Source: Odontocerum albicorne (lineage: Eukaryota; Arthropoda; Insecta; Trichoptera; Odontoceridae). Taken from it: 64,000 bases of DNA. Positions 1 to 64,000 of the stretch are shown here, in pieces. Position 1 is the stretch's first letter. The number at the start of each line of letters is the position of its first letter. Below the pieces are notes generated by a model. The model was not told the origin of the DNA and searched no databases. It saw only the letters and a list, made by a program, of their open reading frames with translations. The stretch lies in NCBI GenBank assembly GCA_949825065.1, contig OX463854.1, forward strand, positions 15,661,112 to 15,725,111, given 5' to 3'. The position numbers and the translations under genes were made by a program.

Positions 1-1150
1 TTATATGTACATTTTCTGTCTGTTCCATATAATTACTTCAATACACGCATTTAATATGACTTTATTTAACAATTCTTCGATAGAAACATGTGCATAGAGT
101 TCATTTATCCTTTCAAGATTTCCTGTAACTTGAAAGAACTATATTGCCTTTGTCAATTTCAAGGTATTTGCATATCACATGTTTTATATTCTTGTTTTGA
201 GAGAATTTATATTTTCATGACAATCCTTGTCGAATTCCACATGTGTATCTATTTGACCTGTCAGCAACAATAGATTAAACCAGAGCTTCCCTACCAGTGA
301 TACGCGATAGGTGGTCTATTGTACAACATGCAATTTTTATCCGGTTTTCACATACTTCAACAAGAAACTTTTATTGCAACAAATTTATCCCCTTTATATT
401 CCATCGTCAATTCAGTTGGAAAGCGAAGCTACGCCATGGAGTTTATTTCGAGTAAGTGAGCTGTTGCACACCAGTAAACACCGCAGTACGCAGTACAGTC
501 ACCGAAGTTAGGCGATCTTAGCACACCGGTACGTTTTCTCCCTTTGTGAAAGACTAGATGTGACCGAAGTCATAGTTATCCTTATGTCCCCGAATACTTG
601 GCGGAAAAAAATTCTGTGTCATTCGAGCATTACCGAGCAGCCATGCATCTCTATATCTACATACTCACAATTAAAAGTTAGCAAAATAGGAAATGGACGC
701 ATGTTTTCTTCAGTATTTTCTGAAAGCCTTATAACTTATTTTATATGCTGTGAAACGAAAAATGTTAGCGATTACTGGCTGAAACATTTTTAAAACGCTG
801 AATGATTTCTAGGATCGTTCAAGATCTTTCTGTAACAGAACGAGCGTTCCGAACATTTCATAAATTTCATTTCTTTAAAATTCGTATGAAATATGTTTCT
901 CGAACGAAATACAGAGAGGAAACTTATATGATATCTGATTCAAGGTATATTTGAATATATTTGATCGCTTAAAAATTTACCCATCGTAAATATCTCCTTA
1001 CCAGTTATTTGACTATTGACAAAACTCTTAAAAACATCTAAATATAATATCAATTGATTATGAATATGGTTAAATATTGATTATTTATATAAACATCCTG
1101 CTTGATCTGGTTATACGTTTACTTTAACCTAAGATCATGCAGTAATTTTA
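1..1150. other. AT-rich spacer, no gene seen
   Basis: Open frames here are short (under 80 codons), overlap on both strands and have no recognisable motif. The only structured part is about 446-545, which shares its two ends with a segment at 18785-18900 and is listed separately. Confidence 0.6.
446..545 (+). repeat. Dispersed repeat A, copy 1
   Basis: Begins with a stretch like AAGTGAGCTGTTGCACACCAG and ends with CGATCTTAGCACACCGGTACG. A second copy at 18785-18900 has AGTGAGCCATTACACACCAGC and CGATCGAAGCACACCGGCATG in the same order and spacing, with a more diverged middle. Family unknown; it may be the 5' part of a retroposon. Two copies show it is repetitive but not what it is. Confidence 0.45.
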
Positions 1151-1159
1151 TCATTTATT

Positions 1160-1350
1160 AAGTAAATAAAATTAGTTAATATATTGTTTATAGTTAAGGC
1201 ATTAACATTGTGGAGGTTTAAAGATATTGTAATTTGTTTTATCAAACACTGTTTATTCCACTTTTTGCGAAAAATGGAATAAGTGCAGTTCTAATAAGTT
1301 TGGAATAAGTTTATTTCACTTTTTGCAAAAAGTGGAATAAAGTGTTTCAT
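1160..1350 (+). repeat. Penelope-like terminal repeat fragment with fold-back
   Basis: Carries the same string as the left end of the element at 38075 (ATTGTTTATAGTTAAGGCATT, then a GTGGAGGTTTAAA block, then TTTATCAAACACTGTTTATT and CCACTTTTTG). After that it folds back, with AAAAAGTGGAATAA in the opposite sense near 1326-1340. The hammerhead-like core found in the longer copies at 17.4 and 38.2 kb is absent. No coding part survives. Confidence 0.5.
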
Positions 1351-1915
1351 GAAACAAATTACAAAAAAAAGTTTATTTTGTATTCCGTTGCTTACTCGCT
1401 GAAATAAATTATATAAAAAAAAACATTTTTTAAAATACGTTCCGTCGTACATTAAACGTTGTTTTTTTAATAGGCAATCCACCCACACTATGATGATTTG
1501 TGCCACCAAAGCAAAGTCACTTTGTAATTATAAGATATTGTAACATGAAATAAATAATAAGCTTTAGATGTTATAGAAGTCACACACGGTTTGAATTACT
1601 GAAATAATTTAGTCGATATTTTGTACTGATTATTTGAAATATTGTTAATAAAATGCTTCTCAATTGAAATATATCGATAAATAATACATGTGATACTTTG
1701 CATTAATTGAGAATTTTCGAACGTTTGTATTTTATTTTGCAATGTTGCATAAATAACATAAATCTGTTAACCAAATGGTCTTAAAACACCACGAATTCAT
1801 CTACAATTTATAAGGTGTTTAAAACTAAAGGTTATATTATATTGTTAACAATAATTAGAGAGATTTTTACAAATAAGGATTTCAAATCAATGCCAGGCAT
1901 TGAAGAATGAAATGT

Positions 1916-2370
1916 CATAATATTGATGATCGGCTTAATTGTGGTTGCTACTGGATCACTAATGGATGTTATAATATTGACGATCGGCTTAATTGTTGGT
2001 GCTTCTGGATCACTAATGGATGTCATAATATTGATGATCGGCTTAATTGTGGTTGCTACTGGATCACTAATGGATGTTATAATATTGACGATCGGCTTAA
2101 TTGTTGTTGCTACTGGATCACTAATGGATGTCATAATATTGATGATCGGCTTAATTGTGGTTGCTACTGGATCACTAATTGATGCAATAATATTGACGAT
2201 CGGCTTAATTGTTGTGGCTTCTGGATCACTAATGGATGTCATAATATTGAGGATCGGCTTAATTGTGGTTGCTACTGTATCACTAATGGATGTTATAATA
2301 TTGACGGTTGACTTAATTGTTGTGGCTACTGAATCACTAATTGATGTTATAATATTGAAGATCGGCTTAG
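1916..2370. repeat. 54-bp minisatellite, 8 full units plus a partial
   Basis: Eight consecutive 54-bp units start at 1916, 1970, 2024, 2078, 2132, 2186, 2240 and 2294, with a broken ninth to about 2370. Units alternate between two versions (ATTGATGATCGG...GTGGTTGC and ATTGACGATCGG...GTTGTTGC), so the higher-order period is 108 bp. Because 54 is a multiple of 3, an open frame repeats in phase: the minus strand reads an 18-residue unit of the type TSISDPVATTIKPIINIM for 184 codons (1832-2386), and the plus strand is open for 155 codons with a hydrophobic unit. Openness is expected from any in-phase repeat lacking stops, so I do not call a gene. A real repeat-rich protein on the minus strand is the alternative. 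Confidence 0.85.
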
Positions 2371-2399
2371 GATCGCTAAAGTACATTTAAAACGACGAT

Positions 2400-5300
2400 A
2401 GGATCACTAATGTACATTTAAAACGGTTTGTTTTAACGGAAAATATGAAATATGACGTTTATAAAACTTGGTCCGACTAAAATATTATGTCTTCATCTGT
2501 CTTATCAACGCATTTTTAACTGAACACTGAATGTAAAAGTGCATTTTTTTTAATAATAATAATAATTTATTCGAGCAAGTGTAAAAGATTCTGCAATGCA
2601 ACATAAACTGTATGAAAAATACACAAGCAATAAAATAAAAGAGTACATGCATGTTATATGATTTTGAATATAAATAAAAAAAGCAATTGATGGTGTCTAA
2701 CGTACTCTATTCCTTACATAGAGTAAAACAGAGTTACTTCTCTGTTTTGGCTTAGAGTTCCAAATGCTTGTCAAAAAATCTTAGAATGAAACAATTATTT
2801 AAAAAATCAGGAACTCCAAATTTTTCATTCACGCTGAAGAAATGTGAATATTAGAGAATGCCATCCTTTGTTATGGATACCTGGAAACTATATTTTCATG
2901 GTTTAATTTTAAAATGGATAACTAATAAATCATGTTTTAAACAAAAGCTTTTAAGAATAATCTTCACTTTTGCACTGTTCAGTGTTAACTTGGAGGCTGC
3001 TAACCGTCTAGAATCGAATCGGAAGCTTAGAACGAAAAGTTTCGGATAACAATAGGTATTTGGATTCTGTATCGTATTCCATGTACGGGAGACACGAAGT
3101 CTCGTGTTTCTTATTTGAAGTCTCGCATTTTGTCATAAGGAATATCCAATTGATAAAGTAGAAAATATTAAATAATAGACAGATTTTAATATGATTTAAC
3201 GTCAAGTGTGGAGTGGCTAACAATCGGAATAAAAGGGAATTGAAAGTCGAAATAAGGTATTTTAGCTCTTTCTTGCATACACTTTATTGAAAAAAAAAAG
3301 TGCTAGCATAATTGCTCTTTGAAACACGAATTTATTTTTTGTTTTCATCGTATTTTTAAATAAAACAAGTTAAATAAGTAAAATAAGCTATTTATTGAAA
3401 GAAAAAGGCTTTGGAGGAATAAGATGTTTGATAATACTTACCACTCTGGTGCTGGGACATTAACAACGATAAAAATATTAAAACAATCTACATATAAATT
3501 TCACGATGAGATTAAACACGAAATGCAGGGGAACATTAATAATACATTATAACTTCGTCGAAACGATTTTCTCCTTTTCTTACAACTTCAATTTTATACC
3601 TGGGCTCATGAAAATTATATAACAGATGCACCGTTCGCTTATCTTTCCATTTCGTTTTCTGTATCGGCATTTCCTGTATCGCTAATCTTCCAATCATATT
3701 CACCTCTCATCAAATCCTTATATTTCTTTAGATGGCGCAAAAAATATATTTGTGTAGACTGTGACTTATGCACTTTCATATTTAGCAATCCTAATTGAAA
3801 ATCATAAGCTATTGAAAAATATGTCGAAGTGCGTATTAAAGTTTTTTTCTTCGAGTAGCTGAAATTTTTTTAACACCACCCAAGGTCCGAATTCGCTTAA
3901 TCTTTTTTGATTTCCTTATAAGTGTACGAGTATATTTGAAATTTCATATGATATCCACTGGATCCACTCTTATTCATGAGGTTTTAGGCATGTTTTGCTT
4001 TCGAATTTTATCATGCTTTTATATATGACAAGGATTGTTGTTGTGTATTTTTTCAATGCATTCTATAGTTGGTTGTGTTAAGGCCTTTCTTTTTACAACT
4101 TGTCATAATCAACAGGATTTCTCTCTTTGTCATCAATAAATTCAGGTGTAAATTACTGAGAAATCACCCAAACCTGTTAACAGCCATATTCTGAAATAAA
4201 TACGGATCATGAAGATCTGATGACAAATAACCCCGCTATATTGCTATGTAGGTTTATTTTTATTAGTAAATTGAGTTCTTGGAAGGTTTAATTTTTTTGT
4301 GTCGTAGCAGATTCATAAGGTTTCTTCTTTTGTCGTGTGCAAAGGTATGTTTGTGAAAACATGTTAGATAAATGCGTGCCAAAATAAAAAATAAAAAAAG
4401 AGGAATAGGACTTTTTAGACATATTGCGGAAGTTTTGTGTGATAACTAAAGGTACTCGTACCAGGTACTGCACAATGGAAAGTATCGGTAGATTTGTGTT
4501 TCAGCAGAGGTTGAGGCTCCAGGGGTTCCTAGGTTCAATAAACGTACATGGGGAACTTGTCTTGATTTTCATCATTTTCATTGTTATTATCACCTTCAAC
4601 ATCCAACGGCGGTAAATAATCAAGTGGTAAGTACGAGTAAAATGACATTATCTTCATCATGTGTTGAATCACAATTGCTTTTATTATCGGATGAAATGTT
4701 TTTATAGCAAAAATATTATCGATTTCATTGCAGAAAATGTTTTTATAAGCCATGAGAAATGTAAAGAATTAATTATAAATGTGTAAATCACATTTATGAG
4801 AATCAAATCACAATAGTTGATTTAATAACATCATATCACTAAGTAACATTGTTGAAACGCAGTATATAAAATACTCGTACATACGAATATATCTATTTTA
4901 TGGCGGAAACATACTAGATGCATGGTGGTAGTATTTACTAACCACCCTTAAATAGGTTGTAATGAAATATTTATACTATTCTTGTTTAATTTTGCACTTA
5001 TTAATCATAATCGTAGTACGAATTTATAATAATTAGCAAAAGTGATGTAATAAAAAATATCACACATATTCAATGTCTCAAATAAGGTCATGAGCAATCT
5101 TCAACACGCGTATAATTTTTTTTATGACATATAACACAAAAACATTGGTGATTTGAAAATCGTCTGTGGTTTTAGTTAAAAGTACCACAGAAAAAAAAAC
5201 TATTGTATTTTGTTTTCTTCTCAGTTCAACATTTAAAAATAGAAGGTAGTCATCAATACTAATCACCAATTTTCAAAGAGTTATAAATGTTATAAATGTT

Positions 5301-5600
5301 TATATAGTTTTGTTTTTGTTTATATAGTTATAAATGTTTATATAATTTTGTCTTTAACATTGAGCAGTTTAATTCCTAATGATTTTGAGACAATGCTATC
5401 TCCACAGTGACGACATATGGAATCCTTAAAATCCTACAAGATTTCTTATAATAAAATCCTCTTGTATTTATTTTCGAAAATCTTCATGTAAGAGACGGAA
5501 TAGATGTTTTCCTGGAGCTCTAATTTCACTGAAACTCGGTATTCATACATTGGATCAGTTTCAGATTTTGTATGTTTTGCTGTGACATCTAAACGACGTC
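2400..5600. other. AT-rich spacer, no gene seen
   Basis: No convincing coding region on either strand. Visible small features: a TTTTTTTTTAATAATAATAATAA tract near 2546-2570, which looks like the 3' tail of a minus-strand retroposon; three TACGAGTA/TACTCGTA octamers (3925, 4453, 4872); and a short tandem of TATAAATGTTTATATA near 5281-5345. Confidence 0.55.
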
Positions 5601-5632
5601 TTATAAAGTTGAAAATGTTCAGTGTACGATTA

Positions 5633-5762
5633 AACTTTCTAGCAAAAACGCTATGTTATTAACCCTTTACAAATTGAAATGTTGATATCGAAATAAAAAC
5701 TTTCTAGCAAAAACGCTATGTTATTAACCCTTTACAAATCGAAATATTGATATCGAAATAAA
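5633..5762. repeat. 65-bp tandem duplication
   Basis: Two direct copies (5633-5697 and 5698-5762) beginning AACTTTCTAGCAAAAACGC and ending GATATCGAAATAAA differ at only two or three bases, so this is a recent local duplication. It lies in non-coding AT-rich DNA. Confidence 0.9.
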
Positions 5763-5875
5763 AAAAATCAAATAAATCGAAACTGTGTTTTCTATATATT
5801 TTTTTAATGCAACTTAGCTATATATATTATTAAATTTATTATTAATTTGTACAATCGTGGTTTCATAATAAAACA

Positions 5876-6075
5876 CGATCACCTCCGTAACTTAATTGAT
5901 AACATGCCTGTCTTCTTACCTGGGGTTGCGGGTTCGATTCCCGCAGATGTCGAATTTATGTGTAAAGACCTCTTTAACACATATCTGACTGGTTGAGTTA
6001 GATCACCAAAAGAAACTAAACTCGCTAGGTTTTGCTGTGTGCAAATCAATAATACAACACAAATCGTCATGATGG
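5876..6075 (+). repeat. tRNA-derived SINE, copy 1
   Basis: The head has a degenerate pol III A box (CGTAACTTAATTGATAAC) and a perfect B box (GGTTCGATTCC near 5931). The body then follows the family pattern: a CTTTAACACAT..CTGACTGGTTG segment and the tail CTCGCTAGGTTTTGCTGTG. At least a dozen relatives sit in this window. The family is retroposed by a LINE partner and is not a functional tRNA, because the anticodon arm does not fold cleanly. Confidence 0.75.
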
Positions 6076-6275
6076 TTTGAATTATAGTGATGCACTTTTT
6101 AAATTTGTATAAATCGGCTTATAAAATGATTTTGCAAACCCGAAATCAATAATACTTAATATATTCCCGCTATTCTACTTCTGATATTTGGACAGATATC
6201 TAAATTATAACGACTCTACGATAACGTAGGACGATAAATCCAACAAGACTTGTTAAAAAACAAAAACCTCTAGAC

Positions 6276-6718
6276 CAGGGGTCTCCAAACTTTTTAGCCT
6301 AAGGGCCACACTGACTCCTCCATTAAGTCCCAAGGGCCAAGAGCTAGCCAGCTGATCATACCAACATACTGTAGTTTTGAATGATGCGCAAATTTTCGTA
6401 TTGGGACTAGCCGACGAGTGAGATATCTATGGCGCAGGGGACGGGGTGGACTCCGATCCGTTCGCAATTTCAGTTGGTACTTACGGACAAGTGTCAAGGA
6501 CATTTCATTGCGGCGGAGATAGCCGATGTATGTCAGTTATTGTTTCTTAATTGGTCGTTAAATAAAAACATCTGATTGTAATTTTGTATGATTTACTTAC
6601 ACTGTAAATTTTACAACGTAATCAAAATAAACTATGACGGGTCGGATACCGGGCATATCTGGCCCGCTACCGCGGGCTGGATTGGTGGTGCTCGCGGGCC
6701 GTAGTTTGGAGACCCCTG
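6276..6718. mobile_element. hAT-type non-autonomous element (MITE)
   Basis: A 443-bp element flanked by perfect 8-bp target duplications CTCTAGAC (6268-6275 and 6719-6726). Terminal inverted repeats begin CAGGGGTCTCCAAACT and then diverge. The 8-bp duplication and the CAGGG start with imperfect inverted ends are hallmarks of the hAT superfamily. There is no transposase, so it must have been moved in trans. The interior is GC-richer than its surroundings. The intact duplication argues for a fairly recent insertion. Confidence 0.85.
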
Positions 6719-6861
6719 CTCTAGACTTTTTCTAAAAATCGATACTCCTGGTCAGTAATGTTTATCATGTAAAAAAATACACGGAAAAATGACAAAAAGT
6801 GGGACATTGATATAAATTCTGTCAAAATGCATGCTGAACGATCCAATTGATGAAAATATTA

Positions 6862-8131
6862 GGTGTACCGGAAAAGAATGTCGTTTTTTTTGTTATCGCT
6901 TTTGAGTGGTCAGTTGTGCTTCGGCAGTCGAACTTTTACAACGTGTTCTGTGTTGTTTCTCTGACTACGTATACCTGGAGTGTATTAGGACTTTTAAACA
7001 AAAACATTTACAACCCTATATACAATGGAGCGCTTTGTACCGAATGAGGAATTTATTCGAAATATTATGCTTTACCATTTCATGAAGAAAAAAAGTGCAA
7101 CATGTGCTTTAAAAAATATTTGTGATTTACTGGGAGATATTTTGAATGTTCGTAAATGCCAGAGGTGGTTTAAACAATTTAAATCCGGCTATTTTGATCT
7201 AAAAAATAACCCTGGAAGTGGTCGACCTGTTAAAATGGATAGCGATGTTTTAACTGAGCTGATTCAGCAAAATCCAACTTTAACGATTCAAGAACTCGCG
7301 GAGCTACTCGGATGTTCATGGTCAAGCGTGCAAGAGCATATAAAAAAATCGGCAAGACATGGAAACAAGGAAAATGGATACGTCATGAATTAAGTGAAGA
7401 GAATCTCGGTGAGCGTATAAACGCGTGCACTGAGTTATTGGAATTAAATACCAAAACTCCATTTCTACAACATCTTGTAACTGGTGACGAAAAATGGGTG
7501 TTGTATTCAAACCAAAGACGCAAGAAACAATGGCTTTCAAAGGGCCAGGTACCAAAACCCACCCCTAAGCCCGGGCTCACTGCAAAAAAAGTTCTTTTGT
7601 CTGTTTGGTGGGACTGCAAGAGAATAATTTATTTCGAAACATTAAAACCCGGACAGACAATTAACGCCCAAGTGAATTGTGATCAACTAGAGCATTTAGA
7701 TGCAGAAATAATAAAAAAAAAGACCTGCACTGGCTAATTGTGGACAAGTGTTTTTACAGCACGATAATGCACGACCGCATACCTCAAAAATTACGAAAGA
7801 AAAAATTAAAGCCCTAGGTTGGACAACTGTACGTCACCCACCATATTCATTGGATCTTGCTCCATCGGATTACCATTTGTTCCGGTCAATGCAACACTTT
7901 TAAAACGGAAAAGAATACAAAAATTATGATGATGTCAAAAAAGGCATATCTGAGTATTTTGCATCGAAACCACCTGAATTTTACGAACGCGGTATTAAAA
8001 AATTGACTGAGAGGTGGTAGAAGGTTGTATCAAACGATGGCAATTATATTTTGAACTAAGTTTTAATAAATAAATACATTAAATGCACCAAATTGTTTTA
8101 TTGAAAAAACGACATTCTTTTCCGGTACACC
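6862..8131 (+). mobile_element. mariner element 1, full length, dead
   Basis: A 1270-bp mariner at a TA target (6860-6861 and 8132-8133). Inverted ends read GGTGTACCGGAAAAGAATG on the left, with the same sequence inverted on the right (CATTCTTTTCCGGTACACC). The ends and the transposase type resemble the lineage that contains the Drosophila Mos1 element. The gene inside is broken, so the copy is non-autonomous. Confidence 0.92.
7025..8059 (+). pseudogene. mariner transposase pseudogene (element 1)
   Basis: The reading starts at ATG 7025 (MERFVPNEEF) and shows the two helix-turn-helix DNA-binding regions, including WFKQFKSGYFDL and the SGRP linker. The catalytic triad of the D,D34D family is still recognisable: TGDEKW (first Asp, about 7480-7500), QHDNARPHT (second, about 7760) and APSDYHLF (third, about 7865). 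The frame is broken in at least two places: in the A-run near 7345-7352, where one A appears to be missing, and near 7715-7735 in another A-run. A stop follows in HF*NGKEYK near 7903, and another lies near the C terminus. A live enzyme would cut and paste its own element; this copy cannot. Confidence 0.9.
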
Positions 8132-8139
8132 TAATATAT

Positions 8140-9105
8140 ACTTCCACGGATATCATCAAGCAGATTGACAGATTTTTTTAAATATTATTGACCTTCAAAT
8201 ATCATAACCTATTTTAGAAAATTGGGAAATTGTATGAAAAAAAACAAAATTTTTCAAAGCGAAGGTCAGTCAATTCAATAGCCATCCCTCTCACGATGAT
8301 GTCTTCTTCATTTTATCTCCCTCCCTTTTTTAGGAGCGTAGCACTTCCCAAATTTGATCCCCCGCCCTCCGGTGGGGCATGACATTTTCGTCGATGTCGG
8401 GATTACGACCATAAACCCGGATCCCCGATTTGATAGTCCCAACATGGTGTAACATTTGACCACCGTATCGAAAAAGAAATTCCACCAATTCAGACAAGTG
8501 AAAAGTGCAGTGTTCGTGGTTGCCCCTTTACCGAATAGCTGAAACGTTTGTTGTCAAATATATATGTTGTGCTAACGTCCAGTTTGTAATTCGTCACGTT
8601 CCGAACGCTTAGTGCTACTTTTGATTGTACTGTGATTTTACGATGGCTAGTTTTGTATGTTTTTGTTGTTCCAAAACGCAACACGATTGGATGCATTTTG
8701 GAATGTATGAAAACACGCATATTTTTATAGAAAAATATTATTTTGTACACTCGTTTATATGAAAATTCCTGTGAAATATATTTTTATTTTCCAAAATTTG
8801 TGACGATGGCTTTGAAAGCAATTTTATTTTACTATTTAATTCTTGTTTAATAGTAATTATTTGCTTTCTACAGGTTAGGTTCTTTCTAATGTTTTTTTAA
8901 TGATTCGACTGTGCTTTGTGCAAATCCATAATAATAATTTATAAAATTCACTTGATGAATCCCACTAATACGATGCTGTTATCGGGTTTTGAGTTTCGAC
9001 CTCCTTTAGTTTTTCATCAGGCAAAGCAAAAGTTTGTTTTTGTACGTAAACCATTTAATTTTAGGATTTGAGCTAGTACGAAATTATATTTAAATTTAAA
9101 AATGC
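8140..9105. other. Spacer with a small GC-rich patch
   Basis: No gene. About 8290-8440 is GC-richer than its surroundings (runs such as CCCCCGCCCTCCGGTGGGG) and is not obviously part of any repeat in the window. The open frame at 8490-8750 on the minus strand has no motif. Confidence 0.5.
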
Positions 9106-9109
9106 TGGA

Positions 9110-9185
9110 AAGGAAATTCGCCAGGAATCAAGCCTGGCACCTCGGTATGGTGTAAGCTTACTAAGCTACAGGCCATAGCATGGCG
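9110..9185 (-). repeat. tRNA-like SINE head
   Basis: Read on the minus strand it has an A-box-like TGGCCTGTAGCTTAGTAAG and a B-box-like GGCTTGATTCCTG about 30 bases later, the order and spacing of a tRNA-derived SINE head. The rest of the SINE body is not clear here. It could also be a decayed tRNA pseudogene. Confidence 0.4.
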
Positions 9186-9199
9186 ATTTACCATCTTGA

Positions 9200-10355
9200 A
9201 CAGTTTTTTTGTTTTCTCCTGATGAAGGGCGAATGGTCTTATATCCTCAGTTGATTTACACACGAAAGGTTCCTGACTTCATTTCAATATTACTAATTTC
9301 TCAGCCTTATTCATTTCATGCGTTTTTTTTCTTCGATTCTCATGTGTTTACTTTTAACTGATTATTTTGTTTATGTACTCGTAGTTTAAAAGTCATAAAA
9401 TGCTTTTTTTACCTGATCAACGTACTTCCATCATTTTAATATATGTCCGAAAACATACACTTACAGATAGTTTTTGTTTAAACTTATCTTGAATATATAA
9501 AACACAAAGACAATGAAATTCTAAATGCTTTCGATTTCTTTAATGCCTTTTGGCATTTCGTTAATACTTTGAAACCTTTGTAGTATAAGTTATTTTGATT
9601 TTTTTTTTCGTTTTGGAAATCGAAAAATCATCCCGACTTCTCGTGGGGTAATTATGGACCTTATTATTGTACATCACACGTTGTCAGATATGCAGTTTAA
9701 GACATTAATCATTTAATATTGTTTTACCGTACACTGTTTTACAAAGCATATCCTTAATTAGAGTGTATTTGCTTAATTTCAAAATACGAGTAGTTCTCAT
9801 CCCTTTATTCTGCACAATTTGAATTTTTCTCAGTTAAATATCATTACGCAGGAAAAAAAAACACTTGAACACTAATTTGTTATTGCAATAATATTTAAAT
9901 ATTTTCATTTTATATATCGCCGTTAAGACAGCGTTTTGTTGTGTAAAAATCACATTATACTCGTATATTTAACATTTGGCGAGATGTATTAGGTGTTAAC
10001 ATACGTTGTGCCCGTTTTTTTTTTCAATTTAAAAATGAGCACCAAAAGTAAAACAAAATGGTAAATGTTATACGTCATTCGAAATAAAATTTTCTGCTCT
10101 ACAAGATATTGTATTTGGTTTTACGTTACATATATTATTTTATTTGATTACAACCCTTCAAAATGGAATGTCAAGTAGACGAAAGTGAGCATTTTCGACA
10201 CCTTCTGTTCGCGTTCAATCGAGGGAATAAAGCTGCCAAAGCGGACAAAACTTATGTTAACACCCAACAGATTTAGGAAGATTATTTTTTAAACAATATT
10301 ATGGATGCATATTGAAAGCAATGAAATAGTTAGATCACAAATAATAATAACAATA
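9200..10355. other. AT-rich spacer, no gene seen
   Basis: Nothing with coding character. It contains three TACGAGTA-type octamers at 9376, 9785 and 9958. Confidence 0.55.
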
Positions 10356-10358
10356 ATA

Positions 10359-11636
10359 GGTTAGTCAATAAGTTTTGAAAGCGACATGTATGGAGCAGTA
10401 GAAAAACTAAAATTTCTACGCCATTTTAATATTTCATCTTTCATAAGAACGTACTCAAAATTTCATTTCGATCTGTCGATTCATTCTTTGTTTACAAGGC
10501 ATTTGAAGTTGACGTGTCAGTGTATTTTTTAACAATGGAAAAATCCGAATATCGTGCAGTGATTAAATTCTTTGTTTTGGAAGGTTTATCGGCTACTGAG
10601 ATCCATGCAAAGATGGTGAAAGTATTAAAGGAGTCTTCTCCTTCATTTCCAACCGTTCACCGATGGGTTTTGGAGTTTAAGCGTGGCCGTACAAGCGTTG
10701 AAGACGATCCACGCTCAGGACGCCAAAAAAGTGCATCAACACCAGAAATCATAGCGAAAATACAAGATATGGTTTTGGAAGATCATCGATCGACTGTGGA
10801 TGTGATAGCTGACACCATAGGCATCTCACATGGAACAACATGGCATATTTTGGCTGAAGTTTTGGGTTTCAAAAAACTGTATGCACAATGGGTGCCGCAT
10901 TTGCTAACAATGCAACTAAAACACGTTCGAATGCGACTTTCTGAGCAACATTTGGAGCAATTTCGAAAAGATAAAAAGGATTTTCTGCGTCGATTCATCA
11001 CTATGGATGAGACTTGGGTCTACCACCATGATCCTGAATCAAAACAAGAGGCTAAGGAGTGGTGTGAACCAGGCACTTTGGCTCCGAAGCGAGTTCGTGT
11101 CCAGAAATCGGCCAAGAAGGTGTTAGCGTTAGTTTTTTGGGATGCAAAAGGAATTTTATTGATAAATTATCTCCAAACTGGTAAGACAATCAACTCTGAT
11201 TATTATTGTGACCTTTTGGACCAGTTGGATGAAAAAAATTGTGAAAAAAGACCCGGTTTGCAGAAGAAAAAATCATTTTTCATCAAGACAATGCACCTGC
11301 TCACACAGCTCAAAAAACCATCGCGAAAAACAGTGAATTGGGGTACGAATTGTTGCAGCATCCACCCTATTCGCCAGATTTAGCTCCCTCTGACTTCTGG
11401 CTGTTCTCACACCTCAAAAAATTCCAAGCATTTTTCATCAAACGAAGAGGTTATAGCCGTCGTAGAGGAGTATTTTGCAGGCCTTCCAGAAAGTCACTTC
11501 CGTGATGGGACAACAAAGTTGGAAGATCGTTGGACCAAGTGTATTGATCTTATGGGAGACTATACTGAGCAATAAAAGTGATTTCCCCCCAAAAAAATGT
11601 ATTTTCATTTCCGCTTTCAAAACTTTTTGACTAACC
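10359..11636 (+). mobile_element. mariner element 2, full length, nearly intact
   Basis: A 1278-bp mariner at a TA site (10357-10358 and 11637-11638). Ends read GGTTAGTCAATAAGTTTTGA on the left and, inverted on the right, GGTTAGTCAAAAAGTTTTGA, differing at one base. The long open frame inside is less decayed than those of the other mariners, making this one of the younger copies in the window. Confidence 0.93.
10535..11574 (+). pseudogene. mariner transposase, frameshifted (element 2)
   Basis: Starts at ATG 10535 (MEKSEYRAVI); an upstream in-frame GTG at 10514 is not the likely start. The first 250 or so codons are uninterrupted: HTH regions, SGRQ linker, WVPHLLT, first catalytic Asp in TMDETWVYHH, then VFWDAKGI and TGKTINSDYY. 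One A is missing in the A-run near 11262-11270; past it the correct frame gives FHQDNAPAHT (second Asp) and HPPYSPDLAPSDFWLF (third Asp). A second shift in the T-run near 11431-11436 precedes the C-terminal NEEVIAVVEEYF...GDYTEQ. With only two small indels, all catalytic residues are still encoded. It belongs to the D,D34D mariner family; I do not assign a subfamily. Confidence 0.92.
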
Positions 11637-11964
11637 TAGTATAAGGACATTTTTCATAGCACCATTTAGAAAGCAAACTCTTCTCGAGGGTTTTCCAACT
11701 TGGTACTCGTACTTACTTTTATGGACAGAAAAAAAATACGACAAAATAAATAAATATATATAAGTTGAGTGTAAGGATAGGAAGGCGGTTGCTCTTGTCA
11801 CATATTATCTGCACAATTTCAGAAAAAAACATGTTTGGTGAGAAAACTGCAGAAAACTTACCAAGGGAGACAAAGTACAGAGAAACCTTTGTAGATCTTC
11901 TGGTATGTGTTTGACACACATTTGGCTTTACTCGTAGTCTAGTGTTTGTGTGTAATGTTCATAT

Positions 11965-12145
11965 TAAGTTTATTTATTTATTTTACACGTGACAAGAAAT
12001 AGACATACTATAATTTGCGAAAAAACAACAGATAATTTAATTTGGACACACAATTTTAATGAATCTGGGTTTGTTGCCTTTCATTTGTCGTGTCCCAAGT
12101 AAACTAGGATTTTTCCTGTATCTCACTGAGCACATACGAGTATAG
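11965..12145 (-). repeat. LINE 3'-end repeat B, copy 1
   Basis: The segment from the TTTATTTATTT tract to TATCTCACTGAG matches 46254-46425 almost base for base in long blocks (ATTTGCGAAAAAACAACAG, TTTTAATGAATCTGGGTTT). By analogy with the better-bounded second copy it is the 3' end of a minus-strand non-LTR retrotransposon. A TACGAGTA octamer at 12135 lies just beyond the last strongly shared stretch and is absent from the other copy. Confidence 0.7.
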
Positions 12146-12689
12146 CGTAAGGACAGATAACATATAAGTTAGAATATATATTTAATTTTTTTTAGACTTT
12201 GATCGGCTTAATAAATTGAATATTGCCGATCATGCATCTTTTTCAAGTGTTTAGCATTTCAAATTTCAGTTAATAAAATTATGGAATTATTAATCCATTA
12301 ATACTTGTCATCAAATTTAATTAACGGCTCATAACGAATAACGTTTTCAAAATTATTGGAAATTATCTCTCCCAAAATATTAAATTAGCTCTTACTAGTT
12401 GTTTGTTTAACAAAACAAAATAATTATCATGCGACCAAAATGTGCACTGTTGAGTGCGCTCGCAATAAACCCATTGTCTACCGTTCCGTGGATCTCAAAT
12501 CCGACACGCGAAATACAGAACATAGGGAAAATGTCCATGAAAATGACATCATGAAAATGAATCCATATTTTGGTTATTGAAATATATTTCAATTCACAAA
12601 ACCATGGTATGATATACATGAAGAATATTTCGTATTATAACGTTATCTAAGGCTGATGTGTTGTGTAAGATGAAGAAGAGTGCGTGAAA

Positions 12690-12900
12690 TGAATGAATGA
12701 AGGAAGAATAACAACACGCATCTACATTGCAAATGTAATTGTAAGGCGTGGTGAGAAAGTCTAAGGAAAGTGTGCTTGGATCATGTGGATGATATTTTGA
12801 AAGAAGGAAATTTAGAAAGTCAAAAAAATCGTAGGGTTGTATAAGAAGGGGAATGGCTAGGGAAGAGGCGAAGGGTGTGTATTGAGATGGAAAATCTGGT
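12690..12900 (+). pseudogene. LINE reverse-transcriptase tail, remnant
   Basis: Translated with small shifts, this reads like the C-terminal tail of many insect LINE ORF2 proteins: a (R)GRGKSK-like stretch, then W/LDHVDDILKEGNLE. It aligns with the better remnant at 34790-35165 over AAAGTGTGCTTGGATCATG... and GATATTTTGAAAGAAGGAA. It is heavily decayed, with no start and several stops. Confidence 0.5.
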
Positions 12901-12949
12901 ACTCTGTCTTCTTCCTAACCTGACAAAGAAATAGCGGTATGGTATGTAA

Positions 12950-13540
12950 GTGTGTATCTTGTTCTTCTTCAGTTATTACTTGATTGGCTTTTGTTTTATA
13001 AATACATAAACACCTCACACACTTTTACCATGAACAGTACAAATTTTGTTGAATGGGATACAATTTTATATCGAAAGATCTGTAATATTAAGACTTTTTT
13101 GTTGGTTTTCATTTTTGTTTATTGCATATTATGTACATACTCGTATGTATATGTATGGAAATGTGGAGAAGTTATTAAATACTGGCCACAACATATACGA
13201 GTACCTTGCTGTTTTGATACTTTTTTGAATGACTATTCACCCAAATCAGGGTATTCCCAGCCAGTGAACAATCTTGAATTGAATCCGTTCACCTCTTCAG
13301 TTTATTATTTTCCATTTTTTTGTCAATATCATAAATTTATGTAAATCTTATGTTCGGTTCACAATTGGGTAGAACCGTTGTTTAACTAAAGCGTCCATAA
13401 ATGTCGGTTGTAAATTTTTTTTATGAAGAATAGTAAAAATCGTTGAATCATAAAAAAAAACAAAAAAAATTGTTAGTTATTCAAAATTAACTGTTAAATA
13501 AATTACCAGATTAAAAAACAGGATAAACCCAGATTTGAAA
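12950..13540. other. AT-rich spacer, no gene seen
   Basis: The 130-codon plus-strand frame at 12952-13344 is rich in F, Y, I and L because the DNA is AT-rich, and it has no motif, so I do not call it. Two opposite-sense octamers lie 58 bp apart (TACTCGTA at 13138, TACGAGTA at 13196). Confidence 0.5.
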
Positions 13541-13549
13541 AAATGTAGT

Positions 13550-13665
13550 TGGTTTTCATTTCAGACTTATTTAACACCTTTCTGGTTGGTTGCACGAAAT
13601 TGACACGTGTCAATAATCGTTCCAGGTTGTACTATATACGACGAAAGTGTAATAATTCACGAATA
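13550..13665 (+). repeat. SINE 3' half
   Basis: Shows the family body and tail without a head: CTTATTTAACACCTTTCTGGT, TGGTTGCACGAAATTG, CCAGGTTGTACTATATACGA, CGAAAGTGTAAT. It was probably 5'-truncated on insertion. Confidence 0.65.
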
Positions 13666-14180
13666 AATCGGTTTGTTGTGCATATTTTTGTATTCATCTT
13701 TAAAAAAGTACATTGTTAATATGTGCATGCCCTTGACTTGGGTTTGACTTCATTCTTTTCGGACTTAGTAGTTTAATTTTGACGGATACATCAAATACTG
13801 GATGTGTTACCTTTTAGTATTGTAAAATATTTTATTTCCTATCGCATATTGTCCATCAGCTGACAAAGTGGTTATATCCCGCTGATTAATCCCAATTCAT
13901 TAATATAATTTCATACTTCGTATCTCCACGGGAAATATGATACTTCAAACGTCCGTGTGGGAATATTGATCGTTCACTCGAACTGTCCAGTGTACCTCAC
14001 AATATACGAGTATAATGAGTATTATAAATTGCATTGTTAGTTCACTCAAATACCTATTTGTATGGGAATATCTGTTGAGCAGCTGAAATTTTGTTGGTGG
14101 TTTAATATAAATACATCACCATAATCATTTCAGATTGTACTACGTTTATTGCAGAACATAGGCCTCCCCCTTCTAAATCA

Positions 14181-14823
<643 letters not shown>

Positions 14824-14834
<11 letters not shown>

Positions 14835-15277
14835 AATCCGGAGAAGACGGTGGATGGGGCAGCAGTTCGTAGCCTGATTCTACCAATTTGGCCGTGGCGA
14901 CGGCGGAGGTGTGAGCCGGTGCGTTGTCATGATGGAAGAGCACTTTTTTCTTCGCCAAATGGGGCCGTTTTTTCTGCAATTCGGCGTCGAATCGGCCCAA
15001 TAATTCGGCATAGTAGGTCTCTGTGACCGTTTTGCCCTTCTCCAGGAAGTCTATGTAGATCACACCTTTTGAATCTCAGAAAACGGTGGCCATCACCTTT
15101 CCGGTCGATAGGACAGTCTTCGTCTTCTTCGGAGCACGTTCGCCGGGTGAAGTCCACTGTTTCGACTGTTCCTTGGTCTCGGGTGTGTACCAGTGTATCC
15201 ATGTATCCATACTCCTTTGCTCTTGCGATAGTGGTGCCATCGGGCGGTGAGGCTAAGTACTTATCGGACCGCCCTCG
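14824..15277 (-). mobile_element. mariner element 3, internally deleted and 3'-truncated
   Basis: The 5' end on the minus strand is intact: TA (15278-15279), then CGAGGGCGGTCCGATAAGTAC. The 3' end is lost at the fold-back near 14824. The ATG at 15240 gives MAPLSQEQRS and then jumps directly to MDTWIHWYTPETK, which normally lies about 150 residues further on, so the DNA-binding domain has been deleted. The rest is KVMATVF*DSKGVIYIDFLEKG (one TGG to TGA stop), KKKVLFHHDNAPAHT (second catalytic Asp) and HPPSSPDFG, where it breaks off before the third Asp. It is one of four mariners here whose ends start CGAGG. Confidence 0.85.
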
Positions 15278-15289
15278 TATGTATGTATA

Positions 15290-16470
15290 TGTTTATATTT
15301 CTAGAAGAGATCTCGAGTATACCTGCGACATTTTAATATTTTATACGAGAAGTCGAATGGGATTTCCAGTTATTTTGTTTGCCTTTGTCATAAAATTGTT
15401 CCTATTTCTAACATTAATCATTTAAAAAGTGGCCAAAGGTCGAAAATGATCTTGCCTCGTGTCATCCGAGTTTTCGTATGTCCATCCTTCCAACCCAATT
15501 TAGACCCTGCCAATCCGAAAAAGGACGTTAATTTCGAGTGACCATAGTTATGTTTATATTGGATCTTTTTTATAACTACATTAATTTCTCTATAATTTTA
15601 TATAATTGAATAATTATAAGTACATATTTACATTACATAGATTTCATATCATTTTTATTAAGACAGTTATCGAATACTGTAATAAAATGACACGCGCTGT
15701 TGTTTTCATTTTTCTTGTTATCTCGTATTTGTATTTTGTGGAATTATATGAGTAACGCATGGCAAGTATATTACTGTGTGAATTATTATTTTATCTTCAT
15801 ATTGTAATGTATTGTGTTGGTATGGATGGCTGTCTTCTGTGTGAATTACATGTTTGGTACGCCTGAATATGCGGGCGCAGCCTTTGGGATGAGTTGGGTC
15901 AAGTCAGCGGTCCTGTTATCCTGTTACTTCTTAATATATTCTGTTGAATTTTTCACAAATGCCTTTAATTTATTCTTACTAGTCGAAAACCAAGAAACAT
16001 CACAATGTACAATATTATTTTTCATAATTCAATACAAATTAAAATATTAAATATATTTCAAGTCGTGTGATTATATAACGCCTTTAAATTCTTTCCTTTC
16101 AAATGTAGACAAGATAATCACATGACTTAACATTGTTTTAATTTAAATTAAATTAAATTAATAATGTATTTCGTTTAATATTTACCTTTAAAGTTAAATG
16201 TAAGGAATATTGAAATTCAAAGAATGTTTACTTTGAAAAAATTGCATTGCAAAGTAATTTATAGTGAGTCTCTGCTTTTCATGTAATTATCTCAATTAAA
16301 TTTCTCTTAATCAAGTAGAATAATTTGTGTGTATTTTAATAAGAGATTAATGTAACTTCCTTGAAACTGATTTATTTTTTAACGTATTTTAAATTGTGTA
16401 TTTGAGATCGAAAATATGAATGAATATTTTTAATTTTATATTATTTTAAATCCACTGTTCCGATTTTTAT
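15290..16470. other. AT-rich spacer, no gene seen
   Basis: No coding signal. The open frame at 15814-16050 has no motif, and the frame at 15069-15425 starts inside mariner 3 and runs out by chance. Confidence 0.5.
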
Positions 16471-16474
16471 TAAG

Positions 16475-16665
16475 GTCACCCGATATTTATCTCCGTAACC
16501 GGCCAACGTGATTGGATACGCGAACCACCTCGACGGTCATCTCTTATGCAAACGGTCCATTAACTATTAACACATAATCTGGTTTACCAGAAAATGCTCT
16601 TTCCTTTTCCGCTACTGCCTTTGAGAAACGTCCTATGCTTCCCACCGATAATACGTACTAGTGTG
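16475..16665. promoter_or_regulatory. GC-richer unique island, candidate conserved non-coding element
   Basis: Sharply richer in GC and CpG than the DNA either side, with no internal repeat, no long open frame and no match to other repeats in the window. It contains CACCCGATATTTATCTCCG, AACGTGATTGGATACGCG and CTTATGCAAACGG (POU-like TATGCAAA). Such islands in gene deserts are often enhancers of developmental genes; that is inference from composition only. Confidence 0.3.
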
Positions 16666-16974
16666 TCACACCCCCGAAAAATATTTACTTTCTTATGTCG
16701 CACACAGCTTTCATTTGATACATGCTCGATAGACAAAATTCATCTATTATGTTCGTTAATTGAATGGATATAAAAGTTTTTGAGATAATGCGCACCTCTT
16801 GATATTCTGTTTATGGTACCTACAAGTAGATAAACTTGCAGAACAATAGAATTTAAACAATATATTTATAATTGATGAGATATATTATGAATAACACTAT
16901 TTAACGAGTTTTTAATAATGTTATTCCATTATTTGTAACCGTTTTCAACCAAGATAGATATATTTTAAATAAAA

Positions 16975-17115
16975 ATACGAGTTGTAATTGTTTGATCACA
17001 CACTGTTTATTCCACTTTATGTAAATCCATATAAAGTGGAATAAACAGCGTTTGATAAAACAAATTACAATGTCTTCAAACCTCCACAATGTCAATGCCT
17101 CAACTATTAATAATA
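16975..17115 (-). repeat. Penelope-like terminal repeat, fold-back copy
   Basis: Carries the repeat end in inverted orientation (ACAAATTACAATG, AAACCTCCACAATG, CTATTAATAATATA). It is preceded by a hairpin in which CTGTTTATTCCACTTTAT (17010-17027) pairs with ATAAAGTGGAATAAACAG (17032-17049). The same sequences occur at 1.2, 17.4, 38.1, 38.8 and 53.9 kb. Confidence 0.55.
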
Positions 17116-17374
17116 TAAAAATATGAGTTTTTGGCTTACTTCTGATTGTACTAAATGTTCTTGTTTTTTTTTCGAAAATGGCGACGGCAGCTTTTCCCGC
17201 CCTTAGGGAGAATCTAATTTCTAAACGGCGCTATGTAAATTGACCTTTTATTAAAAATATTATTGAAATCTTGATAAGTTTTTTGAAATGGTTTACATCG
17301 AAGTCGGTGAACTCGAAATGATTTAAAAAATCGGTGCCTCATCAAACATTTTTTATATAAATTTCTTTCATTGT

Positions 17375-17470
17375 AATTTATTTTATCAAACACTGTTTAT
17401 TCCACTTTTTGTAACGATATAACCCTACCGGTTTCAAGGCTTTCACCTCATCTTCAGGGGAGCACAAACA
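17375..17470 (+). repeat. Penelope-like terminal repeat fragment
   Basis: Nearly identical to 38113-38225 from TGTAATTTATTTTATC through CACTGTTTATTCCACTTTTTG, ATAACCCTACCGGTTTCAAGG and CTTCAGGGGAGCA, then diverges. It contains a hammerhead-like motif on the minus strand (17423-17460). No coding domain was recognised downstream. Confidence 0.65.
17423..17460 (-). ncRNA. Hammerhead-ribozyme-like motif
   Basis: Minus strand: CCC, CUGAAGA, U, helix II GAGG/CCUU with loop UGAAAG, GAAA, then CCGG (self-complementary, minimal dimeric stem III), a GUA cleavage triplet, and GGG pairing with the leading CCC as stem I. All core nucleotides of the hammerhead consensus are present. Helix II has one G-U pair here that is an A-U pair in the copy at 38173. 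Confidence 0.65.
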
Positions 17471-18360
17471 AGACAATAACTATGATATGTGTATAAGACA
17501 AACTCATCACAAATACATTCAGAAATATAAACACCCACCCTCTCCTATAATGGTTCGTTTTTGCAGATAATTTTTGGTAAAGTTTGATCATTAACGCTGA
17601 TTGATCTTCCTTGACTAACATGGATGTTCCATGAAGCTTTATTCTTACATACATCGTCTTATATGATGCATGATATAAGTAACGACGACCTGAATTGTTA
17701 TGAACAACTAATAGACTTCTTCCATATTGTAGGCAGGCTGATGATATATAAGCATTCTTATTCAGTATGATTATTCCTTATTTTATTCGATGTGAGATAT
17801 GTTATCTTAAATGTAGGCGCCCTTGAAGTAATACTATGGTGTACAAAAAAAACGATAAATGTTGCTGTAAACAAGATTTGAACATTTTCCTTTTGCCCGT
17901 CTAGCACGCGTAAACGGTATCACTGTGCGTCGGTCTACGGTCAACATTAATGTTACTCTATTTGCCTATGTCACTTTAAGCCCTTTCTGTTTGTCAAGTC
18001 CAATGATTACGAATAAGAAACTTTGACGAGGGAAATGGAAGAAGCGGTCTCATGGAAAAATAAGAATCAAACATTTATTACCGTTTTTATTTCTGGATTT
18101 TTGTTTTGGTCGTACCCCAAAATTACTCACAATGACTATTGAAATTCTCTATTGAATATTAACTCAAATAAATATTTCACTTTGGCTTATTTTTATATTG
18201 AATTCGTAAGAAATATTATGGTCTAAGAAATATTTACGAGTATCTCTTGTTACTTGAGAATTTTTTTAATGTATTTTTATTTTCGTAGTGCTTGTTTTGT
18301 CAAATTGTTTTCGTCTAAAATTAGGTTTTTATATTTATTTCATAATATCTAATCAATGAT
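17470..18360. other. Spacer, no gene seen
   Basis: Nothing recognisable apart from one TACGAGTA octamer at 18235. The 66-codon minus-strand frame at 17454-17654 could be the decayed body of the adjacent Penelope-like element, but I see no diagnostic motif. Confidence 0.45.
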
Positions 18361-18364
18361 GACA

Positions 18365-18530
18365 ATAACACCTTGCGTGGCCTTGTTGGTAAGACCCTAG
18401 AGGTGGCGGGTTCGACTTCCGTTGACACCATTTGTTTTTAAATGTATCAGTATGGTTTTCAATTTAATCATGTGTAATATCTTTCTGGTTGGTTGTAAGA
18501 AATTGAAACATGACAATATATCAAATCGAT
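18365..18530 (+). repeat. tRNA-derived SINE
   Basis: A box GTGGCCTTGTTGGTAAGACC and B box GGGTTCGACTTCC are clear, followed by the family body (TAATATCTTTCTGGTTGGTTG) ending at AAACATGACAATATATC. The 3' tail is short or lost. Confidence 0.75.
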
Positions 18531-18784
18531 AACAGATGCCTAAGAAGGATTATGAGTCGTAGGTGATACGACTAAGTGACGAATTAGACGGTTCATCTTC
18601 GAACGCAGCTGCAGCGTATGATCACCACAGTTAGGTTGAGGCGCTAGAAGTGGTCGAGCCACGTATGAAAGTTTCCGTTTGGTCATCGTCGTCGTTGCTG
18701 GGCCTTGTAGTCGAGGATTTTCTCGCCGTTTCAACGTCATTTCAGCTTGAAAAGAAAATTGATGTTGATTTTTTGTTTCTTTCT

Positions 18785-18900
18785 TCTTTTTAAGTGAGTG
18801 AGCCATTACACACCAGCAAACTCACTGGCCATACCGCTGTACTGGATCCGGCGGTATACCAAAGTGAGACGATCGAAGCACACCGGCATGTTTTTATAAT
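18785..18900 (+). repeat. Dispersed repeat A, copy 2
   Basis: Partner of 446-545: same start (GTGAGCCATTACACACCAGC) and same end (GACGATCGAAGCACACCGG). Between them it holds a CTGTACTGGATCC / GGCGGTATACC stretch not well matched in copy 1. Confidence 0.45.
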
Positions 18901-19139
18901 TTTTATCGATTAAAACCATTAAAAATATACACTATAGTATATATAATGTAATATTGTGCAGCACAGCTTCAGGAATACCAATGTTCCTTAAAATATCAAA
19001 GGAACAAAATATTTGATGCATGCGAATATAAAAATAAAGTTTTGAACAACTTATAAAGACGATAAAAGTTATCTTGGAATACTTTTATAAGTAAGTCTTA
19101 TAATTAAAGTGTGCAACAAAATTATATTTAGTGTTATAT

Positions 19140-19290
19140 TGTTCACTTTCATTGTATACATTACAATAATCTCTTCCAATAAACCAGAAAGGTGTTAAAA
19201 GACGCCTTTGGTTAAACCACTAGTTGGAATATAGGCGTCCTATCACGAAGGTCGTAATCGATTCATGTCGCTTTTAAGATTAAGTCTTCC
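19140..19290 (-). repeat. SINE, minus strand
   Basis: Reads in reverse as the family tail (GTATACAATGAAAGTGAAC) and body (TTTATTGGAAGAGATTATTG, CCTTTTAACACCTTTCTGG) followed by a decayed head near 19250 (ACGACCTTCGTGATAGGAC). Confidence 0.6.
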
Positions 19291-19459
19291 TAGAGTAAAA
19301 ATTTTCATTAATAATCTTTATAGTTGTATTGAATAGTAAAATTTATATGTATACCTAATGTCTATGCCCTTCACTAATTATATCAATAAAAAATTCAAAA
19401 TTTCTCTCAAAAGAAAGGAAAAATGCATTTTGTCCTTTAATAGCTGTTCTCAATCCACT

Positions 19460-19760
19460 CTTTCCTTAATTGCAAACATGCGCTCACTCTTCCTCCTCCG
19501 CTCTCCCTCGACCCCCGGGTGGGGTTTGAGGGAGTAGATTGGACCGAGCGACTGCCGCACCCCTCATGGCCACCCGGTGGCAACCTCCGTCTCCCGGCGA
19601 GATTTTAGGTTAATTAGAATCGGATAATGTCGTCAAACTGTAATCCGATAGCGGAATGCCGACATCAGGTGCGGCTCGTCACTTAGACGAGGACAACTTT
19701 GTTACTCGGAGAGGAAATCATTCTTTTGCCTTGGCTCGCGGATGATATAGTAACTTGCCA
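19460..19760. promoter_or_regulatory. GC-rich unique island, candidate regulatory or conserved element
   Basis: About 300 bp with pyrimidine-rich, then C/G-rich sequence (CTCCGCTCTCCCTCGACCCC, CCACCCGGTGGCAACCTCC, TAATTAGAATCGGATAATG). It is unique within the window and lacks an open frame. The abrupt change of composition against AT-rich flanks suggests constraint or a different origin. Function unknown. Confidence 0.3.
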
Positions 19761-20265
19761 CTTAGACGAAGTGTCCCCACTTTACAATGTGTATTTTTGT
19801 TTATAAGAATGTTCAGAACAAAACCTACAAAAATTTAAAATATTCAGATATTTTTGTACAATATTTTGTAGTTTTTGTATAACAAGCTCTTTAATGTAAT
19901 CTACTAAGTTTCCTAAAATCTACACGAGTGGCCCGTGGTACTTTAATATTTCACCGTACGTTTAACTGAAAAAGCACAAACAATTAAATTGTCCTATTGA
20001 GTACTGCATAAGTATCTTATATACATTGAAACTAGTTGACACATGATATAATAAGTATTTTTTGAATTATAACAATAAAATAAAAGTGTGGAGATGTGTT
20101 ATATTTGCCTATCTTGCAAGGCTTGGTGTATAAATACGTGGAGTTTTGTTATTTTAGACCGTTGCTGAAAAACAAAAACTCAATGTAATTAATTTATTTA
20201 TTAAAAGGTTGATTGTTTTGAATTACGAAACGTGCTTTTCTCCACGAATAGGTGTTATATGAAAC

Positions 20266-20544
20266 GTGTTCATATTTCGTACTCTCTCACGTGTATCATC
20301 CGTTCATCTGAGTACACAATATGAATGCACAAATAATGAAGAGAATCTGCTGTTAGCGTTACACAGCGCATATCCTAGGATTTACATTAGCCCGTGTAAA
20401 TATACCGATGGTGGCGCGAATTCACGAAATCGCGGTTGCATTACGTGCCCTTCGTGCTCCGCCCGTAATTATTGTTATTTGGACGGAGCCGACCACACTG
20501 CAGGCGTGTTGTTTAAACTGGCCTGTAATCCTCTCTCTGTGTAA
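20266..20544 (+). other. Unrecognised 92-codon open frame in a GC-richer block
   Basis: The plus-strand frame contains several cysteines toward its end (GCITCPSCSARNYC). I recognise no domain, splice context or start signal, and it is as likely to be a non-coding island with CpG-containing motifs as an exon. It is kept as a candidate only because its composition differs from the surrounding spacer. Confidence 0.15.
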
Positions 20545-20599
20545 TTCCTGGAATTAGTCCTATTTTATGTTTAACAGATTTCCACTTTGCTATAGCGTT

Positions 20600-21870
20600 T
20601 ATTTTTCTATCACGATAAATTCGTCACTAAAAGTATATTTGAATTCTTAATTATAAGTTGTTAATTTATGAAGTGACCTTAATATTATTTAACGAGAAAA
20701 AAAAACTAGTTATGTGTTGACAAGCTTCGCTAAAATTTCAAAAATAATGAATTCAGGTTTTTCTCTGACATTTCCTCAATATTATGTTTTCCTTATGAGA
20801 TTAGCTATTCCATTAACATTTTGTCTCAAGTATATTTTGGTAATTTACCATATAATTTTGCATTCTCGTTGCCAATGCCCAAGTATTGATTTTTTCTTAG
20901 TAAGTCTTGTATTGATTGATTTCGATTTTTTTTTCTTTACTTTGTCCCTTTCTGTTCTACACATTAGTATTTCATGCATTATATTTTGAAAGATATAAGA
21001 ATATTGAATTGTTAGTTTTTTAGAATATTTTGATACGTTTAAATTGTAACTTTGATATGTACTTGTATATACACGTGTATACTCATATATACTAGTAAAT
21101 TACCCTTAAGTGTTGTTTATTTTGTTAATAAATAAATTAACAAAATAATTTTCAAAACATAATTTTAATCGCGTTAAAGCTTTTTCCAGAAACTCTTAAA
21201 TTAATTTCATCTCCGTAACATTTGTCTTTCCTAAGTTCCGTTTATAGTTTTATGATCTTCATTATATATAGCCGTTGTAGTTGAGGCGTTTTAAAAACAC
21301 TCTTGTTATTTTGATTCCAACACGCAATTTTATAACTTTGTGAACTTACGAGTACAACCGTTTAAAATGTTTTTGGTGTTGTTACCGTGTAAGTTTAAAT
21401 GAAAACCGAGGGTGATATTTGGTAATGTTTTTTGAAATGCCCTCGGGCTGAAAGATGCAACGTCTCATAACCTTTGCCATCATTAAAGATACCTCAATAT
21501 GATAACTTTGAAAAACATTTTAAACTGTTGGAAAACAGGCGTTAAAATCTTCGATCGTATCTTACGATTATAATATTTATAAAATTATATTATAAAAAAA
21601 CTTCGAAAGTGGATAAATAAATGCAGTTTTAATTGTAATTTCCACGGAAAACTGTCTTTAAAAAGGATCAGAAAAAAAATGAAAGCAGTGAAATAGTTTT
21701 TATTGTTTTAAAAACTTATGGTTTCTTAACCAAGACAATTATTTTTACGTTTGAATTAAGCTTCAATATTAAATTGTATTTATTTATTAGATACCAAATA
21801 ATTATTGTCTTTAGAGGATATGGAAAATTATTATCACAATTATTACAAAATCTGTTTAGTGAAGTCTCTC
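20600..21870. other. AT-rich spacer, no gene seen
   Basis: No coding or repeat structure recognised apart from one TACGAGTA octamer at 21347. Confidence 0.5.
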
Positions 21871-21878
21871 GCTTTTAC

Positions 21879-22633
21879 AATATTTATGTACGGCGTTGAA
21901 ACATGGACTCTGTGAGCAAACACCAGATGAAAGTCATTTGAAATGTAGTACTGGAGTTGGATGTTGCGAATCTAATAGACGGAAGATGTTCCAAAGGTTC
22001 TAGGAATAAGAAAGTCTTCATTAAACAATAATATTTATGTACGGCGTTGAAACATGGACTCTGTGAGCAAACACCAGATGAAAGTCATTTGAAATGTAGT
22101 ACTGGAGTTGGATGTTGCGAATCTAATAGACGGAAGATGTTCCAAAGGTTCTAGGAATAAGAAAGTCTTCATTAAACAATAATATTTATGTACGGCGTTG
22201 AAACATGGACTCTGTGAGCAAACACCAGATGAAAGTCATTTGAAATGTAGTACTGGAGTTGGATGTTGCGAATCTTATAGACGGAAGATGTTCCAAAGGT
22301 TCTAGGAATAAGAAAGTCTTCATTAAACAATAATATTTATGTACGGCGTTGAAACATGGACTCTGTGAGCAAACACCAGATGAAAGCCATTTGAAATGTA
22401 GTACTGGAGTTGGATGTTACGAATCTAATAGACGGAAGATGTTCCAAAGGTTCTTGGAAGAAGAAAGTCTTCATTAATCAATAATATTTATGTACGGCGT
22501 TGAAACATGGACTCTGTAAGCAAACACCAGATGAAAGCCATTTGAAATGTAGTACTGGAGTTGGATGTTACGAATCTAATACACGGAAGATGTTCCAAAG
22601 GCTCTAAGAAGAAGAAAGTCTTTATTAAATAAC
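21879..22633 (+). repeat. Five 151-bp tandem units made from a LINE ORF2 tail
   Basis: Units start at 21879, 22030, 22181, 22332 and 22483. Units 1-3 are almost identical; 4 and 5 differ at about ten positions. Each unit, read with frame shifts, resembles the C-terminal part of a LINE reverse transcriptase: LYGVETWTL, then FEMWYWSWMLRI, then VPKVLGIRKSS (family consensus has ETWTL...EMWCWRRMLRI...). A 151-bp period is not a multiple of 3, so the array cannot encode a long repeat protein. A dead LINE fragment has been turned into a young local satellite. Confidence 0.85.
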
Positions 22634-22639
22634 AAAACC

Positions 22640-23195
22640 ATTGCAAGGGTAATTTATTTTTAACTTTTCCTAGTGCAGTAGACATCTTAAGAAAAAATAT
22701 TTCTGTATCTCAAATTTAATAAATATGTTTTTGAAATATCCTTTGATAAAAAAGTTTCTAACAATTGCATTAAAAAAATGCAAAATTGAATTATTGAACT
22801 TAATATCTCTGACTTTTGTGCCAATTATTTTACGTTATTTTAGTCGTGATAATTTTTTATCGTTAAACTCACAAGAATTAAATTAAAATGTCACGCAAAT
22901 CGTTCTTTCGCATATTAAATAAAAGTTTTCATTTTAATTACATTATAAATGCAGTTTGAAAAAATAAACATTAATTAATTAAACTAGTTTTTACATAGTT
23001 TTCAATTATATCAATGATATAAGTTCTTCAATGTTCACGGCGAAAGTTTTTTTTATAAATTTCTGAATTTGTGATTCGGACATATTTAAGAACGTGACCG
23101 GGAGACAACATTTTCTCCGACCCTATTTATCGTGCTTTCGCGTTTAGAACCACTTGAGTAGACACGGAACTCCTGGTTCGTCATCACACGTCTTA
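22640..23195. other. AT-rich spacer, no gene seen
   Basis: No feature recognised. Confidence 0.5.
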
Positions 23196-23199
23196 GCAA

Positions 23200-23290
23200 T
23201 ACTACCACGCACATGTAGAGGTAACAAAACTAGAAACCCTCAGGAGAAAGTCAAGCGTCTTACCAACTAGTTCTTGGAGGTCATCAAATA
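23200..23290 (-). repeat. Decayed SINE head
   Basis: Minus strand shows GACCTCCAAGAACTAGTTGG followed by TAAGACG (A box) and a degenerate B box (GGGTTTCTAGTTT). Same family as the other heads, with greater decay. Confidence 0.45.
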
Positions 23291-23581
23291 CCAATGTATA
23301 TTAATTGGCGTTTACATTTTAAACGTTATGTATGCTTAATTAAGATATGAGAGCTTTAGACGTAGTTTAAACCTTGAATCTGAATTTGACTGAGTTTGAC
23401 TGAGTTTGAGGAGAGTTTGCTCTCTAAATGACGCTGAATAAATAGTTTTTTTTTTATTATTAAGTTCACGTGTGTAACCTGAAGCTATTTTCAGAAGTTT
23501 TAAGTGCTTTCTAATGAAACTGCAATGCCGATTAAATTGTATTTACATTCAGTTTATATATGTGTTTAGCTAGATTATATA

Positions 23582-23837
23582 GGGTTGCGTAACAAGAACT
23601 TCAATTTTAAATTTGCGGCCATTTTTCAGCTGTCAAACGTATAATATTTATAATGGATATATGTCATCTACATAACCTATAAATTTACTATGCAGCAATA
23701 CACGATTGCAGATTGCACGCCTCGAAATTATTAAAATTTATTATAAAAATGGTGAAAAAATCATGTAGACGACGTATGCCCATTATAAATATTATACGTT
23801 TGACAGCTGAAAATTTGCAGTTCTTGTTGCGCCATCC
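23582..23837. mobile_element. Palindromic MITE, 256 bp, TA target
   Basis: Flanked by TA on both sides. Ends are GGGTTGCGTAACAAGAACT on the left and, inverted on the right, GGATGGCGCAACAAGAACT. The inverted similarity continues inward through CAGCTGTCAAACGTATAATA and TTTATAATGG. TA target plus long inverted repeats indicate a Tc1/mariner-related non-autonomous element. No transposase inside. Confidence 0.75.
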
Positions 23838-24599
23838 TAGATTATAATTTCAATGATGAAAAGTAGATAAATACTTGAAGAAGATTGACCCTTTTGAAGA
23901 TTTTTTACAAATTTGATCGACATTGGCTGTATTATATTTTGATTATTGGAAAACCGTTTTCTAATACGTAAATAAATACATACCATCACAAAGAAAGTCT
24001 CAGGACAGCTTGAAACTTTCCTTTCTCGTCTCTGCTAGAAAGCTTCTTATACAGCTCCTGTAATTTCTCTTCTTACAATACTTTGTTTCAAAATATCATT
24101 CATTTGATCTAATATTATTTTGTTGGTCTGCCTCTGTTACGCCTTTTACTGATATTATTTGAACTATATGTTTGTTTTTTTCTTCTTTTAAGTCTTACTC
24201 AACACATCAGCCTTAAGTTCACATTCATCCCTAATCACTTAATTTGTATTCTATTATAAACTAGCTGTACCCAGCCACGCGTTGCTGTGGCTCAGTCTGG
24301 TTAAATGTAAAAGAAAGAAAAGAGAAAGCACACGTTTCAATTTTGTTTAATTTCACAATGCGTATACAATATTTTTGATGTATTGTATCCAATATTTTTG
24401 ATGTCTTGTATACAATCTGGGTATACAATATTTTTGATGTCTTTCAGGCACTCTCAGTCTGTCGCGTTTATCACCGTGCTTGCAAATGATCGCGTCACTC
24501 CAAGAGGTCAATTCACGATATGATTTGAATTCAAATCAAAGATCGATTGCACTGAAAAAGAAGAAAAATAGTTATAACAAAAACATATAAAATTGCGAA

Positions 24600-24770
24600 A
24601 CATTAAAAAACGAACTCAATAATATTATTAAGTTCGGATACATCTTTGTTCTTGCCGCCAACAATAGCTCACTTAGCTAATCGTGATTCTTATAATTGAT
24701 TTGAATATAGGGAAATACTTTTTCAAACAATTCCTCTTTTAACGTCACTAAATTGCAGAAGTTCTATTAC
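24600..24770 (-). pseudogene. Helitron helicase, C-proximal fragment
   Basis: Minus strand reads NFCNLVTLKEELFEKVFPYI followed by QINYKNHD and, after a one-base shift and stop, GGKNKDVSELNN. The first part repeats the end of the larger fragment (NFCNLVTSKEELLF), but here the normal helicase sequence continues. The coding region was therefore split and partly duplicated by an insertion or rearrangement covering about 24790-25250, which includes a LRSEVYVDLRDAVVNDG-like stretch also of Helitron origin. Confidence 0.6.
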
Positions 24771-25199
24771 CGTCATTTACAACTGCATCTCGCAAATCAA
24801 CGTATACTTCAGAGCGAAGCTTGGTCCGATTCAAACGGATGAATATCAAATTTTATCAACTTTAATATAGGCCTCGATTGTAATAAATAGCAAGTTATTT
24901 AGGTAAATACATCACATAAAACTAATAATAAATCTTGTTACAAATTATCAAAAATGGGCAGTTCGTTAAAAATCTAATGTGACATTTGTTAAAAGTTAGT
25001 TGCATGAAACTTTTAATAATTCAAATGTATAAAACATACACAGATATATACCATTAATTCAAATGAAAATCAATAATAACAAAAATAACAAAAACCGGTT
25101 TAAAAAACCCGAATTGAAAGATATTTAATATTCGGAATTAAAATAAATTGAAATCTATATTGCGTGTGTTGCCGTTACATTCAACAGGGGGCGCTCTTA

Positions 25200-26010
25200 T
25201 TATATTGTCTGTTTTATATACAACTGTTTATTAAATTTCACAATGCTTGTGGATAAACAATATTTTTTGTTAAAAAGCAATTCTTCTTTTGACGTCACTA
25301 AGTTGCAGAAGTTATGAGGCAATGAAATTCGTCCTGAGATCAGATCAACTGGTACCTTTCCATTCCCGATTTCCTGCAATTGATGTGAGAATATCTCACC
25401 TGATCGATCGTTTTGCAACTGGACATGCATATTTGTAGTTAATTTCAACGTCTTTACGTGTCGCCACAAAATAGAGTATTTCAGGCAAGCATTTATTTCA
25501 TCCGCCGGTGTCGATCGAGGAATTACAGGTAATGTTTGCCTGAAATCTCCTGCAAGCAATATAAATGCGTTCCCAAATGGTCTGATGTTTCCACGCAAAT
25601 CTCGCAATGATCGATCAAGAGCTTCGAGCGACTTTTTGTGTGCCATTGTGCATTCATCCCAAACAATAAGTTTGCATTTCTGCAATACTTTTCCCATGCC
25701 GGATGCTTTAGAAACGTTGCACGTGGGAGTTTCAATGAATCGCATGTTCAATGGTAATTTCAAAGCGGAATGAGCAGTTCTTCCACCTCGTAGAAGTGTC
25801 GCAGCTATTCCTGACGACGCAAGAGATAAGGCTATGCCATTTTGGGATCGAATTGCTGCCAGAATCAATCTAATTAGGAACGTTTTACCAGTTCCTCCTG
25901 GCGCATCTAAGAAGAAGATTTCTCCAACCCTTTTATTGACAGTCATTAGAAAGTCAGTATAATAAAAATTAGTAATTAAAACGTCAGTTGAGAGAAAACA
26001 ATTTTTCGAT
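25200..26010 (-). pseudogene. Helitron PIF1-like helicase, N-proximal fragment
   Basis: The 248-codon frame (25200-25946) holds Walker A DAPGGTGKT (residues 14-22 from the internal Met), motif Ia SLASSGIAATLL, Walker B LIVWDE (93-98) and the Helitron/PIF1 signature AGDFRQTLPVIPR (132-144). It remains open upstream to about 26010 (CFLSTDVLITNFYYTDFL), so the Met at 25946 is internal. After LPHNFCNLVTSKEELLFNKK the frame runs into unrelated sequence and stops at 25200. In a live Helitron this domain unwinds DNA during rolling-circle transposition. The last part is duplicated at 24600-24770. Confidence 0.85.
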
Positions 26011-27345
26011 TTATAAAAAAAATCAACAGCTTACCATTTTACAGTTGACAAATTTGCCCCAATACGATGTGCTGGGCTGAAAAAGCAAGGTTATGAAAAC
26101 ATCTGGTGACCCCGTGTCTGGGTTCGCCCTATATTGGTGGGGTGTATCTTGGCCGAAGGGATGCTATTAGATGAGCCCACACCTTTTGATAGCTTCTGTA
26201 TATAATGTATTATCTGCAATTTATGTGTTTTAAAAGTGTTATTTAAATATAATCTGGACATACTATGCTGCTATCAATAAACCTATTATTTATTTATGTA
26301 ACAACGTTCAGTAAGAAAAAAGAAAGTTAAAACATATAAAATTGTGAAACATTAAAAAAGGAACTGAGCAGCGTAAAAGTTTGTTTTAATTTTCATTCAT
26401 ACAATACATTAGAAAGTCAGTATAATAAAAATTAGTAATTAAAACGTCAGTTTAGAGAAAACAATTTTTCGATTTATAAAAAAAATCAACAGCTTACCAT
26501 TTTACAGTTGACAAATTTGCCCCAATACGATGTGCTGGGCTGAAAAAGCTAGTGTGTGGGCTGCAAAACATCTGTTGTCCCCGTGGCTAGGTTCGCCCTA
26601 TATTGGTGGGGTGTATCTTGGCCGAAGGGATGCTATAAGATGAGCCCAGACCTTTTGATAGCTTCTGTATATAATGTATTATCTGCAATTAATGTGTTTT
26701 AAAAGTGTTATTTAAATATAATCTGGACATACTATGCTGCTATCAATAAACCTATTATTTATTTATTTATTTATTTATGTAACAACGTTCAGTAAGAAAA
26801 AAGAAAGTTAAAACATATAAAATTGTGAAACATTAAAAAAAGAACTGAGCAGCGTAAAAGTTTGTTTTAATTTTCATTCATACAATACATTAGAAAGTCA
26901 GTATAATAAAAATTAGTAATTAAAACGTCACTTTAGAGAAAACAATTTTTCGATTTATAAAAAAAATCAACAGCTTACCATTTTACAGTTGACAAATTTG
27001 CCCCAATACGATGTGCTGGGCTGAAAAAGCTAGGGTGTGGGCTGCAAAACATCTGGTGTCCCCGTGGCTGGGTTCGCCCTATATTGGTGGGGTGTATCTT
27101 GGCCGAAGGGATGCTATTAGATGAGCCCAGACTTTTTGATAGCTTCTGTATATAATGTATTATCTGCAATTTATGTGTTTTAAAAGTGTTATTTAAATAT
27201 AATCTGGACATACTATGCTGCTATCAATAAACCTATAATTTATTTATGTAACAACGTTCAGTAAGAAAAAAGAAAGTTAAAACATATAAAATTGTGAAAC
27301 ATTAAAAAAGCAACTGAGCAGCGTAAAAGTTTGTTTTAATTTTCA
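25945..27345. repeat. Three tandem ~470-bp units inside the Helitron
   Basis: Units begin with ATTAGAAAGTCAGTATAATA at 25945, 26408 and 26889 (spacing 463 and 481 bp) and the third ends near 27345. They are more than 95 percent alike by eye; the second has an extra TTTATTTATTTA. Each contains GGGGTGTATCTTGGCCGAAG and TATCAATAAACCTAT. The first unit passes directly into the helicase reading frame, so the array arose from the segment just 5' of that exon. Confidence 0.85.
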
Positions 27346-28324
27346 TTTTTTTTTGCGATATTTCTACGGGTACTTCTTTCTAATATACCACCAAATAATT
27401 TATTTATTTAATTAATGACATAAAAGTGTCTTTATATACAAATGAACATGTGACAGGTTATACAAGTACTTAAAATTATTGACAAATAATACAACTTTAT
27501 CTTAAATTAACATCTGTACTTTTCTTTTTGAAAAAAGTTAGGTTAACTTTTGAAATATGAATCAATAATGAAAGTTTTTCATCAAATATAATTCTTAAGT
27601 CCATTATTTTTTAAACTTACAACTTACCACAACCACTCAAGTCAATTTTATGACAATATAACTATTTTTTATTATTTTTTATCAAGTTTTTTATTAACGA
27701 CGTAAGATCGCGTCACAATCTATATAAAATGCGTCACAATGATAATATAAAGCTTGGTTCGTGTCTAGAATAAATATATTTACGAAAAAAAAACCTGTAT
27801 TATTTATAAAATTTATAAAATATGTATTATATATAAAATCTATTATTTAATATTAAAGATAAAATTATTTTATATTTTATGTATATAGACTTATTTGAAT
27901 AAAAATATTCATCACGAAATCTCAAAATAGAATATGGTCAACTGTCAAAATGTTTAGTTGATAAAATTTATTATTTATGAAATATGTATTAGTTATAAAA
28001 TTTATGATTTAATATTAAACATAAAATTATTTTATATTTATATTATGTATATAGACTTTATAAATATTAATTACGAAACGTCAAATAGAATATGGTCAAC
28101 TGTCAAAATGAGATTCGTCTTGTCCCCGACAGGTTCGCATAGATATTTCTTTTTGATTTAAAAAAAAATTTATATACACTGATATATATATATAAATAAA
28201 AATCAAAAAACATTTCCGTTGACGAATATTAACTTTACTCAAAATTTCAAAGCGATCGGTAGAGAACTTCCGGAGATTAGCTGCCTTCAATTAACGAACA
28301 TTTACATTTTTATTTATATAGATT

Positions 28325-28625
28325 GTCGCCCCATGTATTATTCTAAGTGTACGCATTTCTACAGGACTATTAAATTCTTAGCATATTTTGATACCGGTTT
28401 TTTGAGAACGTTCAAGTATACTCGTAGATGTTTTAGTGTCCCGTTGACTTTGATTTCCCATTACTACACACTGTCTCAGACGTAACAAGGGATATCGTAA
28501 CTCTTTCAACCTCTGATAAAAAACAACTTAAATTGTGGATTTTTGGTCTAATTATCGAAATAAATGCATAATTATTCATTTTTTTCTTAAGAATATACTA
28601 TATTTGAATAATGTTATTTAATGAT
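28325..28625. other. Spacer, no gene seen
   Basis: Only a TACTCGTA octamer at 28419. Confidence 0.5.
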
Positions 28626-28629
28626 ATTT

Positions 28630-28835
28630 TAACGGCGACCTCCATGGATCAGGTGGTGTGATGTCTATCTTCCTACTGAGGTGTTGTGGATTCAATCCCT
28701 TTAAGTTTTTTTTTAAATTCTAGTTTGGGTTTCACTTACGAACTTTATTTCATCTTTCGAGTTGGTTGGAACAGATTGTCATAATGCAATAAACCCATCA
28801 GGCTGTACTGTATATAACGAAAGTGTTATATAATA
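28630..28835 (+). repeat. tRNA-derived SINE, full length but decayed head
   Basis: The head GACCTCCATGGATCAGGTG and GGATTCAATCCC (B-box-like) are followed by GGGTTTCACTTACGAAC, TTTCGAGTTGGTTGGAACAG and the tail CATCAGGCTGTACTGTATAT, CGAAAGTGTTATA. Confidence 0.7.
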
Positions 28836-28859
28836 CAATACAAAGCAATTCGTCCAATC

Positions 28860-29460
28860 AATAGTTTACTACTTAAAGAATATCTTAATATAAAACGAAA
28901 AAAGCACAACATTATTTTTCACAAATAAGCAATTTATTTCCAGTTTCCTCTCTTGCCATTTGAGATGCCACCAAACATCATAAAATTAATCGTTTTTCTT
29001 ACAATTACAGAAAATCCCAAGCGAGTTAGCTCGGTATGTCGGAACGTGTAATAAGATTTAATTTCTCTTATTACAACAGGGCTTTCATTTTATTTTCCGA
29101 CAATGTTTTCATTTTATTTTCCGACAATGCCTTTCAAACATCTTTTTATATCACCGTCACGGTATGTCGTCGGAATTCCCCGAGAGTCCTTAATTCAGTC
29201 CAAGGACGACTAACGTTTAGTCGTTTTTGGTAAAATTGGTTAATTAAATCAAATTTCATTTCAACTGCTAAAATTTTATCCGTCTAATTACAATCAAGCT
29301 TTATAGAGAAGTACCTTCTTCGTTATTATGTGAATAAAAAACTCTTATTAACAACTTAAATGTTGTCAGGTGTAACCAAATCATGGAAGAGAAATTTAGA
29401 GTCGTACGAATTAGATAATTTGTAATTGACGATATTGTGGGTAATGAAATTTACTAGGTT
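28860..29460. other. AT-rich spacer, no gene seen
   Basis: A short direct repeat CATTTTATTTTCCGACAATG occurs twice near 29085-29128. Otherwise nothing. Confidence 0.5.
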
Positions 29461-29533
29461 TTAATATAATGGGCTACCCGGAAAGGAATTTAGTTTTTTT
29501 AGATTAAACGCAAACGCAAAATTGCACCAAATA

Positions 29534-30794
29534 CGAGGGTTGCTACTTAAATTTTGAGACAGACAAGTAAAAACAAATATTTATCATCGAAAATGGCTTT
29601 ATTGTTTTTCAAAATACTCTTCATGAAGATCAATACACTTTTGCATGCGTTTAACCAATTTTCGAAGCACTTTTTCCACTCCGAATGAGGTAACTTCAAA
29701 ACATGCGTTTTGAACGCATCAACCGCTTCTTTAGGCGTCGAAAAACGTTGACCTCGCAATTTATTTTTAATGTTCGGGAATAAAAAGAAGTCACTGGATG
29801 CCAAATCAGGGCTGTACGGCGGATGACCCATCAATTCGATGTTTTGAGTGCTCAAAAAGTGACTTGTTTGAGCCGATGTGTGATCGCTCGCATTGTCGTG
29901 GTGAAGAATGATCCATTTTCTCCGAACACTTCTGGCAAACAAATGGTGGTGTACCATTCATAATTGACCGTACGACGTTCCACTAAAGGCGCTGTTGCGA
30001 CGTGACCATTTAAACCGAAGAAACAAGCCACCATTTGCTTCGAAGTGCTTCATGCGCGAACAACTTTTGTTGGATTTGGCTCGTCTTGAAAGACCCATAC
30101 AGTCGACTGCTGTTTAGTTTCTAGCTCATATGCATAGATCCATGATTCGTCGCCTGTCACGATCTTATAGACGTCTTTTGAAGCACCGCGATCGAATTTT
30201 TTCAACATTTATTTGGACCAATCGACACGAGCCTTTTTCGTGCGATTGTTAAATTATGCGGTATCCAACGCGAACAAATCGTTTTGACGACCAAATGTTC
30301 CTGCAATATTGAATGTATGCGAGTGGAACTAATGGCCAAACATGCCTCAGTCTTACGATAAGTCATATGACGATCTTGCAATATCAGTTCACGCACAGCT
30401 TCGATGTTTTCTGGCACAACAACCGATTTTGGACGACCTTCACGAAATTCGTCCTAAAACGAACTACGACCACGATTGAATTCGGAAAACCAGCGAAACA
30501 CAGTGGCCCGGGGTGGTGCTTCATCACCAAAAGTCGAAGCGAGTTGATGGGCACACTGTTGTTGAGTTAATCCACGTCGAAAATCATAAAAAATCATCGC
30601 ACGAAAATGTTCACGATTTAATTCCATTTTTGGCCGAGATGAATTTTTCAAGTCACTGTAAACAACACAAATAGCACTCGTATGACAAAACTTTCTGAGC
30701 ACGTATACCATTAAAAACGTCAAACTTTACGACGCTGATGTCTGATTGACGTATCTACACTGGTGCTGCAATATCTCAAAACTTAAGTAGCAAC
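29534..30794 (-). mobile_element. mariner element 4, near full length
   Basis: The left end is TA (29532-29533) then CGAGGGTTGCTACTTAAAT. The right end retains the inverse of GTTGCTACTTAAGTTTTGAG but has lost the outermost CGAGG. Its gene is on the minus strand. Pieces of another mariner lie on both sides (a GGGCTACCCGGAAAGGAAT end at about 29471-29489 and an N-terminal region at 30805-31100), so element 4 probably jumped into an older mariner. Confidence 0.8.
29547..30627 (-). pseudogene. mariner transposase pseudogene (element 4)
   Basis: Minus strand, likely start at 30627 (MELNREHFRAMIFYDF). It reads through HTH1 (FGDEAPPRATVFRWFSEFNR), then PENIEAVRELILQDRHMTYR and HSILQEHLVVKTICSRWIPH. 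The first Asp is in a GDESWIYAYE stretch near 30130-30160. The second Asp is in LHHDNASDHTSAQ and the third in HPPYSPDLASSDFFLF. Several frameshifts and at least two stops (near 30210 and 30060) break the frame, with the last third open as 29547-29957. The C terminus DKYLFLLVCLKI runs into the terminal repeat. Confidence 0.85.
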
Positions 30795-30804
30795 TTCATC
30801 AACT

Positions 30805-31140
30805 GTGGTTCTCCATATTTTCAGAATTTCAGCAGTATCTTGTGTCGTTGAACGCTAGTTATTCTCGATCAAATCCTTGATTTGGGCGTCATCAATGGTA
30901 ATAGGCCTTTCAGATCGAACACCATCTTCTAGTGTCGTATTACCATTACGGAATTATTTAAACCACATTCGACACATACAATAGCTTACTGCATCATCGC
31001 CGTACACTCTACATACTTTTGTTTTTTGTTTCTATCGACTTTTTTTCTTTTGCGGTAGTAAAATAGCATCGAGCACCGAAAAACAACTTTTGTTCCATCT
31101 TTCAATTAACACCAAAAAAACACTCGAGCAATTTGGATAA
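30805..31140 (-). pseudogene. mariner element 5, N-terminal remnant
   Basis: Minus strand translation gives VCRVYGDDAVSYCMCRMWFK, a stop, FRNGNTTLEDGVRSERPITI, then DDAQIKDLIENN and DTAEILKIW. This is the two-part HTH region of a mariner transposase with the (S/R)xRP linker. The catalytic half is missing. It is probably the outer element into which mariner 4 inserted. Confidence 0.7.
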
Positions 31141-31234
31141 ATGGTGTCAGAAAATACGCTAATCTACTAGTTATAATAAAATACACTCCTCAAATATCGA
31201 TGCACTCCTCAAATATCGATACACTCCTCAAATA

Positions 31235-31505
31235 AGATTCCGGTGTCAAGTGCTCGTCTGCGTTGGTCTGGATATGTAGCTTGCATATCTGACTCCATTC
31301 TCCCAAGAAATATCTTCTTTGGTGAGTTATCACAGAGCAGAATAATGTATTAAGGGATATAAGGACTTATTGCATGACGCATAAGCACTCAGCACTACTG
31401 GAAGTAACAGCAGACGATCGAGCCAAATGGCGTTGAATAGTTGCTAGTTTAGCCAATAGAGAAGAAAAACGCACACAAGCTGCACGTGCTGAATCTCCTT
31501 CCCTA
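31235..31505 (+). pseudogene. LINE ORF2 C-terminal tail, remnant
   Basis: From 31252 the frame reads ARLRWSGYVACISDSILPRN, IFFGELSQ, then after small shifts HSALLEVTADDRAKWR and REEKRTQAARAES. The order W-x-GHVARM, (K)RYKDxL, DRAxWR is the usual C terminus of insect LINE reverse transcriptases. Heavily decayed; no upstream RT domain. Confidence 0.65.
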
Positions 31506-31699
31506 TATGCAACAGAATATGCACATCACAAATTGTCACACGTACTTCAGTTGCATCAAATATTGTACGAGTAAGCTTAACTCTATTTTGTATTATGCCT
31601 TTTACTATTCTTCTCATGGATATTGGATATTTATTCATGTTTTAAATAATAATTATTATCCACTTTCTAAGAAAATTGTATTGTATGTCAACGCTTTAC

Positions 31700-31850
31700 G
31701 ACCTCCGTGACCTAGTTACTCAGGGGTTATGGGTTCGATTAACATTAGTCCCAATTTTATTAAAAGGGTTCCTGCATGTTTCACTTAAAGTCTCTTTTCA
31801 ACATCTTTCTGATCGGTTGGAAGAGATTGCAATTGTATAAATTCGTTAAG
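31700..31850 (+). repeat. tRNA-derived SINE, 3'-truncated
   Basis: Head CGACCTCCGTGACCTAGTTAC and B box GGGTTCGATT, then TGTTTCACTTAAAGTCTC and CATCTTTCTGATCGGTTGGA, AGAGATTGC. The tail is missing. Confidence 0.7.
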
Positions 31851-31859
31851 TGTTTCTGT

Positions 31860-32220
31860 TACAATGAAAGGTTAATAATTTTGCTGGACAGCGGCTCGGG
31901 GACGGGGATTGATAATGAAATTGTGTCTGTTTTGTTCGAGTTATTATTTGTTATTGTTACTGTATTTATCAAATCTAAATATACCGCAATGGATTTACCG
32001 CATACTATGTTTGATTACATATTTATCTCGCGAGTACAATTCAGCTGTCTCAGAACAGATTATGATTCTAGTTAGTCAGCTGATATATAACGTTGATCAT
32101 GTATACATTATATTATCGATGCCTATGTTTATATTTCTGCGTCAATTATTTTCAAAATATGTACCTATTTAAAAAAAATTTTTTTTGAAAATTTCATTAT
32201 ATGGTATATGCTTATTTAAT
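31860..32220. other. AT-rich spacer, no gene seen
   Basis: Overlapping open frames here show only AT-driven composition. Confidence 0.45.
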
Positions 32221-32352
32221 ATACGAGTATTACGGGGACCGGAAAGTTATCAAAATTTTGGGTCGTACATACCCTTTTACAGTTAGTTTGTCTCGAAAGT
32301 GAGAGTTGTGAATTTATTGTTTTGAATTATTTTATACCGTTATTTATAAACA

Positions 32353-32676
32353 ATGTCAAGGTCAACAATCCATGAAGAAAATTGGCTTCAATGCATGCTT
32401 TTTTTTTCGACCAGTGAATGTAGTCAAACAAAGAAACAAAAAAGTACAGATACGTACGGAGATGTTTTAAAATTTAGTAAGTGTCATGGGTGGTTAGTAA
32501 ATTTAGAAAATGCCGATAGGAACCTCAGGGACGTTCCTAGAACGGGAAGACCCCATAAATTAGATGATGATGTGCTGACGTTATTAGTGGCATCAGATCC
32601 TCGTCAAACAATCGGAGAATTGTCAACTAAGCTTGGTTGTCCATGGTCAACAGTTCAGGAGCACCTTCATTGTATA
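32353..32676 (+). pseudogene. mariner transposase, N-terminal part (element 6)
   Basis: Begins MSRSTIHEENWLQCMLFF at ATG 32353 and includes a decayed first HTH (YGDVLKFSKCHGWLVNLENA), the linker RTGRPHKL and a good second HTH (TIGELSTKLGCPWSTVQEHL). The frame is cut at HCI by element 7. The part beyond the insertion (33757-33950) resumes as SKINKRGIWVPCELS and later CDKKWALYNN, where the first catalytic residue appears as CDK rather than the family's GDE. Confidence 0.8.
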
Positions 32677-32678
32677 TA

Positions 32679-33754
32679 CGAGGCGTATCCAGAAAGTAAG
32701 TGTACTGAGGCTCTCACGACCGGATGGATTTTATTTTCGACATGTTGGCTACACTTCCGTGTAGCCTGACCCTTCCCCTCCGCAACGAGACCGGTTCGAG
32801 GTAAGTACGTTGAGAAGTGTCGACGCGACAACACTTTTCGTGAAAAATGTCAACCCAATCTCCCGCCAAGTGCGAAATACGCGGCGTCATCCGTTATCTC
32901 GTTTGGAAGGGAAAACCTCCGGTTGAGGTTTATAATGAGGTGAAAACTGCATATGGTGATAAAGCTATGAATCGTACAAGTGTGTACAAGTGGTGTCGCG
33001 AGTTGAGGCCGGGCAAGAGATTTTGAGGCGCTGCAAACTCCATGGAGATGAATTTCTCCGCTCCATCGTTACTGGAGATGAAAATTGGGTTGCACACTAC
33101 ACGCCTGAAACCAAAAGGCAGTCTCAACAGTGGCGTCACACCTCTTCACCCTCCGCCAAAAAGTTCAAAACCACAATTTCAGCCAAGAAAATCATGGCAT
33201 CCGTGTTTTGGGACTGTCAAGGCATAATTTTAATTGAATATATGCCTCAAGGGGAGACCATCAATTCTGCAAGATACTGTGAGACCCTTAAAAAATTGCG
33301 GAGGGCGATTCAGAACAAGAGGAGACGCATGCTGACAAAGGGAGTCTGCCTGCTGCACGACAATGCCAGACCACACACGGCCAACGTCACGAAGGAACTG
33401 CTCGCCTCGTGTAAATGGGATGTCCTGAACCATCCCGCGCATTCCCCTGACCTAGCACCTTCAGATTACTATCTCTTTACCTCCCTGAAGCTGCACATGG
33501 GTGGAAAAAGGTTTTCAACCGACGAGGAGGTAAAGGAGGAGGTGGAGAAGTGGACGGAGGGGTTGGCGGGAAACTACTTCGAGGAAGGCATAAAAAAGTT
33601 GATACCCCGCTTCACCACCTGCATTGAGAGGAATGCCGACTATGTCGAAAAATAGCTTACATATGTACTACGGTAACCGCGTAATTTTTTTGTTTAAATA
33701 AAAGAAATTGTAACCTACAAAAAATCAGTACACTTACTTTCTGGATATGCCTCG
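32679..33754 (+). mobile_element. mariner element 7, nested in element 6
   Basis: A 1076-bp element with ends CGAGGCGTATCCAGAAAGTAA on the left and, inverted on the right, CGAGGCATATCCAGAAAGTAA. Flanked on both sides by TATA, of which TA is the expected target duplication. Removing the element together with one TATA restores the reading frame of the host transposase at HCI-SKINK. About 200 bp of the gene's middle are deleted, so the copy is short for a mariner. Confidence 0.9.
32847..33655 (+). pseudogene. mariner transposase with internal deletion (element 7)
   Basis: ATG 32847 gives MSTQSPAKCEIRGVIRYLVW followed by VYKWCRELRPGK, the first HTH. The sequence then jumps into the linker before the catalytic domain, so the second HTH is gone, and the frame shifts. 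From 32990 to 33655 it is fully open: EFLRSIVTGDENW (first Asp), SVFWDCQGIILIEYM, CLLHDNARPHT (second Asp) and HSPDLAPSDYYLF (third Asp, exactly 34 residues between the second and third), ending NADYVEK. The catalytic domain looks intact; DNA binding is not possible. Confidence 0.9.
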
Positions 33755-33964
33755 TATAAGTAAAATAAATAAACGAGGAATTTGGGTTCCCTGTGAATTG
33801 TCACTAATCGCACTAGATCAGCAAAGAACTATTTGTGCATCTCTCTTGTCCAGGTATGAAACCGACCCGTGTTTGCAGCTAATTGTGATTTGCGATAAGA
33901 AGTGGGCACTGTACAATAATCATATGCAAATAAAACAATGGCTTTCTTCCCCTACCCCTAATGT

Positions 33965-34780
33965 AGGATATTTTTTTAATTGACATAAGGAAATATTAAC
34001 GCGTGCTCTACAGAAACAAAAGAATAATTTTGAAAACTGGAAGTGATTTTTATTTGTTTTTTTTCCGAATGTTTTTCAACATTGTCAACATATGTTATAT
34101 CATATGCGCTCTTCTATCGAACTCTTGTTAGATACATGCATCACCATCATGGTCCTTAGAATTGAACAAATAAGGACGACATTTAAATCATTCTCTAATA
34201 TATAGTTAGAAATCGCCAAATACAGAAAAGGATCCACAAAACGACATATATAAACTGGGCAGCGATGCTAAGCCGGAAGCTTTAGTCGATAAATCGACAT
34301 CAGTAATTTTTCAAATACCGAAAATTCTATTTCGTTGTAAGGTCGGAATTATCAAGAAGTCTGTCCAAATACCAAAATTAGAATCATTGATGCTATTAAT
34401 CTGTTCGATGATAGATTTTTTTTCAATTATTCGCAAGTTTTTAGTATCACTCAATTCACGTGAATTTATTTATTCACGCTTATGTTTTATATATAAAATT
34501 AAAAAAAAAGCGCTCGTGAGGAGATATTTCATTATTTGCCTCTAACTGGAGCCAGCCAGTAGTGTAAAAATTGCTTCAGATTTTCTTTACCATTTGACAT
34601 AATATTGTCTTTCCTCATAATTATATCTTAAGAATTTAGATCTGCTATTTAAGTAATATTTTTTTAAATGATGGAAGATTTACGAGGAATATCGGATAAC
34701 ATGTTGCGATAGGAAACGAAGGCAATGGGACATTAATAAAATATATACTCAAACCGGACAGTATACAAATCTGCTTAGAC
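33965..34780. other. AT-rich spacer, no gene seen
   Basis: No coding or repeat structure recognised. Confidence 0.5.
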
Positions 34781-34789
34781 GATAGTGCA

Positions 34790-35165
34790 TAAAAGTATTT
34801 TAGTACTATCTTTGATGTATAGGAGTGAAACGTGAACATGGAAAAATACTGAAAAGAGTTAAATAAATGCTGTAGAAATGCGTGCATACTCGTAGGGTGC
34901 TAATGTAATATAAAATACGGAATGAAGTGATTAGGAATGAATGTAAACTATAGAGTAAGATGAAGTAGAGTACTCTGAAATGGTTTGGTCACGTGGAACG
35001 AATAAATATAAGTAGAAAACGTGGTAGAGGAAAATCAAAATAAGTATTATTGGATCAAGCAAGATGATTTTTTGAAAGAAGAATAAGTGAAAAGTTAAAT
35101 AAATTGTAAGGGCTGTATGAGGATGTGGAAGAGGTGAAATGTTTACTGGAAAAGGAAGCCAAAAT
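34790..35165 (+). pseudogene. LINE ORF2 C-terminal tail, remnant
   Basis: Reads MYRSETWTWKNTEKS, then INAVEM, then WFGHVERINISRKRGRGKSK, LLDQAR, ILERRISEKLN and LYEDVEEVKCLLEKE, with stops and shifts. ETWT...E(M)...WFGHVER...GRGR.K is the conserved order at the end of many insect LINE reverse transcriptases. The segment at 12690-12900 is a second copy of the same part. Confidence 0.7.
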
Positions 35166-35199
35166 GTAGGTGTAGACATCAGAGTTCCCGTGGCAAATT

Positions 35200-35740
35200 C
35201 GGTTAATTATTAAGGATTTGAATCAGGGTGAAACTGTATCAACGATGATATTATGTTATTTTAGCCCCTCTTGCTCGATATCGGTCCCCGCAATTGCACC
35301 AGCCTCTAAGAGCAGCGTACGTTAGATAGCGGACGGTGGTCGCCGCTGCGGTCAATATTTGCTTGACGTACGTGACGGCAGTTTTGATGGCTTCATACGC
35401 ATCATTGCAGATTAATTATCACTTCGCAAATGAATGTTGCCTGATGTCATAACTGAGCAGCAGAAAAATGGCATTCAATAATCTACGTTTTTTTTTCATT
35501 CCGTCATGAAGCTTAATCGAAAACATTTGCCGCGAAATGCCGATGATTAAAATCGGTAAATTTGTTGAAACATTGTGTCCGAAATTTTTATCATAAATAA
35601 ACAAAGGTAAATACCACAATCAAGCCGGAGCACTTGAAAAAATCTTTGATGAACTAGTTTAGTACAATTGATTATGTATCTGATACTCGTACAAAAAATA
35701 AATGATTTGTTACGTGATCAAAGATGTCTTGAGGTTTTCA
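35200..35740. other. Spacer with small GC-richer patch
   Basis: About 35265-35400 is GC-richer (CTCGATATCGGTCCCCGC, GTTAGATAGCGGACGGTGG). No open frame or family was recognised. Confidence 0.4.
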
Positions 35741-35807
35741 CGGTTCTTTGTATCAGCTAGATAAGGCTATTCGGAGTATTGTACTACTAAGTGGTTTGGC
35801 TTATGAT

Positions 35808-35847
35808 GCCGACGTTTCGAAAACGTTGCAGTTTTCATCTTCAGGGC
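35808..35847 (-). ncRNA. Hammerhead-ribozyme-like motif
   Basis: Minus strand: GCC, CUGAAGA, U, helix II GAAAAC/GUUUUC (six perfect pairs, loop UGCAAC), GAAAC, GUC, GGC. GCC and GGC pair as stem I, and ACGU at the GAAAC-GUC junction is self-complementary. The complete consensus core is present. It pairs with an inverted, decayed second copy 48 bp away. Confidence 0.65.
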
Positions 35848-35894
35848 TTGTTCGTAGTCATTCGTACGTTTAAGGCGAAGTTTACTAAGAACTA

Positions 35895-35934
35895 GCCCTG
35901 AAGATAAAAACTGAAACATTTTTGAAAAGTCGGT
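35895..35934 (+). ncRNA. Hammerhead-ribozyme-like motif, decayed, opposite strand
   Basis: Plus strand: GCC, CUGAAGA, U, helix II AAAAA/UUUUU, GAAA, A, GUC, GGU. The core is kept, but GAAAC has become GAAAA. It lies head-to-head with the motif at 35808-35847, an arrangement seen in terminal repeats of Penelope-like elements. Confidence 0.5.
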
Positions 35935-35999
35935 ATCACAAGTATGGCCACGCGTTACAACACTCCGAAAGTTCTTATCCAAGTGATCTTTTTTTTGTA

Positions 36000-36295
36000 A
36001 TATTATTCTTTATATAATTGTGTAGTTATTTCACACATGAATCTATGTAAAAATATCGACTCATTGCCAATTTAATGCATACATATATTATGTTATTTGA
36101 AAGGGGGACATTTCAACGATAATTTTTATATCATTTTGTTGTAATGATACTTCAACGAACCTTCGGGAGTTTAGTTAAAACAATTATGCAGATCGATTTC
36201 TTCTCTGAAATCGATTAATCTATTTTGTCAAACATTGTTTTTAATGTTTATGTTAATCTTACATTTTTTTCCAATTATATGTTTAGTTTTTTTTT
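36000..36295. other. AT-rich spacer, no gene seen
   Basis: No feature recognised. Confidence 0.5.
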
Positions 36296-36299
36296 AACA

Positions 36300-36480
36300 T
36301 CCATCTCTAGTCGTCATCCTGATGGCTAAGCGCCGTTATCTTCGTGATGACGCTCCGCTTACTATTTTCCAGCGATTTCTATATCTGGCCATATGTGAAG
36401 CCTCGCACAGAATGGAGTTGGTAACGTCCTTGATCTAGTCTGTCCAACGCAAGGAGGCGCAGCCTTTTGGTCACCTAACA
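36300..36480 (-). pseudogene. LINE ORF2 C-terminal tail, remnant
   Basis: Minus strand: KRPKGCASLRWTD, IKDVTNSILCEAS, HMARYRNRWK, then RRLAIRMTTRDGC. LRW(T/V)DDIK...A.DR..W is the familiar C-terminal signature of insect LINEs. A longer stretch to about 36600 may belong to the same fragment. One or two stops. Confidence 0.65.
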
Positions 36481-36599
36481 TACAAGAAACATTGCCCAGC
36501 ATGATAGTCTTTTCGAGACCTGTATCACCTTGCTTTGATATGAGAAACTCAACTCCTTTTGTAGATAAATTATGGAGAGACGAGTTTATATGGAGTTCA

Positions 36600-37020
36600 A
36601 GTAATATAAACTTGTTTGTTCTTTTCGTCTAAAATGTGGGCAACATTTGTCTCCAGCACCACATCTCGAACACATCAATCTTTTTTGTATCGTTAGAGTT
36701 TTTTTCTCAATAAAATGTTTTAATTTTTAAAGTGTATGTTTATTGATCATAAGTGGAATAGTAATTTCTTTATAAAAAACATTAAAACGTTTCCCTTCGG
36801 ATAACTGTATTTAGTTTCAGCGCAAAATGTAAAAATGCATTAACCTAGACAGTATATAGGTATAACCACTTATTTTTTCGATTTCTTTTATGTTGTTATA
36901 ATAACACAATTATATAAGATTTAATGGAAAGTAGATACAGCATATTTCGACAAATTTATTGACTCCTGGCAATTTATTTCAATTAATTAGAAAAAAGTAA
37001 AACACCTTGACTGGATGAAA
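36600..37020. other. AT-rich spacer, no gene seen
   Basis: No feature recognised. Confidence 0.5.
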
Positions 37021-37024
37021 AACC

Positions 37025-37110
37025 AAACTGGGACTCTCATGAATCGAACCCAAAACCTTAAGATTGAAAGTTAATCGTACCGAAACTAGGTCACATAGAT
37101 CGCCGTTGTT
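37025..37110 (-). repeat. tRNA-like SINE head
   Basis: Minus strand: GCGATCTATGTGACCTAGTTTC (A box) and TTGGGTTCGATTCATG (B box). Body and tail are not evident. Confidence 0.6.
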
Positions 37111-37438
37111 ATTCATTAAGGAGATTAGAATACTAACGTTAAGTTTATTTTTAATTTCTAAAAGCGCTTTATCATTTTATTTTATAATTTACTACAAGAT
37201 TATGTATACTACGGACATTTTCAATAAAGAAATATTACCAAAATTTACATTTGCAAAAGTTCAGATTTCTGGGCGGAAGTCTTAAAAAAAATCTCGTCAC
37301 TTAACGAACCCATTGAGTAATACTTTATGAATCCATTAATAAATTCCCATCGACCTATTATATAATGTAATTAAACTAATAATTACGCATTCTTGAGTAT
37401 TTTTTTTCAGAATCTGTCCTTGTCTCAGTGTGAGTGAG

Positions 37439-37558
37439 ATGGCGTCTTTGATTGAAGAATCTCACTCGAATTTTCTGGCTCTACGTGAGAAGGATTGGAT
37501 GATGGAGAAGAAAGGGTTGGGGCAAGATGACAAACAAGGAGATAAAACTTTTCCGTAG
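37439..37558 (+). CDS. Candidate 39-residue ORF or exon beside the gap
   Basis: A small frame (MASLIEESHSNF...GDKTFP) begins 30 bases after TTTTTTTTCAG, which looks like a 3' splice acceptor (ending at 37410). It lies in a GC-richer unique block that stretches to the assembly gap at 37738. Charged, hydrophilic residues make it less AT-driven than other small frames in the window. I recognise no family. It may equally be non-coding conserved DNA. Confidence 0.15.
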   Translation: MASLIEESHSNFLALREKDWMMEKKGLGQDDKQGDKTFP

Positions 37559-37559
37559 A

Positions 37560-37737
37560 GTTTCTTCATCCTTCCCTCCGTGTTGATTTTCGCCGCAATT
37601 TTCAATTATCACCGCCCGATCGTCGGTACATGTCGGGGGGACTTAACAGCGTCTGGCTCATCTCTCGTTTCTCCTAAACCCTGTGTGTTGTTGTTCGCGG
37701 TACGAACAAATCGTACGTAACCTTTTAAGGACTCAGT
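37560..37737. promoter_or_regulatory. GC-rich unique island next to gap
   Basis: Sequence such as TTTTCGCCGCAATTTTCAAT, TATCACCGCCCGATCGTCGG and GTTCGCGGTACGAACAAATC is GC- and CpG-rich, unique in the window and cut by the gap. Candidate conserved element; no gene can be called. Confidence 0.3.
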
Positions 37738-37937
37738 NNNNNNNNNNNNNNNNNNNNNNNNNNNNNNNNNNNNNNNNNNNNNNNNNNNNNNNNNNNNNNN
37801 NNNNNNNNNNNNNNNNNNNNNNNNNNNNNNNNNNNNNNNNNNNNNNNNNNNNNNNNNNNNNNNNNNNNNNNNNNNNNNNNNNNNNNNNNNNNNNNNNNNN
37901 NNNNNNNNNNNNNNNNNNNNNNNNNNNNNNNNNNNNN
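37738..37937. other. Assembly gap, 200 N
   Basis: Exactly 200 unknown bases, the conventional placeholder for a gap of unknown or estimated size. Open frames drawn across it are meaningless. Confidence 0.99.
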
Positions 37938-38172
37938 TTGACTTATAAGATGAATAATTTAAAATAGATAAATATGGGGATAAATAAATGTATAGCATAA
38001 CTTTTATTACCATTATATTAAAATTTATTATAAAAAAACTAATGGGATGATAAATTTTAGGACACTCATTATTATATTGTTTATAGTAAAGGCATTCACG
38101 TTGTGGAGGTTTAAATACATTGTAATTTATTTTATCCAACACTGTTTATTCTACTTTTTTGTAACCGTATAA

Positions 38173-38210
38173 CCCTACCGGTTTCAAGGCTTTCACCTTA
38201 TCTTCAGGGG
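38173..38210 (-). ncRNA. Hammerhead-ribozyme-like motif
   Basis: Minus strand: CCC, CUGAAGA, U, helix II AAGG/CCUU with loop UGAAAG, GAAA, CCGG, GUA, GGG. It is the same motif as at 17423-17460, with the G-U pair of helix II changed to A-U so that the pairing is kept. A truncated partner without CUGAAGA lies on the plus strand at 38769-38794. Confidence 0.65.
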
Positions 38211-38339
38211 AGCATAAACAAGACTAAATTCTGTTCGAACTGGTACCGATTTACACCGCTTCAACGTTTTAGGACATTCTGGGTTGGGGACTGAGGGCTG
38301 AAGGAGGCATGGGACGATTTTGGCCAGCAGCGGAAAGAT

Positions 38340-38637
38340 TTTTGGGATATATGTGTTTACCAGATGTTCGCCTCGGTGACTTAGAAATTTCTAGGGCCTC
38401 TAATCTGTCCAATTTATTTCCGTTACTACTGATACGTAAGAATTGGCATCATCGATAGAAAAAAGTATGGTTTTCACGGTGACAATTATTAGCCATTTCA
38501 GAATAAATTAGAGGATTTGTTAAGGCGGATTTGTATTCACGAAATCTCTTTTCAAAGGATCTTCCTGTCTTTTCTATATAGAAATTATCAGTCAGCACAT
38601 AAAAGTTTATACACACCACTTTTGCTATGTATTCCAT
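38340..38637 (-). pseudogene. Penelope-like GIY-YIG endonuclease remnant
   Basis: Minus strand from 38637: VCINFYVLTDNFYIEKTGRS, then FEKRFREYKSAL, MANNCHRENHTF. The core YI(G)KTGRSFxxRFxEH is the GIY-YIG nuclease motif that follows the reverse transcriptase in Penelope-like elements. The catalytic Gly of YIG is Glu here and the GIY half is degenerate. After a frameshift near 38460 the reading continues SIDDANSYVSVVTEINWT, RLEALEISKS, as expected at the C terminus. Only this last domain of the protein survives. Confidence 0.7.
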
Positions 38638-38869
38638 TTTTGCCTTTCCCGTTAAATAGGAGTTTCCGGAGGTTAAAATTAGTGTAAAAAACTAGTTTTA
38701 TGTGACTTGGATTTTATTTTGGTTATTTCGTATATGTTTTTTTATAAATTGGACTTTGCTCCATTTATAGGTGAAAGCCTTGAAACCGGTAGGGTTATAC
38801 TCTTACAAAAAAGTGGAATAAACAGCGTTTGATAATATAAATTACACTCATTATTAATTATGTAGGTGC

Positions 38870-39470
38870 ACATATAACCCTGCGTTTAACTGTCAAGTTA
38901 AATTAAAAAACAAGCGCTGCTAAGATACTTGTAAACGAAATAGCGCTTTACAAGTTGTCCATTTATTATTTTGAAAAATTCAATAATTTTAAGGGAATAA
39001 TCCATGGGTACATACTCGTAGACATGATGTTATATTCCGTACATTTTATATTTTTGGTACCTTAATTTTTTATTGTTTGATTTCCATTAAAAATGTATGA
39101 TATAATATTGTGCTCGATATTGATTTAATTAAATTGATTATAATATAAATGTCAAAGAGCATGTTCTTAAAATGACTTGTCAAATGACACGCATTTGCGA
39201 CTGTTTAAAATGTAAGAGTTTCTATTATTTTTTTAATTTTATCTATCGCTTTATTGATCCATCTTAGAAATTACGATATTTTGTAAAATTTTGTTATTTC
39301 CACAAGCTCCAAACTAGTTTTCTCTTTCCTGTAATTGATATCGTTATATAACATATCATCATTCGCCACGATATATATTACTTCTTGTGAAGTATATTTT
39401 TTAGTTTTTTTTTTCTAAAACATGTGTTCAAACACTAACTAGCAAAATACTCATTTAAGGTAACTTATAC
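38870..39470. other. AT-rich spacer, no gene seen
   Basis: One TACTCGTA octamer at 39013. Nothing else. Confidence 0.5.
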
Positions 39471-39486
39471 ATTCTTGGATCACACG

Positions 39487-39813
39487 TTATTTTGTTACAC
39501 AAATCCATTTCAGATCTCGCCAACGTCTGCTATCACTTGGACAAAGACCTCTATCCTGTGCCTTATGAAAAACCTCTTGGATTTCTTGTATTCTCTTCCA
39601 CTTTCGAATGTTGCGAATCCAGGACATCGGTCTTCTTCTAGAACCGCGCCAGCTCCCAATCATTCCTTTAAGAATGAGCCGCTTGACTTGGTATTTGGAA
39701 CCACGCAGAAAATATCCCAAGTATGATACCTTCCCTTTGTTAATATTGGTCAACGCCTCACTTTTTGATGCAGTTCTTGAATGAAAATCGTGTGGCTGAC
39801 CATATATGTTCAA
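39487..39813 (-). pseudogene. LINE ORF2 C-terminal fragment, open for 108 codons
   Basis: Minus strand: INKGKVSYLGYFLRGSKYQV, KRLILKGMIGSWRG, SRRRPMSWIRNIRKWK, IQEVFHKAQDR. It follows the pattern (L)xYLGHxLRG.KY.LLRLI..GKI.GKR..GRRR.SWL.NIR.W......A.DR, the C-terminal tail of a common insect LINE group. The frame is uninterrupted, so this is a relatively young but strongly 5'-truncated insertion, and it ends at ICVTK. Confidence 0.75.
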
Positions 39814-39849
39814 GGAATTTGAAACATTTTCCTATGAATACACATTTCA

Positions 39850-40700
39850 TACGCTTTCAATCGCTTCTCGGTGTTTACCTTGAGGGTTTATGTCTCCAAT
39901 CTAAGTAACATTACAAAGTGTGTACATAGCACTTGATCTTTGTCGAAGTTTTACTTTTATTAAGAGATTGTAATCAATCTGTATAAAACTATATTGACCT
40001 TAGATTATTTAGAAAACAATAATTTCCTAAGTAGGTTGTAAATGCCACGAAAAGAAAATAGTTTTTTATCATGCGTATTTTTTAAGTTGCCGATTTAAAT
40101 TGACAAAAACCTCTTCTTTGAAGTCGCTTTAGCTAATATGATATAATTTTGGCTCGGTACGACGATATTTGCAATGATCCTTTGAACTAGAGTGTAACTC
40201 GCAGATACACGAATAACAGATGAGCTATTGTAAATAATATTTTTATTATTATTCTTTAATTTGTTTCAGGGCAGCTTTGGAAAAAAAATATTCGTTAAAG
40301 GCTTCAAACGTGCCGAGGAATAAGTTATTCTGGCATAATGTAATATTTTAAGAATTAATTAAAACATTCCGCATATTTTGAGAGGAAACTCCTGTATTTA
40401 TTTGGTTGGGGCTTTATCAAAATAATAATTGTTTCTTTATTTCATAAATTCAAATCAATTCCATGTTACTTTCCTTTTTTATGGTTATTTTTTGTATTTG
40501 TCTATTGGCGTTTGCTTACAAGATTTTTATTAAATTATATTTCCGGACTGAAAATGAATGATAATGAACGAACATTTTATTTAATTTTTTATGTTTTTAA
40601 ACAAATTTTGAAAATATATTTCTTCATTTAGATTTTGATTATTTTTAATATATCCAAATGAACAATAACGTATGTTATACTCGTATGTTGGCTGAAAAAT
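39850..40700. other. AT-rich spacer, no gene seen
   Basis: One TACTCGTA octamer at 40678. Confidence 0.5.
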
Positions 40701-40704
40701 TATT

Positions 40705-40850
40705 AACTTGTTGGCGTTGTGCACCAGCATGCTTGCTTAGCACCTACATATGCTGGATTCGATTCTCTGCGGTTTCTCGGTTGGTTATGATTATAGGCCT
40801 TTTTATCTAAGTTTATTGTTGACCCTAGTGCTTAATACCTATATTTACCT
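40705..40850 (+). repeat. Possible SINE or tRNA-like head
   Basis: B-box-like GGATTCGATTCTC preceded by TTGGCGTTGTGCACCAGC, followed by TTTCTCGGTTGGTTATGA and AGGCCTTTTTATC. Weak similarity to the SINE family in this window. Confidence 0.3.
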
Positions 40851-41335
40851 TTCATAAATCCTGTGGAGCGCTCCTTGAGTTATGATATTGAGCTATGTAA
40901 AAATAATTTTCTTTTTTTAAATTTTTATTTCTTGAATTGATTCAAACGCAATAAAAACATATTTTATTACCACAATAAAAGCTTTGCCTTTATAGTAAGT
41001 TCTTATGTTTTTTTTTAAAACGTGTCATATTTGTAGGATTGAATTATATTTTTTTTATATCTGAATGCTTTCGTATTTTGATTTTTTTTGCTCAAACACC
41101 AAATTTATGCCAGAATTTAAAAAATGCAAAGAGTATGCGTAAAAGGCTTAACCCACAAAACGCACTTTTAAACATTTATTTAGGTTTTTCCGTGCTTATT
41201 TTATTTAAGTTTATGCTTTAATTGTTAACAATTAAATATGCATCTAGTCTAACTAGGCGTATGCCTGTCCTAAGGCAGGTCGTTACATAAAGCTTGCGCC
41301 GTCGCTCCCAGTCTTCCCCTACTTCTAGCCTCCCT

Positions 41336-41497
41336 GTTATTTAAAAACCTCTGTCTCGATCTGTTATTTGAACACCTTTGTCTCGATCCGTTATTTAAAC
41401 ACCTCTGTCTCGATCTGTTATTTAAAAACCTCGGTCTTGATCTGTTATTTAAAAACCTTTGTCTCGATACGTTATTTAAAAACCTCTGTATCGATCT
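41336..41497. repeat. 27-bp tandem repeat, six units
   Basis: Units begin GTTATTT at 41336, 41363, 41390, 41417, 41444 and 41471; consensus GTTATTTAAAAACCTCTGTC followed by TCGATCT. The period is nine codons. Just before it, TGCCTGTCCTAAGGCAGGTC and CGCCGTCGCTCCCAGTCTTC look like a fragment of a retroposon. Confidence 0.9.
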
Positions 41498-41659
41498 GCC
41501 AAGCGGTCTTCCATGTTGTTAGGCTTGCATAATGATCTTTGGTGACCATGTCAACTGAGACTATTAAAAAAAATATCTTGGTATCATCTCTATGTATATT
41601 TTCAACTGTCCAAGAACTTGCAAAAACAATACTTAAACACTTGTTATTTAACACTTCTT

Positions 41660-42235
41660 AATTTTTTACTAAAATCTGGAATGAAAATATTTAAATGCAG
41701 AATATTTCTTTGTAAAATTTTTGATCAAAATCGATTCATATTTTTAATAAGCTAAATATTTGTCTATCAAATTTTTCAGTGTGCATGTGTACTCTGAATG
41801 CGAATGACAAAAAGTTGATTTTCTTTTATTTTGTAAATCTGTTTGTAAGTTATTTCTAAAAATAACATATAAGTTATTTTAATAATGCAAGTATTCTGCC
41901 CAATAGGTGCCTACCTATCGTCTTACAGAGTTACAGAGTTTTATAATATATTTCACTATAAGATTATCTGCACAGTATATACCGTATGTTCATTTCTTGT
42001 TTCACATCGACATTATTACTACCAAATTAAACATTGTATAGAGTTAACCTGTATCAACGTTTCAATAACGCTGTGAATCCGATTTTTCCCATTAACTGTG
42101 TTGAAAATACCATAATTTTCCCTGTTTTCATCTCACTCGATTAACATTACGCTTCCGTTGTTTGTTGTTTCTTCGTGCACTTAAATCAGTCCAACCAAAT
42201 GACCAAATTATATTAATTGTTCGTCTATAGTGACG
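41660..42235. other. AT-rich spacer, no gene seen
   Basis: No feature recognised. Confidence 0.5.
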
Positions 42236-42239
42236 CATC

Positions 42240-42440
42240 TCTAGCGCAGGGGAGTCCGTTAATATCCATACTAAAGTTTAATTTCTCCGCGCGAATAGCG
42301 AGCAGCAAGCGGTACAGCGCGAGCTGCAAGTTTTAAATGTTTCCGCGTCATTAGTGTAATGATCGACTTTATCCGCTGAACTGCATAAAGATGCACTTAC
42401 ACGGTTCATTCGAATGCTGCTGGGAGCGATCCATTTCAGT
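42240..42440. promoter_or_regulatory. GC-rich unique island, candidate conserved non-coding element
   Basis: Contains AATTTCTCCGCGCGAATAGC, AAGCGGTACAGCGCGAGCTG, TCATTAGTGTAATGATCGAC and CCGCTGAACTGCATAAAG. It is unique, without an open frame, and its composition differs sharply from the flanks. The TCATTAGTGTAATGA core is an inverted pair of homeodomain-like TAAT sites. Function inferred only. Confidence 0.3.
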
Positions 42441-42609
42441 TGTTTATCCGGCAGTTAAAAATTTATTATTGTTACTGAGAGAATCCAAGCAGTATCAAAT
42501 TGGTAATCTTTATTTGTAAAGAGAGTTTTGTAATGTACGAGTAGTATTGAACAATCCAAGCTGTTGTCCTCATTATCTGCGTGAAAAAAACAATTTCTTT
42601 CTAAGCAAG

Positions 42610-42780
42610 GATTGTCCCTCCGATCTGGTGATGGTAAGATCCTTAGACCAGGGGTTTTTAGATGATTAAATTTCCAAAGGTTACTAGATTTTTTTTAACG
42701 AGTTTCAGTTTGTTTTTCACTTAAGAATTCTATAACATGTTTCTTGTTGATTGAAAAATTTACTACACTGATAATTCTGC
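42610..42780 (+). repeat. Probable decayed SINE
   Basis: Head-like CCCTCCGATCTGGTGATGGT and AAGATCCTTAGACC, then GTTTTTCACTTAAGAATTCT, ATAACATGTTTCTTGTTGAT follow the order of the family body. No clear B box or tail. Confidence 0.4.
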
Positions 42781-43261
42781 CAATTTGTGGTGTTCATGAC
42801 GGAACTGTAATACAATATTAAACGGGAAGAATAAATACCTCTGTGTAGTGTACAATCTGTTTTTTTTTTGTTCTTGCACACCACTGTAGCTTACTTTGGA
42901 AGTGGAATTTGGATCAGAAATTTTAGATAATCTCTTTAATTTAGGAAGAAACAAGCATAACTTGACCTGAAATCAGCTAGGAAAAAAAATCGAAACAAGG
43001 AAAGTGTTTCCGAGCTCATTTTATGTCGCCAAGTCAAAGCTACATGTTTGAATAAGGATTCAAAAAATATCTGAGAACAATTTTAACAGTTACACAGAAA
43101 ATATGGATCAATTAAGCTCGTAGCGAAACACTGACGTGGTTAACTTTTTGTATAGATATTAACCTTGAATATAAGAAACACACTCCTGTATTTCAATGTT
43201 GTGTACAATATTCATTGACTCGTCTTCTAAACTAAAGCAAAACAAGGATATTTAATTTATG

Positions 43262-43460
43262 TGCAATTATCATTTGAAGTAATTTCATGTATAAGTCAGA
43301 TAAGTAAGTGCAATTATCGTTTGAAGTAATTTCATGGTATAGGTCAGATACGAGTAAGTAAGTGCAATTATCATTTGAAGTAATTCATTCTATAAGTCAG
43401 ATAAGTAAGTGCAATTATCATTTGAAATAATTTCATGGTATAAGTCAGATAAGTAAGTGA
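43262..43460. repeat. ~47-bp tandem repeat, four units
   Basis: Four units share GTGCAATTATCATTTGAAGT, AATTTCATGGTATAAGTCAG and ATAAGTAA. Units 1, 3 and 4 have GATAAGTAA where unit 2 has GATACGAGTAAGTAA (octamer at 43349), an exact TA duplication around CGAG. Confidence 0.9.
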
Positions 43461-43469
43461 TACATAGAT

Positions 43470-44260
43470 ATTTATCTTTACCTTCACTGACAAATTGAAA
43501 GTCAATGTCGATGACATATTTTAATTATAGATTGCAGCAAACAATATCGACATCATCGACATTGTTGGCTAATGGATAGCAAAGAAGAAAATGTTCATCC
43601 ACCGTCTTCATTCTTTCTATTTTCTCCTTCGCCAACTATACCTTTCTCATGGTTTTGATGTTGTACCAGTACTTTCGTAATTGGACCCTTGATCGATGAA
43701 AAACTTTAAAATCCTATACCCATCAAAAAGAAACAAAAACTATTTAATTAATAATACAAGTTTGAAATGTTTACTTTTCATTAGTTTCGATACTATTAAT
43801 TTTTTTCTCCTGATTTGAAATTTGAACACTGTTCTTTTTACACTCAAATGCTTTTATCAACTCAATTAAGCGTGCCTTTTCACTTCTCGTAAACAATTTT
43901 CTACCTTTTATTTAACCGATTCTCTCTCGAATAATGGTCATATACACTGTCAAATAAAAAAAAAAACGCGTGTAATTTTCGCGTCATTTGTTTACGCATG
44001 CGCGATGTGTGTTCAGAGCACTCACCGATTTCTTACTATTTCCATTTCATCACTTTTAAAGAATACAAAAAAGAAATATTCGGTAACTAACTGTTCACTG
44101 CGTATCCAGGGCGGCCTAGTTTACACCAAAGACCTTTAAGTGTGTTTCTCGCTGTAGAAAGCGCCTCGGTAGCTCTATAAAATGCAATAATTTCTTTGGT
44201 AAGAAATACTTAAAATTTGACATTTAGTTTTACTGTGTTGGACTAAGAATTCAGGCCTTA
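43470..44260. other. Spacer, no gene seen
   Basis: Contains an inverted pair CATTGACTTT / AATGTCGATGATGTCGATA region near 43500-43565 (AATGTCGATGACATA and GACATCATCGACATT) and a CpG-rich stretch near 43965-44015 (ACGCGTGTAATTTTCGCGTC, ACGCATGCGCGATG). No coding signal. Confidence 0.45.
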
Positions 44261-44304
44261 ATCTTAGTTAATGAAAATAATATTGAAAAAATAAAAAGAA
44301 ATAT

Positions 44305-44395
44305 CAAGAAATTTGGGTTTGGGATGGGACTCTATAAAATTGGGATTGGGATGGGAACGCTTTAAAATTGGGGTGGGAACTCTATAAAAATGTCC
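44305..44395. repeat. Short imperfect tandem, ~26 bp x 3
   Basis: Three copies of a TTGGGATGGGAACTCTATAAAA-like unit with variants (ACTCTATAAAATTGGGA, ACGCTTTAAAATTGGGG, ACTCTATAAAAATG). Non-coding. Confidence 0.7.
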
Positions 44396-44796
44396 ATAAA
44401 GTTTATGTTTCTTTAGTTTTTTCTTTAAATATCGATATGAATAAAGTTTCATCATCTAAATAATTCAAGATGATCGTTCCAAAATTACTACAGGCCAAGT
44501 AAACCGTTGGGGATTGCCACCTGGTAATAAATCCCTCAAATTATTATGCAATGAAATGTTTAATAAATAGACCACCAAATATGTGCTGTGCAACATGTGA
44601 TGCGTTGGTATCAAAAGATTCTATCGTCGCCAGGTCGAATGGACAGTCCATGCTTAGTTTTTTCTTCTGGAGTTGTTTCATTTTGATTCCAGTATTTTTG
44701 TTCGGAGCTGGTTAAAGTAGCATGATGATCGCCAACCTCCGGAGAGGAGAGTAATTTTAAAGAAGATATCAATACATACTCATTATATTACTCGTA

Positions 44797-44925
44797 TATT
44801 ACACTTTCGTTGTATACAGGTTTATTGCCATGTGGCTTGCCACTTGGCAGGTTTATTGCCATGTGGTAATATCTTTCAACCAATCAGAAATATGTTAAGG
44901 AGACCTTAAGTTAAAACTAGACTGG
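44797..44925 (-). repeat. SINE 3' half, minus strand
   Basis: Reverse reading gives the family body and tail (AGGTCTCCTTAACATATTTC, TGATTGGTTGAAAGATATTA, CCACATGGCAATAAACCTG, GTATACAACGAAAGTGTAAT). Part of it is duplicated (CAGGTTTATTGCCATGTGG occurs twice, 44817 and 44852). Its AT-rich tail contains the octamer TACTCGTA at 44789. Confidence 0.7.
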
Positions 44926-44984
44926 ACAAAAAATATTCAAACCCTTTCTGTCTAAACGATTCGCCGCTAAGCTAACTTTCTCAC

Positions 44985-45260
44985 ATCTCATCCATTCTGT
45001 TTGGCACCCGGGCGCTGCGCGACAAGCCCGTTTGTCGCTTGTTTATTGCTATACCGACGGCGCGGCGCGTCTGCCGATTAAACTAAATCGTCCGTGAGCT
45101 CTGCCCGGCGATCTGCCGTCCGGGTCGTCGGACCTTGCGATGGGGATAATTAAAAGCAAATTGTGCGTGCCCCTTTTAAAATATGCAAATGTTTTAATTT
45201 TAATGCATTTGACTGTAGCTGCGAGGCGAGAGTAACGCGAATTGTCATCTAACTTAGGGG
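44985..45260. promoter_or_regulatory. GC-rich unique island with POU-type octamer
   Basis: CpG-rich (CGGCGCGGCGCGTCTGCCG, CCCGGCGATCTGCCGTCCGG) followed by GATGGGGATAATTAAAAGC, then ATGCAAAT (45183-45190), a perfect POU octamer, and AATTTTAATGCATTTG. It is not repeated in the window, and the overlapping open frame (45049-45285, minus) has no motif. Candidate enhancer or conserved non-coding element. Confidence 0.35.
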
Positions 45261-45554
45261 AGTGGGATGCTGTTGATATCTGCAATGCGTGTTAATTTTT
45301 TTATTTACTCGATGAACTCTTGAGATTATTTAACGTGCACAACTGTTACGACATTTATGTTTCACATGAACGAGCGATTAGGTATTTAAATAAAAAAATA
45401 ATCTGAACTTCAAAATAAGTTTTTAAATTATTTTTGAAATGTATTTTATTTTATTGACAATATTAAAAAATAGTACCATTGAAATACCAGCCTCTTCTCA
45501 ATGGCGCTGTAATTCGGGATTCGAACCCACTATTAAGTGTTATATTGATACTGA

Positions 45555-45775
45555 CTATATTGACTATCTCTGTGGCCTAGTTGGTAAGACCTTGCCTCTC
45601 TTTAAACCGGAGGTTGCAGATTCAAATCCCGCTGAAACCCAGATTTTTTCTTAAAGATATCTGTTTGGATTTTCACTTAAGGCCTCATTTACATATTTAT
45701 GATTGGTTGGAAGAGATTACCACATGGCGATAAGCCCGCAAGGTTGTACTGTATACAACGGAAGTGTAATGCAAT
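45555..45775 (+). repeat. tRNA-derived SINE, full length reference copy
   Basis: A box CTGTGGCCTAGTTGGTAAGA, B box GCAGATTCAAATCCC, body GGATTTTCACTTAAGGCCTC and TGATTGGTTGGAAGAGATTA, the CCACATGGCGATAAGCCCGC motif, and the tail AAGGTTGTACTGTATACAAC, GGAAGTGTAATGCAATAC. This copy shows every segment of the family, and the others in the window can be aligned to it. Confidence 0.8.
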
Positions 45776-45789
45776 ACTAAATTATATAA

Positions 45790-46190
45790 TACATACAAAA
45801 ATTACAATAATTTGAGCTAATACTCAAAGAAAATAATTAAAAAAAAAGAAAGGTATCAAAATCATCGTTTATGCTTTACTATGAAGTGACTTCATTATAT
45901 GTAGGAAGACTTTCAAGAATCTCAATTCTCGGTATATCCATCAAACATAGGAAAATATTGATTTATGAAAAATCATTCAATAAACCTATCCCGTGTGCGA
46001 GTGGGAATACTCTTAATAGTTTTGTTTGAGAAAAAAAAACAATAAAAATAATATTATAATGTAGAATAAGCATTTACAACCCTTTTAAACTACCATACAT
46101 ATTCAATGTGAATTTATTAATTCAATTCTATCTAAAATACTCATTCCATGCAATTCCATACAATATGACATTATATTTTTAAAAAATGTA
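45790..46190. other. AT-rich spacer, no gene seen
   Basis: No feature recognised. Confidence 0.5.
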
Positions 46191-46194
46191 TCTA

Positions 46195-46895
46195 AAAAAT
46201 GGTGAAGTGATGTATCAAAAGGGATATAGTGAGATATTAAAAAAAGGTACAATTTATTTTTATTTTTTATTTATTATTACACATGACAAGATATATACAC
46301 AATTTGCGAAAAAACAACAGGTAATTTGATTTGGACATACAATTTTAATAGATCTGGGTTTGTGGCCTTTCATTTGTCTTATCCCCAGTAAACTAGGCTT
46401 TTGCCTGTATCTCACTGAGGATATTTAGCATGAAAAAATAAATCGATACTTCTTTCCGATTTTTGATTACACAAAAACAAAACCCCGTTGCACGCTCTCA
46501 TCAACCTGACAAACAGTGACACTCAACTACAACTGGAAACCTCTTGCGAAATTCAACTCCTCACACATAATCACTCCAGAAAGACCAAAAATATTCATCC
46601 CACAATATACCGCACACAATCATAAGAATAAAAATTAAAACAAAAAATACACAGAAACAAAAATACAAAAACAACCAAAATTAAAACAACAATGAGATCT
46701 AAAAAACGGTAATGAGATATAAAAGAAGGTATAATGAGATATAAAAAGGTGTTGATATATCAAAAAAAAGTTACAATGAGATATCACAAAAAAGGTGTAA
46801 TGAGATATAAAAAAAAGATATAATGCGATATCATAAAAAAATATAATGAGATATCAGAAAGGTATAATGAGATATAAAAAACGGTATAATGTGGA
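46195..46895. repeat. ~21-bp degenerate tandem array, split by a retroposon
   Basis: Units of the form AATGAGATATAAAAAACGGTAT recur with length variation at 46206-46253 and 46689-46890. The two parts are separated by an inserted LINE 3' end. If the insert and one copy of ACAAT are removed, the split unit becomes a regular member of the array. Confidence 0.8.
46254..46688 (-). mobile_element. 5'-truncated LINE 3' end (repeat B, copy 2)
   Basis: Flanked by ACAAT (46249-46253 and 46689-46693), a short target duplication. The A/T-rich tail is on the left, so the element is on the minus strand with its 3' end at 46254 and is truncated at 46688. It shares about 170 bp with 11965-12145. No reverse transcriptase remains. 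Confidence 0.75.
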
Positions 46896-46899
46896 CTGG

Positions 46900-47890
46900 A
46901 TCCTTTTTGCATCTAAATGTTCAATTATTATTATATATCGTTATCATCGTCAAAAGTCGTATACTCAGGTTTCAAGGTACCAAAAAATTGTATTGAAAAT
47001 TGTTATTTGTATTGTGTTCATCTTTTTCCAATTAATTTATGGAACGTAATATATATTTATAATACATTTATTTATCTTAAATCAACTATCTTCTTCTCGA
47101 GCTGCAGTCTCATATTGTAGGTAGGTTGGCCATCATCATGGCAATACTTCACTATAACCCAGAACTACTAATTAGAACTGCACCCGATTAAATCATGAAG
47201 GCTTTATAGCCAAGAACTAGCTTCTTTCTTGATTCGTTTATTACTTTCCCTGGATGTAATGTTCTTTAAAAAAAACTATATTGAATGAAAAACATTGCAT
47301 TTTCCTGATTTAGCACAATTTATCAGTTTCCGCATGAAAAAAGTGTAAAAAAATGATCTTTAACTTTTTAAAGAGCTTTTTATAAGTTGCCCAGCTGATA
47401 CGACAGTTGTCTCCCGGTTTTCTTATTGTTATAGGTTGTACCCAATTACATCTTATACCCAATTGATACTCGAAATACTCGTTAATACTCGAAGAAGGTA
47501 GTGGAAATAATACATAATGCTTTCCTGTAAAATGATTTAATTTAACCTGCAAAGACTTTTAGGAAGCTCAGCTATAATATTTTCATCGATCTATGAAAAA
47601 TGTGGATTTCTGAAAATTCATTTAATACATTTATCCCATTTGTGAGTGGGAAAGCTGTAAATATTTCAATGCAAGCATAGATAACCAAAAATAACCTAAA
47701 TTGCCGATTACGTTAGTAATTAACGTACACATTAAAGCTTGTTACACGCATACTATCACGCCGTGTTCCTTTTAAGGTAGTTAGATGGAGGTAGATCTCC
47801 ACGCTTATCTATTCTACATGGCTCTCGCTTCCTTCATATCTGCGCATGTCGTCATACATGCTCTCCTGTTTCTCATTTTTTTACTTATCC
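46900..47890. other. AT-rich spacer, no gene seen
   Basis: Short open frames only; none shows a family motif. Confidence 0.5.
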
Positions 47891-47897
47891 TTATATA

Positions 47898-48818
47898 CGA
47901 GGGTCATTCAGAAAGTAAGGTTACAACATTTATGTAGGATCGAAAAATGCTTGTATTTAATTGAAATTCACAGGATACTTTACAAATATATTAAACTACT
48001 TTTCAACGTAATCGCCGTCGAGATCGATACATTTCTGTAGTCGGGGCACCAACTTTTGTATGCCAGTGTCATAGACCTCCGCCGCCAGCTCTTTCAGCCA
48101 CTTCTTCACAGCTTCCTCGACCTCCTGATCGTTGGAAAATTGTCGGGGTGTAGTGACACACCCACGTCTCATCCTTTGCGATAGAGTCCAGAAAAACTCT
48201 CTCATGTGCAAAACGATCCAAAAATTCACGCGCGGCGGTCACGCGATTTAGACGGTGCTCCGGTGTGAGCATTCTGGGCACCCATCTCGCACACAACCTC
48301 TTGTAACCAAGTTTTTCCGACACAATATCAACAAGGAGACTTCGAGAAATGTCAGGAAATTCTTCGTGAAGGTCGTCAAGTGTCACACGGCGGTCATTTC
48401 GTACTTGTTCTTCAATTTTTCGCACAAGTTCGTCAGAAATCACTGCCTTGCCTCGCCGTCAGTATCAGTACGGCCTTCTCTGAACAGCCTAACCCACTTC
48501 GTGACATGTTGTCGACTCATCACATCACTACCATAAACTTCCACGAGCTTCCGATAAATATTCGCGGCGGTATTGTTCTGCAAAGTCAAAAAACGGATGA
48601 CTGCGCGGATCTCGCACGGACGAGAGGTGGCGGGAGCGTGCGACGACCTCTCCATCGGAAGAATTTACTGTGACTGAACAAAATGGCCGACAAACACGCG
48701 GGATCAAACAAATTGACCGTTAGGATCCCCCCTATACGCCAGGTGCGCCAACTTCGAAACAAAAAAAAATCCCCTGGCCTCAAGAGCCCTTGTTATCTTA
48801 GTTTCTGGATGACCCTCG
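47898..48818 (-). mobile_element. mariner element 8, internally deleted
   Basis: A 921-bp element at TA (47896-47897 and 48819-48820), ends CGAGGGTCATTCAGAAAGTAA on the left and, inverted on the right, CGAGGGTCATCCAGAAACTAA. Its coding DNA is GC-rich relative to the flanks. It lacks the middle of the catalytic domain. Confidence 0.9.
47996..48655 (-). pseudogene. mariner transposase lacking its catalytic core (element 8)
   Basis: Minus strand start at 48655: MERSSHAPATSRPCEIRAVI, HTH1 VYGSDVMSRQHVTKWVRLFR, then a shift near 48443 into ISDELVRKIEEQVRNDRRVT, HTH2 SRSLLVDIVSEKLGYKR, WVPRMLTP and AKDETWVCHYTP with the first catalytic Asp. From there it jumps directly to QFSNDQEVEEAVKKWLKELA and the C terminus GDYVEK. 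The whole stretch with the second and third Asp is missing, so DNA binding could survive but catalysis could not. Such products can in principle act as inhibitors of related transposases; that is speculation here. Confidence 0.9.
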
Positions 48819-48824
48819 TACATA

Positions 48825-49370
48825 TGTGTATTATATTATTGTTTCATAAAACTCGCAACTCATTTTCTCACTATGTCGAAGCCATCTCAAGATTCCTTCT
48901 TAATGCTACTTATAACATACATCTCTAACAAACAGTTATCTTTTGTCCAACCATTTCTTACTGCACTACGCATTGTAATACCGTATATTCTATGTTAAGT
49001 TTATTGATTACCCAAAAAAGGTTTCTAAATCAGTTCACCAACAAGATTATTGTTATGCTTCTGTGTGCGTTAGTATTGCTAATAAGTTCGACGATGTTTA
49101 TGAATGACATGTCTTCTACTTCTTCGAAGATATTGCTGTCTCCCAGCCACACAAATAAAGGTGCATTATCTTTACTAAGCGTTAATTCGCTTTCTTTTAC
49201 ATACTTGAAATTTAAATATTGTGAGGTGAATTTATATGTGCTGATATATTGTACTTAAATTCGATATTATGTAAAAAAAAGTATGCCCTTATTTAAGAGC
49301 ATTATAAAAGGCAATTTCCTAACAATCAACCTACGTTTTGCGGTCGTTTATCCTGCAATATCCCATGTAC
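48825..49370. other. AT-rich spacer, no gene seen
   Basis: No feature recognised. Confidence 0.5.
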
Positions 49371-49374
49371 ACAT

Positions 49375-49640
49375 TGTTTGGGACAAATCCCGTAGCGCCG
49401 ACTGGAAGGAGCGCTCACAAAATGATTGGCATTCAAATTAAAACGGAGCCGAACGCAATTTGTTCGTATTTTAAACGTCATTTTCTCCATTTAAATCACA
49501 TTCAAATGAAATGATACGTTCCGAAGGGGGCATCCGATGTCTCTTCGACAGTAGCGTAACATTAATAGACAGTATGCTCCCTCGGGTAAAATTATCCAAT
49601 AGTAATCCCATTAAAGAAGTTTCATCGATTTCGAATGTGG
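49375..49640. promoter_or_regulatory. Unique island, candidate conserved non-coding element
   Basis: GACAAATCCCGTAGCGCCGA, AAAATGATTGGCATTCAAAT, CGGAGCCGAACGCAATTTG, CATTTAAATCACATTCAAAT and GGGGGCATCCGATGTCTC. It mixes homeodomain-like AT cores with CpG-containing stretches, has no repeats and no open frame. The pattern is that of conserved enhancers; only a cross-species comparison could show it. Confidence 0.3.
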
Positions 49641-49659
49641 TAAGAATTAATTAAAGAAT

Positions 49660-50080
49660 TCCTGCTTTACTATAAACTTTCTAATTGCATATATATGTTT
49701 TTTCTGAACTCTTATTTCAAAGAGATGAAAATTCGAAGTTTCTCGTTAGTGTGTGTTCACAAAGGATTTGTATTGGCACACATATAACTCGTACCAAAAT
49801 TTACCAGTGACAATTTTTTTTCTAAGATAAACAGTGATTATATATATTTTTAATTTTGGATAATTTTAACTCTCGTACTCATGTGATATTTGAATCCTTG
49901 ATTACTGTTGTATATTTTTTCTCTCAGAATTTTTCAACCAATTAAAAAACACGTTTATATTTTATTAAAAAGTATCCTTCATTGTTAGAATATTTTCTTA
50001 AATTTTATATGATAAATAAGCACCGAAATTATAAATTTGAAATGTAGTTTTTTTTTCAGTTTGCTTTTTGATCTTCTAAG
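49660..50080. other. AT-rich spacer, no gene seen
   Basis: No feature recognised. Confidence 0.5.
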
Positions 50081-50084
50081 TTTT

Positions 50085-50350
50085 GGGCCCTGACAAAGTG
50101 GCATCACTGATCTCCACCCCATTTTCACCCCATCCCCATGGTGTTCAGTGATATAGTACAAAGGGCGAGCACGGTGGGTGAACAGGAGTACTGGGCTGAC
50201 TTTTATTTATTTTGTGATTTATCCGTGGATTTAATTTAGGGCCCCACCGCCAAATCTGCAAGCAACAAGAATGTTAAGGTTATAAATAAGCCCGGACGCA
50301 TCTCGGGATACGCTTGTGTATTGTTAACGTGTACGCTTTTCAAGGTGCTG
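50085..50350. other. GC-richer unique block, unrecognised
   Basis: Contains TTTTGGGCCCTGACAAAGTG, CCACCCCATTTTCACCCCAT, GGGCCCCACCGCCAAATCTG and CCCGGACGCATCTCGGGATA. Preceded by TTTTTTTTTCAG (50049-50060), which resembles a splice acceptor, but the frames downstream are short and show no motif. Confidence 0.25.
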
Positions 50351-50359
50351 ATCACTGGA

Positions 50360-52680
50360 AACAAATTTATTTATGGTTTTCTGAAAGTTGAAAATATCTC
50401 ATTTACTTTTTTATATTGACCATAATTCCACAGTGGGTTGCGGGATGTGGATGATACGGAGTTTTTGTGTAGTTTTTTTTTTCGAAAGTACGAGTATATG
50501 CGAGAAAAATTTTCGCAAACAAAACTGAAGGATGAGCTATCTTAAAAGTTCCCCATAAATCTCGAAGTCGTTGGGTGAATTTTCTAATACTGTTAAAATA
50601 GTATATTACTATACAATAGTCATAGAAAACTCTGGTTTAGCCACGGCTTCAGGTCGGAACTAGTTTAGCTACGGCTTCGAAGGATGTGAAGTGTCAAACT
50701 ATGGACTAGCTTGGATGAAGGCGTTTTATAGCATCACTGTGATTTTGATGGAACATGTTTGATGATTTTCAAGTAAAAAAAAAATAATAAGTACGTTTGA
50801 TCGTTCGTATGACACGACGTATATTTTTAAACCCAAACCAGTTAAATCGCTCGATGAAACTCATTTCCATCACCACTGAACAGGCTTAATGAACACAACT
50901 CGTTGTATGGTATGATGTGGAACATTACAGTTACTGTTGGGCTATTCTCTTATTCTCCACGTTATACAGCAAGTATGCACATTTTCTATATTTGGTTCGT
51001 ACGCGGTCCTATGTCACCCATACCTTTTTTCAGGAGATCAAATGCCAGCATTCGCTCTATTGGGTCTACAATAAGTTTTCCTCTATATGGTCGAATTAAG
51101 ACCCATGCTTGACTCTACTTCATTATTATACCAAATTTTGATGATTGTTAGGTAGCTGAAGTCATGAAAATTTCCGAAACCGCTAAAGCATCGGAGGAAC
51201 ATCATATTTTTTTTGGAACAGTAGATCGTTTTCCAAACACTTTCTTGTGATAATTATAAAAAATGAACTATTAAATAACGTCATATACAAATACATTTCA
51301 TCAATAAATTATTCATGTATTGTAACATATTTGTAATACACGGGCGAAAAGGAAATTTTAAAGAATTGTGTCAAATGGATATTCGTTTTACTTTATTACT
51401 GTGTATGTGCTTCACCATAAATCGGTGCTAAATAGTACACATTGTTAAATTTTATTATCTTTTTATATTATATTTATTAGCCAGTATTCGAAAAGTTTAT
51501 CGTTTTTTTTCGTATGTCACCCAGTAGAATCCCTTCCCCCCTTTTTTTAAATCTCTTCCAATTCTAAAAAGTTTATGATGGACAAAACGTTTATTCAAAG
51601 TCAGTTTTCAAGGAAGCGATTATTGCACTTCTGCGTCATCAAAGACGGGAAGAGTTACTGCAGATCTCCTATCGATTCAAATTACCCAGATTGAGCTACG
51701 GATTAGCTCTGTCTGCAGAAGCCGCTTGCTTTATTTTTACTCTGCCTCCTTTTCTCCCTTCACCGGATTTGTTCCTTCCTCTTTTTGCTTCCATTATCCT
51801 AATGTTCATTTGGATATCGACACAACAATTTTGAACGATTGCATTTCTACTAATTACTTGCAAATCCGTTTGATGCTTGATGTGTTTTATCGTTATTGTT
51901 TTTTTACGGTTTTATTATGCCGTTTGAAATATTAAATCCTCTCTGCTGAAAAGCGTTTACGTTTAGTCGCTAGAATTATTTTTTTATTTTTGTTTTCAAA
52001 GAAAACTTGTAATGTTTTTGTTATTATGGTTTTTATCTATATTTGTGTGTTAAATTCTTTTGTGGCTGTTTTTACTTTATATTTTATAAAACACAATTAT
52101 TGATTTTTGCGCATTTAAGTCTGTACTTGTTATACTCGTATAATTTTTCGTTCTTCATTTTAGGTATTTTTATTGTCCTCTTTATGACTGAATATTTTTA
52201 TCAATTGCTCAGAACTTTCCTTCTAATATTCTCAAGCCTTTGCGTTTACGTGCCAAGAACTTCTTTGATTTGGTATCTCCACTATTAATGAGCAACCTTT
52301 TCCTCTCCTTAGCACAATTCCTAGGACAATAAATTATTCCATATTTTCAGAACCTCTTCTCATTCTATATCTAAAAAAATTCAAGGTGCGTATTGAACAG
52401 TCAACAGTCTTTAATATTATGTTCCTGTTGTATATACAAACTTGTTCTCTATTTAACTTTTGTCGCCCGAAACAATATTTACCATCACTTGTTTCATTCA
52501 TTCATATAGTTTACTTAACTTGAGTGACAATAAAGCCAGTATACAGTGTAGTATCTGTCCCCGTTAATCAAAACTTGGAGCTTAGATCCACTTAAACATA
52601 CTCGCGTTACTTGCTCTCCGTCGTCGTACGAGTTTGTTTTACTACAGCTCGTTTGAAAGGCGAAACAATTTCAGACTTTT
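50360..52680. other. AT-rich spacer, no gene seen
   Basis: Octamers at 50489 and 52133. A near-duplicate pair GGTTTAGCCACGGCTTC / AGTTTAGCTACGGCTTCG occurs near 50634-50680. The open frames at 50903-51112 and 52043-52288 are not supported by any motif. Confidence 0.5.
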
Positions 52681-52684
52681 TATC

Positions 52685-52795
52685 TGACTGAGACTTTCAT
52701 TGTTTTTTTGGTAGTGCTGGAAATCGAACCCTAAATTGCCAAGAGGAAGATAAGCGTCTTACAAACTACGCCACGAGGACTAACCAACAATATTT
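52685..52795 (-). repeat. tRNA-derived SINE head
   Basis: Minus strand: GTCCTCGTGGCGTAGTTTG, TAAGACG (A box), and AGGGTTCGATTTCC (B box). Body not evident beyond about 52685. Confidence 0.65.
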
Positions 52796-52799
52796 GAAC

Positions 52800-53840
52800 G
52801 CCTATGAAACCTCTATATGTCCAAGTATTTATCGTTTAAATTAGCTCTATTTTGTTTCCGTGGTTTTTGTTAAAAAAATATATAGTTCGTGTTGTATTTT
52901 ATATTATAGATAATTTAAACGTTTTTTGAATAATATTTTAATTTCCTGTAGGGGTTAATTTAAAAATCTTCATACTCTAATTTTTAAAAAAATTTTCGCG
53001 CACCTTAATTTTATTTTTTTTAATCTGAAAGGTGTGGTGTATTCACCAAATTTATGCTACCAAAAAAAAACACTGGGCGGTTTTAGGTTTACACCTAAGA
53101 AGAATTCTTGGAACTGTAATTTTCTGATTCGATAATGTTTATTCATTGTGAGTCTATAATTTAGAAATAAGTAAAATAAAATATCTCAAAAGCTAAATAA
53201 GCAAATGAAAAAGTTCAATAAATTCAGTTTCACTCATTTTATTTTCACTTATCGTCCATTTCGAAAAGTACATTTCTTTTTCATTCAATTTTTATGAGTA
53301 TATTAAGTGTTGGTGTTCCTTTAAGAATTCGTTTTTGGGCACTTGACTGTTACTTGAATTTTTTTAAATATTTTTATTAAATAAACCTTCATAAATATTA
53401 AACACTTCTTTCAATGTTGTTATATCACTTCAAGTGATAATCATGACAATTTTTCGCATTGCTTCGTTTTGTTTCAAGTAAGAAGTGAAATCAACGAACC
53501 ATGCTAATTGGGCACGGAAGACTCATTTATTATTTTGCGGGGCGTAAGGAATGACTCGAAAGTTCCATAGGTTTAACATTACCGCGTCCAATGAATGTTG
53601 CGTTTCTTCTTTCTTCTATGAGCTTTTCTATTTACAGATTGATTGTTACATTTTTTAAGCGTTATCAGTTGAAACTTTGAATTATCTAGAATCGTATTTT
53701 TTTTAAATTCGGTTTATTATATTGACTCATATAATTGCATAATGGCTTTAATTTGGTGGCACCCTAGTTTGGGTGGATTGCCTATTGAAAAAAAATATCT
53801 TCGTATATATTTGTGCTAGTCTTGGACCTGAATCAAGAGT
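52800..53840. other. AT-rich spacer, no gene seen
   Basis: No feature recognised. Confidence 0.5.
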
Positions 53841-53857
53841 CTTGTTTGTGCTGCTCT

Positions 53858-53995
53858 GATGATGATGGAAAAATCTTGAAGTCGGTAGTTATACCGTATT
53901 AGTGAAACACGCAGTATTTCACTAAATAAATTGCGGTCTCTTTAAACCTCCACAGTATTAATGCCGTAACTATAAATAATATATTTAATTTATGG
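53858..53995 (-). repeat. Penelope-like terminal repeat, diverged copy
   Basis: TTTAAACCTCCACAGTATTA, ATGCCGTAACTATAAATAAT is the inverted form of the left end at 38075. Upstream, GTGAAACACGCAGTATTTCAC is a hairpin. CTGATGATGATGGAAAAATC followed by TTGAAGTCGGTAGTT (53860-53895) resembles a decayed hammerhead core in which GAAAC has become GAAGT. Confidence 0.5.
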
Positions 53996-53999
53996 TTTC

Positions 54000-54600
54000 T
54001 GTTAAGTGTAATTGTAATATATAATTATAATATACGTATGTTATACGTATTTAAATAGTTTTTTTTTGTACTTTAAAACTGAGTATGTGATTAGCGACGC
54101 AATACAAATGGACAGTAATCAACTCAATTATAGACTAGTTTGCATTTTATCAAAATGATACACGTGTCGTGTTTAACTTATCAATCGCACCTCACTGACA
54201 ACAAAGAGCACAATCAAGTGTCAACACGTAATACGGTGTAATCCGGTTCGCTTGGTTCAGCTTCTGCTTCTGCAGCGAGGTGGGACAGGAGACAGGATAT
54301 GGGAGACAGGGTAAATCAATTAGAAGGGGTCTCGAAGGGTTGTGTATTAAATAATTACGTTTTCAACAGTTCTGCCGTAAGCTTGATCATTGTAAAAATA
54401 ATAATTAATGGATGATTGGAATACTAAAAATAGCAACTTGAGCGCTGAGTTTTCTTTATATATCCAAAGTGAGAAAAGCAGAGTTCAGAATAAAAGCTAT
54501 AATGGCAGTCTTCAAAGTTGTTTATAAACCAACATTAATGTACAGTCACGAGCAATTGAAAGATTAAAATGAATAGTACATGCAACAGAAATGAAACATC
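54000..54600. other. Spacer, no gene seen
   Basis: A purine-rich stretch near 54270-54345 (GGGACAGGAGACAGGATATG, GGGAGACAGGGTAAATC) is the only distinctive part. Confidence 0.45.
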
Positions 54601-54626
54601 CTAGTCGATTAATTAATCAAAAAAAA

Positions 54627-54702
54627 TGGGGGTTCGAACCGATGACCTTCCGCACGGAAGTCCAGTGCGTTACCGCACGGGCATGCACTTCAACCGGTAT
54701 AA
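54627..54702 (-). repeat. tRNA-like sequence ending in a T run
   Basis: Minus strand: GCATGCCCGTGCGGTAACGC (A-box-like), CTGGACTTCCGTGCGGAAGG, then ATCGGTTCGAACCCCC (B box), followed by TTTTTT, a pol III terminator. The T-stem does not pair (ATCGG versus CCCCC) and the acceptor arm is unclear, so it is a pseudo-tRNA or a SINE head rather than a functional tRNA. Confidence 0.4.
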
Positions 54703-54849
54703 AACAGCTAAGGAGGCTGATTGAAAAGAGTCTGGTAGGTGTCTCGGGCAGAAGTTACAATTATGTGATAACTGGAATAATAAAATGCACTGAAGTGTCC
54801 TTGGCATTTTTTATAATAATTATATCACATTAATTATTATAAAAAAAAT

Positions 54850-55425
54850 AATAACGTATCGGATAATTGATCTTCTAAAAAATCTAACGATTCAACTTAC
54901 TTATATCTTTAAAAATACAATGCACCAAAATACCAATGTATAGTATAACCTGGAAAGAAAAAAAATAAAACAGTTGAATTCAATTAACAATACAAGACTA
55001 GAGTAGAAAAAAATGAGTGTGTCTCATCATACAACAAACTAAATAACTAAAATACTTTTAATATAATGAAATAACCAGTTTCCAAATCGTGATACAAGAT
55101 TGAGGAAATGTCGGACAAGGATTCTCTTGATCGCAACAACATGTACATAAGAATATCCGGATTATGATGGAGAACAGAGACCAATGGAAGAATCACCTCG
55201 ACGCTTAAACCCCTGACGCATTCAAGATGATGGTGAACAAGTTGAACGAATGAATAAAAATAAAACGTATCACCATCTATTAAATTTTAAGAATTCATAT
55301 AAGTTTACACACTGGTTATATTTTGAGGTAGCCATTTACCAACGAAATTAAACAATCTCGTATCTCGCCCACCACTAATCTAATTTTGGCTGCGGACATT
55401 TTTCGTGTATGGTTTCCAGCCTCTC
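54850..55425. other. AT-rich spacer, no gene seen
   Basis: No feature recognised. Confidence 0.5.
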
Positions 55426-55429
55426 TGGA

Positions 55430-55640
55430 TCAGGAATATCCTGTTGAAGTGGACTTTAGTACCAACTTATGGCGCCCACAAAATGCAATTACCGCCGGCA
55501 GGCTGCAGAGAGTGTGACGGCAGCCGCCTCTCACCGCCCAATTCCCGCCCGTAGCGGGAACGATTAACATATAGCATTGACGTCTAATTATCGTCATCTA
55601 TCAGCGACAGGTATTAAATCCGGTAACGACACGTTGTATC
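55430..55640. promoter_or_regulatory. GC-rich unique island, candidate conserved non-coding element
   Basis: CTTATGGCGCCCACAAAATG, CAATTACCGCCGGCAGGCTG, GTGACGGCAGCCGCCTCTCA, CCCGCCCGTAGCGGGAACG, then GACGTCTAATTATCGTCATC. CCCG...CGGG forms a short hairpin and TAATTA is a homeodomain core. No repeats or supported frame. Confidence 0.35.
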
Positions 55641-55649
55641 ATGTATTTT

Positions 55650-56640
55650 TTTGTATTTCAGTTCCATATAAAATGTTATTCTCTAGATTTACAACTGATT
55701 CTTTCTATTTACTTATTAATTTACGATCAATTTCGACCATTACCAATTTAAAAATCACAATCATAAAGTTCAGATTGTCAGTGAATACAGAAATACAAGG
55801 TGCAACAGTAAAAAATATCAAAACATTTGTTTCAAATAATCTGCTGCTAAAAAAATCATATACATACTATTATATCTTACATAACAGGACAGTGCCCAGG
55901 TCTAGATCCTCATGCCGCTTAGTAAAAAAGCAACATAATATACTTCATTAAAAAATTTAACGGACACACTTCACCACATACATACTCTTCCTCTACACAT
56001 ACCAAAAAATCTTCTACACAAATAAAAACATCCTCACAAGTCTATGAATTAAATAATTAATTAAGTAAAAAAAACATGAAAAAATAATTTGGTTAAATTA
56101 TAAGATAAAAATCTATACGCAAATCAAAAAATAGTTTTACACATTGACATAAAATCTGTAAATATAAAGAGTAAAAAAATCCTTCAAGTAAAAGTAAATT
56201 CATATGTGTAGTTATATCAATTACAAATTCTTGTTTCAATTCTAAAATAATATACTATAGAAACAAAAAGAAAATCGAATATTTATCATATATAAAATAA
56301 ACCTAATTTGGTTGACTTATTCAGTATCCTTTAGCTTGGTGATTATGTTTATATCAATTAATTGATATTTGAAATCAGCTTACTAAATGAAATATTTTTA
56401 TACTATATATTGATACAAGCTTGCCACATATTCTTTGAGGAAACGTAATTAAATAATATTAAAATAAAATACCAAGAAATAATACTTAGTACCAGGTTTT
56501 TGAAAAATATGAAAGGTTGTTTATTTCATCAATATAAATATTAAAAAAAAGAGATGATGTGCACATGCACCGTGTATTATTATATTCATAAATAAAGGTA
56601 GATTACTTATCATCTTAAAACTTTGATCTTAGTATGGATC
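55650..56640. other. AT-rich spacer, no gene seen
   Basis: The 124-codon frame at 55577-55951 shows no motif and overlaps the candidate island at its start. I do not call it. Confidence 0.45.
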
Positions 56641-56653
56641 ATGGCGTGATGTA

Positions 56654-56694
56654 CTAGTATATAGACGTATACTAGTACTAGTACTAGTACTAGT
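56654..56694. repeat. Palindromic ACTAGT hexamer run
   Basis: TATACTAGTACTAGTACTAG followed by TACTAGT: four overlapping copies of the self-complementary ACTAGT, preceded by GTACTAGTATATAGACG. The whole run can fold on itself. Confidence 0.8.
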
Positions 56695-56734
56695 CCATAA
56701 TTTATTATTACTTAACAATTGTATTGTATTATTT

Positions 56735-56925
56735 TATTACACTTTCGTTGTATAAAGTTCAACCAGGCAGGCTTATGCCCACGTGGCAATATCTTTAAAT
56801 CAACCATTAAGATGTTAAAAGAGGCCTGTAGTGAACCCTTTTGAAAATAAATTTGTTTCAGAATCGAATCTGTAACCCCCAGGTCGGAAGACAGGCGTTA
56901 TATCAACTAGGCCACGGATTTCAGG
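56735..56925 (-). repeat. tRNA-derived SINE, full length, minus strand
   Basis: Reverse reading: head CCGTGGCCTAGTTGATATAA (A box) and GGTTACAGATTCGATTCTG (B box), body TTCACTACAGGCCTC, CATCTTAATGGTTGATTTAA, CCACGTGGGCATAAGCCTGC, tail ACAACGAAAGTGTAATA. All family segments are in order. Confidence 0.75.
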
Positions 56926-56943
56926 GGGTAGGGGGGGGGGGGC
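56924..56943. repeat. Poly(G) run
   Basis: GGGGGTAGGGGGGGGGGGGC immediately beside the SINE head. It could form a G-quadruplex but may also contain a sequencing length error. Confidence 0.6.
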
Positions 56944-56949
56944 GATTAA

Positions 56950-57880
56950 TCTGTATAAAATTTCAAATATATCAACGCTTCTGAAGCGATGATGTATATA
57001 TTACACATGTTATAATGTAAATCTTATGTCCTATGCACGCCCTATCTTTTGCATTTAAATTTAAGATCATCGTGAACCATTGCCTTTTTTCTGGTATATT
57101 TAACTATCTAATAAATTAAATTCTGATTCATGTCTTTTTCGCAAAAATAATAATCTTTTGAGCTGAGGCGACTTCAAGTCCTAACATATGTCATATGTAC
57201 ACCGTAATATGATCCTTTTGAAATATTTTTTTATGGACCATTAGCTATAATTATCTTGCTCTATTTTATTTCCAGCTTTAAGTTAAACAAGTGAAACCCG
57301 AAATTATCGCTTTCAGCGCACCCGGGTTCCTCTGCCACTCGTCCACGCAAATATCTGTTCCACTCACTTGTACTCGTACTCCAAATCTTAGTTTACATTA
57401 TTTTATAATGAAATTATTTTCCAGCTCAATGACATATTCCCACAGTATGCGCCTCTCCCACCTGATAAAAAATATATCACATATTTTTGTCATTTCGTTT
57501 TAATTTTGTTTTACAAAAACTAACATATTGACCTCGCATATTCTTCAATTTTTTTACTCGTTTCCATTTTTTTTTCATAACTTTAATTAAGACCGTTTCA
57601 AGGTGGTCAAATATGTTTTTTTTATTCAAGGTAGGGGTAATTTACATCATTGAAATTATTTTAACATATTTTGGAATTATTTCGGTTTTGTTATAGTTTT
57701 TCCATTGAGCTGTATTTAAAGATACTGGAATAAGTTACTATTGAAACTATGGTGACATTTAATACAGTGGTGAGCAGAAGAAGTGTAATGTAGATTGCCT
57801 ACAGATAGGGAATAAATACATAATAGTATCAATTTGGATAAATGAGCCCATATTTTTTTAAATATGATTCCAGTCTGGTT
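56950..57880. other. AT-rich spacer, no gene seen
   Basis: One TACTCGTA octamer at 57371. The open frame at 57291-57503 has no motif. Confidence 0.5.
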
Positions 57881-57889
57881 AAAACTTAG

Positions 57890-57965
57890 GACCTATAAAA
57901 ACATATTTCTGGTTAGTTGGAAGAGATTGCCACGTGGCAAACTCGCCAGGTTTAAAAAAACAATA
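57890..57965 (+). repeat. SINE body fragment
   Basis: ATTTCTGGTTAGTTGGAAGA, GATTGCCACGTGGCAAACTC, GCCAGGTTT match the family body. Head and final tail are missing. Confidence 0.65.
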
Positions 57966-58179
57966 CTAAATTGTTAATTGCTTTTCTTATCATTGTTAGT
58001 CAACAAATAGTCAAAAATGATTACAATATCGAACAGCCTCCTGAGTTGTCCATATTCTAAAAACCGAAATCTCTCAGACTTTAAATTATCCTCAAGGTGT
58101 GTTTTTCTTTAAAGTTTTAAAGTATATTTGATCAATTTTGACTAGCTCTAAATCTATAAATTTCTAATAGCATTTTGAT

Positions 58180-58450
58180 ATTATAACCCACATGTCTGTC
58201 GACGTGTTGGGATGCTGTTTTCATGACCAAATCTTGGCTTCGATTACCCAGTGTGGGGGCGCGGAGTTCTCTCCGCGCAGAGTATATACTCCGACAGCCG
58301 CTCATCAAAATGCAAATGGAATTATTAGGGGTGCAAAGCCTGACGTTGTTACCACCGGAGCGGCGTGCGTGCATGCTCGCTTATGGACTCATGGACCTGA
58401 TATCGTACTTTGCGCCTTTAGCTATAGAGCAGCTTATTGGTGTCGTTTGG
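58180..58450. promoter_or_regulatory. GC-rich unique island with hairpin and POU octamer
   Basis: Includes a perfect 8-bp inverted repeat GCGCGGAG-TTCT-CTCCGCGC (58259-58278), ATGCAAAT (58310-58317, POU octamer) and GGAATTATTAGGGG. Two overlapping plus-strand frames (58192-58500 and 58223-58492) and one minus-strand frame are open but lack any motif. Candidate regulatory island; a short exon cannot be excluded. Confidence 0.3.
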
Positions 58451-58459
58451 TTTTACATC

Positions 58460-59230
58460 ATTCCTTATTGGTGCATAGTAATAAAACGTTAAATAGATGA
58501 TTTATAATATGAAACGATTTAAAATAAGTTGTGTTGTAAAAAACCCGTAAATTTTAACGTTTTGTAAATATTTTGAGGTGATCAAGCCGTTGAGCGAGAC
58601 TTCGCGAAACGGTTAGTAAAATATACTTTGGTTAGCAAATAAAGAAGAATATATACAAATAAAGAAGTTCTCAAATAAAGAAGATTATAGTAATTTGTCA
58701 CTAGGAAAACTTTAGCCGACACTATAGATTTAAGAAATTGACAACATTGTATCCGTATGGCGTAATTTTTTTTACAGGTGGATATAAAAATACAATTAAG
58801 TCCAAATGTTGATAAAATAGAGAAACCAATGTAATAAATAATAAGACAATGTAATAAATAATATACACAGATTAGCAGAGCAAAATAGAAAGGGACACTT
58901 AGCTAAAATTAAATATAAGTAATTTGATCAACTTTCAAATTTCTGAAAATTGTAAACATTTTAAATATGGATAAACAAATAAATTACACTACTTTTTTTA
59001 GACAAGAGTGATTTTCAAATAAATATTAGAGTATGCGACAATACAACAATAAATATCACATGAAAAAATCTTGAAAGTAAAACAAGTCCGGACGAATTAC
59101 TTACCTCGTTCATAATCCTGGATGTTAAGCATTTGCAATGTTCGTTAGGTTACGGCACCGGCACCGGTACCAAGTTCTTTTGGTTTAGAAAATAGGTAAA
59201 TCTTTATTTATTTCATCACAAAACCTCACA
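58460..59230. other. AT-rich spacer, no gene seen
   Basis: AAATAAAGAAG occurs three times near 58637-58684. Otherwise nothing; the LINE 3' end follows. Confidence 0.5.
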
Positions 59231-59427
59231 ATATACTCGTATATTTATTTATTTATTTATTTTTTCAAAACAGGCTTAGCCCAATTACATTGAAAAATAC
59301 AAGACATTAAAAAAGAAGAAAAATACAGGGAATTTTTTTTTTTTAAATTATATAAAATAAAAAATAATGCATATGTATACAAACGAGTATTTACACACAA
59401 ACGTATGTTACATATATATTCAGTCAC

Positions 59428-61275
59428 TTAAGTATGTTGATGAGTGCTTTCTAACGCGCTTAATCTAAGAAGAAAATTTACTTTTGCTTTTGGTAATGTG
59501 ATATGAAATATGTCAATATCCGAAGCAGTCCCGTTAAGAAGAGTTAAGGCCCTTCCAACAGGCATAGCGGCTGGAAGACCCGTTCTTGCGTATGTTATTG
59601 AGAACAGTTCCTGCCGGCGCAGTCTAGTGTAATTGTTAGGAACATTTAACGCTAATCTTTGTAGTAATGCTGGACAGCTCACAACTCCACGAACGAGTTT
59701 GACAACGTATACCAGGAGACGCAGATCTCTTCTTACGCTCAAGGAGTTATACCCGAGCATGCCCAGCAGAAACTGCGTAGGATATAGCCACGGATAGACA
59801 CCAAACTCACTCATGTAGAGATATCGTAGGTGTTTTTTTTGTACTTTCTCCACCATGAGCGAGTTCTGCGCCCCCACCGGGCTCCAAATGCAAGCATTGC
59901 TTTCTAGTTTGCTACGGATCAATGAATTAAACAACGTTTTGAGCACCAATTGGTTTTCAAACGACTTAGAGATTCTCATAACAAATCCTAGAGTTTTATA
60001 AGCTGAGTTGCACATAACTTCTATGTGAGGACCAAACGCGAGATTGCTGTGGAACAAGACACCCAGATCTTTAATATTATCTGTGCGGGGTATAGGTATA
60101 GATTCTAGTGTATATCTATGGAATTTCAAGACGTGTGAGCGATGATACGACATAATTTTGCACTTTGATGCATTGAAATATAATTTATTATTGTGGCTCC
60201 ACTCACAAACGTTGTTGAGATCTGACTGTAGGTCTAAGCAGTCGGTATAAGAACGAATTTTTTGAAAGATTTTGAGGTCATCAGCAAATAGAAGACACGT
60301 GGATTTTTTTATAACTCTACCTATATCATTAATAAAAATAAGAAATAAGGTAGGTCCAAGATTAGACCCCTGCGGAACACCTGAGTAGGCAGTGAAGTAA
60401 TCGGAGTTGTAGATTCCATGTGAAACAAATTGTTTTCTATCTGTAAGATAATCTGACAGTAGCCTTAGTAAGTTACCTGGGATCCCAAGTTCACTCATTT
60501 TTTCTAATATTTTTTTGTGATTGACGCGATCAAAAGCTTTTGCAAAGTCATGATACGAACAATCAATCTGATTGCCACTATCTACAGCCCTTGAAACATA
60601 GTCGGTGAAGACCATCAGATTGGATTCAGTAGATCTGCCTCTTCTGAAGCCATGCTGCTCATCAATTATATATGGGTCCACTAACGACCTTAGTGTGCGA
60701 TCCATAAACATTTCTAGGAGCTTAGCTATTGAAGAAAGTATAGCGATAGGTCTGTAGTTGGTTATATCGTCCTTAGAACCATTTTTAAATATGGGAATAA
60801 CTCGAGTCTTTTTCCATTCACTTGGAAAAGTATGGACTCGGAAGACAAGATTAAATATGTAAGCAAGAGGTGCAGAAAGCAATTCACTACAGCCCTTAAG
60901 AAAAAATGTAGGTACTCCGTCCGGCCCAACTGCTTTCGTGTTTTTCATCAACTTTATTTGTTTGAGTATATCAAATGTAGTGATGCTTAGCTTAAATCCC
61001 GAGGAAGTATGGTGTTCATCAAAAACAAATGCCTCGGAGTCCCTACAATAAACTGTTGAAAAATAATTTGCGAATGCAGAAGATATTTCGGGACCAGTTA
61101 TTTGATTCCCATCCCAATTCATAACATTAAGCACTGGAGAATCGTTACGCATGGATTTAATATGATTCCAAAATAGTTTTGGTTCACGTACCATTCGACA
61201 TTCTAAGTTCCTTATGAAGTCTTTATAAGCCGTGCGAATGTTATGTTTGAGCTGAGCGCGAGCACTTTTGAACAC
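59428..61275 (-). pseudogene. LINE reverse transcriptase (ORF2), 615 open codons
   Basis: Open for 615 codons from an internal Met. Reverse-transcriptase motifs in order: AVGPDGVP (115-122), NYRPIAILS (173-181), QHGFRRGRST (207-216), DFAKAFDRVNH (243-253, first catalytic Asp), GVPQGSNLGP (299-308), FADD (330-333, catalytic pair; the family usually has YADD or FADD), then LGVLF near 400 and the C-terminal domain ending RLSALESTHQHT. The order and spacing fit the Jockey superfamily. The enzyme would copy its own RNA at a nicked target. Upstream, after one frameshift near 61330, the same protein continues in 61328-61684, so the Met at 61275 is not a true start. Confidence 0.92.
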
Positions 61276-61327
61276 ATCGTAGTCACTCAGACGACAAGAG
61301 TGTTTCCATTTTTTGTGAAGAGAATCT

Positions 61328-61684
61328 TTAAGTCATATTCCCAACAATTTCACTTGTGAACCACCTCGGGTATTGCCACTTACGTAGCTCTTTTGGTTTT
61401 ACGGGAAAGCACTCATCAAATACGCAATAAACATGTTCATACAAATATGCTACCGCCTCGTTCACGTCTAAAATTGAATATAAGGGATCCCAGTGAATAT
61501 CCCTTGTCTTCAGATATAAGGAATGGAAATCTCCTTTGTCAAATCGCCATTTTTTAAACACTGGATTCTCAAATTTTTTTGGAGACGCATTTATTTTGTC
61601 CTTGATCAAGAAGACTGTGAGATCGAATTCTAGTGCCGGGTGATGAAGATCTTCTGGTACGAGATGAAAAGGGGCGTGTTGCAC
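61328..61684 (-). pseudogene. LINE ORF2, endonuclease C terminus and linker
   Basis: Minus strand frame of 118 codons. EDLHHPALEFDL is the last motif of the exonuclease-endonuclease-phosphatase fold (usually SDHxPxxFxL), and KKWRFDKGDFHSLYLK is the usual link to the reverse transcriptase. It ends ...SEIVGNMT-stop; reading the other frame across the stop gives LKDSLHKKWKHSCRLSDYDV and then the reverse-transcriptase frame. A 1- or 4-base deletion near 61332 would explain the break. Confidence 0.8.
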
Positions 61685-61685
61685 C

Positions 61686-62970
61686 TTGGTGCTAATATTT
61701 GAATATATTGCGAATATGGTGCTAATATTTGAACCAATAACAACAGTATGTTTACAGCAAAAATAGGACCGTATTCCCGAATACCATGTCAGACACTAAT
61801 GCCTTCAAATAGCATGGTGAAGAAATAAATATCCACGTTGTCTACCCCTCTTGGGAATATTGATGAATCCAAGCTATCTTCAACATCTGCGAGAAAATTT
61901 CATTTTTTTTTCGAGTATGGATTGTCCCTCCTGGTGTTGGCAACATCCTTTGTATACCAAAGCATCTCACAGCATCCTACACATATTTTGCAGTTCACTC
62001 GGCTCAACTTTGATATTAACATGTTTTATTAATTAAAACGTTAAAATGGCCTTTTTGTATAAAATATGTCAAAAATACTTTTAAATATGAACATTTTCAT
62101 GTTAGTAATGTTATGAAACTGAAAAAAAATAATGTTTAAAACGAAAAAAATAAAATAACTAACCAATCCCATATCATTTACTCAATTCATACCGATAAGA
62201 AAAAAAATCTTCCCTATTCTCTTGTAAGTAGTCAAAGTTATACAGTGCCCTTACTGATTGCCCAAACAACTTTGAAACCGTATTCCTATCACAATTAGAC
62301 ATTTAAAAATTTCGTGTAATTAGTAGATAAAACGAAACATTTTTGTATATTTAGCTCACTTACTCAATTTATCACCTTACACGGTGTCAAGTATTATTGT
62401 TCAAGACCTTATACACTGTGCGTTTCCATAATTGTTTCAGTCTGTTCGCTATTGATTACCCAGATTGTCTCGGATGAATGAAGCCTATGAAGTAAACGAA
62501 TTATCGTCTCGAAAATTGAGTTGTCAGGACAAAAAGTCACTTCCGTTTAAATGAGCAGCAAATTGCTTCTCTGAGGTTTGGCGCTACAAAATGTAAAATA
62601 TACGTTTTAATAGACTTGAACCGTCCTTGTTATGAAATGAATGTCAGTTCCATAACTGCAACGGTTCGTTTAATTCAGAGTTTGTCATTGGTATTTTTTA
62701 TTTACATACTTTAAGATATTAATTGGTTCAACTTGGTCTAGTTCTTAATCAATACATATTTAAAGTTAAATCATATACCGTTAAAGAAGAGCTATTTTAA
62801 TTTGTCTAAGCAGGGAATCATAAAAATTAAAGGTTTTTTCCTATTGATTATAGTGTTTTTGAAAAAAAAATGTATTTGATTACTGAAATAAACGAGTCAC
62901 TTGTCCAGATATCATTAAATATGTTATAAATGTTCTTCATAAAAAAAATAGCTAACTGGTCCTGACCATG
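61686..62970. other. Spacer, no gene seen
   Basis: GGTGCTAATATTTGAA occurs twice, at about 61688 and 61720, a 32-34 bp local duplication beside the truncated LINE. The rest is AT-rich without recognisable features. Confidence 0.5.
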
Positions 62971-62976
62971 TATAAG

Positions 62977-64000
62977 ACATCGATCAATAAGTCCCGGGAC
63001 TAACTACTAAAACATAATTTGTTTACCAAAATTCTTCTTTATTCATCAACATAGTCTCCTTCAAGAGCGATACATTTATTCTAACGCTTTCCTAACTTTT
63101 CTATGCCAGCCGTGTAGAACGATTTATCTTTGGTTTCAAAATAGGCGTTAGTTTCGGCAACACTTCTTCATTGAAGCCTCTTTGAGGTCTGCGAATAGTC
63201 GCTGGGGGCCAAATCTGGAGAATACGGTGGGTGCGGAAACAATTCGAAGTTCAACCCATGCAATTTGGCCATCGTTACCATCGACTTGTGACACGGTGCA
63301 TTGTCCTGATGAAAGAGAACTTTTTTCTTCTTCATAGGGGGCCGTTTTTTTGTTGCCTTCAAACGCTCCAATAACGCTATGTAATATTCGCTATTGATGG
63401 TTTTTCCCTTTTCAAGGTGATCGATGAATATTATACCATGCGGATTCCAAAATACTGAGGCCATAACCTTCCCGGCCGACTGTTGAGTTTTTGGTCGCTT
63501 CGGACGACTTTCACCGGCTGCTCTCCGCACTCAGCTGACTGCCGATTTGATTCCGGAATATAGTGGTAGATCCAAGTTTCATCCATTGTCACATACCGAC
63601 GCAAAAACTCATGTTTATTTCGCGTAAACAGTGCCAAACAGCGCTCTGAATCATCGATGCGTTGTTGTTTCTATTCTATTGTGAGCAAACGCGGCACCCA
63701 TTTCGAAAAAAGCTTTTTCATGTTCATGCAAAATAGTGTAAACATTACCAAATGATATCTTCAGGATGTTTTTTTTATGTTTACTAGTGTAACAGCCTCA
63801 TTTGGACGACCAGAGCGTTCAGCATCATTTGTGTCTGTACGACTGCGTTTGAAATCAGCATACCACCGACAAATGGTTGTTTTTGACTGAGCAGAGTCCG
63901 GATAACACTTTTCAAGCCATCGCTGAGTTTGAACGGTATTTTTCCCCATTAAAATGCAATGTTTTATCAACACGAAATTCGTTTTTTTTTTTTTATTGTT
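62977..64000 (-). mobile_element. mariner element 9, irritans type, cut by window edge
   Basis: The left end near 62977 reads TCGATCAATAAGTCCCGGGAC, close to the end type of the irritans (Himar-like) subfamily. The gene runs on the minus strand and its first codons lie at or beyond 64000, so the right terminal repeat is outside the window. Confidence 0.85.
63110..63990 (-). pseudogene. irritans-type mariner transposase pseudogene (element 9)
   Basis: Minus strand, from the right: LIKHCILMGKNTVQTQRWLE, HTH1 KTTICRWYADFKRSRTD, ERSGRPNEAV, then a decayed stretch with stops near 63600-63760. Next comes FLRRYVTMDETWIYHYIPES (first catalytic Asp), followed by SAGKVMASVFWNPHGIIFID, LEKGKTINSEYY, KKKVLFHQDNAPCHKS (second Asp) and HPPYSPDLAPSDYS (third Asp). 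A shift near 63520 and a C-terminal break near 63185 end it. MASVFW..HGIIFIDYLEKGKTI and HQDNAPCHKS are typical of the irritans subfamily. Confidence 0.88.

What the first reader, a model, noticed from the sequence alone, without database searches (positions are those of the whole stretch)
3925..59241. The octamer TACGAGTA/TACTCGTA is about tenfold over-represented and looks like Minos-type excision scars
By reading every line I find 28 exact copies: TACGAGTA at 3925, 9785, 12135, 13196, 14005, 18235, 21347, 31566, 32222, 42536, 43349, 50489; TACTCGTA at 4453, 4872, 9376, 9958, 11704, 11929, 13138, 28419, 34887, 35684, 39013, 40678, 44789, 52133, 57371, 59234. At about one-third GC, independent bases would give only 2-3 on both strands (hand estimate). 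The two forms are TA-CGAG-TA and its complement. Minos, a Tc1-like transposon whose ends begin CGAG, duplicates TA on insertion and leaves the four terminal bases plus the second TA when it excises, producing exactly this octamer. Mariners leave 3 bases; the corresponding TACGATA/TATCGTA does not look enriched by eye (about 5-6 seen, about 15 expected). The window may therefore hold a fossil record of massive Minos-like excision with no donor left. If general, counting this octamer genome-wide would measure past transposition.
Basis: partly seen in the sequence, partly recalled or inferred. Interest (0 to 1): 0.85.

Follow-up and report, generated by a model that had tools for sequence, protein, structure and literature searches.

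The report
Genome full of mariner excision scars
An eight-letter DNA word that is strongly over-represented in this insect-like genome is most likely the small scar left when cut-and-paste transposons jump out, so its copies look like a countable record of past jumps.

Summary
It arises by insertion: paralogous repeat copies lack exactly six bases at the octamer (W:43349, L021:739, L014:6493, L021:1303, L023:4546), and CGAGTA is the commonest 6-nt insertion in a census of paralogs. Flanks show a palindromic target preference (ATRTAYAT). 'Excision scars' is well supported. 'No donor left' is wrong and 'Minos' is not supported: the window holds two TA-flanked mariner remnants with CGAGG ends (32679-33754, 47898-48818), and no Minos-like end was seen in 254 kb. 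The oddity is scar size: passages I read give animal mariners two to three retained bases, and the three-base scar TACGATA is not enriched (163,859 vs 165,820). Best reading: young CGAG-ended mariners that cut four bases inside, leaving about 0.35 million scars. The donor assignment is inferred; the genome-wide donor search did not complete, so a Minos-like donor elsewhere is not excluded.

The parts
3925..3932 (+). scar octamer TACGAGTA
   Evidence: exact match
4453..4460 (-). scar octamer (TACTCGTA on +)
   Evidence: exact match
   Evidence: exact match
4872..4879 (-). scar octamer
   Evidence: exact match
9376..9383 (-). scar octamer
   Evidence: exact match
9785..9792 (+). scar octamer
   Evidence: exact match
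9958..9965 (-). scar octamer
   Evidence: exact match
11704..11711 (-). scar octamer
   Evidence: exact match
11929..11936 (-). scar octamer
   Evidence: exact match
12135..12142 (+). scar octamer at the edge of a repeat shared with 46301-46424
   Evidence: similarity ends at the octamer, so uninformative on the empty state
13138..13145 (-). scar octamer
   Evidence: exact match
13196..13203 (+). scar octamer
   Evidence: exact match
14005..14012 (+). scar octamer
   Evidence: exact match
18235..18242 (+). scar octamer
   Evidence: exact match
21347..21354 (+). scar octamer
   Evidence: exact match
28419..28426 (-). scar octamer
   Evidence: exact match
31566..31573 (+). scar octamer
   Evidence: exact match
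32222..32229 (+). scar octamer
   Evidence: exact match
34887..34894 (-). scar octamer
   Evidence: exact match
35684..35691 (-). scar octamer
   Evidence: exact match
39013..39020 (-). scar octamer
   Evidence: exact match
40678..40685 (-). scar octamer
   Evidence: exact match
42536..42543 (+). scar octamer
   Evidence: exact match
43349..43356 (+). scar octamer in unit 2 of a four-unit tandem array; the other three units have plain TA here (exact 6-nt insertion)
   Evidence: read by eye, 3 of 3 units; 2 of 2 alignments
43261..43458 (.). tandem array (about 47-nt units) giving the empty-site comparison
44789..44796 (-). scar octamer in a diverged repeat; empty state ambiguous
50489..50496 (+). 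scar octamer
   Evidence: exact match
52133..52140 (-). scar octamer
   Evidence: exact match
57371..57378 (-). scar octamer
   Evidence: exact match
59234..59241 (-). scar octamer
   Evidence: exact match
32679..33754 (+). donor-type element: mariner, 1076 bp, TA on both sides, inverted ends CGAGGCGTATCCAGAAAGTAAGTGTA (25/26), transposase fragment lacking its N-terminal part
47898..48818 (-). donor-type element: mariner remnant, 921 bp, TA on both sides, inverted ends CGAGGGTCATTCAGAAAGTAAGGTTA (22/26); pieces of a mariner transposase on the - strand, most of the catalytic part missing
   Evidence: HTH_48; 56% identity over 103 residues to P0121
29534..29569 (+). single TA-CGAGGGTTGCTACTTAAATTTTGAGACAG end, like the vertumnana-group mariner end listed for Rhodnius (Rpmar10); partner end not found
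15242..15277 (-). single TA-CGAGGGCGGTCCGATAAGTA mariner-like end (compare Dnomar3.1); partner not found

Best explanation
TACGAGTA/TACTCGTA is the excision scar of TA-inserting cut-and-paste elements with CGAG ends, most likely the young mariners with CGAGG ends that are still in the genome. An element inserts at a TA (preferring ATRTAYAT) and duplicates it. On excision the transposase cuts exactly at the 3' ends of the element and four bases inside its 5' ends, so each flank keeps a 3' overhang CGAG. The two overhangs can pair at their outer C and G; the two middle mismatches are resolved towards one strand, giving TA-CGAG-TA or TA-CTCG-TA. Shown: the enrichment, the TA-to-TACGAGTA insertion state at a handful of sites, the target preference, the presence of TA-flanked CGAG-ended mariners, the lack of enrichment of three-base scars. 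Inferred: that these mariners (rather than an unseen element) made the scars, the four-base stagger, and the pairing and repair steps.
For: 29 vs 1.2-2.4 expected in the window; 381,502 vs 30,151 genome-wide. Paralogs without the six bases: W:43349 in 3 of 3 other array units, L021:739 8 copies (6 with exact TA), L023:4546 2, L014:6493 1, L021:1303/1485 1. That is 5 clean events against one contrary site and one weak one; of 440 control TANNNNTA sites with a clean paralog 7 were scored empty (Fisher 3e-8, or 1e-7 with the weak site counted against). Among 30 six-nt insertions between paralogs 5 are CGAGTA (next class 2); of 6 TA-duplicating ones with four inner bases 5 are CGAG (these sites overlap with those above). 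Palindromic flank preference in 86 deduplicated sites, strongest three bases out (p 2.6e-11), RTAY 45 of 86 vs 31% background. Only the four-base step of the ladder is clearly enriched: 88 vs 5.0-6.5. TA-flanked elements with a CGAG end in 254 kb: W:32679, W:47898, L027:4375, L023:48 (mariner by sequence) and L025:4955 (mariner-like by its end only). Copies of the 32679 family are 91-97% identical, in line with scars that have few one-mismatch relatives (158 seen, 148.4 expected; d about 0.015, upper bound about 0.05).
Against: The scar keeps no letter that tells a mariner from a Tc1/Minos donor. Animal mariners and relatives are described as cutting 2-3 bases inside (passages). Hsmar2, a human mariner whose ends are also marked CGAGGG, gave variable, non-canonical footprints in HeLa cells and bacteria rather than a clean four-base scar, with a regenerated transposase that its authors think not fully functional (PMC3770610, passages). 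Scars outnumber visible CGAG elements about 82 to 5 in 254 kb, a high ratio. In the single-alignment test only 2 of 11 octamer sites with a spanning paralog were scored empty (4 of 401 controls); some of the others were gap-placement cases resolved. L028:3539 has paralogs with eight other letters, not an empty TA; L016:9610 is a weak match, 19/23.
Confidence: 0.7

Rival explanations
1. The scars are from a Minos-like Tc1 (DD34E) element or its miniature relatives with CGAG ends, now rare or absent from the regions looked at; the CGAG mariners in the window are bystanders with the same terminal letters.
For: Minos is said to leave a 6-bp footprint (PMC10992017, passage), the size seen here; mariners are described as leaving 2-3 bases, and one CGAG-ended mariner tested, Hsmar2, left irregular footprints.
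Against: No Minos-like end among 11 TACGAGC sites in 254 kb and no TIR pair of that kind. The scars look young, so donors should still be findable. The genome-wide donor search could not be run (and repeats unanswered), and 254 kb is a small part of the genome.
Confidence: 0.22
2. TACGAGTA is a functional motif, such as a binding site, kept or spread by selection.
For: It is exact, near-palindromic, present in 17 of 19 random pieces, and one-mismatch forms are not clearly in excess.
Against: It arises by a clean 6-nt insertion at TA in repeats and in one unit of a tandem array; flanks show a transposase-type target palindrome; Poisson-like spacing. A binding site made by point mutation would not show empty TA sites.
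Confidence: 0.02
3. The excess is mostly satellite or dispersed-repeat amplification of a few octamers.
For: The start of contig C1 has octamers at fixed 45-, 50- and 67-nt steps.
Against: 86 of 88 octamers in window plus sample have distinct flanks; octamers in 17 of 19 random pieces. The sample is 254 kb; the genome-wide share of arrays was not measured.
Confidence: 0.04

Closest known systems
Minos (Tc1-like) excision footprint
   Different: Elements with CGAG ends in this genome sample are mariner-type with CGAGG and short inverted repeats; no Minos-like end seen in 254 kb
CGAG-ended mariners of Hemiptera: Macrosiphinimar of aphids (Apismar1.1/Mpmar1.1, end CGAGGCGTGTCCAGAAAGTAAGTGTACT) and Rhodnius Rpmar33, Rpmar16, Rpmar10
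   Same: Window element 32679-33754 has nearly the same end; its transposase part is 80-81% identical to Uroleucon and Cacopsylla proteins
   Different: The word 'footprint' does not occur in the main text of those two papers; here scars outnumber elements
Hsmar2, a human mariner with CGAGGG in its ends
   Same: Same terminal letters, mariner transposase (PMC3770610, passages)
   Different: Its regenerated transposase left variable, non-canonical footprints; here one four-base form dominates
Mos1, Hsmar1, Himar1, Sleeping Beauty and Frog Prince footprints
   Same: Terminal bases plus TA remain after excision (Table 1 of PMC3878927 for four of them; PMC9632168 for Mos1)
   Different: Described as two to three bases; here four, and no three-base CGA form is enriched
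Plant mariners Osmar5 and Ppmar2
   Same: Up to four bases can be left (PMC9632168, passages)
   Different: Theirs vary from one to four; here one length dominates

Membership tests
Tc1/mariner excision scar (general) | Insertion of terminal bases plus one TA at a TA that is empty in relatives | tested here: met
   Paralogous sites: 5 clean events, 1 weak, 1 contrary; insertion census. Paralogs, not orthologs
Tc1/mariner excision scar (general) | Palindromic TA target preference | tested here: met
   86 sites, p 2.6e-11 at the third base out; likeness to the Tc1 target is recalled
mariner (DD34D) as donor | TA-flanked elements with CGAG ends present and young | tested here: met
mariner (DD34D) as donor | Mariner transposase with DD34D catalytic triad | tested here: met
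   32679 element: D163, D257, D292 invariant in the alignment with relatives, 34 residues between the last two. The 47898 element has mariner HTH and N-terminal catalytic parts only; L025 pieces gave no Pfam match
mariner (DD34D) as donor | Footprint of two to three bases as described for animal mariners | tested here: not met
   TACGATA 163,859 vs 165,820 control genome-wide; 31 vs 34-40 expected in 254 kb. Hence 'mariner-made' is argued from the donors present, not from footprint size
mariner (DD34D) as donor | Direct sight of an excision allele of a named copy | not testable with these tools
   One assembly only; no second individual or species
Minos | Six-bp footprint TA-CGAG-TA | tested here: met
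Minos | Element with CGAGCCCC-type ends (recalled) and about 255-bp inverted repeats | tested here: inconclusive
   None in 254 kb; genome-wide not searched
Minos | DD34E transposase in the genome | not tested
   No family search of the genome was run; the genome search stopped answering

The most novel reading that the evidence does not exclude
Insect mariners with CGAG ends cut four bases inside, not three, and their CGAG overhangs pair at both outer bases, so repair gives one uniform scar. The octamer then works as a genome-wide odometer of cut-and-paste jumps: about 0.35 million recent excisions are readable in this one assembly, many times more than surviving copies, and the same count could be made in other genomes with CGAG mariners, such as Rhodnius and aphids.
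Probability: 0.53. Interest if true: 0.75.

Novelty: new variant of a known kind. Interest (0 to 1): 0.62.

Why it matters
Cut-and-paste transposons usually leave little sign once they have gone, so their past traffic is guessed from surviving copies. Here the scar is long enough and rare enough by chance (about 12 of 13 octamers are in excess of the reversed-word control) to be counted directly. That gives an excision number, a rough age and a target preference from a single assembly, and suggests that excisions far outnumber surviving copies. If the mariner assignment holds, it also adds an animal mariner group with a four-base stagger.

Tried and rejected
Minos as donor: looked for Minos-type ends and for TA-flanked inverted-repeat pairs in 254 kb; the pairs with CGAG ends were mariner-type. 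Miniature elements with CGAG ends: a relaxed pair search gave the two window mariners and one poor pair (W:52629/55360, 12 of 16). Three-base scars: not enriched. Double fill-in TACGAGCTCGTA: 0; TACGCGTA: 0 in the window. Repeats at 12135 and 44789 were uninformative on the empty state. IMG/VR: a pattern scan gave two contigs; in the 1.5 kb read around each match I saw no second element end; a protein scan confirmed nothing. Genome-wide footprint spectrum inside a high-copy repeat, genome-wide donor counts and TACTAGTA counts: not answered (and repeats). Literature, held library only: TACGAGTA occurs in 301 papers, 20 listed, mostly unrelated by title; no paper holds both 'mariner' and TACGAGTA; in a search with footprint, transposase, excision and Minos none of the 20 listed of 26 held the octamer; 'genome-wide', 'excision footprints', 'transposon' and 'scars' together gave none. 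Papers were seen as listings and as passages found by term; none was read whole.


Full report
What was checked. With the octamers masked out of the background, Markov orders 0-5 predict 1.2-2.4. Among TA-X-TA words of other lengths in the window nothing is comparable apart from (TA)n, words that contain the octamer, and a TACTAG microsatellite.

Genome-wide. The window lies at G000:C22:15661112-15725111 of a 1,287,057,991-base assembly in 1241 contigs. The octamer occurs 381,502 times there, against 30,151 for the same word read backwards: 12.7-fold, an excess of about 351,000. In 190 kb taken from 14 other chromosome-size contigs there are 59, with 3.8-5.0 expected for orders 1-3, in 17 of 19 pieces; eight 8-mers score higher there but occur in only 2-7 pieces each. 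In the combined 254 kb TAGGTATA and TACCTATA are also in excess, and I did not follow them up. Of 88 octamers in window plus sample, 86 have distinct flanks, so tandem amplification, seen at the start of contig C1, is a minor part in the sample; its genome-wide share was not measured. Named relatives of the window's reverse transcriptase and mariner proteins include Lepidoptera, a psyllid, an aphid, a plant bug, ants and arachnids, so I infer an insect.

It is an insertion at TA. In the tandem array 43261-43458 three units read CAGATAAGTAAGTG and one reads CAGATACGAGTAAGTAAGTG. In a test with joined flanks, 7 of 88 octamer sites had a clean ungapped paralog: without the six bases at L021:739 (8 copies; one search shows exact TA in 6 of 8 alignments, TG in one, three letters in one), L023:4546 (2), L014:6493 (1), L021:1303 and 1485 (one event inside a tandem repeat, one unit empty, the two filled units matching each other), a weak one at L016:9610 (19/23), and a contrary one at L028:3539 whose two paralogs have eight other letters. 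W:43349 was dropped by the self-match filter and is taken. Together: 5 clean events, 1 weak, 1 contrary. Of 1652 control TANNNNTA sites, 440 had a clean paralog and 7 were scored empty only; most of these have AT-rich junctions, and one (L029:8024, TACACATA) may be a true TA-duplicating insertion. Fisher 3e-8 or 1e-7. The control tally required no filled paralog, a slightly stricter rule than I used for L021:1303. A cruder single-alignment test gave 2 of 11 octamer sites against 4 of 401 controls with a paralog, from 1200 sampled. A census of small insertions between paralogs in 254 kb listed 30 six-nt insertion sites (one, L014, listed twice under two gap placements); CGAGTA in its rotations was commonest with 5, the next class had 2. 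These 5 overlap with the sites above and two of them are the L021 tandem pair, so they are not an independent count.

Target site. The bases outside the scar are symmetric: outward from TA, A or G with T depleted to 0.49 of expectation, then T, then A at 1.69 times expectation (p 2.6e-11), that is ATRTAYAT; RTAY in 45 of 86 sites against 31% of all TA. In the window alone the trend is present but weaker. This resembles the Tc1 target preference as I recall it.

Size of the scar. In 254 kb: TACGTA 48 (46-61 expected), TACGATA 31 (34-40), TACGAGTA 88 (5.0-6.5), TACGAGGTA 4 (1.0-1.4), TACGAGGGTA 0. Genome-wide TACGATA is 163,859 against 165,820. So four bases remain, not three. The mixed-repair word TACTAGTA is slightly high, 9 against 2.7-3.9, partly from a TACTAG microsatellite at 56670-56694, and TACGCGTA is not (2 against about 2).

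Donors. The window has two elements with TA on both sides and CGAGG ends: 32679-33754 (1076 bp, ends 25/26 identical) and 47898-48818 (921 bp, 22/26). The first matches Pfam Transposase_1, has intact 354-residue relatives up to 94% identical (P0121), and an end nearly identical to aphid Apismar1.1/Mpmar1.1 and Rhodnius Rpmar33 (passages of PMC5490172 and PMC4678618). The second has a Mos1-type HTH piece and a piece 56% identical to P0121 over 103 residues on the minus strand, most of the catalytic part missing. The sample adds L027:4375-5333 and L023:48-974, copies of the first family, and L025:4955-6217, mariner-like by its end only (three pieces gave no Pfam match), each with one intact CGAG end, and some single mariner-like ends. 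Copies of the 32679 family are 91-97% identical. Of 111 non-octamer TACGAG sites in 254 kb about 45 are one satellite in L024 by my count of the listing; 11 continue with C and none reads CGAGCCCC.

Age. One-mismatch forms total 158 against 148.4 expected while the octamer is 88 against about 5-6; in the window alone 41 against 39.0. That puts the mean divergence of scars near 0.015, at most about 0.05, in line with the divergence of the mariner copies. It is a rough figure from a small excess.

Mechanism. Tc1/mariner transposases cut at the 3' ends and a few bases inside the 5' ends; the passages I saw say two to three (PMC2170065; [quoted passage not shown] Minos leaves six bp in all (PMC10992017). 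Hsmar2, a human mariner with CGAGGG in its ends, left variable footprints in HeLa cells and bacteria (PMC3770610), which does not help the mariner reading, though its authors doubt that the regenerated enzyme is fully functional. A four-base cut on CGAG ends leaves CGAG overhangs whose outer C and G can pair, which would favour clean joining; this is an inference from the letters. That the CGAG mariners made the scars is likewise inferred from their presence, youth, TA flanks and the lack of another candidate in 254 kb; a Minos-like family elsewhere in the genome is not excluded because the genome search stopped answering.

Verdict. Minos as the source is not supported by what was seen, and donor-type elements are present. 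The finding is a new variant of a known kind: known chemistry, with an unusual four-base size if mariners did it, and an unusually large readable record.

Noticed in passing
L011 about 9215-9422 and L021 about 4702-4800: Two tandem arrays each hold units with a TA-duplicating 5-nt insertion giving TACAATA/TATTGTA; that word is 147 vs 103 expected in 254 kb. It could be a three-base scar of mariners with TTG ends, in contrast to the four-base CGAG scar.
   Followed up: partly
window and L011-L029: TACTAGTA is 9 against 2.7-3.9 expected, possibly a mixed mismatch-repair product of the CGAG overhangs; part of the window count is a TACTAG microsatellite at 56670-56694.
   Followed up: partly
window and L011-L029: TAGGTATA (78 vs 11.6), TACCTATA (61 vs 11.6) and several 8-mers such as CCTACATC are in strong excess in the sample, the latter in few pieces, so probably satellites.
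   Followed up: no
6859-8134: 1276-bp TA-flanked element with 24/24 identical inverted ends TTAGGTGTACCGGAAAAGAATGTC, so a young non-CGAG element that looks mariner-like by its ends.
   Followed up: no
10356-11639: Mariner with GGTTAGTCAATAAGTTTTGAAAGC-type ends and a 289-residue open transposase frame 10514-11383.
   Followed up: no
25200-25946: PIF1-type helicase fragment (Helitron-like) next to a 481-nt tandem array 25944-27347.
   Followed up: no
59428-61275: 615-residue reverse transcriptase frame of a LINE-like element; the closest relatives listed are mostly unnamed assemblies, the named ones Lepidoptera.
   Followed up: partly
1912-2369: 54-nt tandem repeat (8.5 copies) open on both strands, encoding repetitive peptides.
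   Followed up: no
38135-38832, also L011, L014, L018, L019: Repeat with AACACTGTTTATTCCAC and TATAACCCTACCGGTTTCAAGGCTTTCA found repeatedly as fold-back pairs.
   Followed up: no
L024 222-2056: Satellite with steps of 39-43 nt carrying TACGAGGGATATCGAACAGC; it inflates TACGAGG counts.
   Followed up: no
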